The notes beneath the pieces were generated by a model, which was given only the letters and a program-made list of their open reading frames with translations, did not search any database and had not been told where the DNA came from. Source: Lachnospiraceae bacterium (GTDB taxonomy: Bacteria > Bacillota_A > Clostridia > Lachnospirales > Lachnospiraceae). From it: a stretch of DNA of 40,009 nucleotides. The position numbers were made by a program, and so were the translations under genes. Where the stretch lies: assembly GCA_024684065.1 (NCBI GenBank), contig JAIKXO010000159.1:1-40009 (forward strand), written 5' to 3'. Positions 1-40,009 of this stretch are shown here, piece by piece. How positions within the stretch are numbered: the stretch's first letter is position 1; every line of letters begins with the position of its first letter.

Positions 1-42
1 GGCAATGGACCACTAACTCCGTCCCCTTAGGTCATCATGATC

Positions 43-318
43 CTAAGCTTCTGTAAACTGTTTTTTTAATTCCAGATACTTTTTCTTTATATCCTCCGGT
101 ACATCCAGATCCATATCCAAATAATTGTCTATTATATAATATTCAAGTTCCAGTAACTCTTCCGGTATATCGTCCCCGTCCAAAACAAACAGATTTATAC
201 CAAGTTCTTTTGCCCGCTGCTTTTTCCTCCTAAATCGTTCCATATCCTCTCCGGAAACAGAGTATGTATATATCAATGGTCTATCCAATTCAGGTTTCTC
301 AACTAATACTGTTTTCAT
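43..318 (-). CDS. Small acidic hypothetical protein paired with JAB protein
   Basis: I do not recognise the family of this 91-residue protein. It is charged, with a basic stretch (RFRRKKQRAKE) near residues 29-39 followed by an acidic middle rich in D, E, L and Y. There is no signal peptide, membrane segment or cysteine motif. The start is well supported: AGGAGG lies about 7 nt before the ATG. It begins 13 nt after the JAB-domain gene stops on the same strand, so the two are probably co-transcribed, and a functional pairing (partner, adaptor or substrate of the JAB protein) is possible but only inferred from position. This first kilobase is visibly more AT-rich than the rest of the window, so the pair may have a separate origin. 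Confidence 0.7.
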   Translation of the reverse strand: MKTVLVEKPELDRPLIYTYSVSGEDMERFRRKKQRAKELGINLFVLDGDDIPEELLELEYYIIDNYLDMDLDVPEDIKKKYLELKKQFTEA

Positions 319-331
319 AAGCTGCCTCCTT

Positions 332-928
332 TCAAAGACTTCTGTATATTATCCCATACTTCTCAAGTTCTCTAACTGTTTCGTCAAATGATACTTCTTT
401 TTGACGATAGGCTATTAAAGTCCTTTTAATCTCCATATAATTGTCATGTATTAACTCTCGCTCCGTTTTTTCTATCGTATATATAGATCCTTTATTTCCG
501 ATAACCATTAAAACTGCCATATTGGGAGTAATGAAAAACGTAATCAGATCCCTCGCCGAAAATGGGCCGTCACTCGGATGATTATGCAAGACAACGAAAA
601 TGCATTCAGAATCATCAATTCTGTCAACTAGCGAAGCTATATTAACGGATTTAGATGTTCCAAATTCAGCTCCTATAAAATCCAGAGTATTCAGATTTAT
701 CGCATATGCCATTTCTTTGGATCCATGTTTTGTCATGGCATAGCTCAAAAGTTTTTTGCAATACTCAAATATATAATCAACTACTATATCTTCACGTATC
801 GTAGCAAACTGCGGCTTCCGCAAATTATCGATCACGGTTTGACTGATTCTGTTCTCTTCGATCACGATATCTTCCAAAATCATATCTGCATTCATAATCA
901 TTACACTATCGGTACGATTTGTTCTCAT
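332..928 (-). CDS. JAB/MPN (RadC-like) domain protein
   Basis: The 198-residue protein carries a JAMM-type metal centre: HNHPSDGPFSARD places H115, H117, S124 and D127 as in RadC-like JAB domains, although the spacer between the second His and the Ser is six residues here against seven in typical RadC. A glutamate near residue 72 could be the general base. JAB domains of this kind are Zn-dependent isopeptidases or peptidases, or of unknown activity in bacterial RadC proteins, so the substrate cannot be named. There is no helix-hairpin-helix region as in full-length RadC. The start is uncertain: the nearest SD-like sequence (AGGGG) is over 20 nt upstream of the chosen ATG and belongs to the repeated leader at 951-1018. 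Met10 or Met12 are alternatives. It is followed closely by the 91-residue gene. Confidence 0.75.
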   Translation of the reverse strand: MRTNRTDSVMIMNADMILEDIVIEENRISQTVIDNLRKPQFATIREDIVVDYIFEYCKKLLSYAMTKHGSKEMAYAINLNTLDFIGAEFGTSKSVNIASLVDRIDDSECIFVVLHNHPSDGPFSARDLITFFITPNMAVLMVIGNKGSIYTIEKTERELIHDNYMEIKRTLIAYRQKEVSFDETVRELEKYGIIYRSL

Positions 929-950
929 CTATTTGTCTGATTATTTTGTC

Positions 951-1018
951 ACCCCTATTGAAAAGGGTTTTGTCCCTGAAATATCTGACATACCCTCTTC
1001 AGGGTCGAGGACTCCCTT
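951..1018 (-). repeat. Two-hairpin leader repeat A, copy 1
   Basis: Read on the minus strand this matches copies at 3044, 13904 and 38994. The shared core includes GAAGAGGGTATGTCAGATAT then TTCAGGG, an A-rich loop, CCCTTTTCAATAG. It can form a CCTC/GAGG hairpin and an AGGG/CCCT hairpin. It lies about 25 nt upstream of the JAB gene on the same strand. In this copy the terminal AGAGGA of the other copies is AGGGGT. Confidence 0.75.
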
Positions 1019-1292
1019 TAATTACATTATAACACTTTTTATTGTTCTTATCACGTTCTTCCAGTTTCGGATCATAATCGGAACATACTTAAGGTTTATT
1101 GTCATTGTTGAAAGCTGTCAGTTTTATAAGTGGCACTGTTTCCGGTACAGTTATTGCTATTTATCATAGTGCCGTAATTGTTATCTGCACAGTGCCATGA
1201 TTCTTTTCTATCATCTTCATATCAGGGAAAACGAGAAAGTCACAGGACTTAATGCAGCCTGAATCACATCAGGCAGAGACGTCAGGCTAATG

Positions 1293-1323
1293 CTATTAAA
1301 AGACCGAAGCACAAGTGCTTTGG
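1293..1323 (-). terminator. Candidate terminator of the ModE-like gene
   Basis: A 9-bp stem with a 2-nt loop, CCGAAGCAC/GTGCTTTGG on the + strand at 1304-1323, is followed on the minus strand by TCTTTTAATA. It sits about 85 nt beyond the stop of the ModE-like gene. The tail is only moderately T-rich, so termination is likely but not certain. I see no gene in the rest of 1019-1408. Confidence 0.4.
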
Positions 1324-1408
1324 GAATTAAAGAGTATTAAACACGGGTTGGTAAATAGCCGTATCGTATATTATAAGATCGGGACTGAAAATGATTTACG
1401 CAGATCCG

Positions 1409-1762
1409 TCATTCCGGCAGGAAATCTTTAAATTCCTGTGCAAATATGCTCTCGCTGCAGGCTGTGAGCTTATTATAATAGCTCTCATAGGCGGCAAGGA
1501 TCTGCCTCGCTTCTTTTGTAAGCGCGGCACCGCCTCCGTTTTTTCCGCCGGTGCTTGATTCGATGAGCTTTACGTTTAGACAGTTCTCCGCATTTTTCAT
1601 TATGGACCAGGCTTTGGAATACGCCATTTCCATTGATTTTGCGGCGGAGCGCAGCGAGCCGTGTTCGTCAACCCTTTTGAGGAGCTGCGCAACTCCCGGG
1701 CCAAAGCATTTCCTGTCCGTAAAAAGCCTGGCAGTTATTACCGGATGAAGTTTTTCGCTCAT
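1409..1762 (-). CDS. ModE-family winged-helix regulator, DNA-binding domain only
   Basis: This 117-residue protein is the N-terminal LysR-like winged-helix domain of ModE. Recognisable features are LLKRVDEHGSLRSAAKSMEMAYSKAWSIMK (about residues 27-56; helix-turn-helix) and the glycine-rich wing STGGKNGGGAALT (about 69-81). Classical ModE is about 260 residues and binds molybdate through C-terminal MOP/TOBE domains. These are absent, so direct molybdate sensing is unlikely or needs a partner. The gene is divergent from the DUF3343-yqeC-yqeB-selD run, as expected for a local regulator of molybdenum hydroxylase or selenium-cofactor genes. A GGAAG sequence lies about 14 nt before the ATG, rather far. 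Activator or repressor role cannot be told from sequence. Confidence 0.8.
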   Translation of the reverse strand: MSEKLHPVITARLFTDRKCFGPGVAQLLKRVDEHGSLRSAAKSMEMAYSKAWSIMKNAENCLNVKLIESSTGGKNGGGAALTKEARQILAAYESYYNKLTACSESIFAQEFKDFLPE

Positions 1763-1840
1763 AGTGCCTGCATCTTCCTTTCAACATGTTTCAGACGTTC
1801 AGACGGTTTCCGGCTGCGGCCGGTTTTCAGAGGCAGCTCT

Positions 1841-1880
1841 TTAAAATCTTCCCCTTAAAGTTTCCCTTTAAAAGCTTCCC
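1841..1880 (-). repeat. Three imperfect tandem repeats in the ModE-gene leader
   Basis: On the + strand the units are TTAAAATCTTCCCC, TTAAAGTTTCCC and TTTAAAAGCTTCCC (12-14 nt each, head to tail). They fall between the candidate -10 at 1887-1892 and the start codon of the ModE-like gene, so in its mRNA they read as three purine-rich blocks. This could be a regulator-binding array or leader RNA repeats. No function is shown by the sequence alone. Confidence 0.5.
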
Positions 1881-1886
1881 TTATTT

Positions 1887-1915
1887 ATTATAAGACATTT
1901 ACATCTTCCGCGAAA
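1887..1915 (-). promoter_or_regulatory. Candidate promoter of the ModE-like gene
   Basis: The minus strand reads TATAAT (1892-1887), a consensus -10, with a weak TTTCGC at -35 spacing of 17 nt. It is about 125 nt upstream of the ModE-like start. Only the -10 box is convincing. Confidence 0.4.
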
Positions 1916-1961
1916 CTTAAAAATCGACATAGCATATGTTCAGAAGGCTTTACTGTTCAGT

Positions 1962-1992
1962 CCCGAGCCGCTCATTTACTGCGTGGCTCGGG
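1962..1992. promoter_or_regulatory. 8-bp inverted repeat in the divergent regulator/selenium-operon gap
   Basis: CCCGAGCC (1962-1969) and GGCTCGGG (1985-1992) are perfect complements separated by 15 nt. There is no T tract on either side, so this is not a standard terminator. Its place between the divergent ModE-like gene and the selenium operon makes it a candidate operator or leader hairpin. The rest of 1763-2130 has no gene I can support. Confidence 0.45.
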
Positions 1993-2130
1993 CAGATAAT
2001 GTAAATATAGTCAACCGGAAGGCTTTGCTGAAAGACCTGATCCCCGGCCGTGTATTGAAGAATACATCCCGTGATGATATACTCAGTATGTGATGCTTTC
2101 GCCATCACAGCGTATCAGACACAGGACGGC

Positions 2131-2373
2131 ATGATTATGAAGGAAAAGAAACCCTGTATCGTTGTCACCTTCCATACTACGGCTGAGGCGATGGCGACAG
2201 AGAGGACCTGCACGAAAAACGGGATAGAGGGAAAGCTTATATCGGCTCCCCGCGTTTTGTCGGCGGATTGCGGAATAGCGTGGAAAAGCCCTCCGGGTGC
2301 GCGCTCTCTGATCGAAGAGGCTCTTAAGGCTGAAAAGATCGAATACGCGGGGATTTATGAGCTGGAGATATAA
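2131..2373 (+). CDS. DUF3343 putative Se/S carrier protein
   Basis: The 80-residue product (starting MIMKEKKPC) matches the DUF3343 pattern: a short beta-alpha protein with FHTTAEAMATE near the N-terminus and the diagnostic SADCGIAWKSPP near residues 45-56, whose Cys-Gly is the likely chalcogen-binding site. DUF3343 proteins occur in selenium-metabolism neighbourhoods and resemble the C-terminal part of some YedF-type proteins. A carrier role for reduced selenium is inferred from family and context. I chose ATG 2131 (AGGA about 5 nt upstream) over a GTG at 2071, because the extra 20 residues are not typical of the family. ATG 2137 is also possible. It ends 2 nt before yqeC starts, so the two are translationally linked. 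Confidence 0.75.
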   Translation: MIMKEKKPCIVVTFHTTAEAMATERTCTKNGIEGKLISAPRVLSADCGIAWKSPPGARSLIEEALKAEKIEYAGIYELEI

Positions 2374-2375
2374 GG

Positions 2376-3074
2376 ATGAAGATATCATCATTACTTGAGA
2401 TAGGACGGGGTGTTACCGCACTTATCGGAGGAGGCGGAAAAACCACGCTCATATATACTCTGGCAGAGGAGCTTACCGCAAAGGGCTCCGTCATCATCTG
2501 TACGTCGACCCACATCAGGGTTCCCGGACAGTATATGCTCGTTACGGGTGGTGGAAGGGAACTGCGGGATGCGCTGAAAAAAGAACGTTGTGTTTGTGCC
2601 GGTACCCCCGCGGAAAACGGGAAGCTCACCGCACCTTCGGTATCTTTTAAGGAGCTTGAAGCTGTTGCCGATTATGTGCTTGTGGAGGCAGACGGCGCAA
2701 AGGGGCTGCCGCTTAAGGCGCATGCGCCGCACGAGCCGGTGATCCCTGAAAATTCGGGACAGGTTATCCTGGTGGTGGGAGCTGACGGCCTCGGGAAGAT
2801 GATAAAGGAAGCCTGTCACCGTCCTGAAATATGGGCAAAGCTTGCGGGGACGTCTCCTGAGTGCCCTGCCACACCGGAGGGAGAGGCCAGGGTGATATTA
2901 TCTGAGGGCTATGGGGACCGGGTTTTTATTAACAAGGCAGAATCGGCACGGGAATGTGAGCTGGCAGAGGAGCTTGCAGAATTAATTCACCGTCCGGCGG
3001 TTATCGGGAGCCTTAAGAGGGGAAGCTTCGCCTCTTTTAATATAGGAGCCCTCGACTCTGAAGAGGGTATGTAA
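2376..3074 (+). CDS. yqeC: YqeC, selenium-dependent hydroxylase accessory protein
   Basis: A 232-residue P-loop protein: GGGGKTT at residues 18-24 is the Walker A motif, followed by CTSTHIRVP and the acidic VLVEADGAKGLPLKAHAPHEPVIP block (about 100-123) that marks the YqeC family. YqeC is found only with selenium-dependent molybdenum hydroxylases and is thought to act in inserting the labile selenium ligand. The exact reaction is unknown. It starts 2 nt after the DUF3343 gene. Its last nine codons (GALDSEEGM and stop) lie inside repeat A copy 2, and the stop codon arises from a base that differs from the other copies (GTAAGAT against GTCAGAT). The extreme C-terminus is therefore repeat-encoded. 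Confidence 0.88.
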   Translation: MKISSLLEIGRGVTALIGGGGKTTLIYTLAEELTAKGSVIICTSTHIRVPGQYMLVTGGGRELRDALKKERCVCAGTPAENGKLTAPSVSFKELEAVADYVLVEADGAKGLPLKAHAPHEPVIPENSGQVILVVGADGLGKMIKEACHRPEIWAKLAGTSPECPATPEGEARVILSEGYGDRVFINKAESARECELAEELAELIHRPAVIGSLKRGSFASFNIGALDSEEGM

Positions 3075-3112
3075 GATATTTCAGGGGCAAAAAACCCTTT
3101 CAATAGAGGAAA
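3044..3112 (+). repeat. Two-hairpin leader repeat A, copy 2
   Basis: This begins inside the end of yqeC and finishes at the yqeB ribosome binding site. Hairpin 1 is CCCTC/GAGGG around GACTCTGAA. Hairpin 2 is AGGG/CCCT around an A-rich loop. It ends TTTCAATAGAGGA, 6-8 nt before the yqeB ATG. Thus the same segment is coding for yqeC, a possible RNA structure, and the SD of yqeB. Confidence 0.8.
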
Positions 3113-3118
3113 ACAAAA

Positions 3119-3931
3119 ATGCAGGTGACTGTTCTTATACGCGGTGCGGGAGATATTGCAAGCGGTATTGCCTTAAGGCTTTACCGCTCAGGAATGCGGG
3201 TTATTATGACTGAGATAGAAAAACCCACGACAATACGGCGCTCGGTCGCTTTCTCGGAAGCTGTCCTTAATAAAAGGCAGACCGTGGAGGGAGTGACCGC
3301 AGAACGCGCGGATTCACCGGAAGAAGCTGAAAGTCTTATGGAGCGGGGGATCATTCCGGTCCTCGTCGATCCGCAGTGCTTATGCAGGGTAAGTCTTTTG
3401 CCGGATGTGCTGGTCGATGCGATACTTGCAAAACGTAATCTCGGGACTTCCTTAACGGATGCGCCCGTCGTTATAGGCGTCGGCCCGGGATTTACGGCGG
3501 GAAAAGACTGCCATGCGGTTGTGGAGACAATGCGCGGGCACACGCTCGGAAGGGCTTATTATGAAGGAAGCGCTCTTCCAAATACCAATATCCCGGGCCT
3601 CATAGGAGGATATGCGGGAGAGAGGGTGATCCGCGCGCCCCGTGACGGTATATTTCACAGCACTCATGAGATAGGGGATCCGGTAGGGGAATCGGAAACC
3701 GTAGGCTTCGTTGAAGGAGAGCCCGTAAAGACCACGATCTCCGGCGTGCTGAGGGGGCTTCTGGCAGACGGTATAAGTGTCACTAAGGGCATGAAGTCCG
3801 GAGATGTGGATCCGAGAGGGAAGAGGGAATACTGCGATCTGGTCTCCGACAAGGCGCTTTCGGTCGCCGGCGGCGTGCTTGAAGCAATCCTGCATTACTG
3901 CGCCGATTTGCAAAGCAAATCGAGCGCTTAG
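3119..3931 (+). CDS. yqeB: YqeB / EF2563-family selenium-dependent Mo hydroxylase protein
   Basis: The 270-residue protein opens with VLIRGAGDIASGIALRLY (about 5-22), a Rossmann-type dinucleotide-binding loop typical of the EF2563/YqeB family. It continues with PVVIGVGPGFTAGKDCHAVVETMRGH (about 116-141), another signature of the family. YqeB marks the selenium-cofactor trait of molybdenum hydroxylases and is expected to help mature the Se-Mo centre in the cytoplasm. Its biochemical role is not established. The SD is AGAGGA from repeat A. The last residues (CADLQSKSSA) are encoded by the first hairpin of the array at 3904-4012 and look like an added tail beyond the usual GGVLEAIL ending. Confidence 0.9.
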   Translation: MQVTVLIRGAGDIASGIALRLYRSGMRVIMTEIEKPTTIRRSVAFSEAVLNKRQTVEGVTAERADSPEEAESLMERGIIPVLVDPQCLCRVSLLPDVLVDAILAKRNLGTSLTDAPVVIGVGPGFTAGKDCHAVVETMRGHTLGRAYYEGSALPNTNIPGLIGGYAGERVIRAPRDGIFHSTHEIGDPVGESETVGFVEGEPVKTTISGVLRGLLADGISVTKGMKSGDVDPRGKREYCDLVSDKALSVAGGVLEAILHYCADLQSKSSA

Positions 3932-4012
3932 GCACGAACTTTAGTTCGTGCCGAATAAATTCGATATTTGCTTTAGCAAATATCGAATAAGCCGATCTGA
4001 TTTAAGATCGGA
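3904..4012 (+). repeat. Array of four hairpins between yqeB and selD
   Basis: Four separate near-perfect inverted repeats follow each other: CGATTTGC-AAA-GCAAATCG (3904-3922, inside yqeB), GGCACGAAC-TTTA-GTTCGTGCC (3931-3952), a 12-bp stem TTCGATATTTGC with loop TTTA (3960-3987), and CCGATCT-GATTTA-AGATCGG (3992-4011). The stems differ in sequence but loops 2 and 3 are identical (TTTA) and loop 4 contains it. None has a T tract. They could stabilise or separate the yqeB and selD messages, or be targets of a regulator. Confidence 0.8.
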
Positions 4013-4074
4013 TCATTTCATTATAGCGCCAGGCCCGATCTATGACCGAATAAGTTCAGACTACGGAGCGATAT

Positions 4075-5115
4075 ATGACTGAGAACGAAGTAAAACTTAC
4101 AAAACTTGCAAAATGTGCGGGCTGCGGCGCAAAAGTCGGGGCGGGAGTGCTTGCGCAGCTTCTGGGTGATATGAAGGTACATAACGATCCTGACCTCATC
4201 GTCGGCTTTGATAAAAGCGATGATGCCAGTGTATACAGGGTGAGTGAAGACCTTGCGCTTGTACAGACCGTGGATTTCTTTCCTCCGATCCATGACGATC
4301 CGTATATCTTCGGGCAGATCGCCGCGACGAACGCGCTTTCAGACGTGTACGCCATGGGCGGTGAGCCGAAGCTTGCGCTTAATATCATGGCGGTGCCGAA
4401 GGATATGCCTTCTGAAACCGTTCATGAGATCTTAAGGGGAGGTTATGATAAGGCGTACGAAGCGGGAACTGTAATTTCCGGAGGACACAGCATCCTGGAT
4501 GAAGAGCCCAAGTACGGGCTTTCCGTGACGGGTTTCGTGCATCCTGACAAAGTCCTTAAAAACAGCGGGGCGAAGCCGCAAGACGTGCTGTTTCTTACCA
4601 AGCCCTTAGGCATAGGGATACTTACTACGGCGGCAAAGGTCAATATGACGAGCGACGAGGGCATGGAGCTTGCGGTCAGGCTTATGACTACGCTCAATAA
4701 GGCTGCCAGGGATGTCATGGTAAAATATAATGTGCACGCCTGTACGGACGTGACGGGGTTTTCCCTTATGGGGCACGGGCTTGAAATGGCGCAGGGGAGC
4801 AATGCGGAGCTCCATTTTGACGTGGACTCTATCTGCCTGATCCCTGAGGCGTTAGAGTTTGCAAAGCTCGGGATCCTGCCTGAAGGAATGTACCGCAACC
4901 GGAGCTTTGCCGAAGCTTATGTTGACCCCGGAGACGTAAAGCTTGCGATCCAGGATGTGCTTTATGATCCGCAGACTTCAGGCGGTCTGCTTATCGCCGC
5001 AGATCCGGAAGATGCCGGTGCGCTTTTTGATGAGATGAAGGAATCGGTGCCTTATGTGAGGAGGATAGGGACTGTTGAGGAATACCGGGGAGGTAAGAGG
5101 ATCTTTCTAAGGTGA
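4075..5115 (+). CDS. selD: Selenophosphate synthetase SelD
   Basis: SelD makes selenophosphate from selenide and ATP. The 346-residue protein has the family layout: N-terminal glycine-rich KCAGCGAKVG loop (residues 13-22), then VGFDKSDDASVYR and the ATP/metal-binding VQTVDFFPPIHDDPYIFGQIAATNALSDVYAMGG region, and a C-terminal QTSGGLLIA motif. Cys17 and Lys20 fall exactly at the catalytic positions of E. coli SelD. The neighbouring Cys19 of E. coli is Ala here, and no selenocysteine is used. In this context selenophosphate should feed the labile-Se cofactor of the hydroxylases. SelA, SelB or tRNA-Sec genes are not in the window. The SD (CGGAGCG) is weak and the four-hairpin array lies just upstream. 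Confidence 0.95.
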   Translation: MTENEVKLTKLAKCAGCGAKVGAGVLAQLLGDMKVHNDPDLIVGFDKSDDASVYRVSEDLALVQTVDFFPPIHDDPYIFGQIAATNALSDVYAMGGEPKLALNIMAVPKDMPSETVHEILRGGYDKAYEAGTVISGGHSILDEEPKYGLSVTGFVHPDKVLKNSGAKPQDVLFLTKPLGIGILTTAAKVNMTSDEGMELAVRLMTTLNKAARDVMVKYNVHACTDVTGFSLMGHGLEMAQGSNAELHFDVDSICLIPEALEFAKLGILPEGMYRNRSFAEAYVDPGDVKLAIQDVLYDPQTSGGLLIAADPEDAGALFDEMKESVPYVRRIGTVEEYRGGKRIFLR

Positions 5116-5245
5116 GCGGGCAGCCCGTCCGGGATAAACCTGCAGTAAGCTGCAGATGGTACGCCTTTAAAAGGTTTTGCCGGGTTTTCTGCGGTCCGGG
5201 ACTGTTCCTGACATCATTTCAGTACAGAAGGAGGTATGTTTAAAC

Positions 5246-5503
5246 ATGAGAAACTGTAAATTTACCCCGAAAGGGGTCTGCTCGAGACTGATCGAATATG
5301 AGCTTGATGAGGAGAACCGCATACACAATCTCCGCTTTACGGGAGGCTGCAACGGTAATTTAAAGGCGATAGGGAAGCTCCTGGAGGGAGAGAGCGCGGA
5401 AAAGACGATCCGCATCCTTAAGGGAAACGACTGCGCGGGAAGAGGTACCTCCTGTGCGGATCAGCTGGCTGTAGCTTTGGAGGAGGAGCTGGCCCGGAGC
5501 TAA
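5246..5503 (+). CDS. TSCPD-domain protein (TIGR03905-like)
   Basis: The 85-residue protein matches the small stand-alone TSCPD domain: FTPKGVCSRLIEYEL at the N-terminus, FTGGCNGNLKAIGKLLEG in the middle, and CAGRGTSCADQLAVALEE at the end. The four cysteines in these segments (about residues 4, 12, 33 and 63-69) suggest metal or Fe-S binding. This domain also occurs at the C-terminus of some ribonucleotide reductases, and the stand-alone form has no established function. GAAGGAGG lies 11 nt before the chosen ATG, while the frame is open further upstream. It is 130 nt after selD on the same strand and followed by a terminator, so it is probably the last gene of the selenium operon. Confidence 0.8.
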   Translation: MRNCKFTPKGVCSRLIEYELDEENRIHNLRFTGGCNGNLKAIGKLLEGESAEKTIRILKGNDCAGRGTSCADQLAVALEEELARS

Positions 5504-5527
5504 GGAAACGCTTTAATCAGCGCTTCC
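5504..5527 (+). repeat. Hairpin with motif shared with the end of guaD
   Basis: GGAAACGC-TTTAATCA-GCGCTTCC forms an imperfect 8-bp stem directly after the TSCPD stop. The string GCTTTAATCAGCG is repeated after the guanine deaminase gene at 26564-26576. It may be part of the termination or 3'-end-processing signal together with 5571-5608. Confidence 0.45.
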
Positions 5528-5570
5528 CTGAGTGATCCGGCGGAACCGGAAGCAGAAGAGAGTATCGGCA

Positions 5571-5608
5571 AAAAAGGCATTCAGGGCGTTCACCCGAATG
5601 CCTTTTTA
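5571..5608. terminator. Bidirectional terminator between TSCPD gene and diguanylate cyclase gene
   Basis: AAAAAAGGCATTC, a GGG/CCC inner stem and GAATGCCTTTTT form a strong hairpin flanked by A and T tracts, so it can end transcripts from both converging genes. Confidence 0.9.
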
Positions 5609-5636
5609 CCTGTGCGATTGAGTAAAGAGAGGGCAG

Positions 5637-7199
5637 TCACTCCCTCACCGCTTTCATTTTCTGTTTATTCCCGTACATGATCTCGTCCGCCCGTTTGAAT
5701 ACGTTTTCCGCAGTCCTGTCGTGTTCGGGATCGAATCTGGCGATCCCCACGGCGGCAGATACCCTTTCCCAGTCAGGAAGTGATTCATTATTCTGCAGGC
5801 TCTCAAGTACTTTGAGGAGGCTCCGTTCAAGTGATGTAGCGTTATCATAGTCATCACCCATCAGTACGATCACGAATTCGTCGCCGCCTATACGAAATAC
5901 CGGAGAATGCTTGAAAACATTGCAGACAATGCTGCATAACCTGACGATCGTGATATTTCCTTTGTCGTGCCCGTAGGTATCGTTGATGCGCTTTAAGTAG
6001 TTTAAGTCGACCATACCCATGCAGAACTCCGTAAAGCCGTTATCGATCTTATGATCCAGGTCTTTTACCATCACATCGTATGCCGCCTTGTTCCTTATCC
6101 CGGTAAGGGAGTCCCTCATGGCAAGCTTCTTAGCGTCGGCTTCGCGCTGCTTGGTCTCATCAAGCTCTTTACTGGTGCTTACCAGGGTTTTCATATGATT
6201 GTCAAGCTCCACAATCATGTCGGACATCTGCTTTGCAAGCACGCCTATCTCGGTTTTATCGCCGGCAAGCGACATGACCTTGTCAGCCACGGATACTGCT
6301 TTTGTATCGGAATATTCCCTGACATTTTCGGTCAGCATGGATATTTTGGTAAGAAAACGCCTGTCCATGTACCACATGATAACGATCAGGCTTATAATAA
6401 GTATACCGGCGATATTTCCGGCAAGGAGCAGTGAATTGTTAAGGATCTGTATGTTTATACTGTCAATGGCCACCTCGGTGCATATAAGCCCGAGCTTTTC
6501 CCCTCCGACAAACAGCGGCGTATAACAGGTATAATTGTAGCCGTATTCATTATCCCATGACTGGAATTCATCAAGCTGCATCCCTTCATCCCAGGTCCTC
6601 CAGAGTACCTGTACCTCGTCCTTCGGGTTCTCCTCGGGCGGATCTACGGAGCAGACGAGCAGATTTTCAGGGTTTTCCTCATCAGGTTCTCTCAGGGGAT
6701 CAACGACGTAGGTGACCGTTCCGGTGTGGCTGTCGGGCTCGATCAGATAGGCGTACTCAAGACCAAACTTGTCTCTTGCGTCCTCAAAGACTATAGTCCA
6801 GTATTCGTAGTCATATGTAAGATACAGTAAAAGCAGTTCCTCCGGCAGATCGTCTATGGTCATGTCAACCCCGAACAGCGTTCCGGGAAAGGCTTTTGCA
6901 TAAGCCAGGTTAAAGGCCTCAAGCGAAGATTCGTATTCGTCAAATTCAAGAGGTATCTCCAGTTTGCTGCCGTACTGCTCAAGATATCTGTAGAATTTCA
7001 GAAAATCCTCCCCGTCATGGATTATGAGCGAGTTCAGGTAGTTGTTTATCTTGCGGATCTCCTGAAGCTTCAGGTCATTGTACGCAGCACTCTCGTTCCT
7101 GAAAGCCGCTAAGGAACAGAAGATCGTAAGGACAATGCCGAACAGCAGAAAAATTACGGCAAATCGCGCTTTTAAAGTATCTGTTTTCTTCAAGATCAT
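5637..7199 (-). CDS. Membrane-bound GGDEF diguanylate cyclase
   Basis: The protein (520 residues) has an N-terminal membrane helix (ARFAVIFLLFGIVLTIFCSL), a roughly 230-residue extracytoplasmic sensor rich in acidic and aromatic residues, a second helix (NIAGILIISLIVIMWYM), a HAMP-like linker, and a C-terminal GGDEF domain. The active site is RIGGDEF near residue 440, so cyclic-di-GMP synthesis from two GTP is expected. No RxxD inhibitory site precedes it at the usual position (KHSP there), so product feedback at that site is unlikely. The signal sensed is unknown. Start choice is open: GTG 7202, ATG 7199 or TTG 7193. GGGAG is almost adjacent to the first two and 8 nt from the TTG. It converges on the selenium operon and is probably independent of it. 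Confidence 0.9.
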   Translation of the reverse strand: MILKKTDTLKARFAVIFLLFGIVLTIFCSLAAFRNESAAYNDLKLQEIRKINNYLNSLIIHDGEDFLKFYRYLEQYGSKLEIPLEFDEYESSLEAFNLAYAKAFPGTLFGVDMTIDDLPEELLLLYLTYDYEYWTIVFEDARDKFGLEYAYLIEPDSHTGTVTYVVDPLREPDEENPENLLVCSVDPPEENPKDEVQVLWRTWDEGMQLDEFQSWDNEYGYNYTCYTPLFVGGEKLGLICTEVAIDSINIQILNNSLLLAGNIAGILIISLIVIMWYMDRRFLTKISMLTENVREYSDTKAVSVADKVMSLAGDKTEIGVLAKQMSDMIVELDNHMKTLVSTSKELDETKQREADAKKLAMRDSLTGIRNKAAYDVMVKDLDHKIDNGFTEFCMGMVDLNYLKRINDTYGHDKGNITIVRLCSIVCNVFKHSPVFRIGGDEFVIVLMGDDYDNATSLERSLLKVLESLQNNESLPDWERVSAAVGIARFDPEHDRTAENVFKRADEIMYGNKQKMKAVRE

Positions 7200-7342
7200 C
7201 ACTCCCGTCAGATGCGATACGTTATTTGCTGCAGGTTATAAATAATACAGGACAGATTCCTTTTCGTCCGGAAAGCCTTATCAGGACAGGTTTTACCGGG
7301 ACAAATCCATTATTGCAAAAAAGTCATACACTTCCAAAGGAC

Positions 7343-7371
7343 ATTATATCATATTGTATCGCTGTGGTCAT
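7343..7371 (-). promoter_or_regulatory. Candidate promoter of the diguanylate cyclase gene
   Basis: On the minus strand ATGACC (7371-7366), a 17-nt spacer and TATAAT (7348-7343) preceded by TG at the extended -10 position. It is about 140 nt upstream of the start codon. Confidence 0.5.
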
Positions 7372-7426
7372 TTTATTTTAAAGAATTATCTGAAAAATCA
7401 CCGGGAGATGATCCGGACAAATTGGA

Positions 7427-7455
7427 TTGCGGCAGCCCCTTTATTGTGCTATACT
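7427..7455 (+). promoter_or_regulatory. Candidate sigma-A promoter of the BMP/ABC importer operon
   Basis: TTGCGG (7427-7432), 17 nt, TATACT (7450-7455). It lies 108 nt upstream of the lipoprotein start. Confidence 0.6.
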
Positions 7456-7477
7456 TTTATCATTCATGATCGGATAT

Positions 7478-7535
7478 GGGAGCGGTGTTTTTTTATTTCC
7501 GCTCTCACATTATGACTGTCCCGTTTCTTGACAGT
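7478..7535 (+). promoter_or_regulatory. Two hairpins in the importer leader
   Basis: GGGAGCGG (7478-7485) pairs with CCGCTCTC (7499-7506) around a T-rich loop, and ACTGTC (7515-7520) pairs with GACAGT (7530-7535). They occupy most of the short leader between promoter and SD (GGAGGG, 7552-7557). The sequence does not match the purine riboswitch core, so any regulation is of an unrecognised type. Confidence 0.4.
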
Positions 7536-7563
7536 ATCAAAATTTAAAAATGGAGGGAAAAAC

Positions 7564-8754
7564 ATGAAAAAGTGGATTAGTGTATTATGTGCCGTCACTA
7601 TGGCGGGATCGCTCCTTGCGGGCTGTGCCGGACAATCGCTTGATTCAGGCGGGAGCGAGCCTTCGGCAGACGCAGCGCAGACTGAGGCTCAGGCGCCTTC
7701 GGCAGGTGATTCAGAGGCATCCGGAGGGCTTAAGATCGCTATAGTAAGTTCGCCTTCAGGCGTGGATGACGGTTCATTTAACGAGAACATTTATGACGGT
7801 ATCCTTGCTTATATCGATGAGGATCCAAGCAGCTCCGTAACTCCCGTCAAGGAAACGACCGGTGATGTTGCTGCCTGTATCCAGACCGTTCAGGATATTG
7901 TGGCGGATTATGACGTGATAGTCTGCTGCGGCTTCCAGTTTGCGGGGATCGGCGGTATTGCGCAGGAAAACCCGGACGTGAAATTCCTTATGGTCGATAC
8001 TGGGGCCACGGATGCTGAAGGAAACGAGATAACGCTGGATAACGTTTACTCAATGACCTTTAAAGAGCAGGAAGGCGGCTTTTTAGCGGGTGTTGCCGCC
8101 GCTCTGACCACGAAATCCGGAAAGGTTGCGGTTGTAAACGGTATCGCCTATCCTTCAAACGTTAACTACGAATACGGGTTCATGAGCGGTGTCAACTATG
8201 CCAATGCACATTTTGATACGAAAGCCGAGTGTGTGGAACTCGATTCCTATGCAGGGACAGACGTGACCGGGGCGAATGTGGGAGGCAACTATGTGGGCTC
8301 CTTCGCGGATGAGGCGACAGGCAAGGTCGTCGGGCAGTCTCTTATAGATCAGGGCTGTGATGTGATCTTTGTTGCGGCCGGTGGCTCCGGAAACGGCGTA
8401 TTCACTGCCGCAAAGGAGAATGAAGGAGTGTTCATCATAGGCTGTGATGTCGATCAGTTCTCGGACGGCGTAAACGGTTCCGGAAATATCATCCTGACCT
8501 CGGCTTTAAAGGTTATGGATATGAACGTGACCAAACAGCTTAAGAAAATAGCGGACGGTTCCTTTAAGGGCGAGAATGCGCTTCTGGGAGCGGAAAGCGA
8601 CTCTGTAGGATTTGTCAGCACACAAGGCAGGAACCAGCTTACGGATGATGCGATCTCAAAGATCGAAGAAGCCTATGGGCTTATAAAGGACGGAACGGTT
8701 GTACCTGCTGCGAACTTTAACGAGATGACACCGGATAACTTTACCGGACTTTGA
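7564..8754 (+). CDS. BMP-family nucleoside/purine-binding lipoprotein
   Basis: The 396-residue product is the substrate-binding lipoprotein of a BmpA/PnrA/NupN-type ABC importer. The lipobox LLAGC places the lipidated Cys at residue 21 and is followed by a disordered S/A/E-rich linker. The mature part opens KIAIVSSPSGVDDGSFNEN, typical of PnrA-like proteins that bind purine nucleosides, and carries MTFKEQEGGFLAGVAAA and GCDVDQ further on. The chosen ATG has GGAGGG 6 nt upstream. An in-frame upstream start would spoil the signal peptide. It heads a four-gene operon with its ATPase and two permeases. Given the purine enzymes around it, nucleosides or purine bases are the likely ligands, though this is inferred. 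Confidence 0.92.
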   Translation: MKKWISVLCAVTMAGSLLAGCAGQSLDSGGSEPSADAAQTEAQAPSAGDSEASGGLKIAIVSSPSGVDDGSFNENIYDGILAYIDEDPSSSVTPVKETTGDVAACIQTVQDIVADYDVIVCCGFQFAGIGGIAQENPDVKFLMVDTGATDAEGNEITLDNVYSMTFKEQEGGFLAGVAAALTTKSGKVAVVNGIAYPSNVNYEYGFMSGVNYANAHFDTKAECVELDSYAGTDVTGANVGGNYVGSFADEATGKVVGQSLIDQGCDVIFVAAGGSGNGVFTAAKENEGVFIIGCDVDQFSDGVNGSGNIILTSALKVMDMNVTKQLKKIADGSFKGENALLGAESDSVGFVSTQGRNQLTDDAISKIEEAYGLIKDGTVVPAANFNEMTPDNFTGL

Positions 8755-8824
8755 TACAGATTTGACCTGCGCGGACTGCTTTTGCGGTTCGCGCATTTTT
8801 TTGGGAAGGTTTGGAAGGTTTATA

Positions 8825-10354
8825 ATGGCAGAAGAATATATCGTTGAAATGCGGCACATCACAAAACGGTTTCCTGGGATCACCGCAAACCGGGATGTGA
8901 GCATACAGATAAAAAAAGGTGAGATTTATGCGCTGCTCGGGGAAAACGGCGCAGGGAAGAGCACGCTCATGTCAATGCTCTTCGGAATGTACGAGCCTGA
9001 TGAAGGTGAGATCTATATCCGCGGAAAAAAGGAGAATATCTCAAGCCCTTCCTATGCTACGAGCTTAAACATCGGAATGGTGCACCAGCATTTCAAGCTG
9101 GTCAGTAATTATACCGTGACCGAGAACATAATACTGGGGATAGAGCCTAAGAAGAAGGCACTCGGCCTGTTTCCGTATGTGGATCTTAAGACGGCGGAGG
9201 AACAGGTTGCCGCGCTTTCCGAAAGATACGGACTTTCCGTGGATCCCAAAGCACTGATCAGTGATGTGAACGTTTCTGTCCGTCAGAGGGTGGAGATATT
9301 GAAGATGCTTTACAGGGAAGCCGAGATACTGATCTTTGATGAGCCGACGGCGGTTTTAACCCCTCAGGAGATAGACGCGCTTTTACAGATCATTAAGAAC
9401 CTCCGTGACGGAGGAAAGACCATTATTCTGATCACCCATAAGCTTGAGGAGATCAAGCAGGTGGCGGACCGTCTTGCCGTACTCAGGAGGGGGGAGCTTA
9501 TAAAGGTGGTTCCCGTTGACAGCGTGGATACGCGTGAAATGGCAAGCCTTATGGTCGGCAGGGAAGTGGAAGCTCATCTTCAGAAGAAGGAAGCTGAATT
9601 CGGGGACGTTGTGCTTGATGTGAAGGACCTTTTCGTAAGGAATGCAGACCGGCGGGAGGTAGTGAGCGGGGTAAGCTTTCAGATCCATGCTGGCGAGATC
9701 TTTGCAATAGCGGGCGTTTCGGAAAACGGTCAGACCGAGATAGCCGATGCGATCTCCGGTCTTGCGAAGGATGTAACGGGAAATATCAGCATAGCAGGAA
9801 CCGCTCTTACGGGGCTTTCCGTAAGAAAACGCACGGAAACGGGAGTCGCCTATATCCCGGAGGACAGGCAGAGCGTAGGACTTGTGCTTGATTTTGATTT
9901 AAAGGATAATCTTGCGCTCAAGCAGTATTATCACGAGCCTTTCTCGCATAAGGGCGTTTTCCGCAGGGAAAGCTTTACCGAATACGGAAACGAGCTGATC
10001 GAAAAATACGACATACGAAGCGGTAACGGCACGGAAACAATTGTCCGCTCCATGAGCGGGGGTAACCAGCAGAAGGCTATCATCGCAAGGGAAATCGAAA
10101 TGAAGTCCCCTCTGAGTATTTTCGTACAGCCTACCAGAGGCCTTGATATAGGCGCGATAGAAAATATCCACAGGCAGATACTGAATGAAAGAGACAGCGG
10201 AAAGGCGGTGCTTTTGATCTCGTTGGAGCTTGATGAGATCATGGAGCTTGCGGATACTATCGGCGTGATCTACAGGGGGCAGCTGAGAAAGATAGCACCG
10301 GCGAAAAGCTTTACGACCTCCGAGGTCGGAGAATTCATGATGGGAACGAGGTAG
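8825..10354 (+). CDS. Nucleoside ABC transporter ATPase (NupO/YufO-type, two ABC domains)
   Basis: A 509-residue protein with two tandem ATPase domains, the arrangement of simple-sugar and nucleoside importers. Domain 1 has Walker A GENGAGKST, the Q-loop region HQHFKLV and Walker B ILIFDEPTAVLTPQE. Domain 2 has a degenerate Walker A (GVSENGQTE), signature MSGGNQQK and the FVQPTRGLDIG segment. As in relatives, domain 1 carries the better canonical site. The start at 8825 is preceded by GGAAGG about 6 nt upstream. A longer in-frame version adds an unlikely Cys-rich leader (MTCADCFCG). It energises import by the neighbouring permeases at the inner face of the membrane. Confidence 0.93.
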   Translation: MAEEYIVEMRHITKRFPGITANRDVSIQIKKGEIYALLGENGAGKSTLMSMLFGMYEPDEGEIYIRGKKENISSPSYATSLNIGMVHQHFKLVSNYTVTENIILGIEPKKKALGLFPYVDLKTAEEQVAALSERYGLSVDPKALISDVNVSVRQRVEILKMLYREAEILIFDEPTAVLTPQEIDALLQIIKNLRDGGKTIILITHKLEEIKQVADRLAVLRRGELIKVVPVDSVDTREMASLMVGREVEAHLQKKEAEFGDVVLDVKDLFVRNADRREVVSGVSFQIHAGEIFAIAGVSENGQTEIADAISGLAKDVTGNISIAGTALTGLSVRKRTETGVAYIPEDRQSVGLVLDFDLKDNLALKQYYHEPFSHKGVFRRESFTEYGNELIEKYDIRSGNGTETIVRSMSGGNQQKAIIAREIEMKSPLSIFVQPTRGLDIGAIENIHRQILNERDSGKAVLLISLELDEIMELADTIGVIYRGQLRKIAPAKSFTTSEVGEFMMGTR

Positions 10355-11464
10355 ATGGTTTTATTTATGAAGAAGAAAAACGATACAATAAAAGTAGCCT
10401 GTCTTTCGGTGCTCATAAGCCTGATCGCCGGCATGGCGGTAATACTGATCCTCGGGAAAAATCCGCTGTCTGCGTATTTCAACCTTCTGCAGGGCTGCGG
10501 TCTTGCCCCGAAGGGGAAATATGCCGCGGGAAAAAGCATGCTGACCGATATTTCGAGTTTCATTGACTACTGGACGCCGATGATCTTTGCTGCACTTTCA
10601 TGCGCGGCGGCTATGAAGGCAGGGTTGTTCAACATAGGTATTTCGGGGCAGATGCTGACGGCGGGCTTTATCTGCAGTATAACCATCGGTTACAGCTCGC
10701 TTTCCGCAGGGGTTGCAAAGCCGCTCGTGATCATTGTCGGCGCCCTGTGCGGAACCTTAGTCGGGGCACTGATCGGTTTTTTAAAGGCGCGTTTTAATAT
10801 CAATGAGGTTGTATCCTCGATCATGCTGAACTATATAGGAAGCTATGTGTACAGCTTCTTTATCAAGACAAACTATATTGATACGATCTCCAGGCAGTCA
10901 AGGGCTGTTTCCGAGGCTTCCAGGCTTTCACTCCACCAGATCCGGATCGGAGGATTCACCTATGACATACCGTTAGGCTTTGTGCTGGCCATTATTGCAG
11001 CATTTCTTTTAAAGTTCATTTTTGACCGGACGGTTTTAGGGTACGAGCTAAAGGCCGTGGGGATGAACAAAACGGCTGCGGGGTATGCGGGTATCAGGGT
11101 AAATAAGAGCATTGTTGTTTCAATGTCGATTTCCGGCCTGCTTGCGGGGATCGCGGGAGTTACCTATTATCTTGGATATTTCGCATCGATCCAGCCAAGG
11201 GTCCTGGTTTCAACCGGCTATGATGCCATTGCCGTCTGCCTTTTGGGAAACTCAAATCCTTTAGGGATCCTTGCTTCTTCCTTTCTTGTGCAGATCATAG
11301 GAAAGGGGAGCGCTTATATGAGCTCCCAGGCCGGTCTGGAGTCGGAGATAGCGGGCGTCATTACAGGGCTGATCCTTCTCTTCTCCGCCTGCAACCGCTA
11401 CATACTTGAATGGCTTGGCCGGCGCAGGGAAAACCTGGTGAAGGGGGGTGAAGAGAATGTTTAA
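10355..11464 (+). CDS. Nucleoside ABC transporter permease 1 (NupP/YufP-type)
   Basis: The 369-residue hydrophobic protein belongs to the branched-chain/ribose-type permease family. It has many membrane helices, the MKAGLFNIGISGQM segment and the cytoplasmic EAA-like loop ELKAVGMNKTAAGYAGI, both characteristic of BMP-associated permeases. The ATG directly follows the ATPase stop codon, and Met5 (10367) is an alternative start. It forms a heteromeric channel with the next gene product, whose coding region overlaps this one by 8 nt. Confidence 0.92.
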   Translation: MVLFMKKKNDTIKVACLSVLISLIAGMAVILILGKNPLSAYFNLLQGCGLAPKGKYAAGKSMLTDISSFIDYWTPMIFAALSCAAAMKAGLFNIGISGQMLTAGFICSITIGYSSLSAGVAKPLVIIVGALCGTLVGALIGFLKARFNINEVVSSIMLNYIGSYVYSFFIKTNYIDTISRQSRAVSEASRLSLHQIRIGGFTYDIPLGFVLAIIAAFLLKFIFDRTVLGYELKAVGMNKTAAGYAGIRVNKSIVVSMSISGLLAGIAGVTYYLGYFASIQPRVLVSTGYDAIAVCLLGNSNPLGILASSFLVQIIGKGSAYMSSQAGLESEIAGVITGLILLFSACNRYILEWLGRRRENLVKGGEENV

Positions 11465-12419
11465 TAACATTGTTATTGATGGAATGAGCTTTACCATGCC
11501 GCTTTTTATTATGGCGATCGGAGGGATCTATTCCGAAAAGAGCGGGATCACCAATCTGGCCCTGGAAGGGCTGCAGGGTATGGGTGCTTTCGTTGGCGCG
11601 CTCGTTGCCTTCCTGATGGCAAGGAACTTAGGGAATAACAGCAGTCTTTCATTTTATGCGGCCATGCTGTTTGCGATGCTCGGCGGGGCGGTTTATGCAT
11701 TGCTTCATGCGCTTTTATGCATCCGCTTCAAGGCTAACCAGGTCATAAGCGGTGTCGTGATCAACATCCTGGCCATGGAACTCACAAGCTTCTTAACTAA
11801 GGCTATTAACAGGAACGCTTTCGGGGAGGCCTCCGACAAGTTTGACCTTGGAGTAATGACAAGGTTTAATGTTCCGGGACTGAGCAGCATCCCGTTTTTA
11901 GGAGCGTTCTTCAGCAGGGTATACCTTTATGAACCGATCATCATCGTCATTGCCGTATTTGCCTGGTACATTCTCTATAAGACCCGTTTCGGGATGCATC
12001 TTAGGGCCTGCGGGGACAATCCGCATGCGGTTGACGCGGCGGGCGGAAACGTCGGGAAGACAAGGACGATCGCTGTCATGGTCTCCGGCGCGCTTTCGGG
12101 CCTTGCGGGAATCTGCTTTGCATATTCTGTTTCCGCGAAATTCAGCAGGGATATCTATCTCGGCTACGGGTATCTTGCGATCGCGGGCATGATCTTCGGA
12201 AACTGGAGCCTGCTTCCGACGCTTTTTGCCTGCATGATCTTCGGCTTTGCAAAATCCGGCGGATACCAGCTTGTCCAGGCTGTCGGGCTTCCCAGCGCGT
12301 ATTCGGATCTCATCATGATCCTGCCCTATGTCCTGACGCTCCTTCTGCTTGTTTTCTTCTCGAAGAACAATCAGGCGCCGAAGGCGTTAGGGGAGGTGTA
12401 TGATAAGGGAAAACGATGA
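11457..12419 (+). CDS. Nucleoside ABC transporter permease 2 (NupQ/YufQ-type)
   Basis: A 320-residue membrane protein paralogous to permease 1: GIYSEKSGITNLALEGLQGMGAF near the N-terminus and the coupling loop LRACGDNPHAVDAAGGNVGKTR match the NupQ group. The ATG at 11457 has an AAGGGGGG SD 8 nt upstream and overlaps the end of permease 1, so the two are translationally coupled. An in-frame GTG at 11448 lies within the SD and is less likely. A strong terminator follows about 120 nt later, closing the importer operon. Confidence 0.92.
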   Translation: MFNNIVIDGMSFTMPLFIMAIGGIYSEKSGITNLALEGLQGMGAFVGALVAFLMARNLGNNSSLSFYAAMLFAMLGGAVYALLHALLCIRFKANQVISGVVINILAMELTSFLTKAINRNAFGEASDKFDLGVMTRFNVPGLSSIPFLGAFFSRVYLYEPIIIVIAVFAWYILYKTRFGMHLRACGDNPHAVDAAGGNVGKTRTIAVMVSGALSGLAGICFAYSVSAKFSRDIYLGYGYLAIAGMIFGNWSLLPTLFACMIFGFAKSGGYQLVQAVGLPSAYSDLIMILPYVLTLLLLVFFSKNNQAPKALGEVYDKGKR

Positions 12420-12536
12420 GGCGGTTATTATTATCCCTTCCCGTATTGTGAGCCTGTCAGGGAACCCCGGATGAATTAGCAAAACATCAGGGACACTTTT
12501 TCCGAAAGTGATTTATTATTCTTAAGTAAAACAGAC

Positions 12537-12569
12537 AAAGGCATCCGGAAGAGTTCCGGGTGCCTTTTT
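12537..12569 (+). terminator. Intrinsic terminator of the importer operon
   Basis: AAAGGCATCCGGAA-GAG-TTCCGGGTGCCTTTTT: an 11-bp G+C-rich stem with A tract before and T tract after. Confidence 0.93.
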
Positions 12570-12688
12570 ATAATACGATAAATTTTAGTAAACAGACAAG
12601 GCAGTTGCTGTTTAAGCCTGCTCAAACCCGCAATTATTTTGTGAACGGGAATATGCTGAACGAATTTATTAAATTGGTTCAGGATAAC

Positions 12689-12717
12689 TTGATTTTTGGA
12701 GCGTGATATTTTATTAT
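12689..12717 (+). promoter_or_regulatory. Candidate promoter of yedE
   Basis: TTGATT (12689-12694), 17-nt spacer, TATTAT (12712-12717). Transcription would begin about 20 nt before the yedE start. The rest of 12570-12741 holds no gene I can support. Confidence 0.6.
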
Positions 12718-12741
12718 GAATAACGAAAACAGGAAAGGGGG

Positions 12742-13851
12742 ATGTTTGTTTTGCTTAAGCGTATTAATCCATTGGTTCTTGTATCGGGTGCTTTAGTGGG
12801 AATTGCCGCAGTACTGCTTACGGCGCTCGGAAACCCTGCGAACATGGGCTTCTGCATAGCATGTTTCATCCGCGATATAGCCGGCTCCGTTAAGCTTCAT
12901 ACCGCTGCGCCGGTCCAGTATTTCCGCCCGGAGATCGTCGGCCTTGTTATCGGATCGTTGATCATGTCCCTTGCTTCGAAGGAGTTTAAGGCGCATGCCG
13001 GGTCATCGCCTGCCACACGTTTTATAATCGGTGCGTTCGTCATGATCGGAGCTTTGGTGTTCCTCGGATGCCCTCTTAGGATGGTCATAAGAATGGGAGG
13101 CGGGGATCTGAATGCTTTTGTGGGCCTTGCCGGTTTCTTTGCAGGGATCCTTATCGGCATTTTCTTTTTAAAGAAAGGCTTTACCCTGAAGCGTAATTAT
13201 GAAGTGACAAAAACCGAAGGCTTCATGCTTCCGGGTGCGCTTGTTGTGATGTCCGTGCTTTTCCTTGCGGTTCCCGCGCTGTTTGCGTTTTCCGAGGAAG
13301 GTCCGGGCAGTAAGCATGCCTCATGGGCGGTCGCTCTTATCGTGGCGCTTGTGGTCGGGGCTATCGCACAGAAATCAAGGCTCTGCATGGTAGGAGGAAT
13401 GAGGGATGCGGTGATGTTTCGTGACTTTAACCTGCTTTCGGGATTCGGAGCGATCTTTCTGACGGTTTTGATAGGGAATGTGATACTTGGCAAGTTTGCC
13501 GGTTTTTCAACGATATCCCAGCCGATCTCACATTCAAGCGAACTGTGGAACCTGCTTGGGATGGTACTTGTCGGATGGGGAAGCGTTCTTCTCGGAGGCT
13601 GTCCATTAAGGCAGCTGATCCTTGCGGGAGAGGGCAACGGAGACAGTGCTGTGACTGTTCTCGGAATGCTTACAGGCGCGGCCTTTGCTCATAACTTTAA
13701 GCTTGCCGGCTCCGCGGACGCGATGAATGACGGCGTATATACGGTCGGCGGCATCGGGACTGCGGGGAAGGTTGCGGTGTTCATCGGCTTTGCGGTATTG
13801 CTTTTTGTTTCGTATTTAAACAGTACGATGTTAAGGGAAAAAAGCAGGTAG
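12742..13851 (+). CDS. yedE: YedE-family putative selenium transporter
   Basis: The 369-residue polytopic protein matches the YeeE/YedE family in its selenium-linked form. It has about nine or ten hydrophobic segments, GNPANMGFCIACFIRDIAG near residues 31-49, and two GCPLR motifs (FLGCPLRMVIRMGGGDLNAF near 108-127 and LLGGCPLRQLILAGEGNGD near 286-304) whose cysteines are thought to relay a chalcogen through the membrane. Selenium (or thiosulfate-like sulfur) uptake is inferred from family and from the yedF gene that follows. The SD (AGGAAAGGGGG) is very near the ATG. TTG 12751 gives better spacing. Confidence 0.9.
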   Translation: MFVLLKRINPLVLVSGALVGIAAVLLTALGNPANMGFCIACFIRDIAGSVKLHTAAPVQYFRPEIVGLVIGSLIMSLASKEFKAHAGSSPATRFIIGAFVMIGALVFLGCPLRMVIRMGGGDLNAFVGLAGFFAGILIGIFFLKKGFTLKRNYEVTKTEGFMLPGALVVMSVLFLAVPALFAFSEEGPGSKHASWAVALIVALVVGAIAQKSRLCMVGGMRDAVMFRDFNLLSGFGAIFLTVLIGNVILGKFAGFSTISQPISHSSELWNLLGMVLVGWGSVLLGGCPLRQLILAGEGNGDSAVTVLGMLTGAAFAHNFKLAGSADAMNDGVYTVGGIGTAGKVAVFIGFAVLLFVSYLNSTMLREKSR

Positions 13852-13903
13852 GCCGCTGAAAAGATTTATATCTCTCAGAATTTGACAGGGTAAGTCCGGA
13901 GTA

Positions 13904-13972
13904 ATGGACCCTCGGTTCTATAGAGGGCATGTCGGATATTTCAGGGGCATAAACCCCTTTCAATAGAGGAGG
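13904..13972 (+). repeat. Two-hairpin leader repeat A, copy 3
   Basis: Hairpin 1 here is CCCTC-GGTTCTATA-GAGGG and hairpin 2 AGGGG-CATAA-ACCCCT. The loop of hairpin 1 differs from the other copies while the stem is kept, which fits selection on structure. It ends AATAGAGGAGG, the SD of yedF (ATG 13983). Confidence 0.8.
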
Positions 13973-13982
13973 TAAATTTATC

Positions 13983-14189
13983 ATGATAGATGCAAGAGGG
14001 CTGAGCTGCCCGATCCCGGTAGTGATGGTGCAGGATGCCGTAAAAAAGGGAAATAACCCGCCGGAGCTTTCGGTTAAGGTGGATGCCATGGTATGCGTGG
14101 AGAACATTACCCGCTATGCCGGTTCACAGGGCTATAACGTTGACGTGAAGGAAGAAGACGGCGAATATACCATGACGCTGAAAAAATAA
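13983..14189 (+). CDS. yedF: YedF-like TusA/SirA-domain selenium carrier
   Basis: This 68-residue protein is a single TusA/SirA domain: MIDARGLSCPIPV with the active Cys9 in the CPxP motif, followed by the usual two-helix, beta fold. In selenium-metabolism YedF proteins this domain is commonly fused to a DsrE-like C-terminal domain. Here it stands alone, while a DUF3343 protein is encoded separately at 2131-2373. It is expected to carry reduced selenium (or sulfur) as a persulfide-type adduct from YedE or a desulfurase. The SD comes from repeat A. Its stop codon lies in a perfect tandem duplication. Confidence 0.87.
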   Translation: MIDARGLSCPIPVVMVQDAVKKGNNPPELSVKVDAMVCVENITRYAGSQGYNVDVKEEDGEYTMTLKK

Positions 14190-14220
14190 AAGACAATACG
14201 AAAAAATAAAAGACAATACG
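14181..14220 (+). repeat. Perfect 20-bp tandem duplication over the yedF stop
   Basis: AAAAAATAAAAGACAATACG occurs twice in direct succession (14181-14200, 14201-14220). The first copy contains the yedF stop codon. It has the look of a recent replication-slippage event. Confidence 0.95.
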
Positions 14221-14230
14221 ATCATACTGA

Positions 14231-14264
14231 CAAGGACACCGTATTTATTTGCGGTGTCTTTTTA
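14231..14264 (+). terminator. Intrinsic terminator after yedF
   Basis: GGACACCG (14234-14241), a T/A-rich loop, CGGTGTC (14252-14258) and TTTTTA: a standard rho-independent terminator. Confidence 0.88.
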
Positions 14265-14271
14265 GATTGGA

Positions 14272-14365
14272 TTGTTTTTTATTCTGTGCATGTTATAATG
14301 ATATCGGGGTTAAAAGCCTGTTACCATGGCAGACTTACCTGCCGTGGGGAACAATCCGGGATATC
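14272..14365 (+). promoter_or_regulatory. Promoter and structured leader C of the Se-dependent xanthine dehydrogenase
   Basis: TTGTTT (14272-14277), 16 nt, TATAAT (14294-14299) with TG at the extended -10. Immediately after come GATATC, GTTAAAAGCCTG, a 9-bp hairpin CCATGGCAG/CTGCCGTGG (14324-14332/14339-14347) and a second GATATC (14360-14365). The same order and much of the sequence recur at 29495-29578 upstream of the PreA-like gene, with the hairpin stem kept but its bases changed. This points to a shared operator or leader RNA. Confidence 0.7.
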
Positions 14366-14389
14366 GCTTCTGCCTCTGATGTTATATAT

Positions 14390-14427
14390 ACTCATTAACG
14401 AAATGGCTCGCCGTTTCGTATATGAGT
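14390..14427. repeat. Palindromic repeat B, copy 1
   Basis: ACTCATTAACGAAATGGC (14390-14407) and GCCGTTTCGTATATGAGT (14410-14427) are inverted copies with 15 of 18 positions paired around a 2-nt centre. It is 45 nt upstream of the xanthine dehydrogenase start. Copies occur at 23089 and 39188. Confidence 0.8.
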
Positions 14428-14471
14428 ACGCGTTGTAAATAAGTTTTTAAAAACCTGTGAGGAGGATCCTT

Positions 14472-17060
14472 ATGTCCACGTTTACGGTGAATGGCAGGAC
14501 AGTTACAGTCACTGAGAATCAGAAGCTTATCCGGTATCTGCGTGATGAGCTTCGTCTGACGAGCGTCAAGGATGGCTGCAGCGAGGGAGCCTGCGGCACC
14601 TGTACGGTGCTCATGGACGGAAAGGCGGTAAAGGCCTGTGTCCAGCAGACTGACAGGCTGGATGGAAAGAGCATCACAACCGTCGAGGGCCTTTCTGACT
14701 GGGATAAGGAGGTCTTCACCTTTGCCTTCGGGGAGGCCGGTGCTGTCCAGTGCGGCTTCTGTACCCCGGGTATGGTGATGTGCGCAAAGGCGCTTATCGA
14801 TTCGAATCCCGATCCCTCAAGAGAAGAGGCGGCTATAGCCATACGGGGCAATATCTGCCGGTGTACGGGATATGTCAAGATACTTGATGCCATCCTCCTT
14901 GCGGCAAGGATCTTCCGCGAAGGAAAGATCCCGGAGCCCGGCGCTGATGACTGGCAGGTCGGCTCACGGGTGCAGCGTATTGATGTTGCAGAGAAGGTTC
15001 AGGGTTACGGGAAATTCCCTGATGATATATATGTGGAGGGGCTGTGCTACGGAAGCGCGGTAAGGAGCCTGTATGCAAGAGCGAGGGTGCTTTCTGTCGA
15101 TAAGAGCGAGGCGGAGGCCCTGCCCGGGGTCGTATGCGTGCTTACGGCTGAGGATATCCCAGGGAAGGTCAATGTCGGGCATATCAAAAAGGATCAGCCG
15201 ACTCTGATAGCGGTCGGAGAGATAACGCACTATCTGGGAGATTCGGTGGCCCTTGTGTGCGCAAGGGATATGGAAACGCTTGAAGCGGCGAAGAAGCTTG
15301 TCAAAGTGGAATATGAGCCGCTTCCCGCCGTACATGATCCCAAAGAGGCTTCGGCGGAAGACGCGCCGCTTGTTTTCGAAACGGATGAGAACAATGTCCA
15401 GGCATATAAGCATGTTTCCAGGGGAGACGCGGACGGCGCGATCGCAGGGAGCAGATACGTTATAACGGAGCATTTTGAAACACCCTGGACGGAGCATGCT
15501 TTTTTAGAGCCCGAATGCTGTGTGGCCCTGCCTCTTGAAAACGGGGGAGTAAAGCTTTTGACCTCCGATCAGAGCGCCCATACGACACTTCATGAGTGTG
15601 CTCAGATGCTGGGAGTGGATTACGAACACTGCCTGGTCGAGAACCAGCTTGTGGGGGGAGGCTTCGGCGGCAAGGAGGACATGTCGGTGCAGCATCACGC
15701 GGCGCTTATCGCCTATGTTGCCCGCGTGCCGGTCAAGGTTAAGCTGACGAGGCAGGAGTCGATCCTTATCCATCCCAAGCGTCATCCGATGTGGATGGAT
15801 TTTACGATGGGCTGTGACGAGAACGGTATTATACAGGGGGTGAAGGCTAAGGTCGTTTCCGATACGGGAGCGTTTGCCTCTCTCGGAGGACCGGTGCTGG
15901 AGCGGGCCTGTACCCATGCCGCGGGCCCGTATGCTTATGAGAATTTTGAAATAGAGGGTACTGCCTATTATACTAATAATCCCCCGGCAGGAGCTTTCCG
16001 CGGCTTCGGGGTGACGCAGACCTGCTTTGCGACGGAAACCCTGCTGAATATGATGGCGGATAAGATAGGCATAAGCCCATGGGAGATCAGGCTCAGGAAT
16101 GCGATCCGTCCCGGACAGACGCTGCCGAACGGGCAGATAGTGGGCCCGGAGACAGGCCTTGTGGAAACTCTTGAGGCGGTTAAGCCGTATTATGATGAAG
16201 CAATAAAGAACGGTGATCCCGTGGGGCTTGCCTGCGCAATGAAAAATTCGGGAGTAGGCGTGGGCCTTCCCGACTGGGGGAGAGCAAAGCTGATCGTTGA
16301 GGATGATGCGAAGGTCCATATATATTCGGGTGCTTCCTGCATCGGGCAGGGGCTTGGGACGGTCCTTACGCAGATGATAGTCACCAATGCGAATATAAAG
16401 CCCGAGGATATAGTATATGAACGGAACAATACCTGGATTGCCCCGGATTCCGGCGATACTTCGGGATCCCGGCAGACCCTGATAACCGGAGAGGCCTGCA
16501 GACGGGCCTGTGAAAAGCTAGTGGAGGCTCTGCAGGGAAAGACGCTTAATGATCTTAAGGGACAGGAGTTTTATGGCGAATATCTGGCGGCTACAGATCC
16601 GTTAGGCGCGGATGTTCCGAATCCCGTTTCCCATGTGGCGTACGGATATGCTACGCAGATGTGCATCCTTGACAGGGAGACGGGGAAGGTTAAGCAGATG
16701 ATAGCGGCCCATGATGTGGGAAAGGCGGTGAACCCCCTGTCCTGTGAGGGACAGATCGAGGGCGGTGTAGTAATGTCGATGGGCTATGCGCTCACCGAGC
16801 AGTACCCCATAGACGAAAACTGCAGGCCGACTGCAAAATACGGGACTCTCGGGCTTTTGAGGGCTCCTGACGTTCCGCCCGTGAAAGCCATCGTTGTTGA
16901 CAAGCCGGGATTGGAGCTTGCAAACGGGGCGATCGGGATAGGAGAGATCACCTCAATCCCGACGGCGCCCGCAATTGCCGAAGCTTATTACCGTTATGAC
17001 GGGAAGCGCCGGTTTACATTGCCGTTAGAAGAAACGCCCTATTCAAGGAAAAGAGGATAG
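14472..17060 (+). CDS. xdh: Selenium-dependent xanthine dehydrogenase (fused 2Fe-2S and Mo subunits)
   Basis: An 862-residue fusion matching the selenium-dependent xanthine dehydrogenase family. Residues 1-165 hold two [2Fe-2S] clusters: C36, C41, C44, C56 and C94, C97, C129, C131 (QCGFCTPG and ICRCTGY motifs). The rest is the molybdopterin domain, with GGGFGGKED, NNPPAGAFRGFGVTQ and, near the C-terminus, GIGEITSIPTAPA containing the conserved catalytic Glu. There is no FAD domain, so electrons must pass to a separate flavoprotein; XdhB at 20485-21369 is one candidate. It oxidises xanthine (or hypoxanthine) to urate and needs a labile Se ligand by family rule. GAGGAGG lies 7 nt before ATG 14472, and the upstream in-frame GTG is within the SD. 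It overlaps mocA tail to tail by 22 bp. Confidence 0.93.
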   Translation: MSTFTVNGRTVTVTENQKLIRYLRDELRLTSVKDGCSEGACGTCTVLMDGKAVKACVQQTDRLDGKSITTVEGLSDWDKEVFTFAFGEAGAVQCGFCTPGMVMCAKALIDSNPDPSREEAAIAIRGNICRCTGYVKILDAILLAARIFREGKIPEPGADDWQVGSRVQRIDVAEKVQGYGKFPDDIYVEGLCYGSAVRSLYARARVLSVDKSEAEALPGVVCVLTAEDIPGKVNVGHIKKDQPTLIAVGEITHYLGDSVALVCARDMETLEAAKKLVKVEYEPLPAVHDPKEASAEDAPLVFETDENNVQAYKHVSRGDADGAIAGSRYVITEHFETPWTEHAFLEPECCVALPLENGGVKLLTSDQSAHTTLHECAQMLGVDYEHCLVENQLVGGGFGGKEDMSVQHHAALIAYVARVPVKVKLTRQESILIHPKRHPMWMDFTMGCDENGIIQGVKAKVVSDTGAFASLGGPVLERACTHAAGPYAYENFEIEGTAYYTNNPPAGAFRGFGVTQTCFATETLLNMMADKIGISPWEIRLRNAIRPGQTLPNGQIVGPETGLVETLEAVKPYYDEAIKNGDPVGLACAMKNSGVGVGLPDWGRAKLIVEDDAKVHIYSGASCIGQGLGTVLTQMIVTNANIKPEDIVYERNNTWIAPDSGDTSGSRQTLITGEACRRACEKLVEALQGKTLNDLKGQEFYGEYLAATDPLGADVPNPVSHVAYGYATQMCILDRETGKVKQMIAAHDVGKAVNPLSCEGQIEGGVVMSMGYALTEQYPIDENCRPTAKYGTLGLLRAPDVPPVKAIVVDKPGLELANGAIGIGEITSIPTAPAIAEAYYRYDGKRRFTLPLEETPYSRKRG

Positions 17061-17797
17061 TCCTCTATACGCCTTAGCGCCTCAGGGGTGTCGGCATCAC
17101 AAAGCTCCCTTTCGGGGATCTCAAATAAGATAAGGTCATCAATGTGTTTGCGGATTATCCTGCTTCCGCCGGTATCCCCGGTTAAACCTTCGAGGGAAGG
17201 GAAATATTTTTTCGGAAAGATGCACGGATTCCCCCTTTGCCCTCCGGAGGACGCGGAAACGATATGACCGGGATTTTTAAGGTAGAGATTAATAAGTCCG
17301 GCGACGCTTCCCTGTGTGAGAAGGGGCTGGTCTGCGACCATATAAAGGATCGCGTCGCATTCCTTTGAAAGCGCTTTTGTTCCGAGCTTTATGGTATAGC
17401 TGAGGCCATCTTCGGGGCGGTCGTTTCGGATGCATCGGAAATCGTACAGAGAGGCAAGGGTCTCCGCCTCGTCATATTGGGTGACGACGCAGACACTGTG
17501 GAGCTTTTCAGTGGGAACGGCTTTAAATATATATTCGAGCATCGGCTTACCGTTTATGAGGACATTCAGCTTGTTTTTCCCGAAACGGCGCGAATTTCCG
17601 GCGGCCATGATGACGCATCCGAGCCTGCTGTCAGCGGTTTTTCTGATAACATCGGGAATATCCGTATCGGAAGACAGTATTGTCCCGGTGCCGCTTTGTG
17701 TACCGCCCGGGGACTGGTTCGCGGCTTTTGCCACGCCCGGGAATGGAACCGCGGCTTTAGCCGTATCGTTTTGTAATATGCGCTTTGTTTTTTTCAT
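17039..17797 (-). CDS. mocA: MocA-type molybdenum cofactor cytidylyltransferase
   Basis: The catalytic part has the nucleotidyltransferase signature MAAGNSRRFGKNKL (residues 64-77), GLSYTIKLG, the metal-binding ILYMVADQPLL and QRGNPCIFPKKYF, as in MobA/MocA enzymes that attach CMP (or GMP) to molybdopterin. Molybdenum hydroxylases use the cytosine dinucleotide form, so MocA fits the context. The family usually starts near residue 58. Here a 55-residue Pro/Gly/Thr-rich extension without motifs precedes it, and no SD is visible at the only upstream ATG, so the true start may be a non-ATG codon further in. It is encoded opposite to its neighbours, divergent from xdhA and convergent with xdh. Confidence 0.88.
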   Translation of the reverse strand: MKKTKRILQNDTAKAAVPFPGVAKAANQSPGGTQSGTGTILSSDTDIPDVIRKTADSRLGCVIMAAGNSRRFGKNKLNVLINGKPMLEYIFKAVPTEKLHSVCVVTQYDEAETLASLYDFRCIRNDRPEDGLSYTIKLGTKALSKECDAILYMVADQPLLTQGSVAGLINLYLKNPGHIVSASSGGQRGNPCIFPKKYFPSLEGLTGDTGGSRIIRKHIDDLILFEIPERELCDADTPEALRRIEDYPLFLE

Positions 17798-17810
17798 ATA
17801 TGCAAGACTG

Positions 17811-17825
17811 CTGTCTTAAAGACAG
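17811..17825. promoter_or_regulatory. 15-bp perfect palindrome in the mocA/xdhA divergent gap
   Basis: CTGTCTT-A-AAGACAG lies 14 nt upstream of the annotated mocA start, in the 204-nt gap between divergent mocA and xdhA. It is a candidate operator. No convincing -35/-10 pair is evident in the gap for either gene. Confidence 0.4.
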
Positions 17826-18001
17826 AACAAAGATAGAATCACTTTTGGCCCTAATATCATCTTATGGACATATCGGGGATTAGTCAAGAAGTTATGAAGG
17901 AACATGTTTTCCGTACAATCCCGCAGGCTGATCCTGATATTTAGCATATGGACGGCTTACAGGATAAATCGGTGAACTTTATGGTAAGGAAGGAGGTATT
18001 C

Positions 18002-20386
18002 ATGGACAGGGAACGATCACAGAGCGGCCTTTCCGACAGGGATCCTAAAGAAAATACTGATAATCCGTCAGGTAAGGGAAACCGCAAGGTGGGCAGGAGT
18101 GAGCTTCGCGTGGACGGTTTCGATAAAGCCAGCGGAAGGACGAAATACTATGAGGACCGGATCCCGCAGGGGGCGCTTTTTGTAAGGATCAGACATTCGG
18201 AGATAGCTCACGGGATAGTAAAGTCCGTTGATAAGAGCGGGGCGGAGGCGATTCCCGGCGTGGTAAAGGTTCTTACCTGCTTCGATGTGCCGGATATCAC
18301 TTTCCCGACCGCGGGACACCCGTGGTCCATGGATCCGGGGCATCAGGATGTTGCGGACAGGCATCTGTTAAACCGGCACGTGCGTCATTACGGTGATGAT
18401 GTCGCGGTGGTCATCGCGGAGGATGAGGTGTCCGCAAACCAGGGCGTCAGGGCGCTTAAGGTTGAATACGAGGAGCTTCCCTTCGTGCTGGATGCCGTGG
18501 AGGCCATGAAGGACGGGGCGCCCATACTTCATGAGGAATATCCGGATAATATCCTTAAGCATACGGACATAAGAAAGGGAGATTACCAAAATGCCATAAA
18601 GGAACCGGGGCTAGTATGCGTTGACAAGTATTATGATACGCCTTCGGTCCAGCATTGCCATATAGAAAACCACGGCTGTTTTGCCTATGAGGAAAACGGA
18701 AGGATAGTCGTTGTGACTTCGACACAGATCCCGCATATCATCCGCAGGGCGGTAGGGCAGGCTCTGGGCCGTCCCTGGGCGGATATAGAGATCATCAAGC
18801 CCTATATAGGCGGGGGCTTCGGCAACAAGCAGGATGTGCTCTATGAGCCGTTATGTGCATGGTGCTCGACTATGGTCGGCGGCCGTCTGGTGCGCCTGGA
18901 CTGCTCCAGGGAGGAGACCTTTTCTTCCACCCGTGTCCGTCACGCCATCCGATTCCATATAGTGTCCTGGCTCAGAAAGGACGGCACCATAGTGGCCCGT
19001 AAGGTGGAATGCTTCTCCAATCAGGGCGCCTATGCTTCTCACGGCCATTCCATCGTAGCCAAGGCCATGGGTTCTTTCCCCCAGCATTATCCCTGTGAGA
19101 ACATGGAGTGCGATGCCTATACGGTATTTACAAACCGGCCGGCAGCGGGAGCGATGCGCGGATACGGAATGCCCCAGGCAAGTTTTGCCGACGAGTCAAA
19201 TATCGAGGACTGCGCCATAGCCATCGGAATGGATTCCTATGAGTTCAGGAAAAGGAACGTAATGCCCAAAGGCTTCCATGACGGTTTCTCAGGAAACACG
19301 AATTATTATGATACCTACAGGCAGTGCATGGCAAAGGGCGCGGAGTATATAGATTTCGAGAGAAAGAAGAAGGAATTTGCAAACGATACCGGGGACATCA
19401 GAAGAGGGATAGGCGTCGCGACTTTCTGGTACAATACTGGTGTTTATCCGATATCCCTTGAAACCTCTTCCAACCGCATGCTTTTAAATCTGGACGGCAC
19501 GGTGACCTTCCAGTGCGGAGAAACGGAGATCGGGCAGGGCGCGGATACGGCGTATGCGCAGATGGTAGCCGAGGCCGTCGGGCTTAAGAGCTACACCGAT
19601 GTACATGTAAAGTCCTGCCAGGATACCGACATAACTCCCACGGGCCTCGGAGCCTATGCTTCCAGACAGACATATATGGCAGGCTTTTCCATAAAGCAGA
19701 CAGCTGACATCTTACGGGAGAAGATACTTAAGTATGCCAATGAGCTGACGCGCCAGTCCGTGGCCTGCATGGACATAGTGGATGGAGACATAATCAGAAA
19801 AGAAGACGGCATGGTGCTTATGAGCCTTAAGGAGCTTGCCATGACCGCCCAGTACAATCCTGTCCACAGTGAGCATATCACGGCAGAAAGTACCTATACT
19901 ATCAGGAATAACGCCTATTCCTTCGGCTGTACCTTTGCGGAGGTTGAGGTCGATATTCCGATGTGCAGGGTGACCGTAAAGAACATCGTGAACGTCCATG
20001 ACTGCGGAAAGCTCATAAATCCGGCGCTTGCGGCCGCCCAGGTTCACGGAGGGATGTCAATGGCGATAGGCTACGGCCTTTCCGAGCAGCTCATTTTCGA
20101 TCAGAAGACCGGAAAGATGTTAAACGGAAATCTTCTTGATTACAAGCTTTCCACCTTTATGGATCATCCTCATCTGGAAGCACAGTTTATTGAAAATCCT
20201 GAGCCCACGTCGCCCTTCGGGACGAAGGCGCTTGGCGAGCCGCCGGCATGTTCGGGCGCGCCGGCTATCCGCAATGCCATTTTAAACGCTACCGGTGTTG
20301 CCATAGACCATACCCCGATAAATCCGCACGTCCTTTTTGCGGAATTTACGAAGGCGGGGCTCATACAGGACGACTGGGCACCCTGA
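18002..20386 (+). CDS. xdhA: Xanthine dehydrogenase molybdenum-binding subunit XdhA
   Basis: The 794-residue protein is the Mo-cofactor subunit of a three-part xanthine dehydrogenase of the E. coli XdhABC type. It has the small aldehyde-oxidase domain (GRTKYYEDRIPQGALFVRIRHSE), then IKPYIGGGFGNKQD, TNRPAAGAMRGYGMPQA, GETEIGQGADT and the C-terminal TSPFGTKALGEPPACSGAPAI segment, whose Glu is the catalytic base position. It lacks Fe-S and FAD domains, which are supplied by the next two genes. A polar N-terminal extension of about 30 residues precedes the usual start of the family. AGGAGG lies 6 nt before ATG 18002. Whether this paralogue also takes selenium is not visible from sequence. Confidence 0.93.
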   Translation: MDRERSQSGLSDRDPKENTDNPSGKGNRKVGRSELRVDGFDKASGRTKYYEDRIPQGALFVRIRHSEIAHGIVKSVDKSGAEAIPGVVKVLTCFDVPDITFPTAGHPWSMDPGHQDVADRHLLNRHVRHYGDDVAVVIAEDEVSANQGVRALKVEYEELPFVLDAVEAMKDGAPILHEEYPDNILKHTDIRKGDYQNAIKEPGLVCVDKYYDTPSVQHCHIENHGCFAYEENGRIVVVTSTQIPHIIRRAVGQALGRPWADIEIIKPYIGGGFGNKQDVLYEPLCAWCSTMVGGRLVRLDCSREETFSSTRVRHAIRFHIVSWLRKDGTIVARKVECFSNQGAYASHGHSIVAKAMGSFPQHYPCENMECDAYTVFTNRPAAGAMRGYGMPQASFADESNIEDCAIAIGMDSYEFRKRNVMPKGFHDGFSGNTNYYDTYRQCMAKGAEYIDFERKKKEFANDTGDIRRGIGVATFWYNTGVYPISLETSSNRMLLNLDGTVTFQCGETEIGQGADTAYAQMVAEAVGLKSYTDVHVKSCQDTDITPTGLGAYASRQTYMAGFSIKQTADILREKILKYANELTRQSVACMDIVDGDIIRKEDGMVLMSLKELAMTAQYNPVHSEHITAESTYTIRNNAYSFGCTFAEVEVDIPMCRVTVKNIVNVHDCGKLINPALAAAQVHGGMSMAIGYGLSEQLIFDQKTGKMLNGNLLDYKLSTFMDHPHLEAQFIENPEPTSPFGTKALGEPPACSGAPAIRNAILNATGVAIDHTPINPHVLFAEFTKAGLIQDDWAP

Positions 20387-20484
20387 GGGCAGGCATTTTC
20401 AGCCTGTGCCGGGACGGTTTCAGGAACGGTCAGATGACAGATAATTAAGAGGCTATAATCCTTTTCAGGAAAGGAGGCATGACA

Positions 20485-21369
20485 ATGTACGATATGAAGG
20501 CGCTGTATGAAGCGGACAGCGTAGAAGACGCGGTGAGGCTCCGCATGGAGCATCCCGAGGCGCAGATCATAGCAGGCGGTTCGGATGTGCTCGTACAGAT
20601 GCGGGAGGGAAAGCGCGCGGGAAAGGAACTGATCTCCATATATATGATAGATTCGTTAAGGGGCGTGAGCCTTGATGAGGATGAAAGCCTTCGCATAGGC
20701 TCCCTTACGAGCTTTTCGCATATCACGAGGGATCCCCTCATACAGAAATACTGTAATGTGCTTGGTGAGGCGGTGGATCAGGTAGGTTCGCCACAGATCA
20801 GGAACATAGGCACTATCGGAGGCAATACCTGCAACGGTGTGACCTCCGCCGATTCGGCATCCACCCTCCATGCCTATGAAGCCATCATCGAGCTTACCGG
20901 AAAGGATGGCGTAAGGCGCCTTCCCATAAAGGATTTCTATATAAAGGCGGGACAGGTGGACATTGCTCCCGATGAGATCCAGACAGCGATCATCATCCCT
21001 AAGGAGAGCTATGAGAACACATATGGCCATTATATAAAATACGGGCTCAGGAACGCAATGGAGATAGCTACGCTCGGATGCAGCGTCAACGTCAGGCTCT
21101 CCGCGGACAGGAAGGTCATAGAGCGCTGCAGGATAGCCTACGGCGTGGCCGGTCCGGTTCCCATGAGATGCCCTTCGGCGGAAACGATCGCAAACGGCGC
21201 AGAGCTTTCGGAAGAAATGGCAGAACGATTTTCCCGGGCTGTCATAGACGACATCAATCCCCGCGATTCCTGGAGAGCCGCAAAGGCCTTCAGGCAGCAC
21301 ATAGCCGTGGAGATGGCAAAGCGGGCGCTTTCAAGAGCGGTAGAGCTTGCGGGAGGTGAGATGAAATGA
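20485..21369 (+). CDS. xdhB: Xanthine dehydrogenase FAD-binding subunit XdhB
   Basis: A 294-residue FAD-binding domain of the CO dehydrogenase/xanthine dehydrogenase medium-subunit family: AGGSDVLVQMREG (about 30-42) and IRNIGTIGGNTCNGVTSADSA (about 111-131) contact FAD. It accepts electrons from the Fe-S subunit and passes them to NAD+ or another carrier. ATG 20485 has AGGAGG at 7 nt, and the ATG at 20479 is one base from the SD and unlikely. Its last four bases overlap the start of xdhC (ATGA). It is the only hydroxylase FAD subunit in the window, so it may also serve the fused enzyme at 14472-17060. Confidence 0.93.
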   Translation: MYDMKALYEADSVEDAVRLRMEHPEAQIIAGGSDVLVQMREGKRAGKELISIYMIDSLRGVSLDEDESLRIGSLTSFSHITRDPLIQKYCNVLGEAVDQVGSPQIRNIGTIGGNTCNGVTSADSASTLHAYEAIIELTGKDGVRRLPIKDFYIKAGQVDIAPDEIQTAIIIPKESYENTYGHYIKYGLRNAMEIATLGCSVNVRLSADRKVIERCRIAYGVAGPVPMRCPSAETIANGAELSEEMAERFSRAVIDDINPRDSWRAAKAFRQHIAVEMAKRALSRAVELAGGEMK

Positions 21370-21863
21370 GTACGCAGTATAAACTGATCCATTGCACGAT
21401 AAACGGCAGGGAAACAGAGAAAATGGTGGATGTCAGGGCTTCGCTTACGGACATGCTCCGTAACGATTACCACCTGACCTCCGTAAAGAAGGGATGCGAG
21501 GTAGGGGAGTGCGGCGCATGCAACGTCCTTATAGACGGCGAGGCCTTTAACTCCTGCATTTATCTTGCTGTATGGGCCGAAGGAAAGAGCATACAGACTT
21601 TGGAGGGGCTGCTTTCTCCGGAAGGGGAGCTAAGCGACATACAGCAGGCTTTTGTGGAAGAAAGCGCCATACAGTGCGGCTTCTGTACCCCCGGCTTTAT
21701 CATGACTACGGTTGAGATATTAAATGCAAAGAAGCTCTATACGGATGATGAGCTGAAGAAGCTTCTGTCGGGGCATCTGTGCCGCTGCACGGGTTATGAA
21801 AACATCCTGCGGGCTGTGAAGAAAGCCATGTACAGAAGGCTTGGGATGGAGACGGATTTCTGA
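21366..21863 (+). CDS. xdhC: Xanthine dehydrogenase [2Fe-2S] subunit XdhC
   Basis: The 165-residue protein carries the two hydroxylase [2Fe-2S] clusters: plant-type ligands C44, C49, C52, C64, and the helical-domain ligands C104, C107, C139, C141 (QCGFCTPGF and LCRCTGY). It relays electrons from XdhA to XdhB. It starts within the xdhB stop (ATGA overlap), so the two are translationally coupled. The name follows the E. coli xdhABC scheme, and it is not the XdhC/CoxI maturation factor, which is encoded at 26756-27844. A strong bidirectional terminator follows. Confidence 0.94.
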   Translation: MSTQYKLIHCTINGRETEKMVDVRASLTDMLRNDYHLTSVKKGCEVGECGACNVLIDGEAFNSCIYLAVWAEGKSIQTLEGLLSPEGELSDIQQAFVEESAIQCGFCTPGFIMTTVEILNAKKLYTDDELKKLLSGHLCRCTGYENILRAVKKAMYRRLGMETDF

Positions 21864-21864
21864 A

Positions 21865-21899
21865 AATAAGGAAAACCGATTAAATCAGTTTTCCTTATT
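21865..21899. terminator. Bidirectional terminator between xdhC and desulfurase gene
   Basis: AATAAGGAAAAC (21865-21876) and GTTTTCCTTATT (21888-21899) form a perfect 12-bp stem with A- and T-rich flanks, serving both convergent genes. Confidence 0.85.
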
Positions 21900-23031
21900 C
21901 TCTGGCTATGTTTTTTACTGCTTCAACGGCCGCGTCGATTTCCTCATCGGTATTAAACCATGAAAAGCTGAAACGTACCGCGCCCTGTTTCTTTGTACCG
22001 AGCGCCTCGTGCATGCGGGGAGCGCAGTGCGCTCCGGAGCGGGTCGCGATCTCATATTCTTCAGACAGAAGATCGGATATCCCGCCGGAATCAAAGTCCT
22101 TTACATTCAGGGTGACGATTCCGGCGTGTTCTTTTTCAAAATCTCCGTATACCGTAACGCCGGGTATGCCGCGAACGCCTTCGTAAAACCGTCTTGTCAG
22201 ACGGTTTATTTTTTCTCCTGTCTTTTCAACGCCTGTGCTCAGTATATAGTCAACCGCGGCAGAAAGTCCCGCTATCCCGGGGCCGTTTAATGTCCCTGCC
22301 TCCAGGCGGACCGGGTATTGGGACGGCTGGGTGCGGCTGTAGGTCTGAACGCCGGTGCCTCCTACCTTAAAAGGCCTGATCTCAACATCCTCACCTATAC
22401 AGAGCCCGCCAATGCCCTGAGGCCCCATGAGCCCCTTATGCCCGGTGAAGCACAGTACATCGATACCGAGCTCCTTCATATCAAGAAGGTGGGAGCCTGC
22501 GGTCTGGGCCGTATCGACGATGAAAAGAATGTTTTTTTTATGAGCGGTCTCTGAAATGCGTTTAAGATCAAGGACATTTCCCGTCAGGTTTGAAGCGTGG
22601 GTACAGACTATGAGCTTTGTCTCCGGCTTCATAAGGCGGTTAAAATCCTCATAATCTATAAGTCCCCGTTTATCTGCACCGACAAAATCCACTGAAACGC
22701 CGCGCTCCGTTTCAAGACGGTACAGAGGCCTCAGGACCGAGTTATGTTCCAGATCGGTGGAGATTACGTGGTCCCCTTCGCTTAACAGCCCGAAAAGGGC
22801 AATGTTAAGCGCTTCGGTAATACCGCTCGTGAAGATGACGTGGTCAGGACGGGGAGAGTTGAAAAACTGTGCAAGCTTTGTTCTTGTATCAAATATCATC
22901 CGGGAAGCGTCCATTGCGCCTCTGTGGGAGCCCCGGGAGCTGTTTCCGAGGGTGTCAAGCGCGTTAAAAACGGCTTCCTTAACCTGTTCGGGTTTTTTCA
23001 GCGAGGTTGCGGCATTATCAAGATAGATCAT
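21895..23031 (-). CDS. EF2568-type cysteine desulfurase/selenocysteine lyase 1
   Basis: A 378-residue class V PLP enzyme. The PLP lysine is K199 in FTGHKGLMGPQG, the substrate-binding histidine lies in DLEHNSVLRPLY, and the mobile-loop cysteine is C336 in RSGAHCAPRMHE. This sequence style belongs to the EF2568 desulfurase subfamily that accompanies selenium-dependent hydroxylases, where it may deliver selenium from selenocysteine or sulfur from cysteine. A paralogue lies at 31139-32260. The start ATG has no strong SD in view: GGAAAGG lies 9 to 15 nt upstream on the minus strand. A palindromic repeat B lies 58 nt upstream. Confidence 0.88.
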   Translation of the reverse strand: MIYLDNAATSLKKPEQVKEAVFNALDTLGNSSRGSHRGAMDASRMIFDTRTKLAQFFNSPRPDHVIFTSGITEALNIALFGLLSEGDHVISTDLEHNSVLRPLYRLETERGVSVDFVGADKRGLIDYEDFNRLMKPETKLIVCTHASNLTGNVLDLKRISETAHKKNILFIVDTAQTAGSHLLDMKELGIDVLCFTGHKGLMGPQGIGGLCIGEDVEIRPFKVGGTGVQTYSRTQPSQYPVRLEAGTLNGPGIAGLSAAVDYILSTGVEKTGEKINRLTRRFYEGVRGIPGVTVYGDFEKEHAGIVTLNVKDFDSGGISDLLSEEYEIATRSGAHCAPRMHEALGTKKQGAVRFSFSWFNTDEEIDAAVEAVKNIARE

Positions 23032-23088
23032 TTATCGCTCTTTCCTTTCCGGGTAAGGTTTTGCGTCTGAGGCTTGCGGCGCGGCCTG

Positions 23089-23116
23089 TTAACGAAACGG
23101 CAAGCCGTTTCATTAA
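23089..23116. repeat. Palindromic repeat B, copy 2
   Basis: TTAACGAAACGGC-AA-GCCGTTTCATTAA pairs at 12 of 13 positions. It lies between the adenine deaminase stop and the desulfurase start, both on the minus strand. It shares the flank GCGGCCT with copy 3 at 39188. Confidence 0.75.
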
Positions 23117-23147
23117 TGGATATAAACCCGTGTCTGCAGGGCGCCGG

Positions 23148-24890
23148 CTATGCTTCGATAGGTACATGGCAGAAAGCTTCCACGTCAAACAGCCCCATAT
23201 CGGTCAGCTTAAGCTCTGGAATGACGGGAAGGGCCATGAAGCAGAGAGTCATGAACGGATCTGCCGTTTCGTTTATGCAAAGCTCCCTGCGTGCCAGGGC
23301 ATCAAGCTCCTTTAGCCTTTCAGCCACATATTCTCCCGAACCGTCCGTCATAAGGCCTGCGATCTCATGAGAAAGGCTGTCAATTATCCTGCCGTTCTTT
23401 GCTACGGACATGCCGCCGCCCATCTTTATAAGCTTTTCGACCGCGACAGCCATATCTTTGTCGTTATCGCCTGCGACAATGATATTATGGGAATCATGGG
23501 CCACGCTGGTGGCAAGGGCCCCTCCCTTAAGCCCGAAACCGGAAAGCAGGCCGAGGCCTATGTTCCCCGTTCCGTGGTGTCTTTCGATGACGGCGATCTT
23601 TACTATATCCTTATCATCCCTTACCCAGCAGCCGTGTTCGTCAAGAGCGACTGAAGCGCTGCCTGCCTTTGTTACGACAGAATACGGCAACAGGTTAATG
23701 GTCTTTACTTTACCGGACTTAAGCGGGAGGGCGAGCCTTTCTTCGGAAAAATCCTTCACATTCATTCTGCCGCTTACATTTTCCGGATCGACATGAACAT
23801 CCTCTGCAAGGTACTTCCCATGGTAAGCTGCGAGGCTTCCGCCGATCCACACCTCGTCGGGACGGAAATCCTGAAGGTCCTTAAAAAGGATAAGATCCGC
23901 CCTGCGCCCGGGGGCGATCGCGCCGCGGTCCCTTAAGCCGAAGCATTCGGCGGCGTTTATGGTTCCCATGGTGATCGCGGTGATGGGATCTATGCCTTCC
24001 GATACAGAGAGGCGGACGTTGTTGTCAATATGGCCGTCTTCAATGAGGCTTATCGTCTGGCGGTCGTCCGTGCAGAAGAGGCAGAACCTGTAATTTTTGC
24101 TGTCAACACCGGGCAGCAGCCTGAGGAGATCCCTGCAAACCGTGCCCTCCCTTAAAAGCACATAGATGCCTCTTCTGATCGTTTCCCTGAGCTCTTTGGG
24201 ATCGGAGCATTCATGGTCATTAAGGATCCCGACGCAGGAATAGGCATCAAGCATCGGGCCCTGAAGCCCCGGACAATGTCCGTCAATGACCTTTCCGGCT
24301 TTTTTGGCTTCCATGATCTTATCAAGGATCTCATCCTTTGCGGCGCAGACCCCGACAAAATCCATCAGCTCGCCAAGGCCCCTTACACGGCTTTCTCCTA
24401 TTCTCATATGTATTTCCGATGCGTTAAGGATGGCACCGGAGTTCTCAAAGGGCGTACAGGGCACGCAGGAGGGGAACTGGAGAAATACCTGAAGCGCGAT
24501 ATTCTCTGACGCTTTCAGCATATAGTCAAATCCGTCAAGCCCGCACACATTGCAGATCTCATGCGGATCCGCGATCACTGTTGTGGTGCCGTGGGGCACT
24601 ACCTGCTTTGAAAAGGCGGCGGGGGATAGGTGGCTTGATTCAATGTGCACATGTCCGTCAATGAGGCCGGGAGCCAGGTATTTTCCGTCGGCATCATATT
24701 CGCTCTGGGCTCTTTTGAATGAAGCTCCCCCGAAGCCTGCTATCACACCTTTTGTAATATAAACATCCGAAGGGAATATCTCCTGGTTGAAAACGTCGAT
24801 CACGCGGCAGTTTTTAATGCAGAGATCGGCTTCTTCCCGTCCGGCTGCGACATTTATAACGTGTTTCAGTTTTTCTTTATCGGTATTCAT
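23148..24890 (-). CDS. ade: Adenine deaminase
   Basis: The 580-residue amidohydrolase converts adenine to hypoxanthine and ammonia. It shows the Ade pattern: APGLIDGHVHIESSHLSP with the HxH metal motif, VPHGTTTVIADPHEICNVCG, the central GHCPGLQGPMLDAY and NDHECSD segments, FCTDDR with the metal-binding Asp, and the C-terminal GVHDSHNI-like block (SVAHDSHNIIVAGDND) found only in adenine deaminases. The start at 24890 has AAAGGAGG about 10 nt upstream. The frame is open further but without a better site. It is divergent from guanine deaminase, so one intergenic region controls both purine deaminases. Confidence 0.94.
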   Translation of the reverse strand: MNTDKEKLKHVINVAAGREEADLCIKNCRVIDVFNQEIFPSDVYITKGVIAGFGGASFKRAQSEYDADGKYLAPGLIDGHVHIESSHLSPAAFSKQVVPHGTTTVIADPHEICNVCGLDGFDYMLKASENIALQVFLQFPSCVPCTPFENSGAILNASEIHMRIGESRVRGLGELMDFVGVCAAKDEILDKIMEAKKAGKVIDGHCPGLQGPMLDAYSCVGILNDHECSDPKELRETIRRGIYVLLREGTVCRDLLRLLPGVDSKNYRFCLFCTDDRQTISLIEDGHIDNNVRLSVSEGIDPITAITMGTINAAECFGLRDRGAIAPGRRADLILFKDLQDFRPDEVWIGGSLAAYHGKYLAEDVHVDPENVSGRMNVKDFSEERLALPLKSGKVKTINLLPYSVVTKAGSASVALDEHGCWVRDDKDIVKIAVIERHHGTGNIGLGLLSGFGLKGGALATSVAHDSHNIIVAGDNDKDMAVAVEKLIKMGGGMSVAKNGRIIDSLSHEIAGLMTDGSGEYVAERLKELDALARRELCINETADPFMTLCFMALPVIPELKLTDMGLFDVEAFCHVPIEA

Positions 24891-25010
24891 CGGATAAACG
24901 GCCTCCTTTCCGTTGCAAGCAAAGGAAACGCCCGGACGCGCCATAAGGCTTTAAGGCACCTGCCGCGGCCTTTTCAGGTCATCCGGAATGGACATGGTTT
25001 TCTTAAAAAA

Positions 25011-25039
25011 ATTTTATCAATAATTAATATAAAAGTCTA
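25011..25039 (-). promoter_or_regulatory. Candidate promoter of ade
   Basis: On the minus strand TAGACT (25039-25034), 17 nt, TAAAAT (25016-25011). It is back to back with the guaD promoter, separated by only a few bases. Confidence 0.5.
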
Positions 25040-25045
25040 CAGCGC

Positions 25046-25074
25046 TTGCAATATTTCCTGTCTTTTTGTATCCT
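25046..25074 (+). promoter_or_regulatory. Candidate promoter of guaD
   Basis: TTGCAA (25046-25051), 17 nt, TATCCT (25069-25074). The resulting leader is about 175 nt and contains the repeats at 25133-25242. Apart from these promoters and repeats I see no gene in 24891-25254. Confidence 0.5.
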
Positions 25075-25132
25075 AAAACAAAGGCTCTGCCATCCGGGGC
25101 CGGTTGTACAGGTGCGTGTTCAGGCAGGATCG

Positions 25133-25242
25133 GGCCTGCTTATATACAGGAAAATACCATAACCTCACCAAAACCATCAAACTTCACTAATCAGGCCTGC
25201 TTATATACAGGAAAATACATACAGGAAAATATATACAGGAAA
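25133..25242 (+). repeat. Direct repeats and reiterated SD-like motif upstream of guaD
   Basis: A 25-bp sequence beginning GGCCTGCTTATATACAGG is perfectly repeated at 25133-25157 and 25194-25218. After the second copy the unit ATACAGGAAAAT is reiterated (three in a row, 25205-25242), so several AGGA SD-like sites precede the guaD ATG. This is visible directly. Slippage or a regulatory array are both possible. Confidence 0.9.
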
Positions 25243-25254
25243 AGGAAATAAAAC

Positions 25255-26541
25255 ATGAAAATAAATGATGACGGCTTTATACTGCACGGGGATATTGTTT
25301 TCAGCAAAACCCCGGATGAGCTGGCGGTATTTGAGGATGCTTATGCCGTTTGTGTAAACGGCGTGTCACAGGGTGTATTTAAGGAGCTTCCCCGGGATTT
25401 TACATCCCTTCCGCTCATCGAAACAGAAGGAAAGCTTATTATGCCCGGGTTTTATGATCTTCATACCCATGCGCCCCAGTACCAGTTCAGGGGAAACGGA
25501 ATGGATATGGAGCTTCTGTCATGGCTTAATACATATACGTTTCCGGAGGAGTCAAAGTATGGCGATCCGGATTATGCGGAAAAAGCATATGGAATGTTTG
25601 TTAAGGAGATGACGGGCAGCGCTACCGCAAGAGCCTGTATTTTCGCGACCGCCCATAAGGACGCTGCGATAAGGCTTATGGAGATGTTTGAAGAGAGCGG
25701 GCTCGAAACCTTTGTGGGCAAGGTGAATATGGACAGGAACGTGCCCGGTTATTACGTGGAAACAACTAAAGGGTCTATCGGGGCGACCAGAGACTGGCTT
25801 GATGATGTGAAAAGGGCAGGCTTTAAAAGGACACGCCCCATCATCACCCCGCGTTTTACCCCGTCATGTACAAGGGAGCTTATGAAGGGGCTGTCGGCTC
25901 TGGCTAAGGAGTATGGCGTGCCGGTCCAGTCCCATCTTTCCGAGAACCTGACGGAGATAGAGCTTGTAAAGGAGCTTGAACCCGATGTGTCCTGTTATGC
26001 GGACAGCTATAAAAAAGCGGGGATAATTGATAAGGATATTCCCTGTGTCATGGCGCATTGTGTCTGGAGTGATGAAACGGAAATATCCATGCTTAAGGAA
26101 AACAACGTATTTATCGCTCATTGTCCGGAATCAAACATAAACCTCTGCTCCGGGGTCGCTCCGGTTAGGAAATATCTTGAACTTGGAATGAACATTGGCC
26201 TTGCCACGGACGTTGCCGCGGGATCCTCGACTTCGATGTTTGCGGCAATGAGGAATGCCATATATGCTTCCAAACTCCGTTTCAGGCTGTTTGATGAGGG
26301 CTTATCCCCGCTTTCGTTTTCGGAAGCCTTTTACCTCGCTTCAAAGGGCGGCGGGGCATTTTTCGGAAAGGCAGGGAGCCTTGAAAAGGGCTATATGTTT
26401 GACGCTCTTATTATCGATGACGGTATGATACCGACGGCGAGGGAGGACCTGACCGTTGAAGAGAGGGCGGAACGCGTGATCTATCTCTGCGATGACAGAC
26501 ATATAAAGGGAAAATATGTTTCCGGAAGGAAGGTTATCTGA
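25255..26541 (+). CDS. guaD: Guanine deaminase
   Basis: A 428-residue amidohydrolase that converts guanine to xanthine and ammonia. Metal ligands are visible: H70 and H72 in MPGFYDLHTHAPQYQFRG (the GuaD-type HxHxPQ signature), a His in PVQSHLSENLTE, one in CVMAHCVWSD, and the Asp in LATDVAAGSS. Its length is normal for the family. The SD region is the reiterated AGGAAAA just before the ATG. It lies divergent to adenine deaminase and upstream of the XdhC-type factor, so purine deamination and xanthine dehydrogenase maturation are grouped. Confidence 0.92.
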   Translation: MKINDDGFILHGDIVFSKTPDELAVFEDAYAVCVNGVSQGVFKELPRDFTSLPLIETEGKLIMPGFYDLHTHAPQYQFRGNGMDMELLSWLNTYTFPEESKYGDPDYAEKAYGMFVKEMTGSATARACIFATAHKDAAIRLMEMFEESGLETFVGKVNMDRNVPGYYVETTKGSIGATRDWLDDVKRAGFKRTRPIITPRFTPSCTRELMKGLSALAKEYGVPVQSHLSENLTEIELVKELEPDVSCYADSYKKAGIIDKDIPCVMAHCVWSDETEISMLKENNVFIAHCPESNINLCSGVAPVRKYLELGMNIGLATDVAAGSSTSMFAAMRNAIYASKLRFRLFDEGLSPLSFSEAFYLASKGGGAFFGKAGSLEKGYMFDALIIDDGMIPTAREDLTVEERAERVIYLCDDRHIKGKYVSGRKVI

Positions 26542-26580
26542 AGCGCTGACAGGACCGGGTTAGGCTTTAATCAGCGTTTC
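26540..26580 (+). repeat. Hairpin at the end of guaD
   Basis: GAAGCGCTGA (26540-26549) pairs with TCAGCGTTTC (26571-26580), 9 Watson-Crick pairs plus a G-U. No T tract follows, so this is at best a weak terminator. The right arm with GCTTTAATCAGCG is shared with 5509-5521. Confidence 0.5.
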
Positions 26581-26633
26581 ACTACATGTATATCTGCCGG
26601 CACGGTTTATGATATTTCGCTCCCGAGAATTGT

Positions 26634-26739
26634 GCATAGGGTATCTCATGGGCAGGGTTCCCATACAACAGAGACACTTACGCTTAAACAAAGTGTGTAC
26701 CGGACGCTTAAGGGGCATGATACCCTTTCAGCAGAGAGG
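26634..26739 (+). repeat. Two degenerate hairpin units resembling repeat A
   Basis: ATAGGGTATCTC then ATGGG-CAGGGTT-CCCAT then ACAACAGAGA, and further on TTAAGGGGCATGATACCCTTT then CAGCAGAGAGGA. Each repeats the theme of repeat A (GGG/CCC hairpin followed by CAAYAGAGGA-like SD) with much lower identity. The second ends at the presumed SD of the XdhC-type gene. Possibly decayed copies, possibly coincidence. Confidence 0.4.
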
Positions 26740-26755
26740 ATATGGTTTACACAGA

Positions 26756-27844
26756 ATGAATGGATATTATAAGGCGCTTAAAAGCTGCGATCCAAATGAG
26801 GAAACTATAACATTGACCGTTATAAACGGGGATGCCGCGGGGGAAAAAGCGGTCATAAGCGGGGAAAAGCCTGTTTATTACTCGAAAGAAAACGGATTTT
26901 TAAAGCTCCACGAGAAGGAACTGTGTTCCCTGTCCGGCAGCGGTATCGTGACCGTTGACGGTTTTCAGATCTATCACGAAAAACTGGGGCACGAAAAGAA
27001 GCTTGTCATCTGCGGGTGCGGGCATGTATCCATCCCGGTCATAAGGCTTGCGAAGATGGTCGGGTTTAAGGTAACGGCCATAGACGACCGTCCCGAATTT
27101 GCGGACAAGGCTAAAGAAGCGGGAGCCGATCTGGTTATTTCGGGCACCTTTAAAAAAGCTCTCGGCAGCATAGACGGCGACCCCTTTACTTACTATGTGA
27201 TAGTCACGAGAGGACACCGCTGGGATGAGGAATGCCTCTTTGAGATATGTGGTAAAAAGCATGCTTATATCGGAATGATGGGGTCAAAGAGGCGGATCGC
27301 CATGGCTAAGGAAAGCCTGCTTAACGAGGGGATCGACAGGAGCATAATTGACAGCCTGCATTCCCCGATAGGACTTGAGATAGGCTCCGAAACCCCGGAG
27401 GAGATAGCGGTTTCCGTGATGGCGGAGATCATACAGGTTAAGAACATGAACCCCGATCATCCGATCCCGGAGGATATACTTGCGGCTATAAACAGACAGG
27501 AGACTGAGGAGGCGTCTGAGGAAACAGAGGGCACGCACACAGCTTCTGGTGAAAACGGAAGTTTGAACACGGTTAACAGGAAAATGATCCTTGCAACGAT
27601 CATAAGGAGAGAAGGCAGCGCGCCAAGGGAAGCAGGCGCGAAGATGCTGTTTACCGGGGATTCTGCCATAAACACCATCGGCGGAGGCCTTCTGGAAGCA
27701 CGGGCGAAGAAGAAGGCACTTGAAATGATCGAAAAAGGCGCGCAAAAGCCGGAGATCCTGCATCTTGAGCTCACCGCGGATGCGGCGGCAACGGAAGGGG
27801 AGGTATGCGGCGGCAGGGTCGATATCCTTTTAGAGCCCGTATAA
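26756..27844 (+). CDS. XdhC/CoxI-type maturation factor with C-terminal CoxI domain
   Basis: A 362-residue protein of the XdhC family, which binds molybdenum cofactor and helps insert it with its sulfur (here perhaps selenium) ligand. The Rossmann part is at about 83-235 (VICGCGHVSIPVIRLAKMVGF, IDDRPEF, TRGHRWDEE, IGMMGSKRR, SPIGLEIGSETPEEIAVSVMAEI). A linker rich in E, T and S follows, then a clear CoxI domain at 277-362 (ATIIRREGSAPREAGAKML, TIGGGLLEARAKKKA, GEVCGGRVDILLEP). In the usual order CoxI is N-terminal. Residues 1-80 here may be a decayed CoxI-like region (TVINGDAAGEKAVIS). I chose ATG 26756, because the 49 residues before it read through repeat-like DNA. AGAGGA is 16 nt upstream, rather far. 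Confidence 0.83.
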   Translation: MNGYYKALKSCDPNEETITLTVINGDAAGEKAVISGEKPVYYSKENGFLKLHEKELCSLSGSGIVTVDGFQIYHEKLGHEKKLVICGCGHVSIPVIRLAKMVGFKVTAIDDRPEFADKAKEAGADLVISGTFKKALGSIDGDPFTYYVIVTRGHRWDEECLFEICGKKHAYIGMMGSKRRIAMAKESLLNEGIDRSIIDSLHSPIGLEIGSETPEEIAVSVMAEIIQVKNMNPDHPIPEDILAAINRQETEEASEETEGTHTASGENGSLNTVNRKMILATIIRREGSAPREAGAKMLFTGDSAINTIGGGLLEARAKKKALEMIEKGAQKPEILHLELTADAAATEGEVCGGRVDILLEPV

Positions 27845-27997
27845 TTTATAATAAACGACAGAACGATTTTCGTTATGGCGTTTGCTATATTTTTTTTCCG
27901 GCAGTAATGGATTTGCCGCGCAGATCGGCGCGGTAAAGAATTTAAGGGAATATTTTTCAGATAATTTCCCTGGGTAAAGTAAAGAGGAGGTCATGAC

Positions 27998-28348
27998 ATG
28001 ATTAGAAAAAAAGAGGATTGTAAGACAGAGCAGAGAGAGCATATGAGAGACGGCAAGGGCGTCGTGGAGCTTGTCAACTTTATAGAAGGCCCGGAGGAGC
28101 TTTGCGGTAAGGGCAGGCTGTTTTCAAAGATAATCCTGAAGAGCGGATGCAGCATAGGCTTCCATATCCATGAGAAGGACAGCGAGCTTTTCTATATCCT
28201 GAAGGGCAGCGCTGAGTATAACGATAACGGCGAGATCAAAACGGTAGAGGCAGGCGATGTCACGATCTGCCCTGTAGGGAGCGGTCACGGCATTGAAAAT
28301 AAATCCGATGAGACGGTTGAGCTTATAGCCGTTATAGTTTATGAGTAA
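27998..28348 (+). CDS. Single-domain cupin protein
   Basis: A 116-residue cupin: motif 1 GFHIHEKDSELFYILKG gives ligands H56, H58 and E63, and motif 2 DVTICPVGSGHGIEN gives H97. A divalent metal is therefore likely. The substrate cannot be told, and small cupins of this type are often isomerases, sugar- or signal-binding proteins. GAGGAGG lies 7 nt before the ATG. It is 150 nt downstream of the XdhC-type gene on the same strand, with no clear terminator or promoter in between, and may belong to the same transcript. Confidence 0.8.
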   Translation: MIRKKEDCKTEQREHMRDGKGVVELVNFIEGPEELCGKGRLFSKIILKSGCSIGFHIHEKDSELFYILKGSAEYNDNGEIKTVEAGDVTICPVGSGHGIENKSDETVELIAVIVYE

Positions 28349-28363
28349 CAGATAAAAGGACGG

Positions 28364-29296
28364 TTATTCATCAAAAAGCGGGGTTGAGAAATATCTTTCG
28401 GCGGTGTCGGGCAGGACGGTCACGACTGTCTTGCCCTCGCCAAGCTTTGCGGCGAGCCTGACGGCGGCCGCGACATTGGTGCCGCTTGATATCCCGCACA
28501 TTATCCCTTCCTCCCTTGCGAGCCTTCTCGAAACTTCTATAGCTTCGTCATCGGTCACGATGTAGATCTCGTCATAGATATCCCGGTTTAAGATGTCGGG
28601 AATGATCCCGTCGCCTATCCCCATCTGGAGATGTGTACCGATATTGCCTCCGGCAAGGATGGCGGCATTTTCGGGCTCTACGGCCCAGATCTCTATATCG
28701 GGATACTGGGCTTTTAAGACTTCCCCTATTCCCGTAAGGGTACCACCGGTGCCTATCCCCGAGCAGAACCCGTGTATCGGGCGGGCGGTCTGCGCCATTA
28801 TCTCAAGAGCGGTATGGTTTTTGTGGGCGAGGACATTGTTCTTATTGGAAAACTGCTGCGGAACGAAAACGTCCGGGTCCTCACGTTCCATCTTAAGAGC
28901 GGTCTGAAGGCATTCCTCTATGCATGCGCCGATATCCCCGGCATCATGTATGAGTATCACCTCCGCTCCGTAATGCTTTACAAGCTTGGCTCTTTCCTCG
29001 CTGACGGAGTCAGGCATGATTATTATGGTGCGGTATCCCTTTACTGCTCCGATCAGCGCGAGACCGATCCCCTGGTTTCCGCTTGTCGGCTCCACGATCG
29101 TTGTCTTTCCCGGCGCGATCAGGCCTTCATGCTCCGCTGCTTCGATCATATTTAGCGCGGTCCTGGTCTTTATAGACCCTCCTATATTCTGGCCCTCTAT
29201 CTTCACGAGGATCTCGGCGCTTTTGGGCAAAGGTATCCTGTTTAATCTCACAAGGGGGGTGTTTCCGACCGCCTCCAGCATATTTTCATATATCAT
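28364..29296 (-). CDS. Cysteine synthase-like PLP enzyme
   Basis: A 310-residue fold-type II PLP enzyme of the CysK/CBS family. The PLP lysine lies in EGQNIGGSIKTRTA (about residues 34-47), the substrate loop is PTSGNQGIGLAL, the phosphate-binding loop GIGTGGTLTGIGE, and GISSGTN is near the C-terminus. Two positions differ from classical O-acetylserine sulfhydrylase: the lysine is followed by TR rather than DR, and TSGNQG replaces TSGNTG. The thiol or amine acceptor is therefore open, and a role in (seleno)cysteine handling next to the desulfurases is only suggested by position. GGAG lies 9 nt before ATG 29296. An upstream in-frame ATG at 29332 is less likely. Confidence 0.82.
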   Translation of the reverse strand: MIYENMLEAVGNTPLVRLNRIPLPKSAEILVKIEGQNIGGSIKTRTALNMIEAAEHEGLIAPGKTTIVEPTSGNQGIGLALIGAVKGYRTIIIMPDSVSEERAKLVKHYGAEVILIHDAGDIGACIEECLQTALKMEREDPDVFVPQQFSNKNNVLAHKNHTALEIMAQTARPIHGFCSGIGTGGTLTGIGEVLKAQYPDIEIWAVEPENAAILAGGNIGTHLQMGIGDGIIPDILNRDIYDEIYIVTDDEAIEVSRRLAREEGIMCGISSGTNVAAAVRLAAKLGEGKTVVTVLPDTAERYFSTPLFDE

Positions 29297-29467
29297 GACA
29301 TTTCTCCGTATGGATGTATAGTCCGTCTTCACGGCTGCCGTAATAGTCTATCACACTTTCATAAAAATCCAAACAAATATTTTTCAGCGGATAAGGCCGG
29401 CATGCAAAACTCCGTTTATTTCCCGTTATCCGGTTGTTACAGTTTTTGGGATATATATAAGACTTTT

Positions 29468-29578
29468 TTGTACAAAGAAATACCTGTGATGTGATATAAT
29501 GATATCAGTGTCAAAAGCCTGAACCCACGGCAAGCTTGCTTGCCAGTGGGTGAAAGGTTTTATGACCCGCCACGATAT
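29468..29578 (+). promoter_or_regulatory. Promoter and structured leader C of the preA-like operon
   Basis: TATAAT at 29495-29500 with TG at the extended -10 and a poor -35 (TTGTAC, 29468-29473, spacer 21). GATATC, GTCAAAAGCCTG and the hairpin ACCCACGGCAAG/CTTGCCAGTGGGT (29523-29534/29539-29551, one bulge) follow, then CACGATAT (29571-29578), which can pair back to ATATC and GTG at 29502-29510. It parallels 14294-14365. The remaining bases of 29297-29634 hold no gene. Confidence 0.65.
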
Positions 29579-29634
29579 ATTAATAGCGTGTACTATATAA
29601 CAATCACATATGGCCACGGTAAAGGAGGGAGCTT

Positions 29635-31131
29635 ATGTTAGGAGTAAAAAGATTAAAACGAAACGATATGATTGCCTGTGTACTCTGCAATGAGGCTCCG
29701 TGCAGCGCAGCCTGCCCGTATATGGATCCCGCCGGGGCCCTTAGGAGCGTATGGTTTGATAATGAAGATGTGGGGGCTTTAAAGCTTCCGGAGGATAATC
29801 CCTGCAAAAACTGCGATGCGCCCTGCGAAAGGGAGTGCGTAAAGCACGGGGAGGTTCCCGTAAAGAAGCTTATGACAAAGCTCTGTGAAGAAGTAAGGCC
29901 TGAGGCGGAAATACCGATCCCTGAAGACGAGAGCAGGCTGTCCTGCGATCTCTGCGGGATACCGCTTGAAAACCCGTTCCTTCTGTCATCATCTGTTGTA
30001 GCTTCGACCTATGATATGTGTGCGAGAGCCTTTGAGGCCGGATGGGCGGGAGCCTGTTTTAAGACGATATGTTCTCTTGATATCCATGAGGCGTCGCCCA
30101 GGTTTTCAGCGATCACGGGAGACAACGGTACGATCATAGGCTTTAAGAACATCGAGCAGCTCTCCGATCACAGCGTGGCTGAGAATATGGAAATATTCAG
30201 ACGCCTTAAGGAAAAGTATCCGAAGAAGTTCATCCTTGCCTCGATAATGGGGCAGAATGAGGATGAGTGGGAGGAACTTACGGCCCTTTGCGCAGAGAAC
30301 GGCGCGGATGCGGTCGAGCTGAATTTCTCCTGCCCGAACATGCAGGAGGGCGGACTGGGGAGCGATATCGGCCAGGTCCCGGAGTTTGTAGAGAAGTTCA
30401 CAAAAGCCGCAAAAAGAAGCGCTAAAATTCCGGTCCTTGCAAAGCTGACCCCTAACGTGGCTGAAATGAGCCCGGCGGCTGAGGCCGCCATAAGGGGCGG
30501 GGCGGACGGGATTGCCGCGATCAATACGATAAAAAGCATCACCGGAGTAAATCCGTATACATACGTATCCGAGCCCGCGGTCAGAGGAAAGTCCGCGCTG
30601 GGCGGTTACAGCGGAAATGCGGTAAAGCCCATCGCGCTGAGGTTTATCGCGGAGCTAGGACACAATGAAATGATGAAAGGAAAGCATATAACCGGGATGG
30701 GGGGGATAGAAACCTGGAGGGATGCGCTTGAATTTGTCCTTCTCGGGGCAGGCTCCGTTCAGGTGACTACCGCGGTTATGCAGTACGGCTACAGGATCAT
30801 TGACGACCTGAAGGCCGGTTTGAATTATTATCTTGCCCAGAACGGGGTCAAAAAGATCGGAGAGATCGTCGGGGCGGGACTTGACTTTGTCGATGGTTCG
30901 ACCGATGCCCTGGAACGTGATACAGTCTTATTCCCGAAATTCGACAGGGATAAGTGCATAGGCTGCGGCAGATGTGTGATCTCCTGCATGGACGGAGGCC
31001 ATCAGGCCATCAGGTTTGAAGACCGGACTCCGAAGCTTGACGGAAGCAAATGCGTCGGATGCCATCTCTGTATGCTGGTCTGCCCTCAGAATGCGATATC
31101 CTCTGCATCAAAAAGAATAAACAGAGGGTAG
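29635..31131 (+). CDS. preA: PreA-like dihydropyrimidine dehydrogenase fused to N-terminal Fe-S domain
   Basis: A 498-residue enzyme in three parts. Residues 15-68 have two four-cysteine sets (C15, C18, C23, C27; C57, C60, C64, C68) like the N-terminal Fe-S domain of PreT, GltD and mammalian dihydropyrimidine dehydrogenase. Residues about 100-420 are an FMN barrel of the dihydroorotate/dihydropyrimidine dehydrogenase class with NFSCPNM (catalytic C233). The C-terminus has two 4Fe-4S motifs (CIGCGRCVISC, CVGCHLCMLVCP). The FAD/NAD(P)H part of PreT is missing, and no preT is in the window. Family activity is reduction of uracil or thymine. In a purine locus, another heterocycle or an electron-transfer role is possible. 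GGAGG is present 8 nt before the ATG. The shared leader C links its control to the Se-dependent dehydrogenase. Confidence 0.87.
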   Translation: MLGVKRLKRNDMIACVLCNEAPCSAACPYMDPAGALRSVWFDNEDVGALKLPEDNPCKNCDAPCERECVKHGEVPVKKLMTKLCEEVRPEAEIPIPEDESRLSCDLCGIPLENPFLLSSSVVASTYDMCARAFEAGWAGACFKTICSLDIHEASPRFSAITGDNGTIIGFKNIEQLSDHSVAENMEIFRRLKEKYPKKFILASIMGQNEDEWEELTALCAENGADAVELNFSCPNMQEGGLGSDIGQVPEFVEKFTKAAKRSAKIPVLAKLTPNVAEMSPAAEAAIRGGADGIAAINTIKSITGVNPYTYVSEPAVRGKSALGGYSGNAVKPIALRFIAELGHNEMMKGKHITGMGGIETWRDALEFVLLGAGSVQVTTAVMQYGYRIIDDLKAGLNYYLAQNGVKKIGEIVGAGLDFVDGSTDALERDTVLFPKFDRDKCIGCGRCVISCMDGGHQAIRFEDRTPKLDGSKCVGCHLCMLVCPQNAISSASKRINRG

Positions 31132-31138
31132 GAAGGAC

Positions 31139-32260
31139 ATGATCTACCTGAACAATGCGGCAACCTCCTATCCGAAACCCAAAGCGGTCACAGAGGCCTT
31201 TGTAAGGGCTGTAAACGCGCCTCCGTGCGGACAGTTCAGAAGCAGTGAAACGGAGGGGTCGGATATAGTCGCTGACTGCAAAAATCTCCTTGGAGAGCTT
31301 CTGGGGATTGAAAACCGGGACAGGATATACATGACCTCCGGTTCGACCGAAGCCCTGAATACGATCATTAAGGGGCTTTGCGTTCCGGCGGGACAGATTA
31401 TCACGACCGCGACTGAGCATAACAGCGTGCTGCGCCCTCTGTATAATCTGCCGGATGATACGGGGGAGCCCTTTATCCTTCCCTGTGATGAAAGCGGGCT
31501 TGTGGCTCCGGAGCTTTTTGAGGAGGAGGCGCGGAAGGGGAAGTACAGGGTCATAGTGCTGAATCATTGCTCCAATGTGACAGGCGCCGTGCAGGACGCT
31601 GCCGCGTTCGGCGCCATAGCAGGGAAATACGGCCTGATTTTTGTTTTGGATGCTTCACAGAGTGCAGGTTGTCTTCCGGTTGCGGCCGATGAGTGGCAGG
31701 CGGATGCGCTGGCTTTTACGGGACATAAAAGCCTGCTGGGTCTTCAGGGCACAGGCGGTTTTTATGTCAGAGAGGGAGTTCGGTTAAAGCCGTTAAAATA
31801 CGGGGGTACCGGCCTTGATTCCTCCCGTGTGCGCTATGAAGAGGGACAGTATGAATATGAAGCGGGCACTCAGAACATCGCGGGGATCATTGCCCTTTCG
31901 GAAGGGATCCGTTTTATCCTTAATGAGGGCCTTCAAAACATCATGCGCTGCGAATCGGAGCTTATCACGCTTTTGCTTTCGCTCCTTTCTGAGATCAGAG
32001 GGGTGAAGATTTATGGGAGCAGGCTTAAGGAGAGGGGCCCGGTGTTAAGCTTTGGCATGGATAAACTGCCGCCCGCCGACATTTCCTATATCCTTCAGAA
32101 CAGCTTCGGCATAGTCACAAGGGCAGGTTTCCACTGCAGTCCCTTCATCCATCGGTATATCGGAAGCGGAGAGAAAGGAACCGTACGGATCAGCGTTTCC
32201 TGCTTCAATAAAAGGGAGGATATTCTGGCGCTTTCCGGGGCGCTTAAGGAGCTTATATGA
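31139..32260 (+). CDS. EF2568-type cysteine desulfurase/selenocysteine lyase 2
   Basis: A 373-residue class V PLP enzyme paralogous to the one at 21895-23031. The PLP lysine is K197 (FTGHKSLLGLQG), the histidine block is ATEHNSVLRPLY, and the loop cysteine is C333 in TRAGFHCSPFIHR, with Ser in place of Ala after Cys. Both therefore keep the residues for desulfuration or deselenation. The gene starts 7 nt after preA and ends in an ATGA overlap with the next one, so it is tightly within the preA operon. Two copies in one locus suggest either separate sulfur and selenium duties or separate regulation. Confidence 0.86.
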   Translation: MIYLNNAATSYPKPKAVTEAFVRAVNAPPCGQFRSSETEGSDIVADCKNLLGELLGIENRDRIYMTSGSTEALNTIIKGLCVPAGQIITTATEHNSVLRPLYNLPDDTGEPFILPCDESGLVAPELFEEEARKGKYRVIVLNHCSNVTGAVQDAAAFGAIAGKYGLIFVLDASQSAGCLPVAADEWQADALAFTGHKSLLGLQGTGGFYVREGVRLKPLKYGGTGLDSSRVRYEEGQYEYEAGTQNIAGIIALSEGIRFILNEGLQNIMRCESELITLLLSLLSEIRGVKIYGSRLKERGPVLSFGMDKLPPADISYILQNSFGIVTRAGFHCSPFIHRYIGSGEKGTVRISVSCFNKREDILALSGALKELI

Positions 32261-32544
32261 CGATCACCGGCAAAAGAAGATCACTTGAGACCTGTACCGA
32301 AAGCGGATGGGATGCATATGACCTTATGACAGCCGGGCCCCTTTCGGATGAAGACATAGAGACTCTGCGCAGGCTGGAAGGTTCTTTTCTGTATCTTAAA
32401 AACCTGCGGAAGCCTTTTTTTAAGATAGAAAGCCATAAATATGTGATAAAAGGAGTTAAGGGCGATAACTTTTTCCGGTTCGCGGCCCACCGGGATGATA
32501 TGTCTGAGCTTGACAGGATAATCCGGCTTTTAGAGGCGGAATAA
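32257..32544 (+). CDS. Hypothetical protein, 95 residues, in the preA operon
   Basis: I do not recognise this family. The product has a basic N-terminus (TGKRRSLETC), a predicted two-part alpha/beta body, and ends in an acidic helix (DELDRIIRLLEAE-like: MSELDRIIRLLEAE). It has one cysteine and no metal motif. It is translationally coupled to the second desulfurase (ATGA overlap), so it is surely expressed with it and may be a small partner or acceptor. The length and fold pattern (SHKYVIKGVKGDNFFRFAAHRDD) would also suit a DUF3343-like carrier, but the diagnostic CG motif is absent, so that is not claimed. Confidence 0.7.
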   Translation: MTITGKRRSLETCTESGWDAYDLMTAGPLSDEDIETLRRLEGSFLYLKNLRKPFFKIESHKYVIKGVKGDNFFRFAAHRDDMSELDRIIRLLEAE

Positions 32545-32585
32545 AAATACAGAATTAATAGAATATCAACAGGAGGAAGAAAAAA

Positions 32586-33953
32586 ATGAAGAAAAAAGCA
32601 ATGGAAGAGAAGCTTGTCGTTCGTCCTATAGTAGGATGTCTTACACATTCCCATTTCTGGGAGGGACCGTGCAGAGCGGGGCATGCGGAGGATATGACAA
32701 AGGAAGCCGAGAATGCGGCCGCGGACAGATATTTTGCGAAGATGGGCGAAGAGCTTAAGCAGGTCATCCCCGAGGTTTCGTTACTGCCGATGGTGGACGC
32801 AAGGTATGACGAGAAATTTATCGTGCCAAACGAGGTCTATGCTCAGATCGAAGAGGATATGGATAAGGCGGATATATTCCTTTGCATGGGCTGGAGGATC
32901 CCCAAGCTTGAGCGTTACAGGAAGCCTGTCGTTGTGATGCAGAACGGCAATGAGGGAATAGATTTTGCGGCTTACTGCAGAAATATAGGAGTGGAAGCTT
33001 ACGTTGCAATGGATATAAAGGATCTGAATGAGATCCTCCATTTTCTCTGGGTCAGAAAGGCCATCGCCTCAACAAGGGTCCTTTGCCTTTCGGCGGCGGC
33101 GCAGCCGACCTTTGGCATCCAGAGCCTCATAAGGGATCCGGAGATACTGCGCCAGAAATACGGCCTGGAAGTGATCAAGCTTCCTTTCTACGAGATCGTC
33201 AAGTACATGGATCAGGTGACGGACGAGGAAGCAAAGCCTATAGCTGATAAGATCATTAAGGGGTCGGATGATGTTAAGGTAAACACGGAGTGGTTTATCA
33301 ATGACATAAAGTATTATCTTGCGGCAAAGAAAATGATGGATGTATACGATTGCAACGCGTTTACGACAGCCTGTCATGAACTGTGCACCTCGGAGATCCC
33401 TCAGAACCGCAAATTCACGCCCTGTATGTGCCATTCCATCATGAAGGATGAGGGCATACCGAGCGGCTGTGAGGAAGACCTCAATGCGCTGATGGCAATG
33501 TGCATCATGCAATATACGGCGAACCGCCCGTGCTTCATGGGAAATCCGAACCATGAGACAGATGAGCTTCTTCGGATCCATCATGCGGTACCTGCCCTTT
33601 CAATGAACGGCTACGGGACAGAGCCGTTAAAATATAAGCTCTGGGCCTTCACGGGACAGGGCTTCGGAGGAAAGCTCCAGATAGATTTTACGGAGAATAA
33701 GCAGGACAAGGTCACTCTCGGAAGGTTCAATCCCGCGGGAGACACGATGGTTCTAAAGACCGGAGAAGTGATCCGCACGGAATATGATGACGTATACTGC
33801 AGCCCCTATTATTATATCCAGATGGACGACGCGCGTTCATACATGCATACGCTTGCGGGCTTCGGACATCATCAGGTGCTGATCTTCGGAGATTATTCGA
33901 AGGAGATAAAAGAGCTTTCCCGCTACATGGGCTTTAAGATCGAGGAGGGCTGA
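32586..33953 (+). CDS. L-fucose/L-arabinose isomerase-fold protein
   Basis: The 455-residue protein resembles the FucI/AraA-like group. The C-terminal half holds GIPSGCEEDLNALMAMCIMQYTANRPCFMG (about 290-320), matching the GCE-D pattern in which the Glu binds the catalytic metal, followed by LRIHHAVPALSM and, near the end, AGFGHHQVLIFGDY, which matches the TGHH region of fucose isomerases. A ketol isomerase or a binding-only relative is likely. The natural sugar is unknown, and no sugar kinase or aldolase is nearby. It follows the 95-residue gene by 41 nt with its own AGGAGG SD, probably the end of the preA operon. A ribose-phosphate or nucleoside-sugar role would fit the importer but is speculation. 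Confidence 0.65.
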   Translation: MKKKAMEEKLVVRPIVGCLTHSHFWEGPCRAGHAEDMTKEAENAAADRYFAKMGEELKQVIPEVSLLPMVDARYDEKFIVPNEVYAQIEEDMDKADIFLCMGWRIPKLERYRKPVVVMQNGNEGIDFAAYCRNIGVEAYVAMDIKDLNEILHFLWVRKAIASTRVLCLSAAAQPTFGIQSLIRDPEILRQKYGLEVIKLPFYEIVKYMDQVTDEEAKPIADKIIKGSDDVKVNTEWFINDIKYYLAAKKMMDVYDCNAFTTACHELCTSEIPQNRKFTPCMCHSIMKDEGIPSGCEEDLNALMAMCIMQYTANRPCFMGNPNHETDELLRIHHAVPALSMNGYGTEPLKYKLWAFTGQGFGGKLQIDFTENKQDKVTLGRFNPAGDTMVLKTGEVIRTEYDDVYCSPYYYIQMDDARSYMHTLAGFGHHQVLIFGDYSKEIKELSRYMGFKIEEG

Positions 33954-34003
33954 TAAAGATAATTAGGAATGGATTTGCCGAAAAGATGTAAAAAACACAT
34001 CGC

Positions 34004-34924
34004 TTATAAAAACATCTTCTGGCCCGCAAAGATCACGAGGGGAAGGGATACCGCAAAGAAGAGAGTGGAAAAGAGCACGCTTCTGGCAGCAAGCTCAGGC
34101 TCCATGTCATTCTGTATGGCGTAGATCGCCGAAAGGGTTGCACAGGGGCAGGACAGATACACGAGCATGCAGAGCCTCCCCATACCGTCGGCGGGGATAA
34201 GAGTCAAAAGAAAAAGGGATATGGCCGGTATTAAGAGGTTTCGTATGGCAGTAACGGCGTAAGCCCTTTTTTCTTTGAATATAGCCGAAAGCCTGTGTTC
34301 GGACATCATTACTCCGATTATGATAAGGGACATCGGGGTGATCATGGATCCGACAGAGCTTGCTACGGTCTGAAGCGGATCCGGAAGATGAAGCCCGAAG
34401 ACAAGCATTATTATCAGTATTGCCGTTGATATCATCGGCGGGGTGACCAGATTTTTAAAAATAAACTTTTTCCCGGTAAAGAGACTGAACTGGACTGAAA
34501 AAAAGAGCACGTTGAACGCAACTGTCGCCACGGCGTTATATAATATCGCGATCTCCCCGAATAAAGCATAGCAAAGCGGAAGCCCGAGAAAGGTAACGTT
34601 TGGATAAGTCACCAGTGAAGTAACGGCTGCCCTTACGGGAAGAGGGCTGTTTCTGAGCCTGTGATATATAAGGGAGATGACTGTTGTCGTCCCGAATAAA
34701 AGAAACATTGCGAGAAGAGCTATCGAAAGCCTTGCGATCTCTTTGTTGCTTATCTCCTGGGAGGAAGCCGAAAAGATCGTAAAGGGTAGGATAAGGTTAG
34801 TACACAGACCCGTGAGATATTTTCTCTGATCGGGATTTATGAGCCCTGCCTTCCCGGAAATAAAACCTGTGATGACATAGAGGAAGATAACAAGGATCTG
34901 GGTGAAGACTAAATTCATTGACAT
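34004..34924 (-). CDS. AEC-family (auxin efflux carrier type) transporter
   Basis: A 306-residue membrane protein with about ten helices in two five-helix halves. It starts FTQILVIFLYVITGFISGKAGLINPDQRKYLTGLCTNLILPF, the usual N-terminal block of bacterial AEC/MdcF transporters, and has the half-way TYPNVTFLGLPLCYALFG segment with the conserved Asn-Pro type break. Family members export or import malonate, malate or other organic anions, and the substrate here is not identifiable. No strong SD: AGAAAGAG lies about 10 nt before the first ATG, and Met3 is an alternative. It converges on the sugar-isomerase-like gene and follows the potassium-channel gene on the same strand. Confidence 0.85.
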   Translation of the reverse strand: MSMNLVFTQILVIFLYVITGFISGKAGLINPDQRKYLTGLCTNLILPFTIFSASSQEISNKEIARLSIALLAMFLLFGTTTVISLIYHRLRNSPLPVRAAVTSLVTYPNVTFLGLPLCYALFGEIAILYNAVATVAFNVLFFSVQFSLFTGKKFIFKNLVTPPMISTAILIIMLVFGLHLPDPLQTVASSVGSMITPMSLIIIGVMMSEHRLSAIFKEKRAYAVTAIRNLLIPAISLFLLTLIPADGMGRLCMLVYLSCPCATLSAIYAIQNDMEPELAARSVLFSTLFFAVSLPLVIFAGQKMFL

Positions 34925-34995
34925 GGCGTAAACTCTTTCTGCAGCGTGATTTATGGTGAATGAGCCGTATGCGTAAAACGTATCCGCTTTCGGCG

Positions 34996-35958
34996 TTATT
35001 TCTGACCGATAACATGGATGATCACCCTGTCACCGTGTATAAACCTGAGACCGTGATCAAGCGGAAGCTCTTTATTCTGCCGGGTGACCGAAACCGGGAC
35101 AAGTTCAGGAGGAAGGCAGAGGTCGTCTGATGTCTTTCCAAGCCAGGGATGTTCTCTGTTTATCAGTATGGTTATATTGTCTGTCCTGCCGGACTGGGCT
35201 GTGGAGGAGCTGATCTTCTGAACCTGCCCGACAAAGCCGGCGCTTATGATACCGGTAGGGATGGCGACTATACCCACGCCGAGAAAGGCTATGATGATAG
35301 CCATGATCCGGCCGCCTATAGTGATGGGGTATATATCCCCGTATCCGACGGTCAGCAGCGTTGACATTGACCACCAGATCCCTGAAAAGGCATTTTTAAA
35401 GTTCTCAGGCTGGGCGTCATGCTCTAAGGAGTACATACATAACGACGAGGCAAGCATCAGGATCATGATCAGGCAGACGGAGGAGATGAGCTGTTCCTTC
35501 TTTTCCTTTAACACATCGGATATGACGTTAAAAGCGTCATACTGGGCGTTTATCTTAAACAGCCTGAAAATCCTGAACACCCTTAAAACCCTGAAAGCGA
35601 TCGCGCCGTTTATCAAACCCGGGATATAATATGGTATAATGGTTAAAAGGTCGATCATTCCGTAAAAAGAAAATATGAACAATACGGCGGCATGGAGGGA
35701 TGAATCTTCTGCGGGATAGAGATATTTTGCGGTCCAGAGCCTGAGCGCATATTCCACCGTAAAGACAACGAGGGTGAAGATCTCTAACGGATCAAAATAT
35801 TTTGCATAGGGGGCATACTCTTCATAAGTGGAAAAAAAGGTGATGAAGAGGTTCAGAAATATCACGCCGGTAATAAAGAAGTCAAACAGGATGCTTGGTA
35901 TATCCGGCCTGTTTCCGATCTGTATGATTTCGAATGTTCGTTTTCTTGCTTTTTCCAT
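34996..35958 (-). CDS. Voltage-gated K+ channel with C-terminal RCK-C/TrkA-C-like domain
   Basis: The 320-residue protein has six membrane helices. The S4 segment FRVLRVFRIFRLFK carries Arg at every third position (voltage sensor). The pore helix and selectivity filter are WWSMSTLLTVGYGDIYP, with TVGYGD at 203-208, followed by S6 (AIIIAFLGVGIVAIPTGIISAGF). The cytoplasmic tail (about 255-320: TILINREHPWLGKTSDDLCLPPE...FIHGDRVIIHVIG) resembles a ligand-binding TrkA-C domain. It should be a tetrameric potassium channel, with gating ligand unknown. It shares the divergent gap with clpS. Confidence 0.9.
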   Translation of the reverse strand: MEKARKRTFEIIQIGNRPDIPSILFDFFITGVIFLNLFITFFSTYEEYAPYAKYFDPLEIFTLVVFTVEYALRLWTAKYLYPAEDSSLHAAVLFIFSFYGMIDLLTIIPYYIPGLINGAIAFRVLRVFRIFRLFKINAQYDAFNVISDVLKEKKEQLISSVCLIMILMLASSLCMYSLEHDAQPENFKNAFSGIWWSMSTLLTVGYGDIYPITIGGRIMAIIIAFLGVGIVAIPTGIISAGFVGQVQKISSSTAQSGRTDNITILINREHPWLGKTSDDLCLPPELVPVSVTRQNKELPLDHGLRFIHGDRVIIHVIGQK

Positions 35959-36211
35959 GTTCGTGAATTTTTTCTTTTTATTGAGTCCGGATAATAATGT
36001 GCCTTAAGTTATGTAAACCGACGCACATAATCTCCGAAGGAGATGACCGGCTACAGTATATCATATATTTTAAGAACGTAACAGTCGCAATTCAGTACGG
36101 GAAAGCGCTGAACCGATACCACGGACCGATACCGGATCACAGCGCATCGTCTGTTTCAGAGCCTTTTGCGATCAGGAAACCGCAGGTATCAGGCTGAAAC
36201 CGGAAGCTCCG

Positions 36212-36240
36212 TTACCATGCGTTTCGCACAGGCTTATAAA
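36212..36240 (+). promoter_or_regulatory. Candidate promoter of clpS-clpA
   Basis: TTACCA (36212-36217), 17 nt, TATAAA (36235-36240), giving a very short leader to the GTG start of clpS at 36270 (SD AGGAAGGAAG, 36249-36258). The remainder of the 311-nt gap 35959-36269 has no supported gene. A small open frame at 35997-36197 lacks an SD and homology. Confidence 0.5.
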
Positions 36241-36269
36241 AAAACAACAGGAAGGAAGCTAAGATATAA

Positions 36270-36569
36270 GTGGCAGCACAGGGAGAATTAAAGGAACGCA
36301 CAAAGAACAAAATAAAGGAACCTAAGCTTTATAATGTCATCATGCTTAACGACGACTTTACGACTATGGAGTTTGTGGTGGAGATCCTTATGGATATCTT
36401 CCATAAGCCCAGAGGAGAAGCGGAGTTTCTGATGCTTACGGTGCATAAGAGCGGAAGCGCCATCGTCGGAAGCTATCCCTACGACATCGCATCGACAAAG
36501 GTTGCTGAAGCCCTGTCAAGGGCCAGGGCATCGGGTTTTCCGTTCAGGATGAAGATCAGTGAAGCCTGA
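36270..36569 (+). CDS. clpS: ClpS, ATP-dependent Clp protease adaptor
   Basis: The 99-residue ClpS delivers N-degron substrates to ClpAP. It shows the family core: YNVIMLNDDFTTMEFVVEILMDIFHK (about 21-46), in which the NDD(F)TTMEFV segment forms the N-terminal-residue binding pocket, then AEFLMLTVHKSGSAIVG and YDIASTKVAEALSRARASGFPFR. The start is GTG, supported by AGGAAGGAAG 11 nt upstream, and the first 18 residues are a flexible basic extension. It is followed 35 nt later by clpA. Confidence 0.93.
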   Translation: MAAQGELKERTKNKIKEPKLYNVIMLNDDFTTMEFVVEILMDIFHKPRGEAEFLMLTVHKSGSAIVGSYPYDIASTKVAEALSRARASGFPFRMKISEA

Positions 36570-36604
36570 AGCTTTGGAAATAAAACGGTTCGGAGTATAT
36601 AAAA

Positions 36605-38860
36605 ATGAACATATCAGAAGAAATACAGGATGTTTTGAAAATAGCCGCAGCTTTCGCGAAGCAGCATGAATATGAATATATCACTCCCGAGATGATCTTT
36701 CTCGTTTTGTGTGATATAAACGACTATGCGGAAGCGATAGAAGACTGCGGCGCGGATGTTTCAGCACTTAAAGAGAAATTTGAGAATTTCTGCGGAACAT
36801 ATCTCGACAGGGTGAAGGATGCAGAGCCGATGCTTTCCCTGGGCGTAACACAGGCGGTCACACTTGCGGGGCAGCAGGCCTTAAACAGCGGCAGGGACTG
36901 TATAGAGACGATCCACCTGGTGGATGCCATGCTTAAGCTTCCCGAAAGCTTTGCGTCATACTATTTTCAGGAGCAGGGCATTGAGCCTTCGGAGCTCATA
37001 CGGAAAATCCAGGATATACACGATGAAGCGGAGAATGATGGATACGGGCAGGATGGCTTTGGAGACACCGCTGTAAGCCCGCAGGGACCTGAAGGAAGTG
37101 CTTCGGGGACGGAGTCTCAGAGCTATGCGCCCTGTCTTAATGATGTCCTTCAGGATGTCAATCCGTTAATAGGCAGGGAAGCTGAGCTTGAGCGCACGAT
37201 GGAGGTGCTCTTAAGGCGCGACAAGAACAATCCGCTCTACATAGGAGAGCCCGGGGTTGGAAAGACGGCCATAGTGTACGGATTCGTAAAGCTCTTAAAC
37301 GAAGGGAAGGTGCCGGACGCTTTAAAGGGCAGCAGGGTATATTCCCTGGACCTCGGAAGCATGCTTGCGGGAACCCAGTACAGGGGGGACTTCGAAAAAA
37401 GGCTTAAGAAGGTCTTATCTGATGTCGAAAAGGAAGAGAAGCCGATCATTTTCATAGACGAGATACACAATCTTTCGGGCGCCGGTGCCGTGGGAGAAAG
37501 CTCCTTTGATGCCGCGAATATCCTGAAGCCGTATCTGAGCTTCGGAAAGGTACGCTTCATAGGCGCGACGACCTTTGACGAGCACAAAAAATACTTTGAA
37601 AAGCATAAGAGCCTTGCGCGTAGGTTTCAGAATATAGAGATACCGGAACCCTCGGAGGAGGAGACCGTAAAGATATTAAAGGGCCTGAAAAAGAAGTATG
37701 AGGAATTCCATGGCGTGAAGTACGCAAAAGGAGTTCTGGAATATGCAGCTTCCATGAGCGCAAAGCATATAAATGACAGGTTCCTTCCGGATAAGGCCAT
37801 AGACCTGCTGGACGAATCAGGCGCTTACAGGAAGCTCCATCCTAAGGAAGGCGGTAAACAGACGGTCGGAAAGGATGTTGTCGCGCATGTGCTTACAAAG
37901 ATATGCAGGGTTCCGATCGAGAGTACGGAAGCCGATCCGGATTCAAACCTCGCAACGCTTGAAAAAAGGCTCAAAGCCCGGATATTCGGGCAGGATGAGG
38001 CCATCGGCCAGGTGGTCAATGCGGTCAAGCTCTCAAGGGCGGGCCTTTCAGAGGAGAATAAGCCTTTGGCAAGCCTTTTGTTCGTAGGCCCCACGGGTGT
38101 GGGAAAGACGGAGGTGGCAAAGAGCCTTTCCGAGGAGCTCGGGGTTAAGCTTATCCGCTTTGACATGAGCGAATATGAGGAGAAGCATGCCGTGGCGAAG
38201 CTCATAGGTTCGCCTGCCGGCTATGTGGGTTATGAGGAGGGCGGTCTTCTCACCGGGGAGATACGAAAAAGCCCTTCTTCGGTCCTCCTGCTTGATGAGA
38301 TAGAGAAGGCGCATCCTGATATCTACAACGTGCTTTTACAGGTCATGGACTATGCCACTCTAACGGATAACCAGGGGAGAAAAGCCGATTTCAGGAACGT
38401 GATCCTTATCATGACCTCAAACGCCGGCGCGAACCGAATCGGAAAGAATGCCATTGGCTTCAACAGCAGCGCCCATGACTACGGGGCTCTCATGGAAGAG
38501 GTGAAGCGTATTTTTCAGCCCGAGTTCAGGAACCGCTTAAGCAGGATCGTATCCTTCAACGGCATGGACGGTAAGATGGCGGAGCTCATAACTGACAAAA
38601 AGCTGAATGAATTAAAGGCGGTGCTTGAAAAAAAGAAGATCAGCCTGAATGCTGACAAAAAGGCAATGGAACTGATAATGAAAAAAGGCATTACACCCGA
38701 ATTCGGCGCAAGGGAGATAGACAGGGTGCTGAGGAATGAAGTAAAGCCCCTGTTTGTAGACGAGATATTGTTCGGGAGGCTCAAAAACGGCGGGAATCTG
38801 ACACTTACTGCCGACGCATCTGAGTTTAAGATCGAGATACGGAAAAAAAGCACCGGTTGA
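36605..38860 (+). CDS. clpA: ClpA, AAA+ unfoldase of the ClpAP protease
   Basis: A 751-residue Hsp100 protein: N-domain (about 1-145) that docks ClpS, an acidic Gly/Ser linker (about 145-178), first AAA+ domain with Walker A GEPGVGKT (214-221) and Walker B IIFIDEIHNL, no long middle coiled coil (so ClpA rather than ClpB or ClpC), and second AAA+ domain with Walker A GPTGVGKT (495-502) and Walker B SVLLLDEIEKAHPD. The loop IGKNAIGFNSS contains the IGF/IGL motif needed to bind ClpP. It forms an operon with clpS, and clpP is not in the window. The stop is followed by no obvious terminator. Confidence 0.94.
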   Translation: MNISEEIQDVLKIAAAFAKQHEYEYITPEMIFLVLCDINDYAEAIEDCGADVSALKEKFENFCGTYLDRVKDAEPMLSLGVTQAVTLAGQQALNSGRDCIETIHLVDAMLKLPESFASYYFQEQGIEPSELIRKIQDIHDEAENDGYGQDGFGDTAVSPQGPEGSASGTESQSYAPCLNDVLQDVNPLIGREAELERTMEVLLRRDKNNPLYIGEPGVGKTAIVYGFVKLLNEGKVPDALKGSRVYSLDLGSMLAGTQYRGDFEKRLKKVLSDVEKEEKPIIFIDEIHNLSGAGAVGESSFDAANILKPYLSFGKVRFIGATTFDEHKKYFEKHKSLARRFQNIEIPEPSEEETVKILKGLKKKYEEFHGVKYAKGVLEYAASMSAKHINDRFLPDKAIDLLDESGAYRKLHPKEGGKQTVGKDVVAHVLTKICRVPIESTEADPDSNLATLEKRLKARIFGQDEAIGQVVNAVKLSRAGLSEENKPLASLLFVGPTGVGKTEVAKSLSEELGVKLIRFDMSEYEEKHAVAKLIGSPAGYVGYEEGGLLTGEIRKSPSSVLLLDEIEKAHPDIYNVLLQVMDYATLTDNQGRKADFRNVILIMTSNAGANRIGKNAIGFNSSAHDYGALMEEVKRIFQPEFRNRLSRIVSFNGMDGKMAELITDKKLNELKAVLEKKKISLNADKKAMELIMKKGITPEFGAREIDRVLRNEVKPLFVDEILFGRLKNGGNLTLTADASEFKIEIRKKSTG

Positions 38861-38993
38861 TATCCGGAGGCTTCCAGCTTTATATTGATAAAAAAACCAC
38901 GTTGCAATAAAATATGATAAGGCCGTAAATTAAAAAGAGTCATCGGTTTCTATGAGGCCGTTCCGGATATTTAAGGAGCGGAAGACCTTTTAA

Positions 38994-39064
38994 CATAGGA
39001 GCCCCCGACTCTGAAGAGGGTATGTCAGATATTTCAGGGGCAAAAACCCCTTTCAATAGAGGAG
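38994..39064 (+). repeat. Two-hairpin leader repeat A, copy 4
   Basis: ATAGGAGCCCCCGACT then CTGAAGAGGGTATGTCAGAT, ATTTCAGGGG-CAAAAA-CCCCTTTC and AATAGAGGAG. Identity with copy 2 continues upstream (CCTTTTAACATAGGAG here, CCTCTTTTAATATAGGAG there). It lies 185 nt before the next gene, further than in the other copies, with repeat B in between. Confidence 0.8.
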
Positions 39065-39187
39065 AAGATATAAAGAGGCGGAGGACGTTATACTCAATAA
39101 CTGAATTAAATTCCATTATTGATTATAACATGATGCGGCCGGCTGTGTAAGGAAATCAACCGCTTTGTGGCATGCAGCCCTCGCGGC

Positions 39188-39223
39188 CTCATTAACGAAA
39201 CGGCAGGCTATTTCGTTAATGAG
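39188..39223. repeat. Palindromic repeat B, copy 3
   Basis: CTCATTAACGAAACGGC (39188-39204) and GCTATTTCGTTAATGAG (39207-39223) are near-perfect inverted copies around AG. It is followed at once by CAAAAAATAAAAGGAGG, the SD of the beta-helix gene. The remainder of the 388-nt gap 38861-39248 shows no gene. Confidence 0.85.
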
Positions 39224-39248
39224 CAAAAAATAAAAGGAGGATGTACGA

Positions 39249-40009
39249 ATGGGAAGAGGAAGGATGTTCAGGACGGCAATTGCCTTTGCCGTGTCGTTTG
39301 GCATGTTTTTGTGCGCATTTCCGGTTTCTGCCTTCGGGGCGAAGCTGGAAAAGGAGGAGGAGCCGGAGGTTAAGAGGGTAGTCGAGGCAGAGACTGTCGG
39401 AGAGATGATGAGCGCCCTTGCAGACAACGTGACCATAGTCTTAAAACCCGGAACCTATAATATCACCGAATACATCGAAAGCCTTGAAAGCTACGGGCGC
39501 TGGGAGGATGAGGGAGAGGACTTCCCGGGCGTATACGTAAATGAGGTATTTGACGGCCTGGAGCTTATAATCAACGGATATTACAATATTTCCATCGTTT
39601 CCGAGGATAAGGATGATCCGGCGGAGATCGTCATAGAGCCCCGGTATGCTGACGTTCTGTCATTTAAGGAATGCTACAACATCCTGATCGATTCCGTATC
39701 CTTAGGCCATACTCCCGAACAGGGGAGCTGCGCGGGAGATGTGCTGAACCTTGAATATTGTGACAATGTTGTTATTTCGGACAGTGAGCTGTACGGCTGC
39801 GGCACCTACGCGTTCAACATCAGTCACAGCAGCGATATTTCGGCGCTTAACTGTGATATACATGACTGTACCTATGGCTGTGCGGAAGTCAGTTCCGCGA
39901 ATGATCTTGTGTTTACGCGCTGTGACTTTCATGATTGCAAAGAATATTCGATGTTTGAGCTGTATAACGGGACAATGGATTTCATAGGCTGTGATTTCAG
40001 GAATCTTGA
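39249..40009 (+). CDS. Secreted right-handed beta-helix protein (3' end outside window)
   Basis: The frame opens at ATG 39249 (AAGGAGG 6-8 nt upstream) and stays open for 253 codons to the edge, so the gene is truncated by the window. The first 30 residues are a signal peptide (basic start, then TAIAFAVSFGMFLCAF, cleavage likely after PVSAFGA). An acidic linker follows. From about residue 60 the sequence VTIVLKPGTYNI resembles the opening of pectate-lyase-type parallel beta-helix proteins, and then repeating strands such as CYNILIDSVSLG, CDNVVISDSELYGC, SSDISALNCDIHDC, ANDLVFTRCDFHDC and GTMDFIGCDFRN define beta-helix coils of about 22-24 residues. It may be a polysaccharide lyase, a binding protein or a structural surface protein. 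No catalytic residues can be assigned. Confidence 0.8.
   Translation, partial: MGRGRMFRTAIAFAVSFGMFLCAFPVSAFGAKLEKEEEPEVKRVVEAETVGEMMSALADNVTIVLKPGTYNITEYIESLESYGRWEDEGEDFPGVYVNEVFDGLELIINGYYNISIVSEDKDDPAEIVIEPRYADVLSFKECYNILIDSVSLGHTPEQGSCAGDVLNLEYCDNVVISDSELYGCGTYAFNISHSSDISALNCDIHDCTYGCAEVSSANDLVFTRCDFHDCKEYSMFELYNGTMDFIGCDFRNL

Follow-up and report, generated by a model that had tools for sequence, protein, structure and literature searches.

A labile-selenium locus in a Lachnospiraceae bacterium with a probable role in anaerobic purine breakdown

The locus occupies positions 1409 to 33953 of a 40,009-nucleotide stretch of Lachnospiraceae DNA (the window). NCBIfam and Pfam searches recovered all genes named in a preliminary description, at or near where it had placed them. 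At the left end lies a reverse-strand gene for a ModE-like HTH regulator (1409..1762; Pfam HTH_1; TIGR00637 72.8 bits, below the cut-off of 98.5), in which family searches found no molybdate-binding domain and which is present in 21 of 80 related loci. It is followed on the forward strand by genes for DUF3343, a putative Se/S carrier (2071..2373; PF11823, Se_S_carrier, 78.3 bits), YqeC (2376..3074; TIGR03172, 174.6 bits, cut-off 73), YqeB (3119..3931; TIGR03309, 361 bits, cut-off 220; no fused XdhC domain found) and SelD (4075..5115; TIGR00476, 397.7 bits, cut-off 125). The last three are adjacent (2376-5115), and all exceed their curated cut-offs. A search for a ModE-type operator between modE and the DUF3343 gene found one half-site in one of nine sequences and no convincing motif.

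Two genes that received little emphasis in the preliminary description are located between selD and the importer. One, on the forward strand, encodes a TSCPD protein (5177..5503; TIGR03905, 87 bits, cut-off 67.7), forms part of the stretch separating selD from yedE in the window, and occurs in none of the 80 loci. The other, on the reverse strand, encodes a GGDEF diguanylate cyclase (5637..7202; PF00990); it is likewise found in none of the 80 loci at 40% identity, and is either a bystander or a local insertion. The importer itself (7528..12419, forward) is of the BMP/PnrA ABC type, and its binding protein, ATPase and two permeases pass the Pfam cut-offs (PF02608, Bmp; PF00005, ABC_tran; PF02653, BPD_transp_2, twice), its substrate being unproven. 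Next on the same strand are YedE, a putative selenium transporter (12742..13851; TIGR04112, 480.1 bits, cut-off 200), and a short YedF/TusA-like protein of 68 amino acids (13983..14189; PF01206, 65 bits), whose match to TIGR03527 (54.9 bits, below the cut-off of 110) covers only positions 1-65 of 194.

The centre of the locus is a forward-strand gene for a TIGR03311 selenium-dependent Mo hydroxylase, annotated 'XDH' (14457..17060; 1252 bits, cut-off 830), a type to which we assume E. faecalis EF_2570 belongs. A convergent gene for a MocA-type cytidylyltransferase (17039..17797, reverse; PF12804; TIGR03310 143 bits, below the cut-off of 186) overlaps its 3' end. There follow XdhA, XdhB (FAD) and XdhC (FeS) of a xanthine dehydrogenase (17948..21863, forward; NF043082, NF043083 and NF043084 at 1159, 421 and 255 bits, cut-offs 780, 310 and 217), an EF2568-type PLP enzyme that is a putative selenocysteine lyase (21895..23031, reverse; TIGR01977, 430.5 bits, cut-off 377), adenine deaminase (ade; 23148..24944, reverse; TIGR01178, 604.7 bits, cut-off 472), a guanine deaminase-like amidohydrolase (guaD; 25255..26541, forward; TIGR02967 341 bits, below the cut-off of 375) and an XdhC/CoxI-type maturation factor (26609..27844, forward; PF13478, PF02625; NCBIfam 248 bits, below the cut-off of 350). 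Further right are a cupin protein (27998..28348, forward; PF07883) and cysteine synthase A (CysK; 28364..29332, reverse; TIGR01139, 356.9 bits, cut-off 351), both of unproven membership, a PreA-type FMN/4Fe-4S reductase (29635..31131, forward; Pfam; NF006183, 518 bits, cut-off 335) and a second, diverged EF2568-like PLP enzyme (31139..32260, forward; TIGR01977 347 bits, below 377). The six genes scoring below cut-off (those for ModE, MocA, GuaD, the XdhC-type factor, the second EF2568 and YedF) each pass a Pfam domain cut-off.

The locus is an instance of the labile-selenium trait described earlier (Haft & Self 2008; Zhang 2008). The connection drawn by Haft and Self, to which the preliminary description had appealed, is borne out by SelD, YqeB and YqeC standing over their cut-offs beside two sets of Mo hydroxylase genes, the TIGR03311 gene and xdhABC. 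A nine-gene core (DUF3343, yqeC, yqeB, selD, yedE, yedF, TIGR03311, mocA, xdhA) is syntenic in 9 of the 80 loci, and the order TIGR03311, reverse-strand mocA, xdhA occurs in 24. Published SDMH loci (PMC2276186, PMC2432076) likewise bring together SelD, YqeB, YqeC, MocA, YedF-like and EF2568-like proteins and Mo hydroxylases, and an orphan SelD is described for clostridia. In contrast to these, the window adds YedE, DUF3343, two hydroxylases, ade, guaD and the BMP importer within 27 kb, and has no ygfK or ssnA. In E. faecalis EF2563-EF2582 (PMC2276186 Table 1), EF_2570 clusters with SelD, YqeB, YqeC, EF2568 and homologues of YgfK and SsnA; the reductive genes are thus kept in the same cluster, whereas in the window their place is taken by XdhABC, Ade and GuaD.

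The TIGR03311 enzyme matches its family model over positions 3-848 of 848, and a domain search finds fused FeS and Mo domains with the FAD domain absent. GGGFGGKE, which we take to be the motif of canonical xanthine oxidoreductases, is kept in all 80 TIGR03311 proteins; E. coli XdhD has Q at the corresponding place. The TIGR03313 model, presumably linked to E. coli XdhD, prefers the window XdhA (372 bits) over the TIGR03311 enzyme (218 bits). Active-site residues, read against motifs that we assume to match bovine XOR, gave no decision on substrate, and the KRHP search missed 24 of the 80 proteins. The best PDB matches, which extend across the whole protein and take in its FeS part, are 1dgj and 1sij, which we take to be Desulfovibrio-type aldehyde oxidoreductase, but these reach only 327-334 bits and the predicted TIGR03311 substrate is a purine. 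A quick-method tree of the window protein with those of 79 of the 80 relatives (one protein shorter than 700 amino acids was left out) pairs the window with its nearest relative, L014 (SH-aLRT 89). Linkage labels cluster on this tree with 17 changes, a number as low in none of 200 shuffles, 18 of its 77 inner branches being open.

The 'XDH' gene tracks the reductive urate pathway, which is a new emphasis relative to the preliminary description. In a family sample of 120 genomes, YgfK is present in 29 of 31 TIGR03311-positive genomes versus 4 of the other 89 (Fisher 3e-21, uncorrected for kinship), and YqeB in 28 versus 10; YgfK, YqeB and SelD fall below cut-off in two, three and five of the 31, respectively. 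Genes of this pathway adjoin the TIGR03311 gene in 25 of the 80 loci, and in 22 of the 25 ygfK-bearing loci a second Mo hydroxylase is absent from the fetched stretch. In 11 of the 80 loci the end of ygfK is no more than 30 bp upstream of the TIGR03311 gene. In L014, hyuA, yqeA, ygeW, ygeY, ygeX, ygfK, ssnA and a xanQ homologue diverge from the selenium core. A set of 26 relatives was chosen by visual inspection of the 80 loci, the criterion being xdhA or selenium genes next to the TIGR03311 gene; it excludes L011, L023, L032 and L033, in which mocA or xdhA is likewise adjacent, and other selenium-gene loci such as L051 and L066. YgfK is over cut-off in 25 of the 26 and SsnA in 22, the SsnA exceptions being two genomes with the gene in two pieces (G005, G007), one with a single piece (G015) and one with a weak match only (G003), which also lacks YgfK over cut-off. 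The set YgfK, SsnA, HyuA, YgeW, YgeY and YgeX is not found within the window, where tblastn (E 1e-3) with the E. coli proteins detected no YgfK, HyuA, YgeW, YgeX or YgeY and matched SsnA weakly, inside guaD only. For the coupled reductive step suggested in the preliminary description, support comes from the ygfK and ssnA genes found at other places in the genomes of relatives, not from the PreA of the window.

We consider it somewhat probable (about 0.55) that the locus serves the anaerobic breakdown of purines by way of labile selenium, not selenocysteine, and that its TIGR03311 enzyme is most likely a urate reductase. YedE would import a selenium compound, EF2568, YedF and DUF3343 would probably free and carry the selenium, and SelD would make selenophosphate. 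A hydroxylase would then receive selenium on its molybdenum cofactor through YqeB and YqeC, together with MocA and XdhC-type factors. The two deaminases, Ade and GuaD, would yield hypoxanthine and xanthine, the substrates that XdhABC would oxidise to urate. The TIGR03311 enzyme, which has no FAD domain, would most likely reduce urate to 2,8-dioxopurine, and this would feed YgfK, SsnA, HyuA and YgeW/X/Y, whose genes would lie in other parts of the genome. Gene content, the conserved core and co-occurrence in relatives are direct observations. We infer all catalytic steps in this organism, the presence of selenium on the TIGR03311 enzyme and the division of labour between the hydroxylases. The known reductive uric acid pathway uses XdhD-YgfM/YgfK/SsnA/HyuA/YgeW/YgeY/YgeX in E. 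coli and XdhAC in C. sporogenes, a Mo enzyme reported to make 2,8-dioxopurine (available text of PMC12507026 and, for the product, of PMC12990295). The fused, FAD-less TIGR03311 layout resembles XdhAC, whose fusion is suggested by its name alone. Counted against the urate reductase assignment are the absence of ygfK, hyuA, ygeW, ygeX and ygeY from the 40 kb window, the kept GGGFGGKE motif, the TIGR03313 preference for XdhA, the report of EF2570 as a selenium-dependent XDH in the available text of PMC11448449, the TIGR03311-positive genomes without YgfK (two), YqeB (three) or SelD (five) over cut-off, SsnA over cut-off in no more than 22 of the 26 relatives, the lack of a polyferredoxin match in the window, and G003.

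A possible but rather doubtful alternative is that the TIGR03311 enzyme is a selenium-dependent xanthine dehydrogenase (xanthine/urate), while a selenium-free XdhABC prefers another substrate such as hypoxanthine and the YgfK link reflects joint urate use. The family name and score, the XOR-like motif and the reports of EF2570 and clostridial SDMH enzymes as XDHs are consistent with this, as is the hypoxanthine use kept by C. difficile selD mutants (available text of PMC11448449). However, the TIGR03311 enzyme is the sole Mo hydroxylase seen in most ygfK loci, where the reductive pathway needs an enzyme for urate to 2,8-dioxopurine, and its co-occurrence with YgfK is tight. The label 'two xanthine dehydrogenases' of the preliminary description is probably too simple, because the TIGR03311 enzyme goes together with the pathway that reduces urate.

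It is unlikely that SelD also supplies a selenocysteine or selenouridine pathway whose genes lie beyond the window. As the preliminary description had stated, SelA, SelB and tRNA-Sec are missing from the window: no scanned ORF passes the SelA or SelB cut-off, and no tRNA or RNA family was found there (ARAGORN; Rfam at gathering threshold). Its proposed search for selA, selB, selC and ybbB was run on the 26 relatives, draft genomes whose completeness is not given, where SelD is over cut-off in 25, SelA in one, SelB in two and YbbB in none. In two of the 26 (G017, G018) SelB is accompanied by an unambiguous tRNA-Sec, and G017 has SelA as well, which speaks for such a wider role. In contrast, SelA, SelB and YbbB are all below cut-off in 23 of the 25 SelD-bearing drafts, one of which (G025) shows a borderline match to tRNA-Sec (47.7 versus 47 bits), and the window SelD is the Cys form, with an N-terminal CAGCGAK and an open reading frame free of UGA. 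SelD therefore looks orphan in most relatives checked, judging from these sequences, and the suggestion that it serves the cofactor alone is supported among them.

Very unlikely, finally, is that the whole block is one co-inherited purine pathway whose reductive step is catalysed by PreA as a UacX-type 2,8-dioxopurine reductase. The genes are physically adjacent, and PreA has FMN and 4Fe-4S domains, a Cys-rich N-terminal segment in the alignment and no FAD domain found, the layout of UacX or of ferredoxin-dependent dihydropyrimidine dehydrogenase. An argument from the presumed catalytic Cys position of DPD failed because E. coli PreA also has no Cys there. C. difficile UacX is likewise reported to be without an FAD domain (available text of PMC12507026). 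In addition, the edge of L027 encodes part of a PreA (71%), about 7.4 kb from a TIGR03311 gene with the selenium core absent, and G003 combines a PreA homologue (72%) with the lack of YgfK over cut-off. However, PreA scores above the cut-off of the NCBIfam model for dihydropyrimidine dehydrogenase, and seven of eight relatives with a PreA homologue of at least 69% also have YgfK. Ten longer regions around PreA homologues were fetched and nine annotated (ORFs compared by blastp with proteins of the window and of E. coli; L104 was left out); purine genes recur in none of the nine, and PreA is not favoured as a 2,8-dioxopurine reductase. The importer is complete in none of the 80 loci, and among the 44 reaching 9.5 kb beyond the 'XDH' gene, ade occurs in none and guaD in one; homologues of XanQ (four loci), GhxQ (two) and UacT (three) are neighbours of the gene in relatives. 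The fetched flank stops 10 kb after the TIGR03311 gene, which makes a count of 0/80 for CysK, PreA, h95 and h455 an unfair test, and therefore about 20 kb more was read in 12 relatives. All 12 lack ade, guaD, CysK, PreA, h95 and h455 over roughly 30 kb beyond the TIGR03311 gene (20 kb in one; E 1e-6). The gene-order comparison thus upholds the selenium core, while the importer, ade and PreA are not complete beside it and co-inheritance of the whole block as a single locus is not borne out.

A polyferredoxin gene directly follows the TIGR03311 gene in 16 of the 80 loci (tblastn), and an automatic check for downstream FeS ORFs gave 14 of 80, five contigs ending too early; the window has no match at E 1e-4. 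This protein is a candidate electron donor of the selenium enzyme. The donor of the urate-reducing XdhAC is listed as undiscovered in the available text of a commentary (PMC12990295), in which the word 'selenium' occurs 0 times; it occurs once, within a reference, in that of PMC12507026. A possible but rather doubtful extension is that the labile selenium cofactor of gut clostridia serves chiefly reductive dehydroxylation, with TIGR03311 as a selenium-dependent urate reductase making 2,8-dioxopurine and, as donor, a dedicated RnfB-type polyferredoxin whose gene comes immediately after it in many lineages. In the window lineage this partner would have been replaced when the enzyme gene came to lie beside mocA-xdhABC and the selenium genes. 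The step to such a reductase is short because growth of C. difficile on urate depends on SelD and YqeB, and on xanthine partly so (Johnstone & Self, available text of PMC11448449). Co-occurrence names testable genes for the enzyme and, in the adjoining polyferredoxin, its donor. Should this hold, selenium in the diet might influence how much urate is removed by gut bacteria, a matter of relevance to gout.

The genes h95 and h455 at the right end of the block have no selenium or purine signature and were little stressed in the preliminary description. As a selenium or purine enzyme, h455 (32586-33953) was rejected; it belongs to an L-fucose-isomerase-like family, with weak AraA and Fucose_iso_C matches and no PDB sequence match at E 0.1. 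It has 798 homologues, and the 120 matches listed show 77-90% identity over 99-100% of its length. Homologues of h95 and h455 bear the near-consecutive tags K6G23_10840 and K6G23_10830, and the two therefore look like an unrelated pair.

The locus in the window is an unusually full new example of the labile-selenium trait described in 2008. All of the locus genes named in the preliminary description are present, and their order was read from HMM scans. The left part comprises a ModE-like gene (reverse strand), DUF3343, yqeC, yqeB, selD, a TSCPD gene and a GGDEF gene (reverse), followed by the four genes of a BMP-type importer, whose BMP protein is encoded at 7528-8754, then yedE, a short yedF, the gene for the selenium-dependent molybdenum hydroxylase TIGR03311 (14457-17060, forward strand) and mocA (reverse). 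Then come xdhA, xdhB, xdhC, an EF2568 gene (reverse), ade (reverse), guaD, an XdhC-type factor, a cupin, cysK (reverse), preA, a second EF2568 gene and the ORFs h95 and h455. The genes after h455, clpS and clpA among them, have no visible link to the locus. Curated NCBIfam cut-offs are passed by 12 proteins named in the preliminary description or adjoining it, CysK only narrowly (357 vs 351), and six are named only provisionally because they score below cut-off (ModE, MocA, GuaD, the XdhC factor, YedF and the second EF2568). In an alignment judged by eye, the Lys and Cys residues expected of cysteine desulfurase-like enzymes are retained in both EF2568-like proteins.

The ModE-type HTH (1409-1762) is divergent from the selenium genes; no molybdate-binding domain was found in it, and the search gave no clear operator near its gene. 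At the right end, h95 and h455 (32257-33953) look like a conserved pair, and several homologues are labelled Lachnospiraceae. The L-fucose-isomerase-like h455 has 798 homologues, h95 matched no family, and no purine link was seen for the pair.

There are at least 570 matches to the window's TIGR03311 protein among genome contigs, and the analysis used the best 80 loci. Many of these are MAGs and from herbivore guts, labelled Oscillospiraceae, Ruminococcaceae or Lachnospiraceae, and the closest TIGR03311 among the matches listed shows 89% identity. Cultured relatives are represented too, for example Lacrimispora amygdalina (L064) and Eubacterium ramulus (L057). With neighbours called at 40% identity and 40% coverage, these loci carry yqeB (30/80), mocA (28/80), xdhA (27/80), selD and modE (21/80 each), yqeC (15/80), DUF3343 (14/80), yedE and yedF (13/80 each) and the first EF2568 (11/80). 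All nine genes of the selenium/hydroxylase core (DUF3343, yqeC, yqeB, selD, yedE, yedF, TIGR03311, mocA and xdhA) occur together in 9 of the 80. The gap between selD and yedE is 87-175 bp in eight of these nine loci and 1117 bp in the other (L052). In the window it is 7.6 kb, and the TSCPD, GGDEF and importer genes located there (5177-12419) are probably a lineage-specific insertion.

For the salvage genes, co-inheritance in the single locus of the preliminary description is not supported. Among the 44 loci reaching 9.5 kb rightward, ade is found in none and guaD in one (L071). CysK, PreA, h95 and h455 were expected beyond the 10 kb flank, and therefore 12 relatives were read further, 11 of them by about 20 kb and the twelfth by 10 kb. 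Over this extended stretch ade, guaD, the XdhC factor, CysK, PreA, h95 and h455 are missing in all 12. A PreA piece (residues 323-497, 71% identity) lies at the edge of locus L027, which shows no other core gene. The conserved unit is the selenium/hydroxylase core, and the salvage genes are neighbours particular to this window. The BMP-type importer was also counted as part of the locus: at the threshold used above, the window's own importer genes are found in 0 of the 80 best loci, 59 of which extend 7 kb leftward, and a partial importer ATPase (50% identity) sits at the edge of L076. Homologues of XanQ (4/80), GhxQ (2/80) and UacT (3/80) occur near TIGR03311, and purine uptake therefore recurs via varied transporters.

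A MAG labelled Flexilinea (Chloroflexota; L033) has TIGR03311 and xdhABC genes that are 76-82% identical to those of the window, reflecting either horizontal transfer or a mis-binned contig. A PAS_6/HTH_22 (YheO-like) regulator, e.g. L043:9053-9697, is found in 20 of the 94 stretches fetched, some of which share contigs.

The TIGR03311 gene is also associated with genes for urate reduction. Using E. coli K-12 genes as queries, ygfK (>250 bits) was found within the fetched stretch in 25 of the 80 best loci. Its match stops 5-30 bp ahead of that of TIGR03311 in 11 of these 25, and no second molybdenum hydroxylase was seen within the fetched stretch in 22. Among 26 relatives selected because xdhA or selenium genes adjoin TIGR03311, 25 have YgfK and 22 have SsnA over cut-off; three more contain SsnA pieces. 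The family of genome G001 was sampled with 120 genomes, of which 31 have TIGR03311 over cut-off, 33 have YgfK and 29 have both (Fisher's exact 3e-21, kinship ignored), and two of the four YgfK-only genomes contain below-cut-off TIGR03311 fragments. YqeB accompanies TIGR03311 in 28/31 genomes vs 10/89 of the others, and SelD in 26/31 vs 18/89. The closest relative by sequence among the matches listed (L014) carries hyuA, yqeA, ygeW, ygeY, ygeX, ygfK, ssnA and a xanQ homologue, transcribed away from the selenium core.

In the table of Haft and Self (PMC2276186), ygfK and ssnA already stand beside yqeB, and ygfK is called a subunit of selenate reductase. In 2025 the ygfK/ssnA gene set was reported to degrade urate via 2,8-dioxopurine, the first step being catalysed by XdhD-YgfM in E. 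coli or by XdhAC in C. sporogenes (PMC12507026, PMC12990295), and growth of C. difficile on urate requires SelD and YqeB (PMC11448449). In the pathway proposed as most likely, adenine and guanine are first deaminated, and XdhABC, which has an FAD subunit, forms urate by oxidising hypoxanthine and xanthine. Urate would then be reduced by the TIGR03311 enzyme, which is FAD-less and would carry labile selenium installed with the aid of SelD, YqeB, YqeC, MocA and XdhC-type factors. YgfK, SsnA and the remaining enzymes, expected elsewhere in the genome, would complete the breakdown. The sequence GGGFGGKE is kept in TIGR03311 of all 80 best loci, and GGGFG(N/S)KQ is present in the window XdhA and in E. 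coli XdhA and XdhD; these motifs do not settle the substrate of the TIGR03311 enzyme.

Directly 3' of TIGR03311, 16 of the 80 best loci encode a protein of about 155-165 amino acids with three to four 4Fe-4S motifs, closest to RnfB-type Fe-S proteins (L041:12592-13056, L051:12580-13074 and 14 other loci). In L041 this ORF overlaps the TIGR03311 stop codon by 4 bases. Such a gene has no match anywhere in the window. This polyferredoxin is a candidate electron donor to the TIGR03311 enzyme. Among PDB entries, TIGR03311 is best matched, over its whole length, by an aldehyde oxidoreductase, which fits a small external electron carrier. Reduced ferredoxin has been suggested as the donor for C. difficile XdhD (PMC12507026), and the donor of XdhAC has been termed undiscovered (PMC12990295). 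In the titles and abstracts covered, a scope outside which most subscription papers fall, labile-selenium TIGR03311 is never assigned to urate reduction and a polyferredoxin donor for it is nowhere named.

The suggestion that selD serves only the cofactor agrees with what is seen in most of the relatives. SelD is over cut-off in 25 of the 26, and SelA, SelB and YbbB in 1, 2 and 0 (draft genomes, completeness not given). Thus, 23 of the 25 SelD-bearing relatives have none of these three over cut-off, again in drafts of unstated completeness. A tRNA-Sec exceeds the gathering score in three of the 26, clearly in two (70 and 67 bits) and marginally in one (47.7 vs 47). Zhang et al. (2008, PMC2432076) listed ten orphan-SelD organisms, mostly clostridia, and described labile 75Se in E. 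faecalis.

The window SelD is a cysteine form. In the family sample, 14 of 44 SelD matches contain a single in-frame TGA (e.g. in genomes G028, G031, G051, G060 and G081) and are likely selenocysteine forms. In one of the relatives (G017:C14:303233-314204, beside L026), selA, selB, tRNA-Sec and selD are all found no more than about 20 kb from the TIGR03311 gene, which indicates that labile-selenium and selenocysteine genes are able to share one place.
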